Shown here: piece after piece, positions 1 to 64,000 of the stretch
How the letters are laid out: the number at the start of each line of letters is the position of its first letter
How positions within the stretch are numbered: position 1 is the stretch's first letter
Source: Henricia sp. BOLD:AAB3569
Lineage: Eukaryota > Echinodermata > Asteroidea > Spinulosida > Echinasteridae
NCBI GenBank assembly: GCA_037783545.1
Contig: JBBELK010000108.1
Span: 186,001 to 250,000, forward strand
Direction: 5' to 3'
DNA: 64,000 nt
Program-made: the position numbers and the translations under genes
Notes under the pieces: generated by a model
What the model saw: only the letters and a program-made list of their open reading frames with translations
Database searches by the model: none
Told to the model about the DNA's origin: nothing

Positions 1-143
1 AGCATCGCGATGTTTGCTGATTGGAGATAAGAACTACAAGAACATATCACATGGAATATGACGTCATTGTTATCACGTGACATATGTCGTCATTATTGTG
101 TCTAATCCAAAAGACTCGTACGTCTGCGGATTTAACGTTTTAA

Positions 144-669
144 AGGCATACATCATTGGTAATCTCGAAAATCAAAAATGTTCACAGATTTACGCCTAAC
201 TTACACAATATAAACATGATGACCGTAGAAAACTTCCCCTGAAATGGTTTTGTCAGAAGTGCTAAAGTCTTTGAGAAATGAGTAAAACAATTAGTTTTCG
301 TCTCATGAGACGAAAATTCAATTCGACCCAAAACCATTTCGCCCAAGTGCAATTTCGCCCCAAACCACTTCGCCCGAGTGCCATTTCGCCCCAAATTACT
401 TTGTCCAAACACCACATCGCCCAAATCCCACTTCGCCCCAAAACCACTTCGTGCACAGGCCGTAGTTCAGGGCGAAATGGTTCAGGGCGAAGTGGTTTTG
501 GGGCGAAATGACTGCAACCCTTTTTTGACTGTTTTCTCAAAAGTTAGGCGAAGTACGGAACTGGTTTTTGCTCAGGTTGGTTTTAATCATGCATATCTTC
601 AATCACACAGGGGGGGGGGGTTGGGGGGGTAAACTATTTGTAACAGTTTACCAATCATGCCTACTATCT
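144..669 (+). mobile_element. TTAA-flanked element with CACTTCGCCCCAAAA array, copy 1
   Basis: Flanked by TTAA (140-143, 670-673). Ends AGGCATACATCATTGGTA and TACCAATCATG..ATCT form imperfect inverted repeats. The core (about 300-510) is a periodic array of CGCCC-AAAACCACTT units folding back on itself (GTTCAGGGCGAAGTGG). Other copies lie at 44283-44700 and 57126-57619. Confidence 0.75.
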
Positions 670-1194
670 TTAAACGTTGTCACTAAATCGAAAGTGAAAG
701 ATTGTTAAAATAAAATGTCATTTGCGAGGAAAAGTGGATAAGAACTTACAATCCGACCAACACTGTTTTCCCTAAAAATGGCTTATGGGCCATCAGCAAG
801 CGCACAATTATTATCTAATGACATAGAGAAATATGAGGATTTTACTTGGGAAAACTTGGACATTTTCAGCCATTGAGCATAGGTTTTGTGCGCGAGGCTT
901 TAGTTGACTAAGCTTGTACATTCGTTCATATTTGCAACGGCTAAATGTCTTTGACTTTTACGAAGTGTTCAGTGTTTACATTACCACAAATAATTTTATT
1001 TTTTTATTTACTTAATAGTATTGTTATTTCACACTGGGCCCTTAAGGATATGAGTTTCTATAACTGAGAAGGCAACCCAGTATAAATAAAACAGATAATA
1101 AATAAATAATACATTCGCTTTGAAAAATAATAGACTACTCAAAATTAAAGAAACACACTTGTCATTGTAACAGAAATTTAACAAATACTTTTGT

Positions 1195-1415
1195 GCGAAT
1201 GCCACAGTCGAACTTTTTAAGTCCCTTGTAAACGATTTAAGAAAAAGCACCTTCGGTTGACAATTTCTCCCACAAAGGTACCGTTTTACACGGAAAAAAA
1301 ACATGTGGTGTTTGTTACCATTGCTCTGAACACTTTTGGCCGGGTTTTTCTTGCCAACTCATGAAGTAAAATTGAGGGTAACTCAGTGCAAATGATGTGT
1401 TGGGGCTTAAAGGTG
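1195..1415 (+). repeat. Dispersed repeat (GTGTTTGTTACCATTG family)
   Basis: Shares GTTTGTTACCATTG, GGGTTTTTCTTG-CAACTCATGAA and GCAAATGATG blocks with 7095-7275, 10690-10870 and, inverted, 31985-32140. Class unknown. Confidence 0.6.
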
Positions 1416-1727
1416 ACTGTGATGAGATGGTCCAATATGTCACGACGCCACGGTAATTGTAAGTGAAGATAACGGTCTAATTTGATCAGTATTTCACTAT
1501 TTCTTGTAGGCCTATACCCACGACTGCAGTTGTTTTGAAAACAGGCAAATACAAAACAAAGGAAGAAAATACGTGTATCGCTATACGGGTTTTCAGCCCG
1601 CGGGACATAGAAAGTCCTATACTACAACACATGCCTCCCAGACGCGCATCTCTCCTCGTTCAATTCATTCCGTTACTTCCTGTTTGCTAAAAAATTCAAG
1701 TTTGCCGAACGGTGCTCACGTCACCGA

Positions 1728-1823
1728 TGACGTCAGAAGGAAACATTGACATCATCCCGTGACCACCTGCTCCCGAGGTTTGCAATGGTCATCGCTTGTT
1801 GCTTGCTCCGTTGCCATGGAAAC
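1728..1823. promoter_or_regulatory. CRE plus RFX X-box patch without a recognised gene
   Basis: Perfect CRE TGACGTCA at 1728-1735 and X-box-like GTTGCCATGGAAAC at 1810-1823. The surrounding 1.6-1.9 kb is richer in CG than the flanks. I see no supported open frame started here. Confidence 0.3.
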
Positions 1824-2447
1824 GGAGAAACAAAATTCACCGAGAGAGCGATTAAAACGCCCTGACGTAATACCTCAGCTTATTCTCATAACATCCTTAA
1901 GGACTAACAGAAATCTATTAGTCTCTAATCACTATAGTAATCAGTGTTACGGCATGGGAATCAAATGACAGGCTTTGGATGGAAGAGATGAAGATTGATT
2001 ATGGAGTTATTCGGAAACAATTTTAGCTCAACTGATGTCACCGTTTAAGCGTGTTGGAGGCCCCCAGTGTGGCACGGCCTCGGGGCTGCGATAGGAAATG
2101 GCACATCTCCCCCACGAGACGTGACTGCGCGAGTGATCGTGACTGCGCTGTAATGCAACGGAGTCACTAGCCGTGTGGGAAGCGATAGTCTAGTATTATA
2201 TTGGCCAGCTAGACAGCGAAATTGTGACGTTTGTCATGGTAACTGGCTCTAAACATCATGGCTGTCGGAAAAAAAGTACCATTGCAAAGGCACATGGACA
2301 CGGTTTAGTGATTTTTTGTGTAGAGCCGGCCATTGCTCTACACTTCGGCAGTCTATTGATAGCATCATAACACGCATATCTCTGAATTATAGAGGAATTT
2401 CCCATCTCAGTGCTTTATTGTGATACAATTTGGAAATGAAAAGACGC

Positions 2448-2632
2448 GTGACGTAACGGCTCAGTATCCACTTGACCAGACTAATTGTTTTGTTGCTACG
2501 TGGTGCACGCGGCAGGTGTGTATAAAGTACAGAATCAATACCGTATTCACCGTAGGAGAGAATGGCATAAAGCAACTAGACTGTTGGTTGCTAGGCAATG
2601 GCGTACATCACAAACTAACATCAACGTAGTAC
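2448..2632 (+). repeat. GTGCACGCGG dispersed repeat, copy 1
   Basis: Blocks CTTGACCAGACTAA, GTGGTGCACGCGGCAGGTGT and TTGCTAGGCAATGGCGT recur at 4287-4445, 11196-11830 (broken by two insertions), 19925-20000 and 31085-31235. Confidence 0.65.
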
Positions 2633-2649
2633 GTGACTTTCTAAACTAG

Positions 2650-2910
2650 ACTTCATTTTAATGTGAAGATATCGGGGCGCTAAATATCATGTCATCCTGC
2701 GATAGATTATCTCAGGATCTCAACATGTCGGATGGCACTTTCGGAGCTCCGTAGTCCGCGAAAACGTCATTCCTTGCCTAGTTTCCGGACAAAATGGCGG
2801 CACCCATAGTACACGGTGTCACTGCGATTGCCATTCTTTGTCAAGCTCTTATCCGATTTTCAGCGGGTTAAATTCCTTGTTCTTTGTCTAAAAATAATGT
2901 ACGAGTTACA
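2650..2910 (+). repeat. Dispersed repeat shared with 36120-36330
   Basis: Both hold TCATCCTGCGATA, CTCAGGATCTCAACA, CGAAAACGTCATTC and TTTCCGGACAAAATGGCGGC in the same order. The second copy lies in intron 17 of the J-domain gene. Confidence 0.7.
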
Positions 2911-3689
2911 ATTGGTCGATAAAACAGGATTTAATAGCTTAACTTGTAAGTCTTTGCAAAATTTTCATCGCCACTAAATCAGAAAATTAATCAAAAATTT
3001 AATAAAATTAAAAGACAACAATGTGTGTCTAATAAACGCGAGCCAGCTTAAGCAAGGGGTTAGTTTTTGTCTCCAGACACGAAAACAAGAACAATTTTAT
3101 CACCATTGTATTGACACATCGACCAGTAGATGTAGACGATAAACCTAGTAATATAACTGGTTAAACGATGTACTTTATTAACAGCAGATAAAAGGTGCCG
3201 TTATCCACATATTGAAAGTCGCACGCTAATTGATTTTTTGTTGTCCAACAACGAACAAAACCCGGGAGGCATAAAACGTAGGAGTTGGGCAATGTTATTC
3301 ACGTGGGACCAGCGCGTATACACGCGCTGTATCTATAAACAGACCCAGATAGCATTTTGGCTACCATTGTACTATATATTACGCGCAATTTACAAAATAA
3401 TATAGCAGTAACATTTATTACAAACCTGTCCAGAAGCAATTAAGGGGGTGTTAGTATAGTGCCCGCTCTCTTATCAATAAAATGTCAGTTGCAACAGGTT
3501 GCTCCTATCTTTACTCTCAAATTAACGCGCCATTACGCCCACTTTTAAAATAATGACACTAAATTCAATTTTTGTTGGATTGTGAAAAGTTCATGCTATA
3601 TTGCACTTAAAGCCGTCGTATCCCCAAGGATAGACATTGTCCTAAAGAGGGCAGAAATCCGCATAGAATCCTTATTTTACACAACGACT

Positions 3690-3860
3690 ACACACAACGC
3701 GAACGCGAATCTGACGTCAATCTGACGTCAAACATTTCGCGGCGAACATTCGCGCAGTGAAACTATAGTTCAACTTTCTGCGAATTCGCTGCGCGAAACA
3801 TTCGCTGTGACGTCATATTCGCATTCGCGTTCGGTTTCGCATGAAGTATGAATCCGGCTT
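3690..3860. mobile_element. Foldback with GCGAATATGACGTCA arms
   Basis: The arms ACGCGAACGCGAATCTGACG and CATATTCGCATTCGCGTTCG are inverted around a centre near AACTATAGTTCAAC. It abuts the next element at the TTAA of 3859-3862. Confidence 0.65.
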
Positions 3861-3862
3861 AA

Positions 3863-4165
3863 AGGCGGATTCACACTATCGCGGAAAAATCACACTGTTC
3901 CATTGGTTTGTACACAAACTGGTTTGACGCTTGTGCGCGGCCTATCGCGACGCGCAAAACGTTTTGAGCTGGGTCAAAGTTCAAATCTGTTGAACTTTGA
4001 CCGCGGTGCGCTGACCATTCCAACGCGCAGCCAATGAGGTATCAGAGAAGCCCCAAGTTATCAGAGTGGAATTTTCTATTTTGGAATAATCGGCGATTGG
4101 GAGCTCATGCAATGTGGTGAGCGCAGCGTGAAAGTGTGATTTTTCCGCGATAGTGTGTATCCGCC
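3863..4165. mobile_element. TTAA-flanked MITE, ends AGGCGGATTCACACTATCGC
   Basis: TTAA at 3859-3862 and 4166-4169. Terminal repeats AGGCGGATTCACACTATCGC and GCGATAGTGTGTATCCGCC. 303 bp, no coding capacity. The target fits Kolobok or piggyBac-type transposases. Confidence 0.85.
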
Positions 4166-4286
4166 TTAAGAGTACAGATTTTGCAATATTCACCTTTTGT
4201 GTGTAAACTTTGCACTGTAGGTATAGAGCCCCGATTTGTTCACATTCAAATAGATGTGCAGTTTAGAAAGTCGCATACTACAGTGT

Positions 4287-4445
4287 ATGCTATTATTGCT
4301 ACGTGGTGCACGCCATTGCCTAGCAATCAGCAGTCTGGATGCTTTATGCCATTTTTTCTATGAACGCGGTACTGATTCTGTACCTCACACCTACCGCGTG
4401 CAACACATGGTAACAAAATTTAGTCTGGTCGAGTGGATGTGAAAG
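4287..4445 (-). repeat. GTGCACGCGG repeat, copy 2
   Basis: Inverse of 2448-2632; contains CTACCGCGTGCAACACAT and AAATTTAGTCTGGTCGAGTG. It serves as the empty site for both insertions in the 11.2-11.8 kb copy. Confidence 0.65.
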
Positions 4446-4715
4446 GAAGTGCATGCGAAAGGAAGTACGCCAATGCATACACCAAAAAGAAACGCTATGG
4501 ATGTGAAACACACAAAGGGCTAATTTGCAATGTCCCAAAAGTTTTTAAGATAATTATGCAGTCCGTGGTTCTCCGCAAATTTGATTTTTTTTTTCTGCGA
4601 ACGAATTTTTAAAGCATTTACTTTGTTTTACCTACAAAACATCATACTTTGTATTTTAGACATCGGCAGCCCTGTAAAAAACGCCGTTTTTATACGGCCG
4701 TTTTTGCGCCTTACC

Positions 4716-4919
4716 TAGACTTGCGCAAGTCTGACTTCCCGTGTTTGGTATGTAATGCGCAGCGTACAGCGCGCCCTCTGGACTAGGAGGCCTGTCTAAT
4801 CTCTTTTATTCCGCCTCAGAAAAAAAGAAAACAGATTAGACAGGCCACTAGTCCAGAGGGCGCAATGTACGCTGCGCATTACAGACCAAACACTGGAAGT
4901 CAGACTTGGGCCAAGTCTA
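4716..4919. mobile_element. 204-bp foldback with 9-bp target duplication
   Basis: Ends TAGACTTG / CAAGTCTA; long arms include AAGTCTGACTTCC and GCGCCCTCTGGACTAG. The 9-bp repeat CGCCTTACC flanks it (4707-4715, 4920-4928). A related sequence at 34700-34720 (TTTTTGCGCCTTGTCAGACC) lacks it, like an empty site. A 9-bp duplication suggests a Mutator-like element. Confidence 0.85.
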
Positions 4920-6003
4920 CGCCTTACCTAGCCCAGGTTGAAATATTGACAGTAATTGTCCGATAACTAAGCGTTGGTCAATTTTTTTCGTTGATGTCTC
5001 ATTTGAAAGCGAACAACTTTTATCTTTCTAGAAAAATTTCAAACGCACGGACAATACATATTCAAAAGTAAAAACTTATACAATGCAGGTTATTTGAAGT
5101 ATATTTACTTACTTGCAGAAATAAGCAAATTATGATTATTTATGCTAACGTTAACCAGCCAGACACCCAGGCTATACGTATACACTGTCAACAATTGTTA
5201 TGTGGTTATAGCTCCAAAGATAACATGAATCAATATTAATCTTTGCCAGATGGTGCTGATAGAGCTGATTTTAAAGACTAATTGTATGATTGGAAAACTA
5301 TTTAAAACAGGAACAACAGCATTAGGCCTATACATACACATAACAATGTTGTTAATATCACACGATATCAACCCAGTCGCAATCTCCCATCCTGATATCT
5401 CAGGGAATTTCCACTCTGCAAAGCGACGTGACAATACCCTGAGGAAATACACGCAAATCTGTGGAGCGAGCCGGCTGTTGTCTTGAGCCAACTCACGCCC
5501 GAGTCATTTTGATGTAATTTAATCAATTTGGTCATGTTATGCCGAAAAGAAACAATTTCTATACTTTCCAGAAATTGTATTGGGTTCCGTTCCTTATGAC
5601 TGTCCCATTCCTACCAAACATTCAAACGACGAACCTTATTTACTCCGCGGTTTTTCAAATTGATAACAGGGATTCATGCTGACGAATGTAATGGAACGGA
5701 TTCCCCAGTATGCTTTAAATAGCAGCCAATCGCCGACGCGGACAACGGCCAGCGTTACCGAGTACACGTATCACATGCATATGCACGGTGTTTACAATCT
5801 GCGCGCGTTACATTTGAATGTCTGCAATCGTGCTGCAATGCACTGTAAGCGTCCTGATTGGTCCAGCAGAGGCGACAAGATTTCTGTCGCTAGTCCCACC
5901 GCCAAATGGGGCCTTTTTCAACAGGGCCACTGTACGCAGGAGTTAGGGAGTGCGTTAAAGGGGCACTGTTGCAAGAGGATGCAATCTCCGGTCTTCATCA
6001 CAA

Positions 6004-6430
6004 CTCACCCTTCGCCAACCAGCAAGAGGACGTACTGCTTACTATTGTAATCGTGCCTTCTCATACTTGGCTCCAAGACTGTGGAATAGTCTGCTGACTA
6101 ATATTCGAGAATCGAATTCGGTAGAGCGTTTTAAAAAGACTCTTAAGACGCATCTTTTTAAAGTTGCTTTTAATTGATATTGGTACCTGTAAATTCACTA
6201 ATAATCTGCATTGGCCAAATGTTTAGTCCAATCCACTCAACATTATTTGTAAGCTCTTGTGTGATCTTTGGACATGTTATTAACGTATCCCTTTTATTAC
6301 TAGAATTTTAATGTAATATTATTTATTGTTTAGACTACCTTTTATATTTTCTAATTTGTCGATAGGTTTGCAATGGGTTTTATGTATAGCGCTTTGAGGT
6401 CTTGTTAAAGATGTAAGGCGCTTTATAAGT
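6004..6430 (+). mobile_element. 5'-truncated CR1/L2-like LINE, 3' end
   Basis: 6025-6177 encodes RGRTAYYCNRAFSYLAPRLW followed by NSLLTNIRESNSVERFKKTL and KTHLF, the usual C-terminus of CR1/L2-clade ORF2 proteins, ending in TGA. The 3' UTR has the hairpin-type tail (TAGCGCTTTGAGG ... AAGGCGCTTTATAA) and runs into a TAATTATT microsatellite, as this clade does. Confidence 0.82.
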
Positions 6431-6518
6431 AATTAATTATTATTATTAAGTAATTAATTATTAAGTAATTAATTATTAAGTAATTAATTATTAAGTAATT
6501 AATTATTAAGTAATTAAT
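6428..6518 (+). repeat. TAATTAATTATTAAG microsatellite
   Basis: About six tandem copies of a 15-bp unit, TAAGTAATTAATTAT, directly after the LINE tail. Confidence 0.9.
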
Positions 6519-6649
6519 TATATTTACAATGCGTGGAACGTACATTTCAAGTGGTGGGTCCATACCTAATGTTATGTTATGCATGAATGAGCAGCATTTA
6601 AAGGTGAAATCGAGACTTTTCAAAAATTGCAAAATGCATTAAATTATTA

Positions 6650-7002
6650 CCCAATTCTTTTCACACATACAGTACAGTTTTGGTCCTCAGTATCTTGTGT
6701 AACCACCGTGATTTTGTAACACCTGATGACATCGATCATCACGCGGAGGAGACGGGTGATCCTCCGCTGCGGAAGGGTAATCCACTCCTGCAGCATCTGG
6801 GGCAAGCCCTGGAGTGTTGTTTGATCATCAGTTCTTCGATCAAAATGTCCGCTTTAGTTGATCCCACAAATGTTCTATGAGATTGAGATCTGCGGAGTTT
6901 GCTGGCCATATCATCCGGTCAGTTTCTTGAATCTCTATATAAAAGCTCATTGACAACTCTTCCCTGTGTGGACGTGCATTGTCATAAAGTGGTCGTCTGC
7001 AG
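6650..7002 (-). pseudogene. Tc1/mariner transposase remnant (DDE C-terminal half)
   Basis: The minus strand reads DNARPHREELSMSFY then WPANSADLNLIEHLWDQLKR, the last two catalytic blocks of Tc1 transposases (Asp of DNARPH, Glu of IEHLWD). I count 35 residues between them, where Tc1 usually has 34. After KRTF there is a stop and a frame change; the other frame continues with QMLQEWITLPQRRITRLLR, the family C-terminus. Clearly inactive. No terminal repeats assigned. Confidence 0.85.
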
Positions 7003-7094
7003 GGGTAGTAACGTTTGGTCGACCAGTTATTGGCAAGTCTACGACAGCTCCAAACCTGGGGGAAAATTCATGCATGGTTTTTGTGTTGAATGAA

Positions 7095-7275
7095 TGGCAA
7101 AACATTTCTGCAAACAATATTTTTAAAAACTTCAGTTGGCAATTTTTCCTATACAAAGATACCATTTTCACGTGGTATTTGTTACCATTGCATGCTATCA
7201 ACACTTTTATAGTCGGGTTTTTCTTGTCAACTCATGAAAACAAATGGGTAACTGCAAATGATGTATAATTGGGGC
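7095..7275 (+). repeat. Dispersed repeat (GTGTTTGTTACCATTG family), copy 2
   Basis: Same blocks as 1195-1415, directly beside the Tc1 remnant. Confidence 0.6.
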
Positions 7276-8200
7276 TTTATGGAAATTTTCGTTTAAATCT
7301 ATTGGTAAATGACGGAGTTATTTAAGATCCAAAGTAGGGCATGTTTTTTACACGTTGTTTATTAAACTTATCTTAAGTTTAATTATCGGTCTCATAAAAA
7401 AGATATCATCTCTGGCGGAAAAATTGCATTTGACAGTTGGAAGCACGTAGGCCTATATATATATCTTCCATTTGAAAAAGTTTCTTTGGTCAAAATTATT
7501 GATAAAACTTTGGGACATTAAAAATCCTGTACAAGGAAGTGTTATAAAATTGGCCCCTGGACACTTCGTTTGCGAATGTTTGCATATGCTCTGTATATTA
7601 TAGCAAGTGTATAGTTTCCCGGTGCAAAAAGATCCAACAAGCCACCGTATAAGGACAAGTGTATCCATGACCCTGCCAAACCGGAAAAGACTGGCCCTGG
7701 TTAACAGGAAATAATACGACAAAACTGGATTTCCTGTGACGTCCAAACAAATGTACACGTTCATTTTAATGATGTAATTGCATTAAGAAAATTAGTTTCT
7801 GTACTACAGCATGTGTGACAAACTTATAGAATCCCTTTATGCAGCAAGTATATACATGACTTACATGTTCGTATTTCCAATCAAACGAAGGCTATACACC
7901 AATCTGAGAGCCGGGGACCACCCAGTGCATGAACTGTACGTTACGTTATGCCGTCTCTTCGAATAATTTGCGCATTCTATATGTGCGTTCAGACGACCGT
8001 TGTTAACTTGTAAGTAATAGTCGTTGGTAGTGGGCACTCGTGAGTAAGCTCGTATTAAGTAGTGACCGTGTGGACGCACTTACTTACAAGTTACCAACGA
8101 CGATTTACCCACGAGAAATCTTATGAGTAGCGCGCTATACTTCGAGCGCGCACCGATACAGGCCGTGTGCGTGCTTGCGCGTCGTTGTTAAAGCACCGTG

Positions 8201-8550
8201 TAGATTGGTTCCCGATCCCTGTAGATTGGTTCGATTATTGCGAAAATTATAGGGATCGGTAAAGGGCAGCCATGACGGGCAGAATTCTGCCCGTCACGTG
8301 GTTATTATTAGTATTTTTGTTTTAGTAAGTGCGCAGATTTTGCATTGACATTTGTAACTTGGCCGTGCGTGTCGAACATATCCAATTATGTAAATAAAGT
8401 ACATTGCCTAAAGCAAAGGGCTTGGCCAATTTTTCAATATAAAAAATACAATGCGCACGCGCAAAGACGACCAATTACAGATCAAGATGAAGCGCCCTTT
8501 ACCTGTCCTTATATTCTCCTGTGTGGAATATGTGGACGGGAACCAGTCTA
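8201..8550 (+). mobile_element. 350-bp TAGACTGG element, copy 1
   Basis: Terminal repeats TAGATTGGTTCCCG / CGGGAACCAGTCTA. Flanked by AAGCACCGTG on both sides (8191-8200, 8551-8560). Nearly identical, and equal in length, to 11292-11641, so recently active. Non-autonomous. Confidence 0.9.
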
Positions 8551-8749
8551 AAGCACCGTGTTGACTTGACACGCGTCGTTGTCGAAGGTAGTGCCCGTCT
8601 GAACATGCCTTTTGTTGAAGCATGTGCGCGTGGCACACAAAACAGGCGCGTTGTGCACTATTCAATTTTAACAACAACACAAAACGCACACTTCATGACA
8701 CTGGATGCCCCAGTTATGGCGGACCGCAGGGTACATTTGCAGCGCGATA

Positions 8750-8915
8750 CTGTGGCAGAGGGTATTCCCCTACCATTGTTCCCCCATTGTGTGTCAAACA
8801 TCCGAGGAATTTCCAAGGAATTCCTCTCAGTATTTAGTACGTTAAAAGGGAAGAGTGAGTGTGTTGAGGTATATGGGCGTTAGGGGAGTCCCTTTGCCAC
8901 ATATCGTGCTGGGTG
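8750..8915 (+). mobile_element. GTGGCAGAGGGTATTCCCC element, copy 1
   Basis: Ends TGTGGCAGAGGGTAT and CTTTGCCACATATCGTGCTG are inverted. Internal CCAAGGAATTCC and GTGTTGAGGTATA blocks recur at 9025-9260 and 48221-48407. Confidence 0.7.
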
Positions 8916-9024
8916 CAGCAGGGAAGGAGTTCTTTAATAGTGAAAGGAGCCATAATAGATTAGTCCGCCCCGCGCTCCGTCATTTTATAAGGTTTTTGGC
9001 GCGCAGTCTACGTATGCAGCACTA

Positions 9025-9258
9025 TATGTGGCAGGGGTATCCCCCTACCATTGTTCCCCCATTGTGTCTCAAACATCCTACCATTGTTACCCTATTGTGT
9101 CTCAAACATCCAAGGAATTTCCAAGGAATTCCTTTCAGTTTTTAGGCCTAGGGGAGTGGGGTTGGGAGTTGGTGCGTTAACAAAAGGGAAGAGTGTGTTG
9201 AGGTATAGGGGGCGTTAGGGGGTGGGGGAGTCCATTTGCCACATATCGTGCTGGGTAA
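9025..9258 (+). mobile_element. GTGGCAGAGGGTATTCCCC element, copy 2 with internal duplication
   Basis: Same ends as copy 1; the CTACCATTGTT-CCC-ATTGTGTCTCAAACAT segment is present twice. Followed by a short CCATGGAGGAATTCCTTCC palindrome (9269-9310). Confidence 0.7.
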
Positions 9259-9582
9259 AGCAGTCTGACCATGGAGGAATTCCTTCCTCCATGGTCTAAC
9301 CATGGAGGAAGAAACAGACTAACTAAGCAAAATTTAGGAAATTAACTATAGCCACTGGGCCGTGCACCCAATTAACAACGTTAATTTCAAAGCATTAAAA
9401 TACATAAGTTATGAACAAATTGCAACCACAAATCGGACACAATTTAGATAGTGTGCCAAGTTCGTCTGTCGTCAAACTACCGCCTAACTTTCCCCGGCCT
9501 TACGCTGCGGTTTTCCCCGTCTAGTAATCCTAACCCACTGGGCTTTCCCTTTTCGCTGTCATCAATCAATGACTAAAAACAG

Positions 9583-9864
9583 TGACGTCAAAACTGGCTA
9601 TCGGAAGTAGACGACCGAGGTGGTTCAATTTGCACCAGCTGTTCCTGCGGTTTCCCCCACCGAGTCCCTATGGTGTTTCACCGATTCACGGCGCTTGTAT
9701 ACACACAGCACATGCACATGCACAATGGACTTGACCGTGAGATCCCGCACTAAGTTTTGGCAAAACATCAAGGGGGCTGCCATAGCAACGGCCGTCATGA
9801 CGTCACACCTGTTAGGCCGGGCCTGTGAAAGTATGTCACGCATGCCTGCGACTCGTGTGACGTA
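9583..9864. promoter_or_regulatory. CRE cluster with an ETS-like site, no gene recognised
   Basis: TGACGTCA at 9583-9590 and 9798-9805, TGACGTAA near 9858, and TCGGAAGTA near 9601. Promoter-like composition. The only frame (9620-9865) starts with GTG and has no recognisable product. Confidence 0.3.
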
Positions 9865-10229
9865 AGAGCAGCTATTATGCACGATGTCACAGCGCCAAGG
9901 CCAAACCGTCGGTGTGTGTTTCCAGTGTGCTGGCTTGATCAACCGAATCTAAACAGACCAAAACATTGAACTTGGGTGCCATAGTAACCGGGCGGGTTTT
10001 TTCCTTGAATTTCTTTCGCTGTAGCGGTGTGTAGCGAGTGCCGATACCCGGAAAAAGACCGGTAACTAAGTTGTCGGTGGAAAATTAAAAGAATACTTTT
10101 TTGCTTCATTATTATGAAATGAAAGTTTTTTTTCACGAAGGCCTGGAGCAACATCATTAAATGTCTCAAAGCTTAAATATCTAAATAAGAATGTTGGTAA
10201 ATTAGCTTGCATAAATTTTAGCTACGTGC

Positions 10230-10550
10230 ATGCAGCAATGCTTCGGAAAACCTTCAGAATCCGTGCATGGTTTTTGTGTGAAGTGTAATGCTTCAAGACT
10301 CGGGTAAAAACTTTGCGTTGCAGAGCATGCGAGGCACTTAACACACTTACTCCATTCTTCGGAAGGGATGTAAAGTCGATGGTCCAGTGTGTTGTGCATG
10401 TAACGCACCTAAAAGATTCCAGAGCATTCTTTCGTATAGAGTTAGGGGATACATGTATCTCTATGTTTAGGTGGAAGACACTTGTAAGCTTTATGCAATT
10501 CAGCCTACGGGCTGCGAATTGAAGTTCATTAAACCTATTAAATAAATAAA
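10230..10550 (+). mobile_element. SINE-like repeat, copy 1
   Basis: Contains CCATTCTTCGGAAGGGATGT, AAAGATTCCAGAGCATTCTT and an A-rich AAATAAATAAA tail. Related copies: 17410-17697 and 47540-47765. Confidence 0.65.
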
Positions 10551-10689
10551 TTTAAAAAAAATAAAATACAGGTGTTAAGAGTGTAACATATCTAATGAAG
10601 AATGTTGGTAAACTAGCCTGAAGAAATTTTAGCTACATAGATGCATCAATACTTCAGAAAACCTTGAAAATCTATATATGGATTTTGTG

Positions 10690-10870
10690 TACAATCACTT
10701 GTAGGCCTGCGGGATTTATTTTTAGAAATTTTGGACAGGACATTTTGGACGGAAATAAATTCATGTGGCGTTTGTTACCATTGATATCAACATTCTGAGT
10801 AAGGTTTTTCTTGCAACTCATTAAAAACAAAATTGGGTCATTGCAAATGATACATTTAATATTTTGCTAT
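10690..10870 (+). repeat. Dispersed repeat (GTGTTTGTTACCATTG family), copy 3
   Basis: Same blocks (GTGGCGTTTGTTACCATTGA, GGTTTTTCTTGCAACTCATT). It follows a degraded SINE-like copy. Confidence 0.55.
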
Positions 10871-11291
10871 TCGTGTTATAACAAGGAAATCAACAAATAG
10901 TCTCCGGAAGGACCTCGTATTATCGAGGCTGAAACCCATTAAAAGGTCGAGAGACCTGGGACAAGAATAGAATAGCCAAGGACGGCTTTATCATATTTCT
11001 ATACAGACCAAAACAATGAAAACCGACGAAGTGTTTCCATTCCGTGCGGTCTCGCTTAGTTGCCCACTGTATACAGGTCGGTGAACTGCCGGAAGTTTTC
11101 AAGCTTCGGTGGCCGCTGTTTGTCAACAGTGCACGCGATACAACAAAACAACCACATCGGACATGATCAATAAATAATACAGTTTTATACTACGCTGTTG
11201 TTGATAAATGGTGCAACGCCATTGCCTAGCAACCAACAGTCTGGTTGCTCTATCCTCAGGAATCACGGTATTGATTCTGCACAACCGCGTG

Positions 11292-11641
11292 TAGACTGGT
11301 TCCCGATCCCTATAGATTGGTTCGCTTATTGTGAAAATATAGGGATCGGTAAAGGGCAGCCATGACAGGCAGAATTCTGTCCGTCACGTGGTTATTATTG
11401 TTTAAAAAAAATTAGTAAGTGCGCAGATTTTGCATTGACATTTGTAACTTGGCCGTGCGTGTCGAACATATCCAATTATGTAAATAAAGTACATTGCCTA
11501 AAGCAAAGGGCTTGGCCAATTTTTAAATATAAAAAAACACAATGCGCACGCGCAAAGACGACCAATTACAGATCAAGATGAAGCGCCCTTTACCTGTCCT
11601 TATATTCTCCTGTGTGGAATATGTGGACGGGAACCAGTCTA
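11292..11641 (+). mobile_element. 350-bp TAGACTGG element, copy 2, nested
   Basis: Ends TAGACTGGTTCCCG / CGGGAACCAGTCTA. 9-bp duplication AACCGCGTG (11283-11291, 11642-11650). Inserted in a GTGCACGCGG repeat whose empty version is seen at 4396-4410. Confidence 0.92.
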
Positions 11642-11671
11642 AACCGCGTGCACCACGAGTAACACAAATTA

Positions 11672-11811
11672 GGCTGGATCCGAATTAGTGGCTTTGGCTG
11701 TGGCTATGGCTGTTGCTATGCTGTTGCTACGCTGTTGCTACGGGCGGACAATGAAAGTCCTTAGAAACAGCATAGCAACAGCCACAGCCACAAATTAGGA
11801 TCCAGCCTTAG
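11672..11811. mobile_element. GGCTGGATCC palindromic MITE, copy 1
   Basis: Arms GGCTGGATCCGAATTAGTGG and GGATCCAGCC, with CTATGGCTGTTGCTATGCTG repeats. 3-bp duplication TTA. Its empty site is the AAATTTAGTCTGG block of the host repeat at 4417-4430. A TNA target points to PIF/Harbinger-like transposition. Confidence 0.85.
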
Positions 11812-11984
11812 TCTATAGTCAAGTGTACACTATTAAAGCGTGCATGTGAAAAGTAGTACGTCAAGACGCTAAACCATGAACTTGTTGTTATTGTTTATTG
11901 GCCTCCGTACTCGCCTAAAACCATCGAAGGTATCATGGACAAAGGTATTAACTGTTCAGAAAATGTGAAATTAAACAAGTTCGC

Positions 11985-12622
11985 CAATAATAAACCTTAT
12001 CGACTTTCTCAATGCATCATGGGATTGGATAACAAATACCGCCAGTATTAAAAGTGTGCTTAAACCTATGAACTTTTTCACTCATTTTCACGAAAACCGA
12101 AAAGAGTTCAAGAATAAATCTTTCAGCATATTTTCTTTACAAGATACCAAACATACTGACCATCATGTCCCGAAACAGAAATGTTTCAAATGTGATAAAT
12201 CATCAGGGACTCCCTTCGTGGCGGGAGAGTCCGTGTACGTGTCACGGTATGACTCGCAGTGCATGCAGCACACTCGATCCAACCAGCGCCGTGCCTATAT
12301 GGCGCGTGTTGCATTGCACATACCAAGCTAGCTGCGAGCGCGGTACTCCCCTCTCCCATCCCAGGGGAGGGGGAACCCTGATGATTTCTCACATTGCAAC
12401 ATTTCTGTTTCGGGATATGTTGGTCAGTATTTTTGATATATTTCAAAGAAAAAATGCTGAAAGCTTGATTCTTGAACTCTTTTTGGTTTTCGTGAAAATG
12501 AGTGAAAAAGCTACCGAGTTGGCCTCCGCCTCATAGGTTTACGCGCACGTCGCTGGCAATTATTTGTCATCCAATCCCATGATGCATTGATGAGAACGCC
12601 GATATAAAGGTTTATTGGTAGC
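11985..12622. mobile_element. Large foldback, AATAAACCTTATCGAC arms
   Basis: Arms of over 200 bp: CAATGCATCATGGGATTGG, ACTCATTTTCACGAAAACC and CCCGAAACAGAAATG recur inverted on the right. The spacer at 12225-12360 carries CG-rich short palindromes. Same family as 26870-27790. Confidence 0.8.
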
Positions 12623-12941
12623 GCGCTGGGAATGAGCGAAATTGATGCCCTCATTTTCACGTTTCCTTTATGGATTTCGAGATGCGAGCATTTTCTGCAT
12701 ATTATTTGAGGTTTTCTTACATTTGTGATTGAAATTCCGGGTTCTTTTTTTAAACTGGTGCCTGAAGTTCTTAAAAGCAGTTAGCGAACGTCAAAGTATT
12801 TGCTGCTTTCTTTTGATTCCAACGAACACAATTTTAATACATACATGTACATGTGCCACTGCATGCCGCATTACTTGTAAATGTGCTGTCACGAGAGGGC
12901 GCTAATCCCAATGTACGGTCGTGCTTTGTGCAGTATGAGGC

Positions 12942-13075
12942 TGGATCCGAATTAGTGGCTTTGGCTGTGGCTATGGCTGTTGCTATGCTGTTGCTATGGG
13001 CGGACAATAAAAGTCCTTAGAAACAGCATAGCAACAGCCGCAGCCGCAGCCAAAGCCACTATTTCGGATCCAGCC
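12942..13075. mobile_element. GGCTGGATCC palindromic MITE, copy 2
   Basis: Same arms; flanked by TGA on both sides (3-bp duplication). Arms about 60 bp with a short loop (GGGCGGACAATAAAAG). Confidence 0.85.
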
Positions 13076-13279
13076 TGAGATTCTGGCCTACAACTTTACA
13101 GACCATAAATGATAATTTAATTGAACGTCTTGAAAGACTAGGGTAGGGGTTAAGGTTACGGTTGAATGCAGTTTGCCTAGTTAACTCCGCCCCCTTGGAT
13201 ATTGTTGCTATGCCTCACACGCTATCCCTCAAAATGTCCACATACACTGCACAAACCAATGGGACTACTGTTAACGGAA

Positions 13280-13520
13280 AACACTGAGTAAAGGGCCAGT
13301 ATAATACAGGGATTTCATATCATCGTGAAATACATGCTTTCTTACCTTTGAACAGCGAATCGTCCGGCCTTGAAACCACAAATTCAGCCGGATCACCGCA
13401 TACAACACCGTACAAACTGTATGTTGTTGTGAGGCAATGCACTTTGACCTATGTGGGCGACGTCTGCTAGCTCCGTTGTGATTAGTCGGCGGGTTCGGCT
13501 TGATTGACAGGTCGGAACTA
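13280..13520 (-). repeat. Repeat ending TTCCGACCTGTCAATC (copy of the 60-kb insert)
   Basis: Reverse complement of most of 59997-60240, including CCGACCAATCACAAC-like and GCATACAACA blocks and a conserved TACCTTTGAACAGCGAATCG. Confidence 0.7.
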
Positions 13521-13559
13521 TGCATTCGCTTGGTGTAGCGACAGACTTCTGTTATGAAT

Positions 13560-14180
13560 GTTTCTGGTTCGATTCCAATTTGTGACAGATTTTGTACTTG
13601 AAAGAACCAAAAAAAATTGTAGTCTTTGTTCCGAGTGTTAAATGTGTTAAAGAAAATTAGAAAATTGGGCTTATGGTATTATTGTAGGCCCAAAACCCAC
13701 ACAAGTTTAAAAATGCCACTTTTTATTCATGGGGCATCAAAATGAACAGTAGCATTGTCTTTCTAAACAAGTCATCCTTCATGTACACAATACCCCTAGG
13801 CCCCCCAAAATAATCACTGAACCTTTATCTAGTCAATTTTACTACGACCTCATATAAATTTATTTCAGTTTCATGAACCGGTTAAACGTCCCATCCCCAG
13901 CTCATAAACATAATGAATTACAGCAATTACATGTCAAATGAAAACAAAAGCAAGTTGTCAGCATAATTATAAAAAAATAATAAAGACCTGAGTTGTGAGT
14001 CATAAAAGGGCATACAATGTATTACATGTATGTTCATATAAAGCATAAATGACTCAAATTCCTGAGATAATTATTCGTATTTGAAATGGTCCATGCCGTT
14101 TGGATGAACAGGGCAATAAGCGGTGTTGAAGCTTATATGTGAGAAAAGTTGGGTCCATAGGGAAAACTCGAGGGAGTATA
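13560..14180. other. Gene-free stretch
   Basis: AT-rich. I see no supported gene, no clear inverted repeat and no coding signal. Confidence 0.5.
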
Positions 14181-14187
14181 CCAACTG

Positions 14188-14259
14188 TGCCTTATAGCTC
14201 AGCTGGTAGAGCGTCTGCCCATTGAGTCGGAGGTCTCGGGTTCGAATCCTGATAAGGCC
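14188..14259 (+). tRNA. tRNA-like gene or pseudogene, anticodon position AUU
   Basis: Cloverleaf-like 72 nt: acceptor pairs 2-7 match TAAGGCC, the D-arm GCTC..GAGC and T-arm TCGGG/CCTGA are intact, and the A-box (TAGCTCAGCTGG) and B-box (GGTTCGAATCC) are intact. The first acceptor pair and one anticodon-stem pair are mismatched. The loop CCATTGA gives anticodon AUU, unusual for Asn. A T-run follows at about 14266. Probably a tRNA pseudogene or SINE source. Confidence 0.5.
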
Positions 14260-14269
14260 CTTACGATTT

Positions 14270-15500
14270 TTCTCTCCTTCCAAGTTTGGTTGTTTTATTT
14301 CAATGGTGATTAGGCACCATACCAGATGTTGTATTCTTTACTTTGCCCAGTTGCGCTACCATGCAACACCAAGAGAAAAATTGGGGCCTCATGGATAGCG
14401 TTCTAACCTAACAATCGTATAAAATACCTCCCCAAAATACTATCCATGGGAAGAAAACAGAAAATTTGCAATCTCCAATTTGCATAGTACATAAACAGAT
14501 AAATTTACGGATTGATAGTGCAAAATTTCAGAATGGTAATGAGAAAAATGTGACACAGATATTGGTGGGACTACTTTCTTTTCGACGCGGTACTAGCGAA
14601 ATCTAGAGACCAATCCGTTTGATAATTGCCGAATTTTCTCCAAATTTTGCTCCCTTTTTAATATGATGTTTGAGTCATCATGGGAAAAGAACGACAAGGA
14701 TACAAAAGTCTTGACATTACAAGGACCTCCATGGTGTGCTTTTAAATGTCTGATTTGGAATGTAAGACCAGATTTTTGACACAGGTTTTTGGACCAGTAA
14801 GGGCGTGCACCAATATTCAAGATGGCGAATGGGGTTAAATTGTTTAAGGGCTAAAAGTGAAACATACAAAATGATAGCGTCCCAATGTAAACGTCAGAAA
14901 AACACTTTCAGCCTTCTAAAAGTACCCTAATGTGGACAAAACTAGGCCACTCTCTACCGTGGTACTCCATATACATGGCTCTATTTTTCATGCAGTAGGC
15001 CTACAGCAACCTAAATAGGGCACTGCAGTGGCTTAAATTACACAGAAATGTTTTCATTATTTTCTTGAAACGTAGATGAGGTACCGAGTTCACATATACA
15101 CAGGTTGGTTTTTATCATACACATCCTCAATCACACATAAAGATAACGCCATTTGTAACAGTTTTAAATCAACTGTCTATGCAGTATACCATATTACTTT
15201 TGCATCTTAGGGAGTGTGGACAAAGGCTAGGTAGTCCAAGTAAAAACTTGGAACCTAAATATGTGTGTGGGCCAGGAATTAATGGAAATGCAATGTCTGC
15301 TAAACTGCTTGGACCCTACAAAGGTCCATTGCCCGTCACGTCCCCATGATAACAAAAAAAAGGTGATATTTAGAGTCCAATTACTCGGACTAGCAATTGC
15401 CCAAAGCCACCTTGTGTCTGGTATGTGCCAGAAGTGATGACTTGTCTCGAGACCAAAAAGCAAATGATTTTCAAGTTTCATTTTATATTCTACACAGTGT
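14270..15500. other. Gene-free stretch downstream of ADO
   Basis: It should hold the ADO 3' UTR. A tail fragment of the CACTTCGCCCC element (CACAGGTTGGTTTTTATCAT) lies near 15100-15170. No other feature supported. Confidence 0.5.
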
Positions 15501-15505
15501 ACTGA

Positions 15506-16255
15506 CTACAGCTGGTCTAGATCTACGACAGGACCACAGTACTCTTCTTGACAACACCAAAAACTTGACGGTTGCGGTATCCGTTGAAGCCATCTAACTT
15601 CTCCCACACTGTCACTGGACTGCGTGAATTTGGTTTCCTTGTAGTACATGCAGTCCTGCCCTATTTCAGGATTGTAAGGTGGTGAGAGAATATCCAGGAA
15701 CGCAGCTGGCCCGCCAACTGACTCAATCGAGTGGAGGTTAGATTCAGTTGGAGTCAGCACGCACGATTCGCTTTCTGGAGTCAACTCGAGTTCGTCTTTC
15801 GTTTGGACTGGTACGAGTGTTCGGGCGACCGCCTGCTGCTGCCACGACTCCGACGCAGAAAACTCGCTCAAGTCCGGCAGGGTGATGGCGTTCGTCTGTT
15901 CTTCGGTTAGAAAATCGTATGAACGCATCCGGATCTTGCCGAACAGGACCTTGATGAGTCCGTGCATGGCTCTGTGATCGTGCAGCGGGAGTCGGCAACC
16001 GCGTTCAACCACGAAGACACCCATGGACACCGTGCTGTTCTCCGCAACGAACATGTAGCCCACCGGTGCTTGCGCGGACTCCACGCGACTCGAAGCAGAC
16101 GCAGTCTCTATGCCGAGATCGCTGGCTTGAATACCGCTCATGCTCGCTTTCAAGACATTCAGTCTATCGAGGAATAGACTCTTGTCTCCCGACACTAATC
16201 GGAAAGTTTCTAACGCCTGTTTGGCCAGTTTTTGGATTGCTTGAAGGTGCGCCAT
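15506..16255 (-). CDS. ADO: Cysteamine / N-terminal-cysteine dioxygenase (ADO), intronless, 249 aa
   Basis: A cytosolic non-haem iron thiol dioxygenase: it oxidises cysteamine to hypotaurine and, in the known family, oxidises N-terminal Cys of regulatory proteins with O2 as part of oxygen sensing. Seen here: the family N-terminus MAHLQAIQKLAKQALETFR; cupin motif PLHDHRAMHG with iron ligands His92 and His94; the third ligand, His175, in NLHSIESV; GPAAFLDILSPPYNP; DCMYY with Cys202/Tyr204, matching the Cys-Tyr pair that cross-links in human ADO; C-terminal GPVVDL. Length is close to the family (about 250-270). I start at ATG 16255 because the 12-codon open extension upstream begins with GTG and lacks an ATG. 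The usual Pro-Gly after HDH is Arg-Ala here. One exon, as in vertebrates. Confidence 0.95.
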   Translation of the reverse strand: MAHLQAIQKLAKQALETFRLVSGDKSLFLDRLNVLKASMSGIQASDLGIETASASSRVESAQAPVGYMFVAENSTVSMGVFVVERGCRLPLHDHRAMHGLIKVLFGKIRMRSYDFLTEEQTNAITLPDLSEFSASESWQQQAVARTLVPVQTKDELELTPESESCVLTPTESNLHSIESVGGPAAFLDILSPPYNPEIGQDCMYYKETKFTQSSDSVGEVRWLQRIPQPSSFWCCQEEYCGPVVDLDQL

Positions 16256-16317
16256 TTCGCACAAGTAACATCGCACGTCGTCGTCGTACACACATGCATG
16301 ACATGTGTCACAGGTCG

Positions 16318-16341
16318 TGACCTTGAGTAAACTATCACGTG
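16318..16341 (-). promoter_or_regulatory. Candidate ADO promoter sites: ERR element and E-box
   Basis: TCAAGGTCA (minus strand, 16318-16326) is a perfect ERR/SF1-type nuclear-receptor half-site with extension. CACGTG lies at 16336-16341. Both are 60-90 bp upstream of the ADO ATG. Function is inferred from position and motif only. Confidence 0.35.
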
Positions 16342-17409
16342 CGTTTACCGTATAAGTCGCATGGTGGCGCTGTTTAGCTAGGCCGTGTCCATTTAAAGGG
16401 TCTTATTTAGGATTTTTATCAATGAAATATATGCTTTAAAACCACTTTACTCAGTTAAAGTCATAAAAATCCTATTTGGAGCTTGCTTTGGGGGTTAAAA
16501 CAAAGGTTTTTAGTTTTTTATGCTAATGAAAATATGCATATTCATGACCAAGGTCACGACGTCACAAGAGGCAAACACAGGAAATTCACATTGAACTGTG
16601 CACAAAAGATTCCACTTTTTTCTCAATTTTCCTGAAACTTTTGTAATCCATGGCTGTTTGAGTTTGTTTTACATGTTGCCTGCTGTAAGCCATGACAAAA
16701 CTGGGTGTAGAAACTGCAGCAATTTGCCACAAGTCCAACTTGAAGTCTTATGTTTTTTCTTAACTTTTCCCTTCGGTCTTCCTTATGTGATGCACTCAAA
16801 ACAGCGCCCTCTGTCTGTGATTTATTGCAGTGAAATCTTCAAAGTTGAAAAAGGCCACCTTTTATTGATTTTACATCCAAACGAACAATAGTATGTCTTG
16901 CTGAACAAGTAATCCGTCATTATGAAGCAAAGCTTAGGCACAGAGTTGTTTAGCATGTCACAGCCCTTTAATAAGAATTCATACTTTTTGATCCTTGTAA
17001 TCTGAACAGTGGGATTAAAAGGGGCGTAGTTTAGGTCGGAGAAACGACTTAAAAGATGGACATTCTTTGATTCGAATTGGCGAGGACGCTTTGAGTCAAA
17101 CAATGTCTACTTTTTCGTCATTTGTCCTCAACATTACTGACCAATAAAATGTTAAATCTCCCGGCCTCCTTTTGGTCAGAGTATAATTTGCTCTTCTTTT
17201 TGTTTAGTGTCTACGGGTTTCAGCAAGTCAAATTTAAGACTTTTTAAAACCTTTTTTAATGTCTTTTTTAAGACCAATTCAACAGGAAAGAATTCCATAC
17301 TCGGCCACCACAGGCCCAAAATCTAGCTAACAATTGTGAATGCTTTCTGATGCTTTTTAATACTTTAATGCCTTAACTTTAGAAAATGAATTTAAGACTT
17401 TTTAAAGTA

Positions 17410-17697
17410 CTAGAATGTGGGTTCGATTCCGGGCCGTGACGGGTTGTGGCACTTGTGCTCTTGAGCAAGGCACTGAATCACACTTGTTCCATCCTTCGGA
17501 AGGGATGTAAAGCCGTTGGTTTAAAGATCCAGAGCATTCTTTCGTGAAGAGCAAGGGGAGGGATTCCCCGGTGTCTCTGGCCGTTTCTAATTCAACTTAG
17601 AAGTCGATAGTTATTCGAATATCTATGTTAATTGATCCCATTCCTGTAATTGGCGGTCCTTCCGCTGTTGGATGTGGTGAATAAATAAATAAATAAA
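17410..17697 (+). mobile_element. tRNA-derived SINE-like repeat, copy 2
   Basis: Starts with a Pol III B-box-like GGGTTCGATTCCG, then CTCTTGAGCAAGGCACTGAA and CCTTCGGAAGGGATGTAAAG, ending in AATAAATAAATAAAT. The 5' A-box part is missing. Confidence 0.75.
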
Positions 17698-18045
17698 AAA
17701 TAAGTAAAACAAATATGCTCATTTCTTCATTTGACTTCATAGGACATCAGTTTGTAAAAAGAAACAAAACGTACACTCAAACTACGATATTGATGATGAA
17801 CACTGCAACAGTTATATTTCACACAAGCACATTTTGCTCCATCATTTTGCTGTACATTCCGTGCATTTTGATATACACAATTCAAAATTATACAAGGTGA
17901 TCCTTGGCAAATTTAAGTACATGTACCACATTAGCAAAAAAAATGACTTATTCTATTTAAAAACTTGGCTATAAACCTCGGCAAATGACAAACAAAAATA
18001 TATTGATAAGTGGAAGTATTTTTTGCTCATCACGACGCGGTATAC

Positions 18046-18636
18046 AGGGTGGATAAAACAAAAAAACAAAACCTAGATATATAAAGTAGGGCACATCTGA
18101 ATCAAAGGGAGATATCTGTTAGGGTGGAATCTCCTCTTTAAAATGACACCCTGATCATGTCATTATGTTTCTGGTTGACTGAGCAGTAACCAATGTTATG
18201 CAGGGGTCTAGTTTGGGATTTGCGCCACTTTCTTTAATGGCGTCCAGTGGCCTGAACCATGCATAGCCTGTTTGGACGATCAAGTATCCATTGGCAAAAC
18301 CTAAGACGCCTCTGAAGATCATCAGAAAGCAGTAAGTTGATGTTGTCTTACGAGCCACAATTCTGTAAGGGTATCCCCGAACAATTTTGTTAAACATGGT
18401 TAGGGCCAGTCCTAAACCATTCTGTCTATGTGACGCAAATCCATAACTAGACCCTAACACTGATCACTGTTTAGTCAACAAGAAACATAATGACATGATC
18501 AGGGTGTCATTTTAAAGAGGAGATTAAACCCTAACAGATGATACTTCCTTTTCATTCATACATGTACGTGCCCTACTTTAGTTACAATTAGCAATAACAC
18601 ATCGGTTTCGTTTTTTTTTATCCACCCTGTATATGC
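18046..18636. mobile_element. Foldback with TACAGGGTGGATAAAA ends
   Basis: Ends ATACAGGGTGGATAAAAC and TTATCCACCCTGTATA, flanked by TA. The inverted arms contain CCTCTTTAAAATGACACCCT. TA flanks suit Tc1/mariner-type transposition. No transposase recognised inside. Confidence 0.7.
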
Positions 18637-18639
18637 ACT

Positions 18640-18940
18640 ATCTACTAAGTGCGTTTCCCAAGGACACGCTAAAACTTGTAGCGTGCTCGGGTGGGACTTG
18701 AACCCACGACCTCCTATATACTCGACCACTGGGCATGCCTTATCATCATTTGGACCGACGCAATAATTCCTTACTTAATGTAAATTACAGTCGCCCGCTG
18801 TAGGATAATCGAACCCGCTATTTGCCATCGAGTGGTTGAGACGTCTGCCTAGCGCAGGAGGTCGTGGGTTCAAGTCCCGCCCGAGCACGCAACGAGTTTG
18901 AACGTGTCCTCGGGAAATGCACTTAGTATATAATGCATAC
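18640..18940. repeat. Inverted pair of tRNA-derived segments
   Basis: 18686-18725 (minus) and 18850-18890 (plus) both read AGGAGGTCGTGGGTTCAAGT with CCGAGCACGC, in opposite directions, with matching outer parts (AAGTGCGTTTCCCAAGGACA). B-boxes are intact, A-boxes poor. Confidence 0.65.
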
Positions 18941-18999
18941 TGTGTCGATATCGGCAAATATTACTTTCACTTAATCATCATTTGGACCGACACAATATC

Positions 19000-19745
19000 T
19001 TTCAAAAGTATTATTCATGGCTTGAACACAATCAATTTTCAAGTGTTAAAGTGAAAAATAACAGGCAAAATTTGTTGAAATTGGTTTACATGTATCAGAA
19101 TAAAGTTTGCAAATGTTCACCTCCGTTATATCAATTCTAGCTGGGAGCATAATTACTTGATACAATAGCCTTAGTTTCAGCCAAATGCACATTAAGAAAA
19201 CTACAAACTTTTATAAAGTGCCAATAAATGCATTTTTGTTGTAGCCATTTGTTTATAATTTAAGCCAAGTTTGGAGAAAAAAAATGGCTACAGTTTATTT
19301 TTAATAAATAAATTTTGTTTTTCTAAATGCTGAAAATTATGCAAGATGTTCATGTTTTGTAAACGTTTTCTTACTTTTTTTATAAGGGATAAATAAACAA
19401 TATATTTGCTTTAAAGATTCTTATTATTATTCTTATAAATTTTTATTATTTTAAATAAAATTCATTTAATAATATCAACGATTCGCAGCAAATTTAGGTC
19501 ACTATATAACCTTACATAATCTTAAAGGTTGGGAGGAAAATGGTAAATCTTTTTGCGTTCATGTGCTGCGATATAACAGCTTCTATAAGCAACATTGAAT
19601 TTGACATGCAACAGTGTTACAAAAAAAAAAATTTGATAAAGCAATTTCTAAGATTTTCAACTGAAAATTTGTGCAAAGCATAATTTGGCAAAAATATTTT
19701 ACAAAAATATTTACGATGTTACTTATGAAATCAGTGACCATTTGT
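19000..19745. other. AT-rich gene-free stretch
   Basis: Runs of A/T (for example 19380-19480) with no recognisable element or frame. Confidence 0.5.
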
Positions 19746-19748
19746 CAA

Positions 19749-19875
19749 TAGAGCCTTTGCACGGCGGCCATGACAGGGGGCAGTCACATTGTTACCATGT
19801 GTCATGCATGAGTAGGCGCTTTGTGGTTCTATTGTTACATCATTTAAATAAGAAAACCTGCCCCCTTGCATACAA
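19749..19875 (+). repeat. GGCGGCCATGACAGGGGGCA repeat, half copy
   Basis: Matches one arm and the centre of 29634-29783 (TGTCATGCATGAGTAGG, AGAAAACCTGCCCCC). Confidence 0.65.
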
Positions 19876-20187
19876 TAACATAACTACATGTACTCTCAGA
19901 ACTAAGAAAAATGGCCACTATAAACGGTATAATTCTGTACTTCACACTGCGGCGTGCACCACATAGCAACACAAATTTAGTCTGGTCAAGTGGATACAAA
20001 ATGTACTAAATGTGTGATAAAAAAAAGTATGTCAGTATACCAGACACTATCATTTGAAATAGGCAAAAGGCTACAGTTTCCAAAATATTGTCAACTTGAA
20101 ATAATGGTCTCCAATTTGCCATTCCTTAAATTTCACAATTTTTTGTTCACAACATGTCCTTTATATTCTGTACATATATGCATACAT

Positions 20188-20502
20188 GGGACTTTCCACA
20201 GTAAAGGGGGCATTTTGGCAACACAGACCATATTTTTGAGGAAATACTTGTGTACTAATTTCCAATATACGTTCGTAGCCGGGACGGCCTAAAAGTCCGT
20301 CCTGGTTACAAACGTATATTGGAAATTTGTACACGGGGTTTTTAGAAAGGCATGTTGTCACACTATTTGTAACCTTTTTTGGGCCCAAGTTATCTCTTCA
20401 GAACAACTAAAACTTATTTCTTTTATTTTGAGACCAGACAAAGGCGATTTCTGGAAAATATGGTCTGTGTTGCCAAAATGCCCCCTTTACCGTGGAAAGA
20501 CT
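20188..20502. mobile_element. CTTTCCACGGTAAAGGGGGC foldback, copy 1
   Basis: Ends GGGACTTTCCACAGTAAAGG / CCTTTACCGTGGAAAGACTC. Central palindrome CAATATACGTTCG ... AACGTATATTGG around GGGACGGCC. The left arm is partly deleted. Confidence 0.8.
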
Positions 20503-21480
20503 CACCTGTGATAATTTTTGCCAACTAAAGACCAATAAATTTACAAATGAATGTCAGTTGTTTTATGATTTTCTACAATCGCAGGATAGGTATTTCATGG
20601 TGGCCAAGAATACTATGGCCCGGGTGCATTTTTGCAATTCTTCCATAAACTTGATTTTCTATAGGAAGTGCCACATTTTGCAAACACCGAACATTAATTT
20701 CACAAACTAGGTTTGCCCACATTCAACTTTTTACATCTCTGGACAAATGTTAGTTTGCAGTAGCTTTAAACTGTACAGATACAAATAATGCATACAGTGA
20801 TGCAAAAAATAAATAAATAAATTTTCAATAAGAAATAAGAAAAAACAGTTCATCATAATACAATTATTGTACATGTATGTATGTACAGACAATTTCTATT
20901 CATGTCACAAATATATAAATTTCATGGATTTGATCCTGTTAATATTTTTTGTCTTAAAGGCCCTGTAGATGATCTGTTTTTGAGCGATTCTGCGAAAAAA
21001 ACCATTATAAATCAAAAGAAAGACATCAACAAACTCATCCGAAGAAATTTCAGCTTTGTCAAATGTACCACGTTTAAAAAAACAATGAAAATCCATATGC
21101 ATTTTCCTGGTCTTGGCGGGGTGTTTCAAATATTCGTTCTCAGTTGATCGGGTACTATGTGGCTTGCGTCATGCACTCTGTGGCGCACATACTGCGTGTG
21201 CGCGCAATCCAAAAATGCATCGCGTTGGAACACGCACACGGAGTACACAGCGCCCATCATTTTTGGACCGTAGATGCGAACCAAAAATAAGTAAATCGTT
21301 TGCAAACGATCTAAATAATTTCATCTTTACGGATTATTTTCTGGTAAAATTATATCATTTTGAGCGAAAACCTTTCATTGGATAGTTGCTATTAATTCAA
21401 TCTTTACTTTCAGAACTTTTCCCCTGCAAATTCGTCGATTACTTTTTGGGGTCATTGCAAATGACCCACTGGGCCTTTAA

Positions 21481-21794
21481 GCCTAGTGCACATCGACCTT
21501 GCAACTGGAAGCAACATAACTGTCAGTTGCTGTAGATGTGCGCCAACTCGTGCAACTGACAGCAACTAGTTGCAAGTACACGTACATCGATGAAACTGAC
21601 CGCAACTGGATACAACTAGTTGCCAGAAAATAGAACATGAGCAACTCGCGGAATTTTTCCAGTTGCCAGAAGTTGCAAGTGTGCATTAACCTTTTTAAGC
21701 AATTTATCAGTTGCTCCCAGTTGCCGCAAGTTGCTTGCTGAAAACATCAATTGCCACTAGTTGCTTCCAGTTGCAAGGTTGATATACGCTAGGC
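21481..21794. mobile_element. GTTGC/GCAAC-rich foldback, copy 1
   Basis: Ends GCCTAGTGCACATCGACCTT / AAGGTTGATATACGCTAGGC. Filled with CAACTGGAAGCAACTAGTTGC-type short words on both strands. Confidence 0.8.
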
Positions 21795-21981
21795 TTTAGC
21801 TACATTTACCTCACAAAGTTTATAAGTGCCACCTGCGGTAGCATTCCTATGGATAATTTTACGGTGTGTTCAAACTAGAGTTATTTTTGTGCCCATACAG
21901 AATGTCACCGTGACTCCACTGTATACTTTCTCTGTGCAAGCCTACTGTTTATTGTAAAATTGCTCCCACCGAACAACCTAT

Positions 21982-22133
21982 ATAGGCCGCATCGAATAGC
22001 CGCCATTTCGTGGGGCACCTTTTGTTACTTAAACCGTTCAACAATGAAAGCACAATATGTGCAACCATGCATGTCCTCAAGGAACAAAGAAACTGCCCCA
22101 CGAAATGGTGGCTATTCGATACGGTCTATATAC
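21982..22133. mobile_element. CCATTTCGTGGGGCA MITE
   Basis: Ends ATCGAATAGCCGCCATTTCG / CGAAATGGTGGCTATTCGAT. A second copy, with one degraded end, lies at 35530-35648. Confidence 0.8.
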
Positions 22134-22540
22134 AACTAGTCTTGTGCAAACCCTCTCTGGAGTCGATTCCAAGTTGGGAATCGGAATTACAATTCTATCT
22201 TTTGAAAGAATCAGATCCTATTATCTTCGTGATTCCAGTTAATACCCAGCAATTCTGAATTCATGTTAATGAGTGCAGTAATTGCAAAATTTCAGAAATT
22301 TTGCAGTGTTTTGCGAGAATAAATTATAAATTTAGTGCCAACTTTTGTTTTGAAAATGGAATCAAATCTGAATGGAATTGTTATTTTTAAGTTGAATTGG
22401 AACCAATTCCAAAAATGTTTGAATCGCTAAAGCCTACATACACACAGAGCTACATGTACCGCAAAGCGAAGTTTCCACATCCCCTCACAGCCCGTCAGTT
22501 TTTGCAGCGTGGCCGCGGTAAGGTGCCACACTGGACTTAA

Positions 22541-22672
22541 AGGCACAGGCTTGTCGGCAATGTTCGCGCGCCAATTTCGTGCCACGAAATACGCAGCTCC
22601 ATGCCTTTGCTATGAAGCTGCGTATTTGTGGCACAAATTTGGCGCGCACGCATTGCTGACGAGCCTGTGCCT
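22541..22672. mobile_element. AGGCACAGGCTCGTCAGC MITE, copy 1
   Basis: TTAA left, TCAA right (mutated TTAA). Arms CACAGGCTTGTCGGCAATG / CATTGCTGACGAGCCTGTGC and GCAGCTCCATGCCTTTGC palindrome. It lies just 58 bp past the zinc-finger stop codon. Confidence 0.88.
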
Positions 22673-22730
22673 TCAATTTGGTTATTCTACCCACTGTATC
22701 ATAACCAATAAGTCTAATGAGAACACTGGT

Positions 22731-24539
22731 TTAAATGTCACATGCAAACGATGGTTTCCCACAGGTCTCAGTCTCCAAATGGTGCATTAGAGTGGTTCTT
22801 CGAGCAAACGCAGCCCCGCAACTGCTACAAACAAATGTCTTTCCTCCTAAATGGGTCTGCTTGTGACAATTTAACATGGCGTCTGAGGTGAAATTTCGGC
22901 GACAAACATCACAAGGAAAACCTTGCTCGTCGACAGTAATGTAGTTTCTTTTAGGACTATCAAAATCTGGTTTTTCGGGACTATCTAAATCTGGCATTTT
23001 GTCAGACACGTCACATTTAAAATATTTCTCAGGTACTGTGCAGCTTGCTTGGATTAAGCCTAAACTGACGTCTGCACATTTGGCTAAAGTTTTGTCGGAC
23101 ATGTCACATTCAACAGATTTTTCAAGTACTTTGGTTGGTTGGATTAAGCTTGAACCGTCATCGACAGGTTTTATTGGCGTTTTGTCAGACACATCACATT
23201 CAACAGGTACTGTGCTTGCTTGAATTAAATCCGAACTGAACATGTCTTCATATTTGATTGAAGTTTTGTCGGACACGTCACATTCTACCAATTTCTCAGG
23301 TACTGTGCTTGCTTGGATTAAGCCTGAACTGTAATCTGCAGGTTTGATTGGCATTTCGTCGGACACAACACATTCTTCCAATTTTTCAGGTACAGTGCTC
23401 ACTTGTATTAAACCATAACTGGACTCTACGGTGCCATACACAAATGGACCGCTTGGAACACTCTCGAGAGTATCAGCAGAGCTTTCGTTCAAAGTTTCAT
23501 CGGTAACTTCAGGCAAATTCTCTTCAGTGTGGACATTCATGTGACGTTTTAAAGCCCTCTTCTTCATAAACGCATCACCACAGACACTACATAGGAAGGG
23601 CTTCTGGTCTATATCGGTACTGTAGTCGGAGTTTGAGGTCCCTTCATTATCTGGTTTGTCACAGTCGAGCGAAGGGTCTTCGTAGCATGTCCGGTGATTC
23701 TCAAAATCATCTTGAGTAGAGAAATCTTCGCCACAAATATGGCATGTGAATTGTTTATCGTTGATGTGAGCGTTTAGGTGGACCTCTAAGGCATATTTAT
23801 TGCCAAACGACTGGCCACAGGCTCCACAAGTCAGATCTATATCCACAGTGTGAGTTCTCTTGTGCCGTTTCAGCCCACTCTTTTTAGTAAACGCTTCACC
23901 GCAAGTAGAACATATCAACCACTTTTTAATGAGGGTAAGGTGTCGTTTTCTGTGATGTTTCAGAGCCCCTGCGTGACTGAATCTTTTGCCGCAATACTCG
24001 CACGTTAGTGATTTTTCTTCTTCGTGTTTTTTCTGGTGGTTCTTGAGATGTTGTCGGTGAGCGAAAGCACTGTCGCAGATATCGCACGGATACGGCTTCT
24101 CACCCGTGTGGACACGTTGGTGCCGAATCATGCTGCTCTCCTGAGTGAACGATTTGCGGCAAGTGCGGCACGTGAATGGTTTTTCCTTAGTGTGGGTCCT
24201 CACGTGACATATCAATGTGTGTTTTAGGGCGAATGACTTGCTGCAAATGACGCACAGAAACGGCTTTTCACCCGTGTGGACTCTCTGGTGATCTTTTAAG
24301 GCCCGTTTTCCACCGAGTTCTTTGCCGCAAGTTTCACATATGAACGATGTGTAACAGACGTTGTGTAAACGGTGACAGTCCAATCCCACTTTGTAATTGA
24401 AAACCTTGCCGCAATCTTCGCACATTACTGGCTTCTTATCTTCAGTCGAGCGCTCTTCTTTAATTTTACTTTTACATGTCCTCTTTCGACTTGCTCCTTT
24501 GCCAGAGCTTTTACCCGAAGTTAATTTCTTCTTAGCCAT
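22731..24539 (-). CDS. C2H2 zinc-finger protein, single exon, 602 aa
   Basis: Probable nuclear DNA-binding protein. A basic N-terminus (MAKKKLTSGKSSGKG) is followed by ten C2H2-type units at about 40-61, 68-88, 96-116, 124-144, 152-172, 180-200, 210-230, 238-258, 266-285 and 317-337; several linkers are the classic TGEKP/F. The first and ninth are irregular (the ninth ends in Cys). A finger-free region (about 340-535) carries five copies of a 25-31 residue repeat around LIQASTVPEK...CDVSDK. Two more fingers follow at 543-563 and 571-593. The protein ends CDI, apparently inside a thirteenth finger. No KRAB, SCAN or BTB domain is present. The ATG at 24539 is a true ATG. Orthology cannot be assigned. 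Confidence 0.9.
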   Translation of the reverse strand: MAKKKLTSGKSSGKGASRKRTCKSKIKEERSTEDKKPVMCEDCGKVFNYKVGLDCHRLHNVCYTSFICETCGKELGGKRALKDHQRVHTGEKPFLCVICSKSFALKHTLICHVRTHTKEKPFTCRTCRKSFTQESSMIRHQRVHTGEKPYPCDICDSAFAHRQHLKNHQKKHEEEKSLTCEYCGKRFSHAGALKHHRKRHLTLIKKWLICSTCGEAFTKKSGLKRHKRTHTVDIDLTCGACGQSFGNKYALEVHLNAHINDKQFTCHICGEDFSTQDDFENHRTCYEDPSLDCDKPDNEGTSNSDYSTDIDQKPFLCSVCGDAFMKKRALKRHMNVHTEENLPEVTDETLNESSADTLESVPSGPFVYGTVESSYGLIQVSTVPEKLEECVVSDEMPIKPADYSSGLIQASTVPEKLVECDVSDKTSIKYEDMFSSDLIQASTVPVECDVSDKTPIKPVDDGSSLIQPTKVLEKSVECDMSDKTLAKCADVSLGLIQASCTVPEKYFKCDVSDKMPDLDSPEKPDFDSPKRNYITVDEQGFPCDVCRRNFTSDAMLNCHKQTHLGGKTFVCSSCGAAFARRTTLMHHLETETCGKPSFACDI

Positions 24540-25539
24540 GTTGGCTCAGTGCAAATGAGACACAAAGTTAGCGCAAACAAAAAACACTTAATTTAAGCAT
24601 CCATACTTGATTGTTGAATGTGGGATCAATTCATGGCCCGGGCTTTGTGTCCTTAGGCAAGGCAAATTACCACGCTTGCTTCTTCTCTTACCAAGGAGTC
24701 ATCAATGAGGCAGAATCCTCTGGTTGTCTCCAAGTAGTTTAGCCATATCTGTAATGCAAAAGACAACAGAACATTTGACCAAAAAAAACCTGATTTTTTG
24801 CAATAAATTTTGACGGAAATATGCCGGGATTTTGAACACGTTTTGGTGGTTATTGAGTCATTATAAGGAACTAATGTTAAATTCCAGGAAAAGCTGTCGG
24901 TATCATCAACTTTGGATAAGCGCGCACCACGCAATTCCATTCACGTGCAAGGACTTGCCTAGCAACCGCAAATTGCGCAAACGCAATATACCTTGTGTTG
25001 AGAAATTTTATGCACACTTTATGCACAATTTAGCGTGATTTTTCGCCATTTTCCAGCACAAGGTAGAAATATTGAAAATGTTTCCCTATGTTTTTGGAAC
25101 TTCATACCCTGGCCTGGACTCCTTCCCCATATGTAGTATGCGGTACAGAGTCCAACCTGGGCTACCGGTAGGGTTACCTCCAAATACTAAAACTATAGGC
25201 TTGTTGTTTACTTAAATGATATGCTTAAAAAGCCTATACTTTCAATAGAACCATTTTTTTTCCTGCCAAAAATGTGGCTCCAAACGGAATCTTTGACCAA
25301 GTCTTTTTACAGGAAATTGCAATTTTGGGGTAAAATCAAAATCTCTACACGTTTTACATACCGCCCTGGCCGTAATACTCTCAAAACTGGCGTACACACG
25401 TCCTTAAAAACCAAATTTTTCAAGAAAAATTCCGGACCTCGTGTAACTCGATCAATTCCCTGTTTTAAGATGGCGAGCCTGCGATCGACGGCGAAAGAGG
25501 GCGCTATTTAATCGAGTCGGGCTGTTTATTCGTGACACG

Positions 25540-25830
25540 TCCCAAAATCAAATATGCGCATGCGCGAGAACAGAGAGGTCAACACTAGACTGGTTCCCTA
25601 TCCTCATATTTACTTCCCTTCGTCGTATACAACGAAGGGGAAGTAAATATGGGGACAGGAAACCAGTCTAGCTCGTGTTGACCCCTCTGCTCTCGCGCAT
25701 ATTTGATTTTGGGGCAAACAGTCTGTATTTTATCTCACGGAGGGTCTAAATTTTGGCCCACGATTTCACCGAAAATAGACATCGGATCGATGCGTAATCT
25801 TCTGAATATTTCAACATTGGAGCAAGTGCA
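25540..25830. mobile_element. Palindrome with TAGACTGGTTCCC core, copy 1
   Basis: Inner core TAGACTGGTTCCCTATCC ... GGAAACCAGTCTA; outer arms TATGCGC..GAGAACAGAGAGGTC and its inverse. The right arm continues to CACCTATTGA, where it is cut by the next element. Confidence 0.75.
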
Positions 25831-25838
25831 CCTATTGA

Positions 25839-26066
25839 TAGCTTTCTCATGACGTCATGTCGTTTGTCAAACAACGCCGCGCCACTGCGGAAGCAATGAG
25901 CGCGCGCGCCGCGTGTGTCCATAGCACGCGTAACGCTCTGTACGAAGGCTCCCATTGGTGAACTAAACCGCGCTACGCCCACCAGAGACACACGCAACGC
26001 GCACGCACATCACTTCCACAATTATTTGACTTACAAAATGGCGTATTCGCACGTGTTCGAATACTA
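25839..26066. mobile_element. 228-bp insertion with 8-bp target repeat
   Basis: Flanks CCTATTGA and TCTATTGA (7 of 8 alike). The host arm continues afterwards (GCAGATATCAGAGCC), as in the uninterrupted copy at 26680-26700. Ends TAGCTTTC / GAATACTA suggest hAT. Confidence 0.7.
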
Positions 26067-26153
26067 TCTATTGAGCAGATATCAGAGCCACGGGACAAAT
26101 TTCATTTGCGTGAGTTTGCCACAGATTTGGGGTTAGAAACGGCGCAGGTAGCC

Positions 26154-26790
26154 CCGCGAGCAGTGCTTCGGGAAAACCCTCAGCCCTGTTGCCTAATCTA
26201 CCCCAAATCTGTGGCAAACTCACGCAAATGAAATTTGTCCCATGGCTCTGATATTTGCTCAATAGGTGCACTCACCCCAGTTTGCAATTATTCCGAAGAG
26301 TACGCATCGATCCGATGTCTAGTTTCGGTGAAATCGTGGGGAAAGTTTGAGACCTTCCGTGCGATGAAATACCGACTTTTTGACCAAAAATAAAATATCC
26401 GCATGCGCGAGAGCGGAGAGGTCAACACAATATAGACTGGTTCGCTGTCCTCATATTTACTTCCCTTCATCTTACGACGAAGGGAAGCAAATTGAGGATG
26501 TGGAACCAGTCTAGTGTTGACCTCTCCGCTCTCGCGCATGCGCATATTTGATTTTTGGTCAAAGAGAAGGTATTTTATCGCACGGAAGGTCTCAAACTTT
26601 CCCCACGATTTCACCGAAACTATACATCGGATCATGCGTACTCTTCGGAATATTTGCAAACTGGGGTGAGTGCACCTATTGAGCAAATATCAGAGCCATG
26701 GGACAAATTTCATTTGCGTGAGTTTGCCACATATTTGGGGTAGATTAGGCAACAGGGCTGAGGTTTTCCCGAAGCACTGCTCGCGGGGCT
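26154..26790. mobile_element. About 640-bp near-perfect palindrome
   Basis: Arms of about 310 bp meet near 26473 in a TAGACTGG core. Matching blocks: GTGCTTCGGGAAAACC, TGTGGCAAACTCACGCAAAT, GGTGAAATCGTGGGGAAAGT and their inverses. Confidence 0.85.
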
Positions 26791-26869
26791 TGGGCGGAGG
26801 ATACGACGTCCTGTTCACCAACTTCACGGGTCTAGTGTCTAGCCAACGACAGCTTGATAAAACCATCGA

Positions 26870-27790
26870 CCCAATAAACCTTATCGACGTTCTCAATGCA
26901 TTATGGGATTGGATGACAAAATTGCCCGGCCAAATGTGCATAAACCTATGAGGCGGACACCAACTCGGCAACTTTTTTACTCATTTTCACGAAAACCATA
27001 AACAGTTTAATAATTAACCTCCCACCACTTTATCTTTGACACATATCAAACATTCTGACAAACATGTCCAGAAACAGAAATGTTGCAAATGCGAGAAATC
27101 ATCGGGGATTCCTTCCGTATCGGTAGAGTCCGAGTACCACGCTCGCAGTTCAGTATGCGCTATGCAACACACGCCGTATCGGCACGGCGCTGGACGGATT
27201 GAGTGTGCTGCATGCACTGCAAGTCCGTGAGTGCGGACTCCACTGGTAAAACTGTTGAGTTTCACAACACATTCCTGCCGTTTCTGAAATAGCGCATCTT
27301 GAAAAACATCCTAAAAAATATCACAACATTGTGCAATTCAAATCTTTTAAATATGAACTGAAAATAAAACATCATTTCTGCAATACGCATTTTTTTAAAC
27401 GATTTAAAAAAAATTATATTGGCGGGGGAGTCCGTGTACACGGATCGGACTCGCAGTGTGCAGCACACTTAATCCGTCCAGCGCCGTGCCGATACGGCAT
27501 GGGTTGCATAGCGCATACCGAGCTGCGAGCGCAGTACTCGGACTCTACCGATACGGAAGGAATCCCCGATGATTTCTCGCATTTGCAACATTTCTGTTTC
27601 GGGACATGTTTGTCAGTATGTTTGATATGTGTCAAAGATAAAGTGGTGGGAGGTTGATTCTTGAACTCTTTTTGGTTTTCGTGAAAATGAGTAAAAAAGT
27701 TGCCGAGTTGGTGTCCGCCTCATAGGTTTATGCACATTTGGCCCGGCAATCCCGTAATGCATTGAGAACGTCGATAAGGTTTATTCCTCC
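26870..27790. mobile_element. Large foldback, AATAAACCTTATCGAC arms, copy 2
   Basis: Left CAATAAACCTTATCGACGTT, right AACGTCGATAAGGTTTATT, about 900 bp. Arms contain CACTCGGCAACTTTTTTACT-type and CCACCACTTTATCTTTGACA blocks. The spacer (27260-27420) is AT-rich. Confidence 0.8.
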
Positions 27791-28780
27791 ATGATAAAAC
27801 CGGACCTGGCTTTACCCATGGAGGAAGGCTCCATGCTTTACCGAAGCGAAGATCTCGTTCCCTTCATAATTTTGTGCTTCTGCTCCGACCGCTGGTGCTA
27901 CCGCTGCACACAAATACGCTGCAGACCAAAAGGTGGCACTTTGCCTGTTTTGAGGAATAATAGATGGACCGTCTAATCTTGAAAATCAGAGGCAAAAAAA
28001 ATGATTGACAGTTCGGCCGCGGCTCCTGGGCCATTAATTTTTATTCACGCATTGCAGAATGATCGGCTCCGATCCCCGAAAAGTCCTAATAGTGTTAGCA
28101 GCAGTACGTCGTCTAGGTGCAAGACCATATCTTTCGCCGAAAGAGGGCGCTGTACAGCGTGACCTTTTAATTTCGGGGGGAGGGGGTGGGGGCGGGGTGA
28201 TGGGGGATGAAAGAAAACCCGGCCCGCGCCCTGCCTGCTCCTTGCCCTGTGAAGAAAACCCGAGTTTAATTAACAAATGTTTATTGTTCTGTACACTGAG
28301 CTCAGTGATTTAGTGAGTGATTCTGTGATTTATACTTTTTATAGTGAGGAATTTAAAAAACGGCAACCACTGCCAATATGTCCTCTTTCTTACATCAAGA
28401 AATTCAAAAACCTGGCATGGATGACTGAGCACCATCAAAGCATAGAGGATCAGGAAGGATCCCCTAGAAGGATCAAAGCGGCCCTTTGTCAAAAATAACT
28501 TTCCACAAAACTCAGTATGAATAGACACCCGAAGTGTGACGTGTTACCATGGCAATTGGCTCTAAACTATATATCATGGCCGTCGGCAAAAGTACCATTG
28601 CAAAAGCACAGGGTCACGGTTTAGTGATTTTTAGTTTAGAGCAAATTGCCTAGGCTACCAACAAAAGGTGACGTATTCACTTCGGCTAAAAAAAGGATTT
28701 AAACAGAACAAAACGACAATGTAAATTTTATAGTCCTCTTTGCACTGATCCTCAAAAGTGCGAAGTGTAAAAGGCTACAA

Positions 28781-29361
28781 GGGCAATTCCGCAAATAGGT
28801 GGACATGAGGAAAATAATAAAACCCCAACAATTTATTAGAAACTACTTAGGATGGTTAGAGTATGCCTTTAAGGTTGTAAATTTGTATAGGACACTTTGT
28901 ATTGTCCGTTTTGTAGGTATTGTGGTATCCACTTTTTTGTTATAAGTTGTAATGACAGAAAATGTAACGTCAGTCACATGTACGTCAGTCACGCATATTT
29001 TCATGTGTACACATATACTGATGCAATATTTCTGACTCCAAATGGTGTGTTTGTTAGGTCCAACTCTTCTATTTTGAGTGGTAAAATAACAAATTTGAAT
29101 GTATCATTTAGTTTGAGAAGAAATTGAAAATAAAGATGATTGATTTTTTGGAATGTCCTTTTTTTGTAACGTCAGTCACGCACATTTAATGAGCTCCCCT
29201 GCATACAATATTACATTAGTAAACAAAGTGACAGTTATTTTAACAGCTATGGGGGCTTAGCTATTCAGTTAGATAGAAGTAGGGGATCACCCTTGATTAA
29301 CCTGGGGAATACAGAACAATATGTCTTAAAACCTGTAACGTCAGTCACTACGGAATTGCCC
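28781..29361. mobile_element. GGGCAATTCCG element with GTAACGTCAGTCAC words
   Basis: Terminal repeats GGGCAATTCCG / CGGAATTGCCC. GTAACGTCAGTCAC at 28964-28977, 29166-29179 and 29335-29348, and a shorter one at 28981. No product recognised. Confidence 0.7.
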
Positions 29362-29633
29362 ACAAAAGCAATAGTTGAATATTTTATTTGACTTCTTTCA
29401 CATGTAGCGGCCGGTGTCCAGAGAAAGGACCGCGTTTCAAAAGGGCCAATTAACACCGGCTCACGCGGTGGTATAGAGGACTGGTTATGGCATCTCCTCC
29501 AAAAAGCAGGACGTCGTAGGTTCGAATCTCACCAAAGGACGCCATAAAGCTTTTAACAGTTCTAAGAGAAACCAATGACGCAGGGTTGTAGTTGAGTCAT
29601 TACAAATTTATCACAAGTCCGTGACAACTCTAG

Positions 29634-29783
29634 TATAGAGCTTCCGCACCAGCGGCCATGACAGGGGGCAGGTTTTCTTATTTAAATTATGTAACAATAG
29701 AACCACAAAGCACCTACTCATGCATGACACACGGTGACAATGTGACTGCCCCCTGTCATGGCCGCCTGTGCAAAGGCTCTATA
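29634..29783. mobile_element. 150-bp MITE, TATAGAGC ends
   Basis: TATAGAGC ... GCGGCCATGACAGGGGGCA and TGCCCCCTGTCATGGCCGC ... GCTCTATA are inverted. Confidence 0.8.
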
Positions 29784-29799
29784 AACAAGAAGCAAAGGA

Positions 29800-30780
29800 T
29801 GAACATGCACAAAAGAATGCCTTTAGCTTTGTTGGAGTTCATTTGAATAGCTTGCGACTTGAATTAAGACCCAGGGACTTGTGAGTGCTTGCGAGGACTT
29901 GTGATGGACTCGACTACAACCCTACCACTGAGCATATGGTGCCGATAACTTACGGCTAAATGATTTCTGAAAGATTTTATTATTCTGGAAAGGTCATGAG
30001 CATATTCATCACAAGTGGGAAAAATTTATAATGGGGGAAAGTTCTTTTAAAAAGATACATCACATACAAAACAACGCAAAATACCAAAACAAAAACTGCA
30101 AGCAAGTTTGATTCTTAAAAATAAGTTTTTAATAAATTCAAATACTTTTATACCTGCCTGAACTTTTTAACGATTGGAAATAATGTTTTTGATAAATATT
30201 ACGCAATTAAAAAGTTACGATGTAGCTTCCAGTCTGAAATTCTTACTTTTGTTCAATACATTAATTTATTTACATTTTTCTGGCAGCTCAATTCTCAGAA
30301 ACCCACAACAAATGATTTTTGGTTTAATTTTCTTTCTTCACAAAACGACTTCTGACTTTTCAAAACCCATGACAACTCAAGGTTGGGGTAACGTCTGGTT
30401 TGGGAATAGAGTACTAAAGTGTGACGTCAGTTGCCGTGGTAATTGGGTCTAAACATTCACCGGTAATCTGAAATGTCCACTGCTAAAATGCAGTGAAACA
30501 GTTCACTGGTTTTTTGTGTAAACCCAGTAACCTTAGCAACACGTTTTCACTTTAGCACCGTACTCTGTTAGTTATTTTTATGCCAACTGTGTTCAAAGTC
30601 CCATTACAAAGCCAATAATATTTCTGTTAAAGGGACAATAAATATTAACATGAATAAAAACACAAAAAGACAAACTAAATTAAACTAAATTATAGATAGA
30701 TATAGCGACAACAATAAATATGAAAATTATAGCTTTATAAAATTAAACATTTTTAACTTTTGGAGCGATCATTTCACCCA
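29800..30780. other. Gene-free stretch with one dispersed repeat
   Basis: 30410-30560 (TGACGTCAGTTGCCGTGGTA...) is related to 28530-28680 and 2225-2340, a short repeat built on TTACCATGGCAATTGG. Otherwise nothing seen. Confidence 0.5.
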
Positions 30781-30787
30781 GACTAAA

Positions 30788-31004
30788 GGGTCTTTCTATA
30801 AATTAGGGGTCCATTGTTGGTGTCCCCCGTTACATTTTACATCTTGTTTTTTGTAAAATCTCGAAGAGTGAGTACATAAAGTACAATTCATACAAAATGG
30901 TTTAAAAGCCATTTTAATTATTTTGGTACAAAAGATAACACATATGGTGTAACGGGGGGACACTAAATGTCACACTTTTGGACCCCTAATTTACAGAAAG
31001 ACCC
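30788..31004. mobile_element. GGGTCTTTCTATAAATTAGG MITE, copy 1
   Basis: Ends GGGTCTTTC / GAAAGACCC; 4-bp flank TAAA on both sides. Arms include GTCCCCCGTTACA. Confidence 0.88.
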
Positions 31005-31084
31005 TAAAGCCTGTCCGAATTAGCCATTTGCATGTTTCGCGTGAATAGCATCTAGTGTACTGACGTACTTCATTTCACATGTAC

Positions 31085-31235
31085 ACTTAGTATCCACTTG
31101 ACCAGACTAAATTTTTGTTCCTATGTGGTGCACGCGGCAGGTGTGAAGTACAGAACCAATACTGTGTTCAATGTAGGAGAGAATGGCATAAAGCAGCCCA
31201 ACCTTTAGCTGCTAGGCAATGGCGTGCACCAACAA
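31085..31235 (+). repeat. GTGCACGCGG repeat, copy 5
   Basis: Contains ATCCACTTGACCAGACTAAA, TGGTGCACGCGGCAGGTGTG and CTAGGCAATGGCGTGCACC. Confidence 0.6.
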
Positions 31236-31304
31236 CATCAAGTAAAGAATTTGGGGCATCATCTATTATGCAAAAGTTACACGTAAAAGGCTGATTACCT
31301 GGCT

Positions 31305-31765
31305 ACACTAGGGCTGTTTCGAGCGCTCGTCCCTGGTGCTCCCATGCATTGGAAACGTTACGTCACACACATGCGTACATACGATCACGCTCAAAAGCGT
31401 TATCGGGATCCCTGGTGCACCACGGTCATTAGAAATTACATCCCCCGCTAATAAAATCTTGGTCTTCCACAAAATAAATCACAGATATCTGATGAAAATA
31501 AATCATTAAAATATTTACAACATTTGGTTTTGATGTGGAAGCTTGAACATTCAAAATATCAACCCAAATCTCCAAAATTGTTCTACGACGCGCCAGCCAT
31601 TTTTGCTTAGTCATGCATGAGTACGCGCAACTGCGCATGTCTCCCAGTTGTCCCGATGACGTGGTGGCCGGGAGCAGTTGGTGCCACCATCTGGTTCACC
31701 AACGCGCTTTCGAACGCGTACCAGGGAACACCGGGGATCCCCGGTGCCGCGCTAGAAAGCAGCCA
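31305..31765. repeat. Degenerate foldback, GGCTGTTTCGAGCGC ends
   Basis: GGCTGTTTCGAGCGC near 31312 and GCGCTAGAAAGCAGCC near 31750 are imperfect inverses; GGGATCC and ACGCGTT-like words lie inside. Confidence 0.4.
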
Positions 31766-31984
31766 AAGTTGACTGTTTGACGACTTTCCATACACACAAT
31801 AGAAACCGTTTTTGCTAATTCAAGTTAAAGCACACATTATCACGTCTTCACATACTATCCACACAAGTCAACAAACACCAGTTAACCAGTGCAAAATCCT
31901 TGTCATTTCTTGCAATCAAAAAAGACAAAATGGACCAGTGCAAGCATACAAGATCGTCTTAACCATGAAGGCCATTGTATCATT

Positions 31985-32140
31985 TGCAATCACCCAATTT
32001 ATTTTTTTATGAGTTGACAAGAAAATCCTTACTCAAAGTGTTGATAGCAATGGTAACAAACACCACATAAATTTATTTCCGTCAAAAACGGTATTTCATG
32101 TTGGAAATTGACAACCGAAGGTGGTTTTCTAAAAACGTCC
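31985..32140 (-). repeat. Dispersed repeat (GTGTTTGTTACCATTG family), inverted copy
   Basis: The plus strand reads TTTGCAATCACCC ... ATGGTAACAAACACCAC, the reverse complement of the other copies. Confidence 0.55.
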
Positions 32141-32149
32141 CGTGCCATT

Positions 32150-33700
32150 CACTTGTACACAATATCTATCCAAAATCATTTTTGGACACGGAAAAATAAC
32201 TTAGAAAACATCCACGAAATCTTGGAAAACATTAGGGATAGTTGTGGCAGTTTATCATGTGGCCTCACTTTTCCTCATGAATATAAAATATGGAAATAGC
32301 ATAAACCCAAATTAGGGTTTTTTGAAGGCCCGGTAATGACAATTTTTTTATACCTTTTTCAACAGCAAATAACGAAGAAAAAAAAATTAAAAAACGGTTT
32401 CTTTTTGAAAGCATCGTAGGGTAAATTTGAACTGTATAATTTTGCCTTTACATTTTTCCAACAAACAGATGCTGTAGAATTTCAGAAACCAAATGTCCTT
32501 AAAACTAAACTTCAGCAGAGATGCCTGATTGCAATTTGAAAAAGGGTAATTTTTCGACGGGGCACTCGCTGTGGACACAAATTTACAACTTATACCCAAG
32601 CCCTATTTAAACCCTACATTTGAAGAGCTCTATGCATTCTAGAATTATGTCACAATACTGATCGTCATTGGCATCTCTGCTTTAGAATGTTTTCCAACTT
32701 GGTAAAACAGGTTTTCAAAATCGCTTAAAGGAGTGTGACCAGATCATTTTTTTTTACCCATAACTCCCCGGGACTTACCTTATGGGTCATGAGATTTTTA
32801 TATCATAACATCCGTTATATTTTTCTGATTACGAAACTGAAACTCCCCCGCTTCTAGGCCACATATTTCCGAGGATATCGTCGAAAATCCACCGATTATT
32901 TGTAAACTAATTTTCCAGTATCAACGTTTATCCGCTGAAAGCATACTCGATAGTTTTGTTAAATTTATTACTGGAAATTGCGAATGTTTTTGGGTTTTTG
33001 GGACATGGGAGGTGTGTATGGGAGTTACTTGATAATATTGGTAAGTTACATCGAAAACTATTTTCCAGAAACTCTGGTCACGCTCCTTTAAGGAATGGCG
33101 TACCCTTTCAATTTAGTCCGCAAGATGCATATAACACAGCATAAAATTAGCAATATTGGTAGAACACTACATTTTTAATGAACATATTTTAGAGGGCAGG
33201 GGAGGGGGCGAGGGGGTTGTGGGGGGGCGTTAAAAATAGGTTTACACAAATTCTCAACAAGACAAAGGCAACTGATTTCATCCACACTTGGGCATTTTTC
33301 CTTGAAATCACAAATAAAAATATGTGGATATGTGGTCCTTATAATTCTTTGGTGCCCGCAAAAATATTGACCCTTGACTAAATTAACAGAATTTAAGGTT
33401 GTTTGGCAAATATTTGACAATTTTTCTCTCTCCAAATTTGTGGTACAGGGAAAATTGCATAACCATCAGACCCGTCTAAATACTGTTCAAACAATTTTCA
33501 GTAAAAATTACCGTTGCATGTTTTACTTTCTTTTTTTGGTGTGGTTCGCACACTATCAAAAGTGAAGAAACGTGTGCATGAGTGTGGCTTTTAAGTACGA
33601 AGCACTTAAGGTATTAAAGTCCACATTAGCGCATTTTTCACAAAATGGATCGTCACAATTACCTAATTTTAAATACCTTGTAACACCAAAATAAGAATTT
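32150..33700. other. Gene-free stretch, 3' flank of the J-domain gene
   Basis: No supported gene or repeat. A minus-strand AATAAA near 32963 could end the long gene's transcript, but this is weak. Confidence 0.4.
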
Positions 33701-33710
33701 TTTTTTCCCT

Positions 33711-33861
33711 TCAGTTTTCGTACATGACCTGCTGCCACGGCTTGAGATCGGCTCCTTTGGCATTTTTCAGATGCTTGTAGTGGCAACGGTCGCTGTAGAC
33801 GCACCCTGTAGTCCGCCAGAAGTAACATTCGTTGCCGTTCACAGGTCCGGTCACCTTGTTG
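33711..33861 (-). CDS. Exon 19: CCCH zinc finger and stop
   Basis: 151 bp. Cys683, Cys691, Cys697 and His701 give C-x7-C-x5-C-x3-H, a CCCH finger of the kind that binds RNA. The protein ends with QQVMYEN and TGA. Acceptor GATTTAG. No clear polyadenylation signal was found close by; an AATAAA on the minus strand lies near 32963, about 0.75 kb downstream. Confidence 0.9.
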
Positions 33862-36800
33862 CTAAATCGAACGGGAAAATGTGATAGTATAGACAATGTT
33901 CTCTTTGCTTATATCTGTTGAAAATTGGTCGTTGTTATGTGCGCGCATCCTGTTTTGCATAAATTTGGTTTGGTAGTGATGCAGGTCACAAAATTCAAAG
34001 ACGATTTGATATGCGACCTCATTTATGTAAAACACGATGCATGTTTTGGTTTGCTGTGACATCAGAGGGCACATCGTCTATTGCTAGATGTACGGCAGAG
34101 AAGTCCATGGTTAGAGACTGGTTAGTCACTGTGTTGTGTCCTTAGACACTTGACTTTACTTAACATTGTCTTTCTCCACCCAGGTGTATAAATGGGTACA
34201 AGTAAATAATGCCCTTTGTAACAGTTTACAAATCATGTACTCTAACTTTAACTTGGCACGTCCAGAAAAAGAGACATCTCTAAATGTTAACTTTGCAAGC
34301 CGTACTTAACGCTTGATACTTGACATCACGTGTCTGCAACTTTGTTGTGCATGCACACTGACGTCATAGCAGTGTAGACGCATCAGAAAACGACATATAC
34401 GTTGTGATCCGACTGCATTGCGACTGCACAGATATGCCAAATTTTGAACATGCTGTTCCCACCAACACAAATCGCGACTAAATCGTAATCAGAACACATT
34501 GCAAAGCAACATATGATATTGTGGTCTTATCACGAATTTAACGCGAGGTGTACGGCCGGCAAGGTGTACAGCAAATTCACTTTTTTTTCTCAAATTCAAT
34601 TTTTAAGCATTTTTTTAAAAATTGAATGAAAAAAAAAAATCATGTTTCTTATTTTAGAAATCGTCAACCCTGTAAAAACGCCATTTTTATACGGCCATTT
34701 TTGCGCCTTGTCAGACCGACAATAATTTGAAACATTGACAGACATTGTTTGATAATATTAACAGTAAATGTTCCATAACTAAACTGTTGGTCGATTTTTT
34801 TTCATTGAATACTCATTTGAAAGAGAATAAAATTCAAAATAAATTTTAAAAATAAATAAATAAATATTTGTTAAAGTGCCACACCCAAAACGAACGGACA
34901 ATACATCTTTAAATGTTTCATACAATCATACAATCTTTAAATGTTGAAACATCTTCAATGTTTCAAATTATTGTCGGTCTGACAAGGCGCAAAAATGGCC
35001 GTATAAAAATGGTGTTTTTCACAGGGTTGACGATTTCAAAGCAATGCGAGCGCGCCAAATTCGTGCCAAGAAATACACAGCTCCATGCCTTTGCTATGGA
35101 GCTGCGTATTTTGTAGCACGAAATTGGCGCGCGCGCATTGCTGACGAGCCTGTGACTTTAACACTGCAGCCTTTTAGCACTCACTTTGCATCCCCGGCCC
35201 CTTGGCCTTGGCCTTGTGCTTGTGCTTGTCCTTGTGCTTTAGCTCCCTGCTGTTTATTGGCATTAGTCTTCTTCAAAACCGTTGTCCTGGGCTGGCCGTC
35301 GGTGATTGGATGGTCGGGGAATTTTATCAAAAGGAAGCGCCCGCCGAGCTCTGCACCCTAAGGAAGTGAAACACGACAGAGGTAGTTGTAATAGCCACAT
35401 GCAGTGTTCTCCACTGGTCACTAAACAGTGCCCAACTTAATGTTTGCCATGTGAGGGCGCTGCTCAAAATAGATGCATGTACGTGGAAGCATGCAAATAG
35501 GGGCAAGCTCGATTCACGACCATAGTTAACTATAGACCGTTTGTTTCTTGAGGACATGCATGGTTGCACATATTGTGCTTCCGTTGTTGAACTGTTTTAG
35601 TAACAAAAGGTGCCCCACGAAATGGCGGCTATTCGATACGGTCTATAGTTCGACTTCTGTAAAATCCTGTGTATAAGGCGCACCCATGTATAAGGTGCAC
35701 CTCCAAATTTGGACATCAACAGGAAAAAAGAAAATTGCAGATTTTGCGTCTGTTGCCGGCCACGATCACGAGCGCATGCATGCATCAAGCTTCGGGGTAA
35801 CTAGTTCTCTTTCATCCACCGTGTCCTCATCCTGCATTCTGGGGCCAATTTCATGGCGCTGCTAAGCACCAAAATTTGCTTAGCACAGGATTTGTTTGCT
35901 TTATTTTGCAAAAATGGATTGCCAGCCAAAATCGTAAGTGATGTGTATTGAAAGGTATTCTCCTACTCTTGCACAGAACACAAGTTGGCATATAATTTTG
36001 GCTTGTAATCCATTTTATAAAGCAAATAAACTATGTGCTAAGCAAATTTTTGTGCTTAGCAGCGCCATGAAATTGGCCCCTGGATGTCTTCCTGAGATAA
36101 TTGTTACGGGATGACGACGTTTTCCACTGAATATGTTGTCATCCTGCGATAAATTACCTCAGGATCTCAACAAGTCGGATAGCACTTCCAGACCTCCATA
36201 ATACTGCAAAAGGAGTACACGGAGGGGTTGTCCACGAAAACGTCATTCTTAGCCCAGTTTCCGGACAAAATGGCGGCACTTATAAGCCGTATCCTATTTT
36301 CCTTCTTTGTGTAAAAATAATGTATGAGTTACATTTGTTCAGCACAATGTCCTTTGTTTCAAAGGATGGAGTAATTGTGAAAAAGTGCCTTGCTCAAGGG
36401 CACAGGTACCACGATGAGAGTTGAACCCGCAACATCAAGTTTTCACCCGAGTGTTGCGAATAGGCTTGGGTGACGCCAGCATTTTCGGAGTCGACTCCAA
36501 TTCCAAAAAAGAATTGCGAATGGAATTGATTCCATTTTTTTTCACAGAAAAACGGTAAATATACAAAGTGGGTTTCAAACATAACAAGTTGCCATGGAAA
36601 CCAACCTGTAGATTGTCCAATGCTCTGGCTGCCTCCTCTGCCCGTGTGTAGTTAATGAAGGCACAAAACCGGTCTGGAAGGCGACGGAGACTTATTATTT
36701 CACCAAAACTGTCAGAAAGGAAGGGAAAAAAGTAAATAACTCTTCTTTTGAATATTACTACAATTACCAGGGGCCAATTTCATAAAACATGTTAAGCTTA

Positions 36801-39800
36801 GAGTTGCACTGTCCGTGTTTGGGTAAAAGGATTAAACAATTAATTTAGGCAAGCGAATGAATTTAGAAAGCTTACATATCTCTGTAATGAAAAATATTAA
36901 AAAAATTAAATTTCTGACATCGGGAATTGGAGATACAAGCCTTTTTCTTAAAACAGGCTTCACGTGTTGTACATAGTATGTGTACAATGTACAATGTACA
37001 CATACGCGCACTTGTACATTTACGTCATATTATGACGTACCCTGTCGAATAAAAGACAGGGCACATCTTTTATTTTTTCTTGTTTTTAATCGACTGGCAT
37101 TAATCCTTGACAGATTTTTACGTCACTAGGTTACCATGCGGTTTGGTTTGCTAGTTTTATGAAATAGGGAAAGCGCTGCTTAATCAGAAATCAGGTGCTA
37201 ACATGTTTTATGAAATTGGCACCAAATAAAAGACCACAGCAGATTTCTAACAGGTAAACAGATTTTTTTTTATAACATTAAGACTGCAGTGTTTCCTAAA
37301 AGCATTAACCAGATAACGCCGAGATTATTTTTGGCAAAAAATACCAACTTTTAAAAATTGTCCAAAAGTTAAGACCAGGTCAAGCACCACAAATACCGAC
37401 TCTTGAGTCATATCTACATTTCATTGTATGAATCTTCTCACCAAAATATCATACTTTGCAAACACTCCAAGGTGGCCTCCCAGAGCGAGATTTGCTACAT
37501 TGACAGGCCGTCTACAGCCGTCAAGTTCAAGCTCAAAACATGGTGTGTACAAATGAATGGTGGACATTGGACGTATTTACACGTCAACTGTGGAAGACAG
37601 CGGCAAAGCTGATGTTTTAAAGCCGCCTTTTCATTGACGTGCACTAGTGATCGAATTATGCCAATCCATATGTGCATCATAACACGTCTCTGGCCAAAAT
37701 ATAAATGCAATTAAATTGAATAAGAAGTAATCCAACAATAGGCATTTGAACAATACATGTAGGTTTTTGAACAACAAGATTTTGAACATTAAGCACTTCA
37801 ACAATAAGCACTTTAAAAAGAGGCATTTCAGTTAAAGAAAACTTTGGGCCTCCTAGTTTCAGTTTTTGAGTTGCTGTTCACCGACACAGTTGGCAATCTC
37901 CAGAGGGCGCCAGAACCGATCACTAGTTTCCGAGACTCGTGCCCGGTCAGCAACACTAGTCAGGAAATTACGCGCGCGCTTGAAGTCTAGAAATTTCATG
38001 CACTACCCTAAATTAGTGAACCCCACGTGACTGCGTTTCAGCCAGTCAGAATAAAGAATCAGAAAGAGGTGTGTTATAAAAATTAATCCTTTACGGGTTT
38101 GGGTGGGTGTGAAGGCAGGGGATGGATGAGACTTACGGTGCAAACAGATCACGGAGTTGCTTCTCAGATACTGTGGAATGGAGATTGCCTACCCATAGGT
38201 TAGTCACACTTAGCGGGTTGCGAGAACTGAAAAGGAACAAGAAAAAAGTGATTACAAGTTATGGAGATAATAGTCACAAAGTTGTATTACGCCAAGAAAA
38301 AAATATTACAGGAAATTCATATGCATGCCTTATATCCAGAAAGCGTAATAGACTATGTAAGTCTCGCGGCAAAGGTCAAATCTGAGCTTCCGGGCACAAC
38401 ACGACTAAAACGCCTATTCCTATAACACAGGCAAGATTGTTTTTTGTATATACATTTTTCTGTCCAATCTTAAGTATACAAATGTTTTTTACAATATATA
38501 ATACATGCATAATTATCTCTAAAAACGATAAATTTATTAAAATTTCGTGACCTCAATAAATTTCTCTGCTAGCATATTCTTCATCCAATTTGGAATGGAT
38601 GACCCAAGTGTAGATTCATGTGAAAATGAATGCTTCGAATCTGGGCACTCTAAAAAAAAGTCTGCAAGCTCTACTTTTGGTAGATGGCGTTTCGCCTATC
38701 GCTAGCGAGGTCTGTATGTACACTGTAGGCCTACGTACGTCGGCTGCTGTGCGTGTTGCATATCTTTTGCTGCATGTAGTTTACGATCTTCAAAGATTGA
38801 CTTGTCGGCTCAGAAAAGATCGTGAATTTTTACATTTCGATTTCTTATTTTTGATTATATACTCCACTTCATCAATTGAAATGCAAGATTTTATTTAGAG
38901 ATGCGCGGTTTGGGCCGTCTGAGTTTACAAAAACCTGCGTAAACAAAATAATCCAAGAATTTCGCTCGCGACGTGCGATGAAGAGATAGGGTCTTGTGCC
39001 CAGAAATAACAGTGGTCTCGCGCGGTCTCGTATGTTCGCGAGGTCAACTTACATAGTCTATAACCAATGCACACACAATGAACAAAGTGACGGTGGGAAT
39101 TGGAAAGGGAGGCTTTATATACAGTAAAAAAACAAAAAAAAACAAAAAAAGGAATCCACAAATCATACTCTGACCGAAAAGGCTCGTAAATGTAGCGCAT
39201 TTTATCGGTTAGTAATGCGTATGGACACCTCTTGTGGCAAGGCCGATTGCAACAGCCTCCGTAAGAGCAGCTGAGGCAGGGTGTGCCACTCTGAAGTTCT
39301 CCTCAAGAGACTGCACTTCCAATCAAGTTTTTGAGATGTGGGGCTTCAGAGGTCAGTTTATCCCACACGCAGGCAGAAATCAGTTTTCTAAGAGCCCTAA
39401 ACTACAGGATTCTTCCATAAAATGGGAAAAGTCACATTTCTTCGCTGTGGAAATATCTTTGTTCAAACAGGTCCACTTTGACCATCACTGAAGCCGAACA
39501 GTCTTGAAAACGATTTCAAAGGTGAATCAGTGCTTTGTTATCCACAAGTTCAATGCGTTACAAAAAAAAACTTGTTCTAATCACGAACAAATATACTGAA
39601 CAAAAGAACCACAAATTTTTTGTTTATTTAAAACGTGAATTTTTTTTAAAAGTTTCATTATCATAACAGCTTCATTATGCATGACTGCATAAAGCTTCTG
39701 TGTGCTGAAAACTCCCATTGTGTTTTTCAATTGAAAAGTGAAGTTTTTTTGGGGAAGAGTATAATTCATCCCCTTAATGGCCCATTGTATCATTTGCAAA

Positions 39801-42800
39801 CTTGAGGAATGACCACTACTCACTCGAGTTTGCTACTTTCAATGGTTTCGGTAATAAAATCTTCCTCGTCGGAGAAATAAACGTCTTCGGAGAATGAGTT
39901 GACGACTCCTTCGACGCCATTGGTCAGTAGAGCGTCTAAAGCGGCCTGGACCGAGCCGAATTGACGAATGGCGACGTCGCTTTGTGGACGAGTGAAACCC
40001 ATTTCCTGCAAGCCAACCACAGTGCAACTTAAAAAAACATTCTTTTTTCTTTGTAAAATGCCCATAAGGGTAAAACAAACCCTAATTAACATTCAGTCTC
40101 CCAGACGCAAGCTAAATCAATTTCTGAAAGCTCATAGGCTAGTCCTCAGGTACATACAAGGGTTATGCCTTGGTTACACTATGCCAATTGTCGTCCGTCA
40201 AGTCCGTTGTATATACAACAATGCTATTAAAATACATCTACCACAGGATGATATTCTAAAGCAGTTCGTTGGAGAAAAAAAATCCTGTGGTGGATGTATT
40301 CTTTGTTTTCGAATGTGTGGCTAGACTTAGGCAGTCGAATCGTTAAGCTAGCTTTGCTCGCGTAGGGCATGGATGAAAACAGCGCGATGCATGAATTTTG
40401 TGGACCGCTGGTGAAAATATACGGAACGGAGAGTATCTGGAACAAATTTAACTCATCCGTTTTGACGTGTGGCCACGCGACGGACGGACTTACCCACTAC
40501 GGATGTAACGTACAACGTGCACCTGCCCTAACCAAGGCAATACATGTGAATAATTCATGAGCAGCCAACCAACCACTCACCATCATCCGATGTAACCAAG
40601 GCATAAGTATGAATAATTCATGAGCAGCCAACCAACCACTCACCATCAGTCGATGTAACCAAGGCATAAGTATGAATAATTCATCAATAATTCATGAGCA
40701 GCCAACCAACCACTCACCATCAGTCGATGTAACCAAGGCATAAGTATAAATAATTCATGAGCAGTCAACCAACCACTCACCATCATTTGATGTAACCAAG
40801 TATGAATAATTCATGAATAATTCAACCAAGCACTCACCATCAGTCGGGCAATGCGGACTTCTTTCAGCTCTGCCACGGCGTCCTCGCAATTTTTATCCAA
40901 TTTTAGAACATGTACAAAAGCATTCTCAGCCTCGCCATATTCCTGGAATGTGATAAAAAAAACTAAATTAAAATGTGAACACAAGGGACGAAATTGTTTT
41001 AAAAACAATCAGATCCTGATAAACTAACGAAATAGAATGGCCGGAAAATAAAATAAACAAAGAGAAATTGAAAAAAAAAAAATAACATGCTCCTGATTAG
41101 GATTTTAACCAAGGACCTAAAGCACTCTTGGCAAATTCGGAAAATAGTAGTAAAAACGAATTACAGGATTAAAACATTTTTTAACATTTCACTTTACACC
41201 CACCCCCATATTCAGCTGTGCTGCACATCCCCCAAATGCTTATAATCATAAACGACACATCATTGTATTAAGAATAACACTTGTTTCATACAGGCGCTCC
41301 AGAGTGTGTAACAGGGCTTTCCAATGATACCAAATTCAAGAAAAATGATATGGTAACAAGAGAGAAATCATCAGTCAAACTCGAGTTTCCAAACGTTTTT
41401 GAGGCATTTATTTGCACTTGCATCCGCTGCATGCCTATTTCTGATTCTAACATTTCTAATTAAATTTATACTCATTCCACTCAATGATGGCTATGCTACA
41501 AGTTTAAGCAAATTTAAGGTACAAATTATTGTTATAATTTCCAAAGCAAGCATACCTTGAGGCCGGCTAAAGCCCGTCCTTTTCTAAAATGGCCCTTTGG
41601 CCAGTCCTTTGATAGAGTAATAGCCCGATCTGCATCTTTTAAAGCACTGCAAAAACACATGGAGACAATGGCGTCAGTTCGACATCCAAAGCATTTTGTT
41701 CTTCAAAACATCGCTAAAATTTGACCATCTAAAATGTGCAATTGTATCCATGCCTACTGCAGTGACAATCAAGTCAAACTGCCCTCAAGTCCCAAGTCAA
41801 GCCTGGTCAAACTGCCTTCGAGTTCCAAGTCAAGTCAAGTAAAATGGCCTTCGAGTTTTAAATCAAGTCAATTCAGGCATGTTGGTCAAGTCAGTTCAAG
41901 TAAAGTAGTATTTGTTCAAGTTAATTTCAAAATGAGTGTAAACCCTGAATCTTGCATACGTGTATTTTTGTTGTTGTCCGGTATTCCATGTTTTAAAAGA
42001 CAATTCGGGCGTCAAACTGACAAAAAATGCATAAAAGTTCAATTTCACTTTTGGAAGACCAAGTAAAAAATGTACAAGTCCAAGTCAAGTCAAGTCATTT
42101 AAGGTTCCAGTCTCAAGTCAAGTCAATAAAAATTGGGAATCGAGTCGACTCGAGTTGGAGTCTCGAGTCCGAGTCAATACAACCCTGCTACAAATTGTGC
42201 AGACGACGACCCAATTATTGGCACTGAACAGCACTAAACGTCCATCAAATGAAGCCAGCCTATGCCACACACTAGTCCCTAAAATGTGGAAATTATCAGA
42301 CTATTTTGGCTTCGGAATCGCTAGGTAATTTCTGGACTCTGCAAGCTATCACTGAGAATCGAATCTAGATGAAAGGAAATCAAAATCTGTAATTCCGATT
42401 CGATTCCCAAAGTGAAATCGATTCTACTCGATTCTGGTGCGAAATCACCCAAGCTTAACAAATTGCAATTTGCGGAACAAGTCGACACCTGATCTCGAGA
42501 TAGACTTTGAAAAATAATGTACAGCCTCCACAAACAACTTACTCTTCATACTGTTGAAGACGGTCAAAGCAAAAAGACCGATTTCCAAAAAATCTGCAAA
42601 GGAAATGGAGACAAAATGAGTAGGACAAAGAGTTACAAGGGGCATGATTTTGAAGATATTGGGGGGAAAAAGAGGCTGTGGTGACTGACCCGAGTAAAAC
42701 CATGGGTGTGACACCATGGCTAAACCATGGCTAAACGGAAGACTGGGAAAAGTCCTAGGACGGACCAGAGAAGCTACTCAAATGCGACCATATTCTCCAT

Positions 42801-45800
42801 GAAATGAGTTGGAGGCTATTAAAAGTGAAGCCCCATGCATACTAACCAAAATTGCAACATTTCCAAACTTGCAAGTTTTTCTCGAACCACACATCTTGAA
42901 AGAGGGAACTTGCCACATACTGTATGGCACCTTCACAAAATAAAGTCTAATCAAAACTGTTGGTCCACTTTTAAACTTTAACAACCAAACACTTGCTATT
43001 TCTTCGTAAGAGGAACACGGTGTAAATTACCTAAAATCTCGTGGGTCCAATTCTATCGCCTGTGTAAAGAGATCTATAGCTGCGCTGTAATGGTCCAGCT
43101 GGGCCATTTCGTTGCCTTTGACTGCAGACAAGTCGGACAAAAAAAATAATTGAAAATATGCATGAAACGTTATTTGGGTTGCTCTTTCTAACGTAAGTTC
43201 ATATGGGTCTTTCCACGGTAAAGGGGGCATTTTGGCCACACAGACCACATTTTCGAGGAAATACCTTTGTCTGGTCTCAAAATAAAAGAAATAAGTTTCA
43301 GTTGTTCTGAAGAGATAACTTAGGCCCAAAAAGGGTTACAAATAGTGTGACAACATTCTAAAAACCCTGTGTACAAATTTCCAATATACGCTCGTAACCG
43401 GGACGGACACTTGTTACATTTTAGGCCGTCCCGGTTACGGGCGTTAAATTGGAAATTTGTACACAGGGTTTTTAGAAAGGCATGTTGTCACACTATTTGT
43501 AGCCCTTTTTGGGCCTAAGTTATCTCTTCAGAACAACAAACTTATTTATTTTATTTAGAGACCAGACAAAGATATTTTCTGGAAAATATGGTCTGTGTTG
43601 CCAAAATACCCCCTTTACTGTGGAAAGACCCACATGACATGTACAGGTTATGTTATCATTCACAAATTAATAAAACAAGAAGCCGTTTAACGAATGTAAC
43701 TATGAATGAATTAAGGTGCAATTAATTAATTACCTGCCATTTGTCGGCTTTGTAATACAATAGGATCCATGTTGTCTATCTGTAAAAGAAAGAAAAAAAC
43801 AGGGAAAAATGCTGAGTTATTTTGAAGCAAATCAAGCAGTGAGCAAATACTTTTAAAGAAGTATTAATTCGAAATATTTTTTATTGTGTTGGTCAATACA
43901 ATTTTAAATGGATGTAATTTGCCCATACTCAATGTATTATCTGCCTGTGTCCCACATGAACACACCGAGTTTTTAGCATGCTCTCGAGAAAGGTACTTCG
44001 TGTGTACACGACTCACAATATGTAACGGTACAGTATGTACCATTACAGTATGTACCATTTCACATATTCCTATGACAAGGTGTGTCTATCATGCAGATAC
44101 AATTGTCTAATCATATACAAAATCATTCAAGCGGAATGCATACCCTCAATAAAATATCTGCGTACACCCCACAATATCCCTAACTTATTTTGGGTAGTGT
44201 AGTGCATATACATTGTAACGTGTCCCATACGGGCAAATAACATCCACTTAACAAGTATTAATTTGTTAGTCCTAAAAGCCCCTGCTCACTATTGGGAATC
44301 TCGAAAATCAGAAATGTTCACAGATTTACACATAACTTACACAATATAAACATGATGACGGTAGTAAACTTCCCCTAAAATGGTTTTGTCTGAAGTGCTA
44401 TAGTCTTTGAGATACGAGTAAAACAATCAATGTTTGTCTCATGAGACGAATATTCACTTCGCCCCAAAACCACTTCGCCCTGCACCACTTCGCCCCAAAA
44501 CCACTTCACCCGCATTTTACTTCGCCCCCAAAACACTTCGTGCACAGGCTGTGGTTCAGGGCGAAGTGGTTCAGGGCAAAATGATTGTAAAGCTTTTTTT
44601 GACTATTTTCTCAAAGGTTAGACGAAGTACGGAGCAGACTTTTACTCAGGTTGGTTTTAATCATGCATTTCTTCAATCACACAGGGGGATAAAACTATTA
44701 CCAATCATGTGTTCTGCCTTTAAAGAACCTCAATTGCATTCTGAGAAAAGCATGAAAAAGCATGAAAATTATCATTTTCTTTTAAAAAGATGTCATCTCA
44801 GGTGGAATCATTGCATTCGACAGTTGGAAACACTTCTATCTTCCATTTGAGTAAGGTTTTTTTTCAGTCAAAATGTTTGGACATTGATAAATCATGTCTA
44901 CAGGCTTTAATTAAAACTCATCCACCTTACCGATTCAGTTTTCTCCTTCTGTCCCTTGGCTCCACCCTTTTTCTTGGTTTTTTCCGACTTTGCTACAGGA
45001 GCAGCCGTTGCGCCCATCTTCTTGTTAATGGTCGCCGCTGCCCCGGCAAAGAAAGCGCTGTTTTGATCCCACCCGGTAATGTCGTCATCAGAATCAGATG
45101 ATGCCCTGAGGAAATCAAAATTGACTCAATTTCTACTTGCTATTTCAGTTTGCAAAGATTCTGAAATGAAAAAAAAGGTCAAATTTTGTGGGGTTTTTTT
45201 ACAATGAAAAAAGTGCAGTGCATCTTCAATTACACAAGTCTTTCCACAGTAAAGGGGACATTTTGGCAACACAGACCATATTTTCCAAAAAATACCTTTG
45301 TCTGGTCTCAAAATAAGAGAAATAAGTTTCAGTTGTTCTGAAGAGATAACTTAGGCCCAAAAAAGGGTTACAAATAGTGTGACAACATGCCTTTCAGTTT
45401 GTTTTTAGAAAGGCATGTTGTCACACTATTTGTAACCCTTTTTGGGCCTAAGTTATCTCTTCAGAACAACTAAAACTTATTTATTTTATTTTGAGACCAC
45501 ACAAAGGTATTTTCTGGAAAATATGGTCTATGTTGCCAAAATGCCCCCTTTACCATGGAAAGACTCATTTGTTTTTCCACAAAAATAAGAAATAGCTTTA
45601 GAAAGGTTGAAAATGTTTTCACATGAGTGAAAATATTTTCACACGACTAAGAAAATTTTCACACAAGTGGAAAAAGAGTTTCACTTAATATGTGGGCAAA
45701 GTTTTTTTACACAAATGGGAAAAAATTTCCCAAATTGGGGGTGGAGGTGGGATGGGGGTTGGGAGAAATGAGGAATTTTTCCCCACAGGTGAAGACAATT

Positions 45801-48800
45801 TTCACGATTTAACGATTTTTAAAACAGCCCAAAAATGCACGGAAAGCACTTTAGCAGTGACCTTCTGGGGTTTAAGAGGCAAATCGACCACTACATCAAG
45901 ATGCAGTTTAAACGCGGACAAATTTCAGGTTTGTGGTCGCATAAAAATGCCGAATCTGTATTTGCCATTCCTTTTCTAGTGTAAACACAGTGATATACTT
46001 AAAAAGTCCAACAACAAAAAGTAGAATTATTTTGTCACACTTACCAGTTGTCTGTTTCCATTTTCACTTTTGCGGAATTTTTCATTTTTGAATCGCTCAC
46101 GCCTTTCGGTTTACTTTTAGACGAAGTAAAACCATTGGATAAGGTGTTTTGAAAAGTGGTAGACGTTGAATTGGTTGCACCCTGTTTGGAGAAAAACAAA
46201 GAAAGATGCTTGACGTCTGGAGCAAGTTTTTACTGAGCACGACAACTGTTTCCGAATCAGTTCAGTATCACTGTCCTTCCAGAAGAAACGGCCTTTAACG
46301 GTTATTTGCTAGGGTCGTAACGAGTCTCCTTCTGCTCGAGTCCCAAGTCAAGTCAAGTCAAAGTGCCTTCGAGTCCCAAGTCAAGTCAAGTCAAATGGCC
46401 TTCAAGTCCCAAGTCAAGTCAAGTCAAGTTGCCTTCGAGTCCCAAGTCAAGTCAAGTCAAAGTGCCTTCGAGTCCCAAGTCAAGTCAAGTCAAAGTGCCT
46501 TCGAGTCCCAAGTCAAGTCAAGTCAAAGTGCCTTCGAGTCCCAAGTCAAGTCAAATGGCCTTCAAGTACCAAGTCAAGTCAAGTCAAGTCAAAGTGCCTT
46601 AGAGTCCCAAGCCAAGTCAAGTCAAAGTGCCTTCGAGTCCCAAGCCAAGTCAAGTCAAAGTGCCTTCGAGTCCCAAGTCAAGTCAAGTCAAATGGCCTTC
46701 AAGTCCCAAGTCAAGTCAAGTCAAAGTGCCTTCGAGTCCCAAGTCAAGTCAAATGCCTTCGAGTCCCAAGTCAAGTCAAATGGCCTTCGAGTCCCAAGTC
46801 AAGTCAAGTATGTTGGTCAAGTCGGTTCAAGTCAAGTAGTGACCACAGTAAATTTGTTTAAGCTAATTTCAAAATGTGCCTAAACTCTGAAACTTGCATT
46901 CATGTAGGGTATTTGTGTTGTTCTGGCCAAGAATGATCTATGTTAAAACAAAGCTTAGAGTATCTGTAGTGCTGAATTACAATTTGGTCCTCAAAATACC
47001 AAAGAGAAATGCATAAAAGTTCAATTTCATTTTTGGCAGACTCGAGTAAAATGTCAGAGTCAAGTCAAGTCATTTGAGGTTCGAGTCTCAAGTCAGGTCA
47101 AGTCATTTGAGGTTCGAGTCTCAAGTCAAGTCAAGTCATTTGAGGTTCGAGTCTCAAGTCAAGTCAAGTCATTTGAGGTTCGAGTCTCAAGTCAGGTCAA
47201 ATCATTTGAGGTTCGAGTCTCAAGTCAGGTCAAGTGAGGTTCGAGTCTCAAGTCAGGTCAAGTCATTTAAGGTTCGAGTCTCAAGTCAGGTCAAGTCATT
47301 TGAGGTTCGAGTCTCAAGTCAGGTCAAGTCATTTGAGGTTCGAGTCTCAAGTCAGGTCAAATCATTTGAGGTTCGAGTCTCAAGTCAGGTTAAGTCATTT
47401 GAGGTTCGAGTCTCAAGTCAGGTTAAGTCATTTGAGGTTCGAGTCTCAAGTCAAGTCAAGTCATTTGAAGTTCAAGTCTCAAGTCAAGTCGAGTCGAGTC
47501 GACTCGATACCCGAGTCGACTCGATACCCGATTGTGGTACATGTGCCCTTGAGCAAGGCACTCAACCACAATTGCTCCATCCTTTGGCCGTTGGCCCATT
47601 GTGTTGTGTGACGCACTTAAAAAGCTCCCAGAGCATTCTTTCATGAAGAGGATTACCTATGTATCTCGATGTTTAGGTGGAAGATACTTGTAACCTTCAT
47701 GCAATTCAGCCCACAGGCTGCGATCTAAAATTCATTAAACTCATTAAATAAAATAAAAATTAAAAAAATGTATTCTATGTCATTTTTTGTATTCTATGTC
47801 ATTTTTTACTTCAGCATTACTGACCTTGTAAGAGCTGGTAGACATGGATATAGCCTGCTTGATTTCAGCCTGGCGGCGTCTGACTTCGGCCTCACGGCGT
47901 CTTGCTTCTTCAGCTTCGCGCCGTCTGGCTTGCTCCGCCTCGCGCCATTTGGCCTCCTCGGCTTCGCGCTTGGCCTTTTCGGCCGACTCTTTGGCCCTCT
48001 GGAGGAACTCTTCTTGTCGTTTTTTCTCGGCCGCTTTTTGGGTGTCTTCTTCCTCTTTCCGGACTTTTTCCTCTCGTTTCTTTTCGCGTTGGCGTTTCTT
48101 TTTGGACTTGCGCTTTTCGCGACTCTTCTTCTGCCGTTCTTCCTCCATCATCAGCTCCTCTGCATTCTTACTTGCCTCCTGGAGGAAAACGGAACCGTTA
48201 AAAGCAGGGTTACTTTGCATATCCAGCATGATGTGGCAGAGGGTATCCCCCCCTACCATTGTTCCCCCATTGTGTCTCAAACATCCAAGGAATTTCCAAG
48301 GAATTCATTTCAGTTTTTAGGGGGTGTTGGTGCGTTAACAAAAGGGAAGAGTGTGTTGAGGTATAGGGGCGTTAGGGGGAGTCCCTTTGCCACATATCGT
48401 GCTGGGTATATTTTGTGTCAAATCACCAAGCAGTTCTTCTCTGATCACTACAAACTCGTAAAATTTTGAATATTGCGAGTTTCGGTTTCACTGCAACCAA
48501 TGTGTTGTGCCCTTAGACAAGGTTTTTGCCCTTTATTCCTCTCTCCGCCCGGGTGTATAAAACCGTGTTTACACTGGTCCAAAGCTCGGGATCAAGATTG
48601 ATCCCCTGATAAGAATGCATCAGTGTTAACTGTTTACATTCTGTGCCGCGTTTACATTCTGTAGTTGATCTCAAGCGCAGCACCACAAGTTGCAGTCAAA
48701 GGTCATGCTCTTAATGTGTGCATGTATACAGTAAGGCAGATGGAATTTCGCAGGCTTTTCCCCCGCAGCAGCCGTGGAGCAGATGCGGTAAAGATTAATT

Positions 48801-51800
48801 GCTTATCTAACCGCAAACTGATCCTGAGCTCGGGGTTCAACCCTCTGCCGACGCGAGACCAAATCTTGGGGTCTGATTCGGGGCCAATTTTGGTTCCGAG
48901 AGCAATTACACTTAGTTTGTGATCCGGAGCTGATCCCGAGCTTAGTGTTCGACCGCGAGCTCGGGATCAAGTGTAAACAGGCCTTAAATGGGTACCAGCA
49001 TCATGCTGGGAAGGTAAACAGGCTCTCTGTGTTGGAGGACTGGCGAACCCCCTACATCAAACTCAACAGAGGAGTCTGGCCTCTGGTTAACAACAGAGAT
49101 GGGCATTCCGGTTTGTAATTACAAGCACCACCTTTTGAACCATTTACCACCAAACCCAAAGTTTGTTTTGTCTATTGGAGTTAATGGATACCTTTGCAGC
49201 TTTTCTTTTGGTAGATTGGCTTTGTTCCATTTGTTTTTCAAAAAATAGACACTCTTTCTGTAGCGATAATGAACAAGAACAGAGAAATGATGTACACGCT
49301 GCAAATAAAAACATCCCTATTGGCAACAGTTGTGATCCGGGGCTGATCCTGAGTTCGGTGTTCGATCCCGAGCTCGGGATCAAGTGTAAACAGGGTGATA
49401 GTTACTGGTCAAGCCCAAGTACTGGAACACTTAAAGTGAGATAAACTATACACAGTACTGGAATAAACTGCTGAGATAAACTCTGAGATAAACTGTCAGT
49501 GGCTGGGTCCAAACAGGTGTTACAACCAAATAGGACCCAGCCACTCACTGACAGTTTATCCCAGAGTTTATCTCAGTAGTTTATTCCAGTACTGTGTATA
49601 GGGTCTTTCTATGACATTTAGTGTCCCCCGTTACACCTCATGTTATTTTTCATACAAAAATCATTAAAATGGCCTTTAAACCATTTTTTATGAATTGTAC
49701 TTTATGTACTCACTCTTTGAGATGGAAAGTATTTAATGAATGTGTCCTGAATTTACAAAAACGAGATGTAAAATGTAACGGGGGACACCAAAATTGGACC
49801 CCTAATTTATAGGAAGACCCTATATAGTTCATTTCCAGTATTTACGCCTGACCAGTAACTGTTTCCAGTCAGTCCTGATCAAGATCTCCGGATCGAAACG
49901 TTGGCTCGACCATTCGCTTTCTAAATGTTGTGTAATAATAAGCTCAATCAATTTTACCATTTTGTATAGTTTTAATACTACATGTATTTGCATTTGGTTC
50001 TACTCACACTTGCACTAGGTCTGTTGGCAGTGTAAGAATACTCTGTGGAAAAAGAAAGAAAAAAACACAGAAATACTCAAAATTAAAGAAATCTATTCAA
50101 GTTGTTCATTCCAAAGAGTCAAATTATGATGTATTATGTCTTATGCCTAGTGTACATCGACACTGCAACTGGAAGCAACTAGTCAGTAGTGGCAAGTGCA
50201 ACTGGTGTTTCCGGCAACTAGAAGCAACTTGCGGAAGCAACTGATCAGTTGCTTAAAAAAGATCGATGTACACGCACTTGCAACTAATGGCAACTGGAAA
50301 AATCCCAGTTGCAGCAAGTTGCTCATGTTCTACTTTCTGGCAACTAGTTGTATCCAGTTGCGTCGATGTAGCATACTTGCAACTAGTTGCTGCCAGTTGC
50401 AAGGTTGATGTACACTAGGCTTTATCCGAGTTGCCATGTCTATGTGTGTGCTCTGGAAAAATAGACCTGGCTGGATGCTTCCAGTTGCCGCTAGTTGCGT
50501 ATCTGATCAGTTGCTGTCGATATGTGTGCTACATGTACACACACACACACATTGACACCAACTGATCAGTGGCCAATTTCATAAAGGTATTTAGCAGAAA
50601 AATTTGCTTAAAGGCACAGGCTCGCCAGCAATGCGGGCGCCAAATTCGTGCCACAAAATACGCAGCTCCTTGTAGCAAAGGCATGGAGCTGCATATTTCG
50701 TAGCACGAATTTGGCGCGCGCGCATTGCTGATGAGCCTGTGCCTTTAATCCAAATATTTGTTGCTTTATTAAAATGGGTTAATAGTCAAAATGTTATGTC
50801 AACTTGTGTTCTTAGTAGAGCTGCGACGTGTAAACGTTTAAACGTTTAAATGACCGAAATGTAACTATCCGTTTAGAAAAATGCTAAACGGATATCCCAA
50901 CCAACTTGTGAAAAAACGATCCTCCCTTTTTCAAAGATCTAATGGCCGTTTTGCGCCGCCAGAAAGTTCTAAAGAGGCAGTTTTGTTCTGAAAGAATCAG
51001 GCATCATACCGCTGTGATGAGCCCAACGGTCGGGACGGTAACCTTTGTGGTTTCAAGCCGAAGATGTAGCCTACAGTTGCGTTCGCGGGCGGAAGCGATT
51101 TTACTGATGGTTTTCGGTTTCATCTTGCAAGTTGAATTCAAAGCAGGGCGGTAAACACCGTGGAGCCGACGATCGTGGTGCCGCGCGAACGCAGTGCCGC
51201 GCGAACGCACATGATACCCGGTCAAAGAACTTTATATTGCGAGCGTGGTAATAAGTTTTACTTTTTGTTATGTTTACTATTCGTTTAAACGTTTAAACGA
51301 ACGTTAAATTGACGTTTAAACGTTTAGAAAAATAAACGGTAACTCCCAGCACTAGTTCTTAGCAAGAATAGCAGATATTATTGTGAAAAACACAAATTGA
51401 CATGCAACTTTGACTATTGACCCATTTTTATAAAGCAAACCAATTTTTGATTAAGCAATAATTTCTGCTAAACAGCTTTATGAAATTGGCCTCAGTTGAG
51501 TTACTTCCAATTGCAAGGTTGAGTATGCTAGGTTTTATTCATACATAGTGTGTTAAAGTGGTATGTAAAACTGGTATGTCAGTGATTCAGCTTCATCAGG
51601 TTTTTGCCAATACCAATGTATTGGCAGAAGCCCAATAATTTTTTCCCGGCAAACTGATACATCAATCAGGTCCTATATTTTACACAATTAAGCTTTTGGG
51701 GTGGTATTGAATAATTTTAATTAGATAATAAAGCATTTTCAGTTCAATTCGATATCAAAAACAAACCTGTTGATTTTTTGGTAAAACTGTTTCTGTTTAC

Positions 51801-54800
51801 AGATTCCCAGAAATTGTCATCACTGTCATCGTCATCTGAATAATCATCACTGGAATCTGCACAGAAGCCATTGTAACGACCTGAACAAAAATGATAAACA
51901 CAGTGTAGTACAACTATTAGACAGTCCATAAAGAATATTTGGGTCATTCTGTCAAGTTTGGACACAAAATACAGTGGTGCCCATGAAGCATCAGTAAAAG
52001 TTGTGCTAATTTTCCCCCTCCTATGGAGGTCTCTTCACGATAGGCCATCAGTGTAGCGAAATTAGTTGGCATGGATTTTCCCCACTGCATTGTTGGGAAA
52101 AGAGAGGCAAGCACGCAGTGTTGTAGTCGAGTCACCAATATCGAGTCCGAGTCCCGAGTCATTAGCCACTTTCCTCGAGTCCGAGTCCGAGTCACGAGTC
52201 ACTTGTTCGCCAAATTAATGAAACTGAATCTGCTACATTTCTTTCACACAATATGTGAAATTATGACGTACTCATGCGCTCCTTGCCGGCCTGGTGGAGC
52301 ATTGTACATATTCATGTTTCTTTCCCAAGAATCCTGCATTAAGCGGGCAAATATATATATTTTATCTTTTTTTGAAATGTGTGACTCGTGAGTCACGAGT
52401 CACCATGTTCGAGTCCGAGTCATCATGGTCGAGTCTGAGTACGAGTCCGAGTCATTTTCCAATGTGACTCGAGTCGAGTCCGAGTCACGAAAATTGTGAC
52501 TCGAGTACTACAACACGAGATTGTTGTGGTGCTCCCGCAGGATGCCCAGATAGCTCAGTTGGTAGAGCACTGCAATTTTCACGTGTTTCTAAATTCATCT
52601 CTAATTACATACTGAAAATTTACTCCAACATTTAATTGTTTGCATTGGATGTGGTATTGTGCCATGCTGTATTTATTTATGTTTTCCTTGGGCGATCTCT
52701 CACCGATTGCAATATTGTTTTACCAATGATACATGGACAGCATTGCAGATATATTTGACACTGTCCAGGGGGCAGCGTAAAAAAAAATCTTGATATCAGG
52801 TACGGGGCGCAGATTGTACCATTTTAGACTTATTTCAAGTCTGGGATCGCCTATACTTCACAAATTTATGAGAAGTATACCTGATACATAATTGGTGATA
52901 CGCAATATCAGACTTGAAATAAGTCTAAAATGGCACAATCTGCCACACCCCCTACCTGATATCAAGAATTATTTTTCCTTACGCTGCCCCCTGCACTGTC
53001 AAGACATTTTACTGGGTCTGTAGTTTGGTGCACCTTACTTTTACTGTAGTGGGATATGTTTGGAATTCTTTTTGAAATGAATATTAATTAATTAAAGTAG
53101 AATGAGACATGGTTTTTGAGATATGGTATGTCACAAAATGTGACACAACTTTGTGGAAAACTAAACCTTCACTTGAGCTATTTTGTTGTATAAACAACAT
53201 TCTCAATGAAGAGAGACCCTCTGTGTCATAACAGGTACTTTGTGAAGGCAACAGAGGGCATAGACTGATCCAGTAACCTCGCTAATACAGAAACGTGTCT
53301 AGCAAGTGCGAACAGTCGTTTGATTGTTTTGGGTCATCAAAGGACCAAATGGATTGCTATTGCCTTTCAAAATTATTGGTTGGTTGAATTTAACAGGGCA
53401 GAGGTGTAAACGCTTCTGAATCAATTTGTTGCCTCGTATCCTTTCCAACTGCCTGTTTATGTGACTTTGAAGCCGTGTCCACATTGGACTTGTTTTTCTA
53501 AAGGTTTTACCGAGACGATGGTAAAATAAAAAATGGCTAAATTTTACTTCTGTCCACATTTGGACTTTTTCGACACTGGAAAATTTTACCGAGACCGTGG
53601 GAAAGCATGCACAGTGCCCCTTCGCAGTATGAACTTCACAGACCGGACATACGCTTCCAGAGAAATTTCCGAATTGATGTGTCCCCATTGGACTTATCTC
53701 CGAAAAAGTTACCCAGTCAATTTTCCTGGGCAGCAGTTAGCCAGAAAAGTAACCGCTGGACTCAGGAAAAGTTACTGAAGTACCCATCGTCTCGGTACGT
53801 TTGACCAAAATAAAGTCCGATGCGGACAGGCCTTAAGCCGACAAATTTCTGTGCTCAAAATCAGAGCCCTGGTAAAGCCCTTGTAAAATTACTGATTATC
53901 ACATAAATGTCTCAATTTCCAGGCTTTGACATTAAGAAAATAAAAGGGCAGGTCGCTGTGGCCATAATCCTGCCTGAATTTAAAGGGTATTATTAAGATC
54001 AACTGGAGGGAGCACCATGGCCAACTTTGTTCCAAATGTGTACTGTTATTATTGTCTACAAGCTACACGACATTTAAAAGGATAGGGCATGCTGGCCAAG
54101 TTGGCCTTAGAAAGTGTATATCTCGAAGGGGCATCGAGGCCAATTCAGCAGAGCATGAGGTCATTGGCCTCGGTGGCCTCCGTTTATAAAAAGGCCTGGT
54201 CAAATTTTGATTTGAGGTGTCCTAATAATCTTACCTCTTGAACCAAAAAACATCTGGGCAAAGAGGTCAAACATGTCATCCTGTGGGAGAAAAGACACTT
54301 TAGTAAGTTCCAGTTAATGAAAAAAATATTGTTTTGTTTAAGATATGGTTGGATGATGGTGTTTTTTTTTAACCTCTTTGCATCTTATAAGAGTTAACAA
54401 GTAGGCCCAGATGTTAACTGATTGCTTTCCGGTGACGTCACCCCTTCCATCCACCATTTTGATTGTCATTTTTCATGACCCACGTAGCTCGAGTGATAAC
54501 CAGCCAAAAAAAAAACAAAAGCGCATTGGTTGCACTTACCTCTGTTACTTAACCTTGCTTTATGTTGTTGCGCCATGGCTGTTGTATCGATAAAGATAAA
54601 AATGTATTTCTTCATGCTAAAAATTGTGATCAAGCAAAAGTACTTTCGTTTTTACAAGCTGCAGTGCATGCTCAATAATTTGAACGTATCGCAACGCGTG
54701 CGTGCGGCATCTTCGAATGAAAGTACGCTGGTATATATATATGGAGTTCAACGCGTGCTCATGTGCGTCTTGTGGCGCTCGCATGTACGTTGACCACCAA

Positions 54801-57800
54801 ACATTCCCGGATGTTCTACGTCACGGAAAGCAATCAATACCGCAATTCAACACTTTATATTCATTGGTTACGTGATAACTCTGTGCAAACCGGCCCAGAT
54901 TAAACCAAACATATCATCCAGTTCGGAAGTGTTTTAGAATGAATATCCTGTGGTTAACTACAGGATGTTTCTATTGAATGCATTGAGGCGGCTGATTTGG
55001 CATCGAAAAAGGGTGAAGAAAAAAAACATCCTGCATAGCACCCGTGACGCGGGAAGTACACTCCGAACAACTTTAGGTTTGGATAACACTGCAAAAAAGG
55101 GGTGCACATTTTTGAAAAAGTTTACAGATGGAATATCGAATATTCGAACAAAACAATTACTCGAAATACAAAGCATGATTTTTTTTCGTTAAAAAAAAAG
55201 GAAATGCTTTAAAAATTCGTTCGGAGAAATAAAATTGAATTTGCCGAGAACCACGGACAATATAACTTTAACTGAAGGCCAGTTGAGCTGTTCAGTTAAA
55301 GAATGTCTGAATTTAGCGGGATCCACCCACACAAAAGTGAGTCACTTTTTGCAAACTTTAAGGGAAAAACATACAAAGGTTACGTACACAAAATATGTAC
55401 ATTTTTATTGATTTTTCAAATAAAAAGATATGGCTTTTGCATTATTTTCTTTTTTAAGTTTGGCATGGGCGAGTAACCAGTAACACAACTACATGATTTT
55501 TAGCCTTACACATGTATATCTTTCAGTTAGTTTATATTTACAGGAAAAAAAAAAACAGTTTCACTTACCATGGTGAAAACAAATTCGTCTTCATTTCCTT
55601 TTGTTGTAAGATATTTGTATGCAGCAGAAATGTCTTGAAATTTCTATGGGGGAGAAGGAAGGGACATCATTATTAAAGAAAGCAGGGTTCTCCCCACGTA
55701 CAAACGTCGGTATCGGCCCGATACGCTGAAATTCCAGGCCGATACGCAGGAAAAATTGCCGATCAAAAAAAATCAGCTCCCATCATACGCACAACAAAAA
55801 ATCAAAAATATCACACATGGTGCTGCTAAGGAATATAATAAAATTACCATACATAAATTTTCTCTCGTGAAAAAAGAACCACAGAGAATTCATGGCAAAC
55901 AATCATTCATTCTGATTCGAACTGCCGACCAAAAACAGCTCTCGATACGGTACAGACGGCCCGGTCCCGGCCCCTGGTGCTGGTCCACCGGGCGCCGGAA
56001 CGTGCCTAGTCTGGTTTCCGGACATAAGATTCCCGGCTTTAGTGGGGTGGTAACCAGTCCAACTCATGCCGATCACCATTTTGTTAACTTGAACGTCATT
56101 GGCCAGAATTTACTAGCAACAGGTCATATTATTTTTATCAGCCAATCAACATGCGTTTTACAACACGAGTTGGCCTCTTACTCTGATCGGGAAATCCCCT
56201 GTACGTGAAATCCCCTGCACGTACATGACATGCAGGGTGTGGTTGAAACCCGGAGGTCGGAGTAACCCGGAGGTAGAATTTTTTGTTACTGTGTAGTACA
56301 TGCTACAACCTACCTCCGGCTTGTTATTTTAATACAACGTAGCTCCGGAGCACGTCAACGCACCAACTACACGTTAGCAAAAACATCTACCTCCGATTTT
56401 TATAAATTTCCTACATGACATACATATTTTGTAGCTGGGTTGTCGATCGTAATTTTTGATCGTTTTCTCGTGCATCGCAGCGACCGTGTTTTGCTTGATC
56501 GTCATTTTTATGGAAAATATCGTCAACTTCCATGGATAATGTGCAAAAATGTATTTGAAAAATGAGAATATTTCGTGTGGAATGGTCACCAACTACCGGC
56601 AATGACCGCGTACGGCCGGCGGCGGCCGTGTTGCGTCAAGCCTGCCGTGTCGCGTCAAGCCTGTCGGGCGGGCTGCCACTCTGTGTCTGCATGCAGCACG
56701 CGGGTAATGGACTGGGAACCCGGAAGACTGCATGAGGCCATGGGCGCGGTAGTTGATCATGGCTTCAAACCATGTGTGCAAAACATGAGGCAGACTGAAA
56801 TTGTTTGCACACAAAATATTAAAAAATTTTCAATCAAAAATGTCCAGTTTTTCCATCAAATCTGCTCTCACCGATGCTTTATTACATGTATTAGTCCTAT
56901 TAGTCTTTTAAAGATTTTTTTTAAAACAAATTTTTTTATCCATAACCATGATAACAAGCCCTTCAAGACCCCAGGATAGCTCTAAATGCACCAGAAAGCT
57001 TGTAAAGTCTCAAATTTTCCCGGCGCCCTTAAGCGGGCCCCGGACCCCACGCCGTCGCTTCGCAGGTTATCGAGTCGTTACAGCATTGGGCCCCACACAT
57101 TTTGAAACAACCTGGGGAGAACCCTGGAAAGTATACATGATTGGTAAACTGTTACAAATAGTTTTATCCCCGTGTGATTGAAGATATGCATGATTAAAAC
57201 CAACCTGAGCAAAAACCAGCTCCGTACTTCGTCTAACTTTTGAAAAAACAGTAAACAAAAAAAGGTTTTGCAGTCATTTCGCCCCAAAACCACTTCGCCC
57301 TGAACAATTTTGTCCTGAAATACGGCCTGTGCACGAAGTGGTTTTGGGGCGAAGTAGCATTTGGGCAATGTACACTGTAGTGTTTGGACGAAGTGATTTG
57401 GGGCGAAATGGCACTCGGGCGAAATGGTTTTGGGGCGAATTGAATTTTCGTCTCATGAGACGGAAACTAATTGTTTTACTCATTTCTCAAAGACTATAGC
57501 ACTTTAGACAAAACCATTTCAGGGGAAGTTTTCTACGGTCATCATGTTTATATTGTGTAAGTTGAGCGTAAGTCTGTGAACATTTCTGATTTTCGGGATA
57601 CCAATCATGTATACTGCCTTTAAAGGGCGGGACTTGTCACGGACTTGTGATTTTATCGCACAAACGTGCGGGTGAGGGCGAGAAGCGCAACATGCAGAGA
57701 ATCACACGCCTAACAAGCTGCATCGTACGCACACGCGTCACGTTTATATTCGCAGTCATGTAGCATACAGCTACAAGATAATGTAATATGTCTTGTAATG

Positions 57801-60800
57801 TGTCATGTACAGTGTAATCATGTCAAATTTCATTGAGACACTGGTAAAATCAGTGCCCATAATGTTATTCCAAATTGTATGGGTCATAGGAAGTATGTAC
57901 AGTATGTAGTATACAAATGTACATATGTTAATACAAGCACAACCGGAAAACTACTGAGCCATACTGTACATGTGTACAAACACTGGGGGTTTCCCTTTTT
58001 ACTTGTGATTGTGCAATCGGATTGGATTTCACAATCACACAGGAACAGGGTTCTCCCCACGTACAAACATGCGTATCGGCCCGATACACTGATATTCCAG
58101 CCCGATACGCAGGAAAAATTGCCGATCAAAAAATTCAGCTCCTGATACGCACAACAAAAAATCAAAAATATCACATATGGTGCTGCTAAAGAATACATCA
58201 TGAAAAAAGAACCACAGAGAATTCATGGCAAACAATAATTCATTCTGATTCGCACGTACGGCCGACCAAAATCAGCTCTCGATACGGTACAGATGGCCCG
58301 GCTGGTCCACGCATTCCGGAACGTGCCTAGTCTGGTTTCCGGACCATAAGATTCCCGGCTTTAGTGGGGCGGTAACCAGTCCAACTCATGCCGATCACTG
58401 TTTTGTTAACTTGAACGTCATTGGCCAGAATTTAGTAGCAACAGGTCATATTATTTGTATAATATCTGTATACAGGGTTAAGGATGGCATTCTCGGGGTT
58501 AACGGCCAAACCTCGGGGTTAGCATTGTAGTGGGAAACCAAGCAGAGTTAAGTGTTCACAGGCAATCTTGGGGTTAGCACGCGCTGCGCTGGCACAGATC
58601 ATATACATGTACACACTGTACGTAAGTACATGCAAATTTTTGCTCTCCCAATAAGGCATGGCTTCTCAAGCACCGTATATCCCAATTCATAACAAAAAGA
58701 AGAGGACAAAGGTGTGGTAAGAAGATGAAATAAAGCTCCTCATCCAGGCCTGGTTGATAGACAAGTTCAGTAACAACTTGATGGGACTACTCGAAAATCA
58801 GAATAAGATGTTTGCAGATTTCCAATCCTCCAGTCCCTGTTTACAGATATGCCCGCGCATAGTGGGAAACCGCACTCCGCTAACTCGGGGCAAGCTCGCC
58901 CTGGGTTTAGCGAAACTCCGGGTTAAAGGCACAGGCTCGTCAGCAAGCGTGCGCACCAAATTCGTGCGCGCCAAATTTGTGGCACAAAATACGCGGCACA
59001 AAATACGCAGCTCCATGTCTTTGCTATGGAGCTACGTATTTCATGGCACGAATTTGGCATGCGCGCATTGCTGACGAGCCTGTGCCTTTAATGGAAACGT
59101 AATTCGGGTTTAACGAACCCCGGGTAAGCAAAGCTTAACCCGAGCGGCAAATCTCCGGGTTAAGCAGTTTGTACATGTGTAGTGGGAAAAGGCTATATGA
59201 TACAGAGCTGCTGCATGTCGAGCGTAAGGGGAAAACCCACATGAGAAATTTTATGAAGCACGGAAGAGAGTGAGAAATACATGTACCGTAGAAACAATGG
59301 CCGGCCAAGCACATTTTTCACTGTTTTTTGCAAGTCTTAAATCAGCCCAAATTTAAATACTTCACTAAATGTTTGGGTAAAAGTTGGGAAGTTGATCAGA
59401 AATTTTTTTTTTTTAAATGACTCATCTAGCATTGGAATGTGCAGATTTGATAGAAAAATGAAAATTTTGAGTTGGTAAAATTTATGATTTTGTGAGGAAA
59501 CACTTTTTTTGAGCCCGTCTCATATTTTTTTTGGAATTGGAGTCGACTCCGAAAATGCTAGAATCGCCCAAGCCTGGTCAGTGTTTACCACGCGAGGGCG
59601 CTGCTTAGAGCAAATTGTTGACCACTAGAGAACACTTTCATGATATGACAAATTTGTGATGCTCGGATATATGGGAATTACATGTGTTTCAAATTGGCAC
59701 TGGAAAAAGATTGAAAGTTGATCATGGCTTCAGACCTTGTGTACAAACCATATGTGACAAGTTGAAAAATTTATAAGCGTTTCCGCACAAAATAATAAAA
59801 TGTTCTCACTCCAAAATTTAGGTTTTTCCCATCAAATCTGCACTTGTCGATGCTTGCTGAGTAATTTAAAAAAACAAAATTCTAATAGACCTTTAATATG
59901 TGTAGCGGCCATGATAGAGGGCAGGTTTTCATATTTAAATGATGTGACAATAGATCCACAATATGCCTACTCGTGCACGACGCACTTTCTATGCATAGTT
60001 CCGACCTGTCAATCAAGCCGAACCCGCCGACCAATCACAACAGAGCTAGCAGACAGCGCCCACAAAGGTCAAAGTGATGCAATCATCACAACAATTACGC
60101 GATTTTCTGCCCATACAGTTTGTATGTTGTATGCGCCAGTGACCGGGTGAATTTTGGTTTCAATGTCTGGCGATTCGCTGTTCAAAGGTAGGAAAGCGCA
60201 TTTTTATGAATATATGTCATCCCTGCATTACTAGCCTTTCGCTTAGTGTGTGCTACGGTAACTGTCGACCCTAAAACATAAATACCTTTTGAGTTTTCTC
60301 CAATGAATCTGTGCTTTTCATGCCGAGTCCCGTTGCTTTGTACGTTGTGTGTCGCCATTTTTTGAGATGGCTTGTGAGCACATAGCAACAATATCTAAGG
60401 GGCGGGTTTAACTGGGCAATCTCGGAACTATGCATTGTGACTGCCCTCTATCATGGCCGCTACGCATAAGGTCTATTAACTTCTCAACTCTTACCCTGGC
60501 ACCTGAACACTTACCTGAGTGGCTTCTTGATCATTCTTAGCATGTTTATCTGGGTGCCATTTGAGTGCCAGACGCTTGTAGGCTGTTCGGATATCCACAT
60601 CACTGGCATCTGTCAATGTTGAACGACATTTCCAGACTTGGGTTATTTTATCAGATTATAGAAAAAAGATTTTTGCATTCCTTAAGCATGTTAAGTATGT
60701 CAGCGGAGTCATTTGTTTTTTTGGTTTTTTTTGTGGTCTATTTTTGCGATATATAGGCCTACCCCGGTACATGTACCGGTAGGCCTACATGTACATGTAC

Positions 60801-62771
60801 ATGTACCTGTAGGCCTAAATGATCAAATATCAGTTTCTTTGGATCACAAATTACGAAAAAGCTTTAGTAAAAAAGACTTGAGTAATCGACCAGGACTTCA
60901 AACCTTAAACAAAACAAATGAGACTGGCTAAAAAAAAGGGGGGGATTTTTTGTTCAGATTGAACAAAGATTTTAAGAAAATCACCTCCTGGAATCAACAG
61001 ATATTATACTACGGTATAGGATATACTTCCTACTTGCACTTCTGTCGGAAATGTTGCATTTCTGGGATAATTAATTGATAAGATTATTGCTAGTTGGCCT
61101 AATGGACAAAATCACAGCGCAAGTGCAGCTCCGTGCGTAAGTGCGACAATAGAGGGCGCTGCATGCGTGTGTACATGTTTCATCTAACAGGATGCAAGTT
61201 TTAAAGGAGAAAATGTAATTTTTCTTTAGAAAAGCAACATTTGCGACAAAAGTGCATACGGAAAGTAGGACGTAGGTAGGTTTCGGTTCTGTGACCTCTA
61301 GCACGGTGAAAACAAATGCCAGCTCACATAGAACATGCGACTCGGTCACGGGGCGACTCGGTCAGGGGGTGAGTCAGTCAGGGGGCGACTTGGAAAGGGG
61401 CGAGTAGGTAAGGGGCGACTCCGCCAGGGGGCGACTTGACCTGCTTTCCCCTAGCCCTAGGGCAGGCCTACTGATGTTTGATAAGTCATTATCTGGAAAA
61501 ATAGGGCGTCTTTTTCTTAGTTCTTACCAGCCTACGAGATCATACTAACGGCTTGCCGCACCATTCAAACACGAGGATGGAACAGCTGGTTCAACCATGC
61601 CCATGGGTTCAAAATTGGGAAATAAACCTAACAACCCGCGGCATGATTTTTCGCATAGTGGCGAATAAGCGATTTTTCAGAAATTGAGATTGTCATATTT
61701 AGGGTTCTAAAGATGCCAATTTTCATTTGTGAAGGTTTTAAATCGAAATTTTTAGTGGTTTTTGAGTTATTAAAAAGTGCAGAATGGCGAATAGGCTTAT
61801 GATTTGAACAGCGTTTTTTGCGTAGTGACGAGTACCGACATTACGTTGGTGACCGATGGCGCCTTGCGCATTACAAGGCAACGCCTCCTGCTGGGAACCA
61901 ACATACATTGCGTGAACCAAACACTCCTAACTTGGGGAAAAATCAACCACACTGTGGATTTTGCAGCGTTTAACCCTTTCCTTACCAATGTCGAGTTTAC
62001 TCGACCACACAACATTTTAGGCTTCCTTACCATTGTCGAGTTTACTCGACCACTGACCTCATTTGTAGGTTTCCACACATTTGCCCATAAATGTGGTACA
62101 CAATAAACAGGTGCCAATAAACAATGCAGTATGCAAAGGGTTAAGAAGGAATTAATTGATAAATCAAATGCTAAAATAACCACGTGTCCATCTGTGTAAG
62201 TACCGGCCAATGACGAAACTGAAGACGACTGTTCAGATTTTTACAGACACATGCATTATTTGATGCAAAAGAATAGGCACGGCGAATAAGTACCACAGCC
62301 GGCTTGCATTTTTTGCATAGTGACGAATCGTGAAAAAGTCCATAGCGTTACGAGCGGTGAATAAGACGCACGTGGTGTTTTGTTTTTTCGCGTAGTTTGT
62401 GGCACCAATATCCCTCGGAGATTTACTCATCATGCCAAAAACCCAACATAATTTTAGTAAAACTATTCGCTAACATTATTCTAACAAAAATTGAATTTTG
62501 TTACGAAAAGAAAACGAAATCCAAGAACCAGAATATACAATACTAAAAAGCCGTATTACTCGAAAGTGGAATTTTGCTGATTCGCCACTATGCGAAAAAT
62601 GCGACGGATTGTGCATTGTGCCACTGCACATGCACCGAACTCAGAACTGGTGCATTTTGGCACCTGGTTTTATCAACACCTAAACAACAAAAACAAACCC
62701 AAAATGCGAAACAGTCACCCACCTTTTGAAACACCCAGGATGTCACGAGCCCTTGTCCTGTCGAGTGACAT
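33711..62771 (-). CDS. J-domain / TTC31-like TPR / UBA / RRM / CCCH protein, 19 coding exons, 720 aa
   Basis: Joined exons (plus coordinates, in order of translation): 62723-62771, 60515-60609, 55569-55643, 54235-54280, 51767-51880, 50008-50042, 47825-48178, 46045-46181, 44931-45105, 43734-43779, 43031-43121, 42543-42593, 41556-41646, 40838-40942, 39824-40005, 38137-38226, 36606-36708, 35185-35357, 33711-33861. All 18 introns are GT-AG, phases agree at every join, and the sum is 2163 nt (720 codons plus TGA). The start ATG follows an in-frame TAA at 62802-62804. Domains: J-domain about 8-65 with HPD at 35-37; acidic 98-112; coiled coil 139-245; TPR 376-488; UBA-like 489-525; RRM 558-630; CCCH zinc finger 683-701. 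The TPR core (motif FFGNRSFC) and the preceding basic coiled coil recall TTC31; I know of no J-domain in TTC31 itself. Known roles: J-domains stimulate Hsp70; RRM and CCCH bind RNA. Inferred role: Hsp70-linked RNA-binding cofactor. A 5' noncoding exon is possible. Confidence 0.85.
34100..34240 (+). repeat. SINE-like fragment (CCTTAGACACTTGACTTT)
   Basis: Shares GTGTTGTGTCCTTAGACA and the CCAGGTGTATAAATGGGTAC tail with 48490-48560 plus 48985-49020, and is the intact site for the insertion at 48562-48984. Confidence 0.65.
34560..35035. repeat. Foldback related to 4560-5050
   Basis: AAAACGCCATTTTTATACGG and CCGTATAAAAATGGTGTTTT invert around a centre near 34850. The left arm matches the sequence interrupted by the 204-bp element at 4716-4919. 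Confidence 0.75.
35036..35157. mobile_element. AGGCACAGGCTCGTCAGC MITE, copy 2, left end lost
   Basis: Right end GCTGACGAGCCTGTGACT|TTAA; the left end is replaced by another palindrome arm. Its end is about 25 bp from the exon 18 donor. Confidence 0.8.
35185..35357 (-). CDS. Exon 18: RRM last strands, then Gln/Ala/Gly tract
   Basis: 173 bp. It starts with [15 protein letters not shown], which completes the RRM (beta-4 and beta-5), then a low-complexity [16 protein letters not shown] tract. Donor GCAAA|GTGAGT, phase 2. Confidence 0.9.
35530..35648. mobile_element. CCATTTCGTGGGGCA MITE, copy 2 (intron 17 side)
   Basis: ACTATAGACCGT ... CGAAATGGCGGCTATTCGAT with the same centre (GAGGACATGCATGGTTGCAC). 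Confidence 0.75.
35841..36080. mobile_element. GGGGCCAATTTCATGG foldback, copy 1
   Basis: 240 bp; ends GGGGCCAATTTCATGGCGCT / AGCGCCATGAAATTGGCCCC, arms with TGCTTAGCA words. Intron 17. Confidence 0.88.
36120..36335 (+). repeat. Dispersed repeat shared with 2650-2910
   Basis: Second copy of the CGAAAACGTCATTC / GGACAAAATGGCGGC repeat. Confidence 0.7.
36362..36450 (-). repeat. SINE head fragment, inverted
   Basis: GTGCCTTGCTCAAGGGCACA and GTTGAACCC are reverse complements of the SINE head, in intron 17. Confidence 0.55.
36606..36708 (-). CDS. Exon 17: RRM second half (RNP1)
   Basis: 103 bp encoding [20 protein letters not shown] then helix B ([11 protein letters not shown]). The RNP1-like segment RFCAFINY keeps two aromatic positions but lacks the usual Lys-Gly start. 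Phase 2 in, 0 out. Confidence 0.92.
36771..37222. mobile_element. GGGCCAATTTCATAAAAC foldback, copy 2
   Basis: Ends GGGCCAATTTCATAAAACAT / ATGTTTTATGAAATTGGCACC. The centre has TGTACAATGTACAATGTACA palindromes and ACGTCATATTATGACGT. Intron 16. Confidence 0.8.
38137..38226 (-). CDS. Exon 16: RRM first half (RNP2)
   Basis: 90 bp encoding [20 protein letters not shown]: beta-1 with RNP2 (LWVGNL) and helix A. Phase 2 at both ends. Confidence 0.92.
39824..40005 (-). CDS. Exon 15: UBA-like domain and acidic tail
   Basis: 182 bp. It encodes [19 protein letters not shown] and QAALDALL, with the MGF loop and A..ALD.LL helix 3 of UBA domains, then an acidic stretch [11 protein letters not shown]. The donor GA|GTGAGT is phase 2; if unspliced, the frame stops at once (GAG TGA). 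Confidence 0.85.
40165..40535. mobile_element. TGCCTTGGTTA MITE in intron 14
   Basis: Ends TGCCTTGGTTACACTATG and CTAACCAAGGCA; inner GTCGTCCGTC / GACGGACGGAC words are inverted. Confidence 0.7.
40536..40830. repeat. Tandem repeat made of the exon 14 splice donor and a MITE end
   Basis: Units of 63-74 bp. Each holds ACTCACCATCA (the exon 14 donor on the minus strand), GTAACCAAGGCA (the MITE end) and GAATAATTCATGAGCAG. Donor copies end at 40580, 40643, 40717 and 40780; the true one is at 40837. Confidence 0.9.
40838..40942 (-). CDS. Exon 14: TPR unit 3 and capping helix
   Basis: 105 bp, phase 0 both ends, encoding [16 protein letters not shown] and a capping helix. The last 9 bases and the donor (CGACTGATG|GTGAGT) are copied four times in the following intron. 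Confidence 0.92.
41556..41646 (-). CDS. Exon 13: TPR unit 2 second helix and unit 3 start
   Basis: 91 bp encoding [20 protein letters not shown] and [10 protein letters not shown]. The WPKGHFRKG turn is typical between TPR units. Phase 2 in, phase 0 out. Confidence 0.92.
41755..42185. repeat. GAGTC/CAAGTCAAGTC element (intron 12)
   Basis: CAAGTCAAGTCAAGT and GTCGACTCGAGTTGGAGTC words ending GTCAATACAACCCTG. Related to 46330-47530 and 52118-52517. Confidence 0.7.
42543..42593 (-). CDS. Exon 12: TPR unit 2, first helix
   Basis: 51 bp encoding [16 protein letters not shown]. This is the most TTC31-like motif in the protein. Phase 2 at both ends; donor AAGA|GTAAGT. Confidence 0.9.
43031..43121 (-). 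CDS. Exon 11: TPR unit 1
   Basis: 91 bp. It encodes [19 protein letters not shown] then [12 protein letters not shown], a canonical TPR with G, Y, A and P at the expected places. Phase 1 in, phase 2 out. Confidence 0.92.
43205..43631. mobile_element. CTTTCCACGGTAAAGGGGGC foldback, copy 2 (intron 10)
   Basis: The fullest copy: both arms complete, including CCAGACAAAG, CTGAAGAGATAACTTAGGCC and GGGTTACAAATAGTGTGACA. The central CCGTCCCGGTTACG stem is present. Confidence 0.88.
43734..43779 (-). CDS. Exon 10: lead into the TPR
   Basis: 46 bp encoding [15 protein letters not shown], the helix just before TPR1. Acceptor TCTTTTACAG, donor CAG|GTAATT, phase 1. Confidence 0.83.
44283..44705 (+). mobile_element. 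CACTTCGCCCCAAAA element, copy 2 (intron 9)
   Basis: Same head (AATCTCGAAAATCAGAAATG), array and tail (ACCAATCATG..CTGCCT|TTAA) as the element at 144-669, same orientation. It lies in intron 9 of the J-domain gene. Confidence 0.75.
44931..45105 (-). CDS. Exon 9: acidic then Ala/Lys-rich linker
   Basis: 175 bp, phase 2 in, phase 0 out. It starts with [13 protein letters not shown] and ends with a [14 protein letters not shown] stretch that could serve as a nuclear localisation or RNA-contact patch (inference). Confidence 0.88.
45237..45565. mobile_element. CTTTCCACGGTAAAGGGGGC foldback, copy 3 (intron 8)
   Basis: Arms as in copy 2 but lacking the central CGTCCCGG stem; the arms meet at TTAGAAAGGCATGTTGTCAC. 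Confidence 0.85.
46045..46181 (-). CDS. Exon 8: Ser/Thr/Lys-rich linker
   Basis: 137 bp, phase 0 in, phase 2 out. Low-complexity, with [15 protein letters not shown]. Acceptor CTCCAAACAG, donor CTG|GTAAGT. Probably disordered. Confidence 0.88.
46335..46830. repeat. 33-34-bp minisatellite A (intron 7)
   Basis: About 14 units of GTGCCTTCGAGTCCCAAG followed by TCAAGTCAAGTCAAA. Open frames across it are artefacts of the period. Confidence 0.92.
47057..47500. repeat. 33-bp minisatellite B (intron 7)
   Basis: About 13 units of CATTTGAGGTTCGAGTCTCA followed by AGTCAGGTCAAGT. Some units carry AAATC or TTAAG variants, so a higher-order order may exist. Confidence 0.92.
47540..47765 (+). mobile_element. 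SINE-like repeat, copy 3 (intron 7)
   Basis: CCCTTGAGCAAGGCACTCAA, CCCAGAGCATTCTTTCATG and an A-rich tail. Directly follows the 33-bp minisatellite. Confidence 0.7.
47825..48178 (-). CDS. Exon 7: basic/acidic coiled coil, 118 aa
   Basis: 354 bp, phase 0 at both ends. It is Lys/Arg/Glu-rich throughout, with [13 protein letters not shown] and later [10 protein letters not shown] heptad-like repeats, a long single helix or coiled coil. It resembles the charged segment before the TPRs in TTC31 (from memory). The open frame runs on upstream into a transposon-derived repeat at 48221, but the acceptor TTCCTCCAG at 48179 ends the exon before it. Confidence 0.93.
48221..48407 (+). mobile_element. GTGGCAGAGGGTATTCCCC element, copy 3 beside exon 7
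   Basis: Terminal repeats ATCCAGCATGATGTGGCAGA and TTGCCACATATCGTGCTGGG. It starts only about 40 bp upstream of exon 7, so the exon 7 reading frame extends into it on the minus strand. Confidence 0.75.
48562..48984. mobile_element. 423-bp element, GTGTTTACAC ends, in a SINE
   Basis: Flanked by TAAA (48558-48561, 48985-48988). Ends ACCGTGTTTACACTGG / AAGTGTAAACAGGCCT with AGCTCGGGATCAA inner words. The host SINE is whole at 34185-34205. A partial copy lies at 49330-49400. Confidence 0.85.
49447..49600. mobile_element. CACAGTACTGGAATAAACTG palindrome
   Basis: Arms over 60 bp: ACAGTACTGGAATAAACTGC, CTGTCAGTGGCTGGGTCC and inverses, with a short loop. Confidence 0.85.
49601..49820. mobile_element. 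GGGTCTTTCTATAAATTAGG MITE, copy 2 (intron 6)
   Basis: Ends GGGTCTTTC / GGAAGACCC; 4-bp flank TATA on both sides. Inserted at the very end of the palindrome 49447-49600. Confidence 0.88.
50008..50042 (-). CDS. Exon 6: microexon-like linker, 35 bp
   Basis: Encodes [11 protein letters not shown] after a split Glu codon. The acceptor TTTTCCACAG is strong. The donor AGT|GTGAGT was chosen because it gives phase 0 into exon 7; an alternative GT two bases upstream would break frame. Confidence 0.75.
50145..50420. mobile_element. GTTGC/GCAAC-rich foldback, copy 2 (intron 5 side)
   Basis: Ends GCCTAGTGTACATCGACACT / AAGGTTGATGTACACTAGGC; same GCAACTAGTTGC words. A degraded third piece follows at 50470-50530. 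Confidence 0.8.
50612..50744. mobile_element. AGGCACAGGCTCGTCAGC MITE, copy 3, nested
   Basis: Perfect TTAA at 50608-50611 and 50745-50748. Inserted into the left arm of the GGCCAATTTCAT foldback (50571-51491). Confidence 0.92.
50816..51354. mobile_element. 539-bp hAT-type element, CGTTTAAACG arms
   Basis: Ends TAGAGCTG / CAGCACTA; 8-bp duplication GTTCTTAG (50808-50815, 51355-51362). Arms of CGTTTAAACGTTTAAA. An 8-bp duplication is diagnostic of the hAT group. The inside encodes nothing recognised. Confidence 0.9.
51767..51880 (-). CDS. Exon 5: acidic Asp/Ser stretch
   Basis: 114 bp, phase 1 at both ends. It encodes a run with [12 protein letters not shown], a likely disordered acidic region with possible CK2 serine sites. 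Acceptor TTTGTTCAG, donor ACAG|GTTTGT. Confidence 0.85.
52117..52517. repeat. GAGTCCGAGTCACGAGTC element (intron 4)
   Basis: Ends GTGTTGTAGTCGAGTCAC / GTGACTCGAGTACTACAACAC are inverted. The flanks are GAGTC-rich, the centre unique. Confidence 0.75.
52542..52575 (+). tRNA. tRNA 5'-half fragment
   Basis: GATAGCTCAGTTGGTAGAGC is a perfect tRNA D-arm with A-box; nothing tRNA-like follows. A relic or SINE head. Confidence 0.35.
52766..52993. mobile_element. CAGGGGGCAGCGTAAAAA MITE
   Basis: 228 bp. Ends CAGGGGGCAGCG / CGCTGCCCCCTG, flanked by CACTGTC (52759-52765, 52994-53000). Arms include CTTGATATCAGGTA and GACTTATTTCAAGTCT. Confidence 0.88.
53471..53833. mobile_element. Degenerate GCCGTGTCCACATTGGACTT element
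   Basis: Left AGCCGTGTCCACATTGGACT, right AGTCCGATGCGGACAGGCCT, next to TTGA / TTAA. Inner TTTACCGAGAC words repeat. Confidence 0.6.
54235..54280 (-). CDS. Exon 4: short aromatic/acidic linker
   Basis: 46 bp, phase 0 in and phase 1 out, encoding [15 protein letters not shown]. Acceptor TCTCCCACAG, donor AGAG|GTAAGA. No named domain; the hydrophobic DLFAQMFF patch could be a short amphipathic helix. Confidence 0.85.
55569..55643 (-). CDS. Exon 3: J-domain helix III
   Basis: 75 bp, 25 codons, phase 0 at both ends. It encodes [12 protein letters not shown], matching J-domain helix III, then an acidic linker. Acceptor CCCCATAG, donor ATG|GTAAGT. Confidence 0.92.
55684..56136 (+). repeat. CAGGGTTCTCCCCACGTAC repeat, copy 1 (intron 2)
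   Basis: About 450 bp shared with 58046-58457, including ATCGGCCCGATACGC, AAAAAGAACCACAGAGAATT and GGTTTCCGGAC. Ends look hAT-like. Confidence 0.75.
57126..57619 (-). mobile_element. CACTTCGCCCCAAAA element, copy 3 (intron 2)
   Basis: Reverse-orientation copy. The high end reads CATGTATACTGCCT|TTAA. The low end is degenerate. Intron 2 of the J-domain gene. Confidence 0.75.
58046..58457 (+). repeat. CAGGGTTCTCCCCACGTAC repeat, copy 2 (intron 2)
   Basis: Same order of blocks with short internal deletions, direct orientation, 2.4 kb from copy 1. Confidence 0.75.
58658..58822 (+). pseudogene. Myb/SANT-like domain remnant of a transposon protein
   Basis: ATG frame [20 protein letters not shown], stop (TAA), then [11 protein letters not shown], like the W..EE...LL..W pattern of Myb/SANT domains carried by Harbinger-type transposons. 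Surrounding CGGGGTTAA words suggest an element spanning 58490-59180. The stop makes it inactive. Confidence 0.5.
58927..59087. mobile_element. AGGCACAGGCTCGTCAGC MITE, copy 4
   Basis: Perfect TTAA at 58923-58926 and 59088-59091. An internal 20-bp part (CACAAAATACGC) is duplicated. Confidence 0.92.
59883..60478. mobile_element. Same MITE family with a nested 433-bp element
   Basis: Outer ends TAATAGAC / GTCTATTA and GCGGCCATGATAGAGGGCA / TGCCCTCTATCATGGCCGC. A second element sits inside at 59997-60429. Intron 2, about 40 bp from exon 2. Confidence 0.8.
59997..60429 (+). mobile_element. Nested 433-bp element, AGTTCCGA ends
   Basis: Ends AGTTCCGA / TCGGAACT, flanked by ATGCAT on both sides (59991-59996, 60430-60435). 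Relative at 13280-13520. Confidence 0.8.
60515..60609 (-). CDS. Exon 2: J-domain helix II, HPD loop
   Basis: 95 bp, phase 1 in and phase 0 out. It encodes [13 protein letters not shown], the helix II and HPD loop that contact Hsp70. The donor is CAG|GTAAGT. The acceptor (TTGACAG) has a weak pyrimidine tract. Confidence 0.93.
60763..60818. repeat. TACATGTA / TAGGCCTA palindromic microsatellite
   Basis: GGCCTACCCCGGTACATGTA followed by CATGTACATGTACATGTACC and TAGGCCTA. In intron 1's lower flank. Confidence 0.8.
61341..61438 (+). repeat. GGGGCGACTCGGTCA short tandem repeat
   Basis: Six to seven imperfect 15-bp units, GACTCGGTCA-GGGGGC, in intron 1. Confidence 0.85.
61646..62600. mobile_element. 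Foldback with ATTTTTCGCATAGTGGCGAA ends (intron 1)
   Basis: Perfect 20-bp inverted repeat at 61646-61665 and 62581-62600. Inside, GCGAATAAG and GCATAGTGACGA words recur, and GTCGAGTTTACTCGACCAC occurs twice (about 61990 and 62036). Confidence 0.8.
62723..62771 (-). CDS. Exon 1: start codon and J-domain helix I
   Basis: Encodes [16 protein letters not shown] plus the first base of an Asp codon. The RDILGVSK segment is the typical start of a J-domain. The donor reads AAAG|GTGGGT (phase 1). The ATG is the first in frame after a TAA at 62802-62804, which supports it as the true start. Confidence 0.85.
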
Positions 62772-62887
62772 TTTTAAAAAGAAGATTTCGACTATGAAAT
62801 TTTAACATTCATCAACTTTCTTTGCAGCTGTCATAACTTCGATTACAGAGCACGTTTCGCCATGTTTGCTTTCTTGCGCGACTGTCC

Positions 62888-62995
62888 CACGTGACCAAAA
62901 TTGTCTGATGCCCGCCTCGAACCTATCTCTTACAACGTACAACTAGTATAGTCTGGTGGGTAATTTCCATATTCATGAGCAAGGATATGACGTCA
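62888..62995 (-). promoter_or_regulatory. Candidate promoter: CLEAR-type E-box and full CRE
   Basis: About 117 bp before the ATG lies GGTCACGTGGG (core CACGTG, 62888-62893), the type bound by USF/TFE factors, and at 62988-62995 a palindromic CRE, TGACGTCA. The positions fit a TATA-less promoter for the J-domain gene. No transcript evidence is available. Confidence 0.4.
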
Positions 62996-63847
62996 TATTT
63001 ATATTAGTCATTCCATGAAGGAAGCATTTCTAGATTTTTCTCCAAGAAATTTTCCAAGTCGCGCCCTTTCTTGCTCTACATGTCTGTCTCGTCTGAGAAA
63101 AGGAGGATATAAACTGCAGCAGTTTAGTCAAATATTAGCGCCTCCATTCTGCAATAACCCCCATAATGTAAATAGAAAACAATGCTACTGAGTCACGTAA
63201 AACTCAACACACACATACAAAAAACACAACCCAATGAAACTGTACCAATGAAAAACTGGGTGGCGCGCTCCCGATCCTACTCTCTGGACCGCATCCGGAC
63301 CGCAACGCTCCATTATAATAGCCCTACGTTTACAGTTACCCAAAATTGTATTTCACTCGTTGACGAGAAAAACCCGACTAAGTGTTAATAGCAACGTGTA
63401 AAATATGGTACCTTTTTAGGAGAAATTTTGAACTGAATGTGCTTCAAATATTGTTTGCAGACAATTTGTTTTACCATTCATTCTACATGCACAAAATTGC
63501 ATGGATTTCAGGTTTTCTGAGATTACTACATGTAGGCCTACATCATGTAGTCCATGGGCCAATACCCCTAAAAATGGATGTCGGTACCATATTGGGGGAC
63601 AAAGGCTCATCATATTTTTTTGAAAGATGACCACCTTGGGCACATTTTTTGGTATGATGGACATTCTCAAGTGGTAGTTTTATACCATTTTGGTGAAAAA
63701 ACATGGTTTTAGGGACAAAATCACGTTTTTTAATATTTTCCTTATAAAAAGAGTTTGCAGGCTTAAATAAAAAATCTAACAAGTGGATATTGTAAGCAGT
63801 GGAATCGTTGATTTTTTTAAATGGTTTGTTTCATCTTTTTTTCAATG

Positions 63848-63861
63848 GTTGCCATGGCAAC
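63848..63861. promoter_or_regulatory. Perfect RFX X-box palindrome
   Basis: GTTGCCATGGCAAC, the ideal symmetric RFX site, about 1.1 kb upstream of the J-domain gene start. Confidence 0.35.
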
Positions 63862-64000
63862 AGCCATTTTGGGGCAAAAAACACCATTTTTGGTATTAAA
63901 ACTTTAAAAATTCATATTACAGGATTCATATGGAATATTGGGCTACTTCCAAAGGCAAACTCATTGTGAGATACCCAGGCAGTTTTTAGGTACCTTAGAG

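Follow-up and report, generated by a model that had tools for sequence, protein, structure and literature searches.

Several J-domain proteins that carry additional TPR or RNA-binding modules have been described. DNAJC17 and Cwc23 combine a J-domain with a long coiled coil and then an RRM, and a study on the human Hsp70 network describes DNAJC17, which is found in nuclear speckles, as the sole J-domain protein that has an RRM; this RRM is reported to inhibit the J-domain stimulation of Hsp70 (PMC12248113). DNAJC7 and DNAJC3 have a J-domain and TPRs in one protein, arranged in catfish as seven TPRs followed by the J-domain, and the survey of catfish Hsp40 proteins also includes TPR-DnaJ and DnaJ-RRM_1 proteins (PMC4277396). 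A further relative in layout, TTC31, is in humans a protein of 519 amino acids with a coiled coil at residues 147 to 197 and TPRs at residues 305 to 406, and its long disordered stretches are placed at residues 82 to 310 and 399 to 519 (PMC7279152). Its knock-down leads to chromosome-congression defects and additional centrosomes, and it interacts genetically with PTTG1 and PTEN (PMC3817404); the neighbourhood of the TTC31 gene is treated elsewhere (PMC2446394).

Here we describe a locus of the echinoderm Henricia sp. BOLD:AAB3569 at which one chain of in-phase exons encodes, in this order, a J-domain, an acidic linker, a basic coiled coil, three TPRs, a UBA-like domain, an RRM and a CCCH finger, and the module order given in a preliminary description of this DNA is thereby recovered. 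The window analyzed is a stretch of 64,000 nt (assembly GCA_037783545.1, contig JBBELK010000108.1, positions 186,001 to 250,000), to which all coordinates refer. When the raw strand was read again and the exons were joined, an ordered set of GT-AG exons was obtained on the minus strand from 62771 to 33711 (approximately 29 kb), with a start ATG at 62771, an in-frame TAA 33 nt 5' of this ATG and a TGA stop codon ending at 33711. In a 20-exon model, all 19 introns are GT-AG, the phases agree and the product has 742 residues. The same model without exon 7 (49192..49257) has 19 exons and 720 residues; this is the gene as first proposed, and it was rebuilt exactly. However, the extra in-phase exon of 22 codons likely belongs to the gene, and 20 exons are probably the better count. 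A short upstream reading frame is located just before the start in exon 1, with an ATG at 62834 and a TAA stop at 62804-62802 (62802-62834).

Exon 1 (62723..62771) encodes residues 1 to 17 and ends at the donor AAG/gtgggt. Exon 2 (60515..60609), whose codon use was equalled by 0 of 2000 null segments, contains the HPD-bearing part of the J-domain and gave a DnaJ match both in the assembly-wide scan and in Pfam, and exon 3 (55569..55643) encodes helix III of the J-domain. In the numbering of the 720-residue form, the DnaJ family matches residues 10 to 63 with 65.0 bits (cut-off, 27.8), and the HPD is intact at residues 35 to 37, which identifies the product as a J-domain protein (Hsp40), as had been claimed. 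Among the 15 Pfam families listed up to an E value of 1 for the whole 720-residue protein, DnaJ_C and DnaJ_CXXCXGXG are absent. Since no DnaJ_C is found among the Pfam matches listed, we assign the protein to class C and not to the class A or B Hsp40 proteins.

The J-domain is followed by a series of short exons. Exon 4 (54235..54280) bears a faint likeness to the stretch after the J-domain of DNAJB6, in a 0.8-bit alignment that is not significant; exon 5 (51767..51880) encodes an acidic Asp/Ser linker (codon P value, 0.0095; weak donor, 1.3 bits); and exon 6 (50008..50042) also contributes to the linker. Exon 7, which is in phase 0-0 and was absent from the earlier 19-exon model, has a codon P value of 0.013, or of 0.077 with external training only, and a weak donor (0.5 bits). 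Similar donor scores of 1.6 and 1.4 bits were obtained for the RRM-coding exons 17 and 18. The basic coiled coil is encoded by exon 8 (47825..48178), an open exon of 354 nt with a total score of 72 bits and a codon use equalled by 0 of 738 null segments; 60% of its 118 residues are charged (K/R/E/D), and the coil is judged from this composition. A Ser/Thr/Lys linker in exon 9 (46045..46181) and a linker that is first acidic and then Lys rich in exon 10 (44931..45105; codon use equalled by 0 of 2000 null segments) complete this part of the protein. Two extensive arrays built from related units of 33 bp lie in the intron that separates exon 8 from exon 9, at 46336-46809 (14.7 copies) and 47058-47495 (13.4 copies).

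The TPR region begins in exon 11 (43734..43779) and extends through exon 12 (43031..43121; TPR 1), exon 13 (42543..42593; TPR 1/2, with FFGNRSFCF) and exon 14 (41556..41646; TPR 2/3) to exon 15 (40838..40942), which encodes TPR 3 and helix 1 of the UBA-like domain. Exon 13 has the lowest total score of all exons (3.3 bits) and was retained for its homology. In the 720-residue form, TPR_2 matches three stretches with 45.0 bits (cut-off, 27.0), and the three TPRs reported initially are thus upheld. By sequence, the nearest solved structure to this core is that of Hop (STIP1), which to our knowledge has no J-domain, RRM or zinc finger. At what we take to be the clamp positions of Hop TPR1, namely, K8, N12, N43, K73 and R77, the echinoderm protein has A397, N401, N432, K462 and R466, the last two of which are encoded by exon 14. 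Four of these five residues are common to both proteins, but the full carboxylate clamp for Hsp70/Hsp90 tail binding is not present, Lys8 being replaced by Ala. Just downstream of exon 15, a tandem array (40529-40800) has copied the exon 15 donor site: CGACTGATGGTGAGTG is found at the real donor (40831-40846) and at four further downstream positions with 0 to 2 mismatches, which places decoy donors in intron 15.

The remaining modules are less uniform in their support. Exon 16 (39824..40005) encodes UBA-like sequence, including the MGF that is intact at residue 512 of the 742-residue form, and an acidic tail. The UBA family matches residues 483 to 512 (720-residue numbering) with 15.9 bits in the whole protein and with 21.6 bits (E value, 1.9e-4) when this piece is scanned alone, both below the Pfam cut-off of 22.4, and against the PDB the piece gave weak matches to Dsk2 with a best E value of 0.054. 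The RRM is encoded by exon 17 (38137..38226; RNP2 LWVGNL at residue 581), exon 18 (36606..36708; RNP1 RFCAFINY at residue 614) and exon 19 (35185..35357), the last of which contains the end of the RRM and a Gln/Gly/Ala linker; RRM_1 matches residues 559 to 622 (720-residue numbering) with 59.7 bits (cut-off, 20.7). The third position of RNP1 is Cys, where the consensus presumably calls for an aromatic residue. In exon 20 (33711..33861), which includes the stop codon and has a codon use equalled by 0 of 2000 null segments, a C-x7-C-x5-C-x3-H pattern was read directly, with the ligands C705, C713, C719 and H723 (742-residue numbering) intact. The sole CCCH-type Pfam match of the whole protein is zf-CCCH_3 with 14.5 bits (cut-off, 31), and C-terminal pieces scored 11.1 and 13.2 bits for zf-CCCH (cut-off, 20.5) and 19.2 and 21.2 bits for zf-CCCH_3, all below the cut-offs; among solved structures in the PDB, the C-terminal CCCH piece had no match up to an E value of 5. 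Of the UBA-like domain and two RNA-binding modules in the preliminary description, the RRM therefore exceeds its cut-off, whereas the UBA-like domain and the CCCH finger are recognizable yet remain below theirs. In light of the Lys8-to-Ala change in the clamp and the Cys in RNP1, both chaperone-tail binding and RNA binding may be weak.

We conclude that one gene carries the whole architecture from the J-domain to the CCCH finger, with a probability of roughly 0.8. The in-phase exon chain and the DnaJ, TPR and RRM matches above cut-off argue for a single gene, as was originally claimed, but the J-domain-to-coiled-coil link, made of three or four short exons, is its weakest joint. This link is likely; we do not regard it as proven, because the outcome for this bridge varies with the search settings. 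Exon chains were searched blindly, from nothing but the flanking exon on either side and its phase, and the tested exons were kept out of the codon model. The exon penalty was not preset; values of 10 and 14 were used first, then 6, 8 and 10 and then 4 to 12. For the interval from exon 3 to exon 8, each of three codon models was run at five penalties (4 to 12), with 300 dinucleotide shuffles each. At penalties of 4 and 6, all three models returned the path 4-5-6-7 exactly, and 0 of 300 shuffles reached the score. At a penalty of 8, the score was reached by 1, 1 and 2 of 300 shuffles, and the external-only model omitted exon 7; at 10, it was reached by 3 and 10 of 300 shuffles (paths 4-5-6 and 4-6), with no chain in the external-only model, and at 12 no chain between exons 3 and 8 was found in any of the three codon models. 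Other runs over exons 4 to 7 gave 0 of 60 shuffles at penalties of 6, 8 and 10; in a further set, 4 of 100 shuffles reached the score at 10, and a penalty of 14 left no chain. Exon 7 itself was recovered blindly at penalties of 4, 6 and 8 and not at 10, and with external training only, it was recovered at 4 and 6. Exons 9 and 10 were recovered without any shuffle reaching the score, whether of 60 at penalties of 6, 8 and 10 or of 100 at 10 and 14.

Exon stretches backed by homology served as controls at penalties of 6, 8 and 10. For exons 11 to 15, four of five exons were recovered and 0 of 60 shuffles reached the score at every penalty, and for exons 2 and 3, both, both and one exon were recovered, again with 0 of 60 shuffles. 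Exons 17 to 19 performed poorly (2, 2 and 0 of 3 recovered, with 1, 4 and 60 of 60 shuffles reaching the score and one extra exon at a penalty of 6). Since these exons spell a clear RRM and yet score poorly, the chain test misses true exons. Codon use of single exons was mixed: with leave-one-out and external training, 11 of 20 exons had P values of 0.0165 or less and exons 1, 3, 4, 6, 9, 11, 13, 17 and 18 were unremarkable, and when the training was external only, P values below 0.05 were seen for 9 of 20 exons. CpG depletion, considered as a promoter or gene-body signal, was uneven and confounded by repeats and was set aside.

The setting-dependent bridge raises the question of whether the chain combines two neighbouring genes on the same strand, namely, a gene for a J protein of approximately 147 residues (exons 1 to 6, with a stop at 49980) and a TTC31-like gene from exon 8 onward, which begins either at an internal Met or with a first exon that is noncoding. 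When the exon 6 donor is skipped, the frame indeed continues for 20 codons to the stop at 49980, which is adjoined by an ATTAAA at 49976, and a J-only transcript ending after exon 6, alone or as an isoform, is possible. The borderline or missed status of exons 4 to 7 at stricter settings also speaks for two genes, as does the human TTC31 protein, for which a coiled coil and TPRs but no J-domain are mentioned in the available text (PMC7279152). However, exons 4 to 7 outscored 300 of 300 shuffles in all three codon models at penalties of 4 and 6, and their phases match on both sides. Moreover, the 1,829 bp from exon 6 to exon 8 offered no candidate for a first exon with an ATG and a donor of at least 3 bits that feeds exon 8 in frame, a search to which a noncoding first exon would be invisible. 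The open frame into exon 8 meets a repeat that starts 41 bp upstream, and only about 400 of the 1,013 bp between exons 7 and 8 are outside the repeats found. These are located at 48220-48412, with a 97% copy in a flanking 10-kb piece by local repeat BLAST, and at 48562-48982 (40 of 5,886 candidate places scored); another, at 49612-49820, lies between exons 6 and 7 (40 of 3,103 candidates scored). We also compared all 25 open frames of at least 110 amino acids overlapping the gene span with protein families at E values up to 0.01. One frame is exon 18 of the gene itself, with an RRM_1 match of 20.5 bits as the sole match near a cut-off, and 22 frames gave no family match. In the remaining two frames, which belong to the 33-bp arrays, matches to Glyoxalase_5 (18.6 bits; cut-off, 27), CBM_6 (19.8 bits; cut-off, 28.9) and Apolipoprotein (18.4 bits; cut-off, 90) are below cut-off and were taken as chance. 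On balance, we consider two separate genes unlikely.

A single chain of exons could also be young, arising from a fusion private to this lineage, or be produced by a misjoined assembly. The assembly is odd elsewhere, one contig carrying apparent tandem mitochondrial copies; however, all exons of the gene are in order and in phase on one contig of 1.36 Mb. In addition, when the assembly was scanned with the protein sequence of each half, high-identity matches were confined to this contig, and neither half had a second copy of high identity; other matches were at 28 to 40% identity for the TPRs and at 42 to 61% for the J-domain. A recent fusion or a misjoin in place of an old architecture is unlikely in our judgment.

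If the exons do belong to one gene, the protein is plausibly, by its layout, an echinoderm member of the TTC31 family. Like human TTC31, it has a coiled coil, here in exon 8, that is followed by three TPRs, here the three TPR_2 stretches, whereas no J-domain, RRM or CCCH finger is mentioned for the human protein in the available text, and the C-terminal residues 399 to 519 that are called disordered there correspond in position to the UBA-like, RRM and CCCH modules of the echinoderm protein (PMC7279152). The likeness to TTC31 noted in the preliminary description thus agrees, in layout, with the published protein. In sequence, too, the TPR core and the basic coil presumably resemble those of TTC31 strongly. 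Entries with J, TPR, RRM and CCCH modules may exist for invertebrates and fish in protein databases. It is accordingly rather probable that this is a catalogued TTC31-type protein whose invertebrate members have these domains in databases and are undescribed in papers, a reading that agrees with the human layout (PMC7279152) and is compatible with a single gene.

The DNAJC17 and Cwc23 architecture shares the J-domain, coiled coil and RRM and, as published in the text available, has no TPR, UBA or CCCH module (PMC12248113). DNAJC7 and DNAJC3 share the J-domain and TPRs, but in the catfish proteins the J-domain is last, whereas here it comes first, with three TPRs and RNA-binding modules, and none of the proteins in the accessible part of that survey has the present order (PMC4277396). 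A search of titles and abstract openings in the literature, as distinct from animal protein databases, gave no published description of the J-coil-TPR-UBA-RRM-CCCH order. The gene thus encodes a variant architecture of the J-protein kind that is absent from the published descriptions found and that may sit unnamed in animal protein databases. We tentatively suggest, at somewhat less than even odds, that it represents the complete form of an ancient animal J-protein linking Hsp70, ubiquitin recognition and RNA binding, and that vertebrate TTC31 is derived from this form by loss of the J-domain and the RNA-binding ends. In that case, TTC31 with its centrosome role would be the decayed form of a co-chaperone linked to RNA.

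With regard to function, we infer from the sequence that the exons are transcribed into a single mRNA, and the targets and every binding activity are deduced in the same way. Based on the precedent of DNAJC17, with its J-domain, coil and RRM, and on the set of modules present, we propose an RNA-targeted Hsp70 adaptor. It is conceivable, with a chance approaching one-half, that this class C J-protein recruits Hsp70 to clients that are bound to RNA or ubiquitylated. In such a mechanism, the RRM and CCCH finger would anchor the protein to RNA or to RNA-protein particles, the UBA-like and TPR modules would recognize ubiquitylated clients or chaperone tails, and the J-domain with its HPD would switch Hsp70 on at the RNA-bound site, so that the protein could act as an adaptor that targets Hsp70 to RNA-protein complexes, somewhat as DNAJC17 does with the spliceosome. 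The knock-down phenotype of human TTC31 is not RNA related and neither supports nor excludes such a role. Should the locus encode one protein, it would be a J-domain co-chaperone with its own RNA-binding and ubiquitin-binding modules, would suggest a concrete hypothesis for human TTC31, which has been little studied, and would allow a direct test of whether dedicated J-proteins recruit Hsp70 to RNA-protein complexes beyond the spliceosome.

Some observations were made outside this gene. On C955, the contig with the apparent tandem mitochondrial copies, COX1 occurs three times at a spacing of exactly 16,221 bp, which looks like tandem mitochondrial genomes produced by the assembler. Reading AAA as Asn and ATA as Ile in COX1 of this assembly restores what we take to be conserved residues, which points to the echinoderm mitochondrial code. 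Within the window, the minus strand also carries an open frame of 604 amino acids with many C2H2 zinc fingers at 22731-24545 and, at 15506-16402, an apparently intronless open frame of 298 amino acids that matches PCO_ADO with 160.6 bits (thiol dioxygenase, ADO family).
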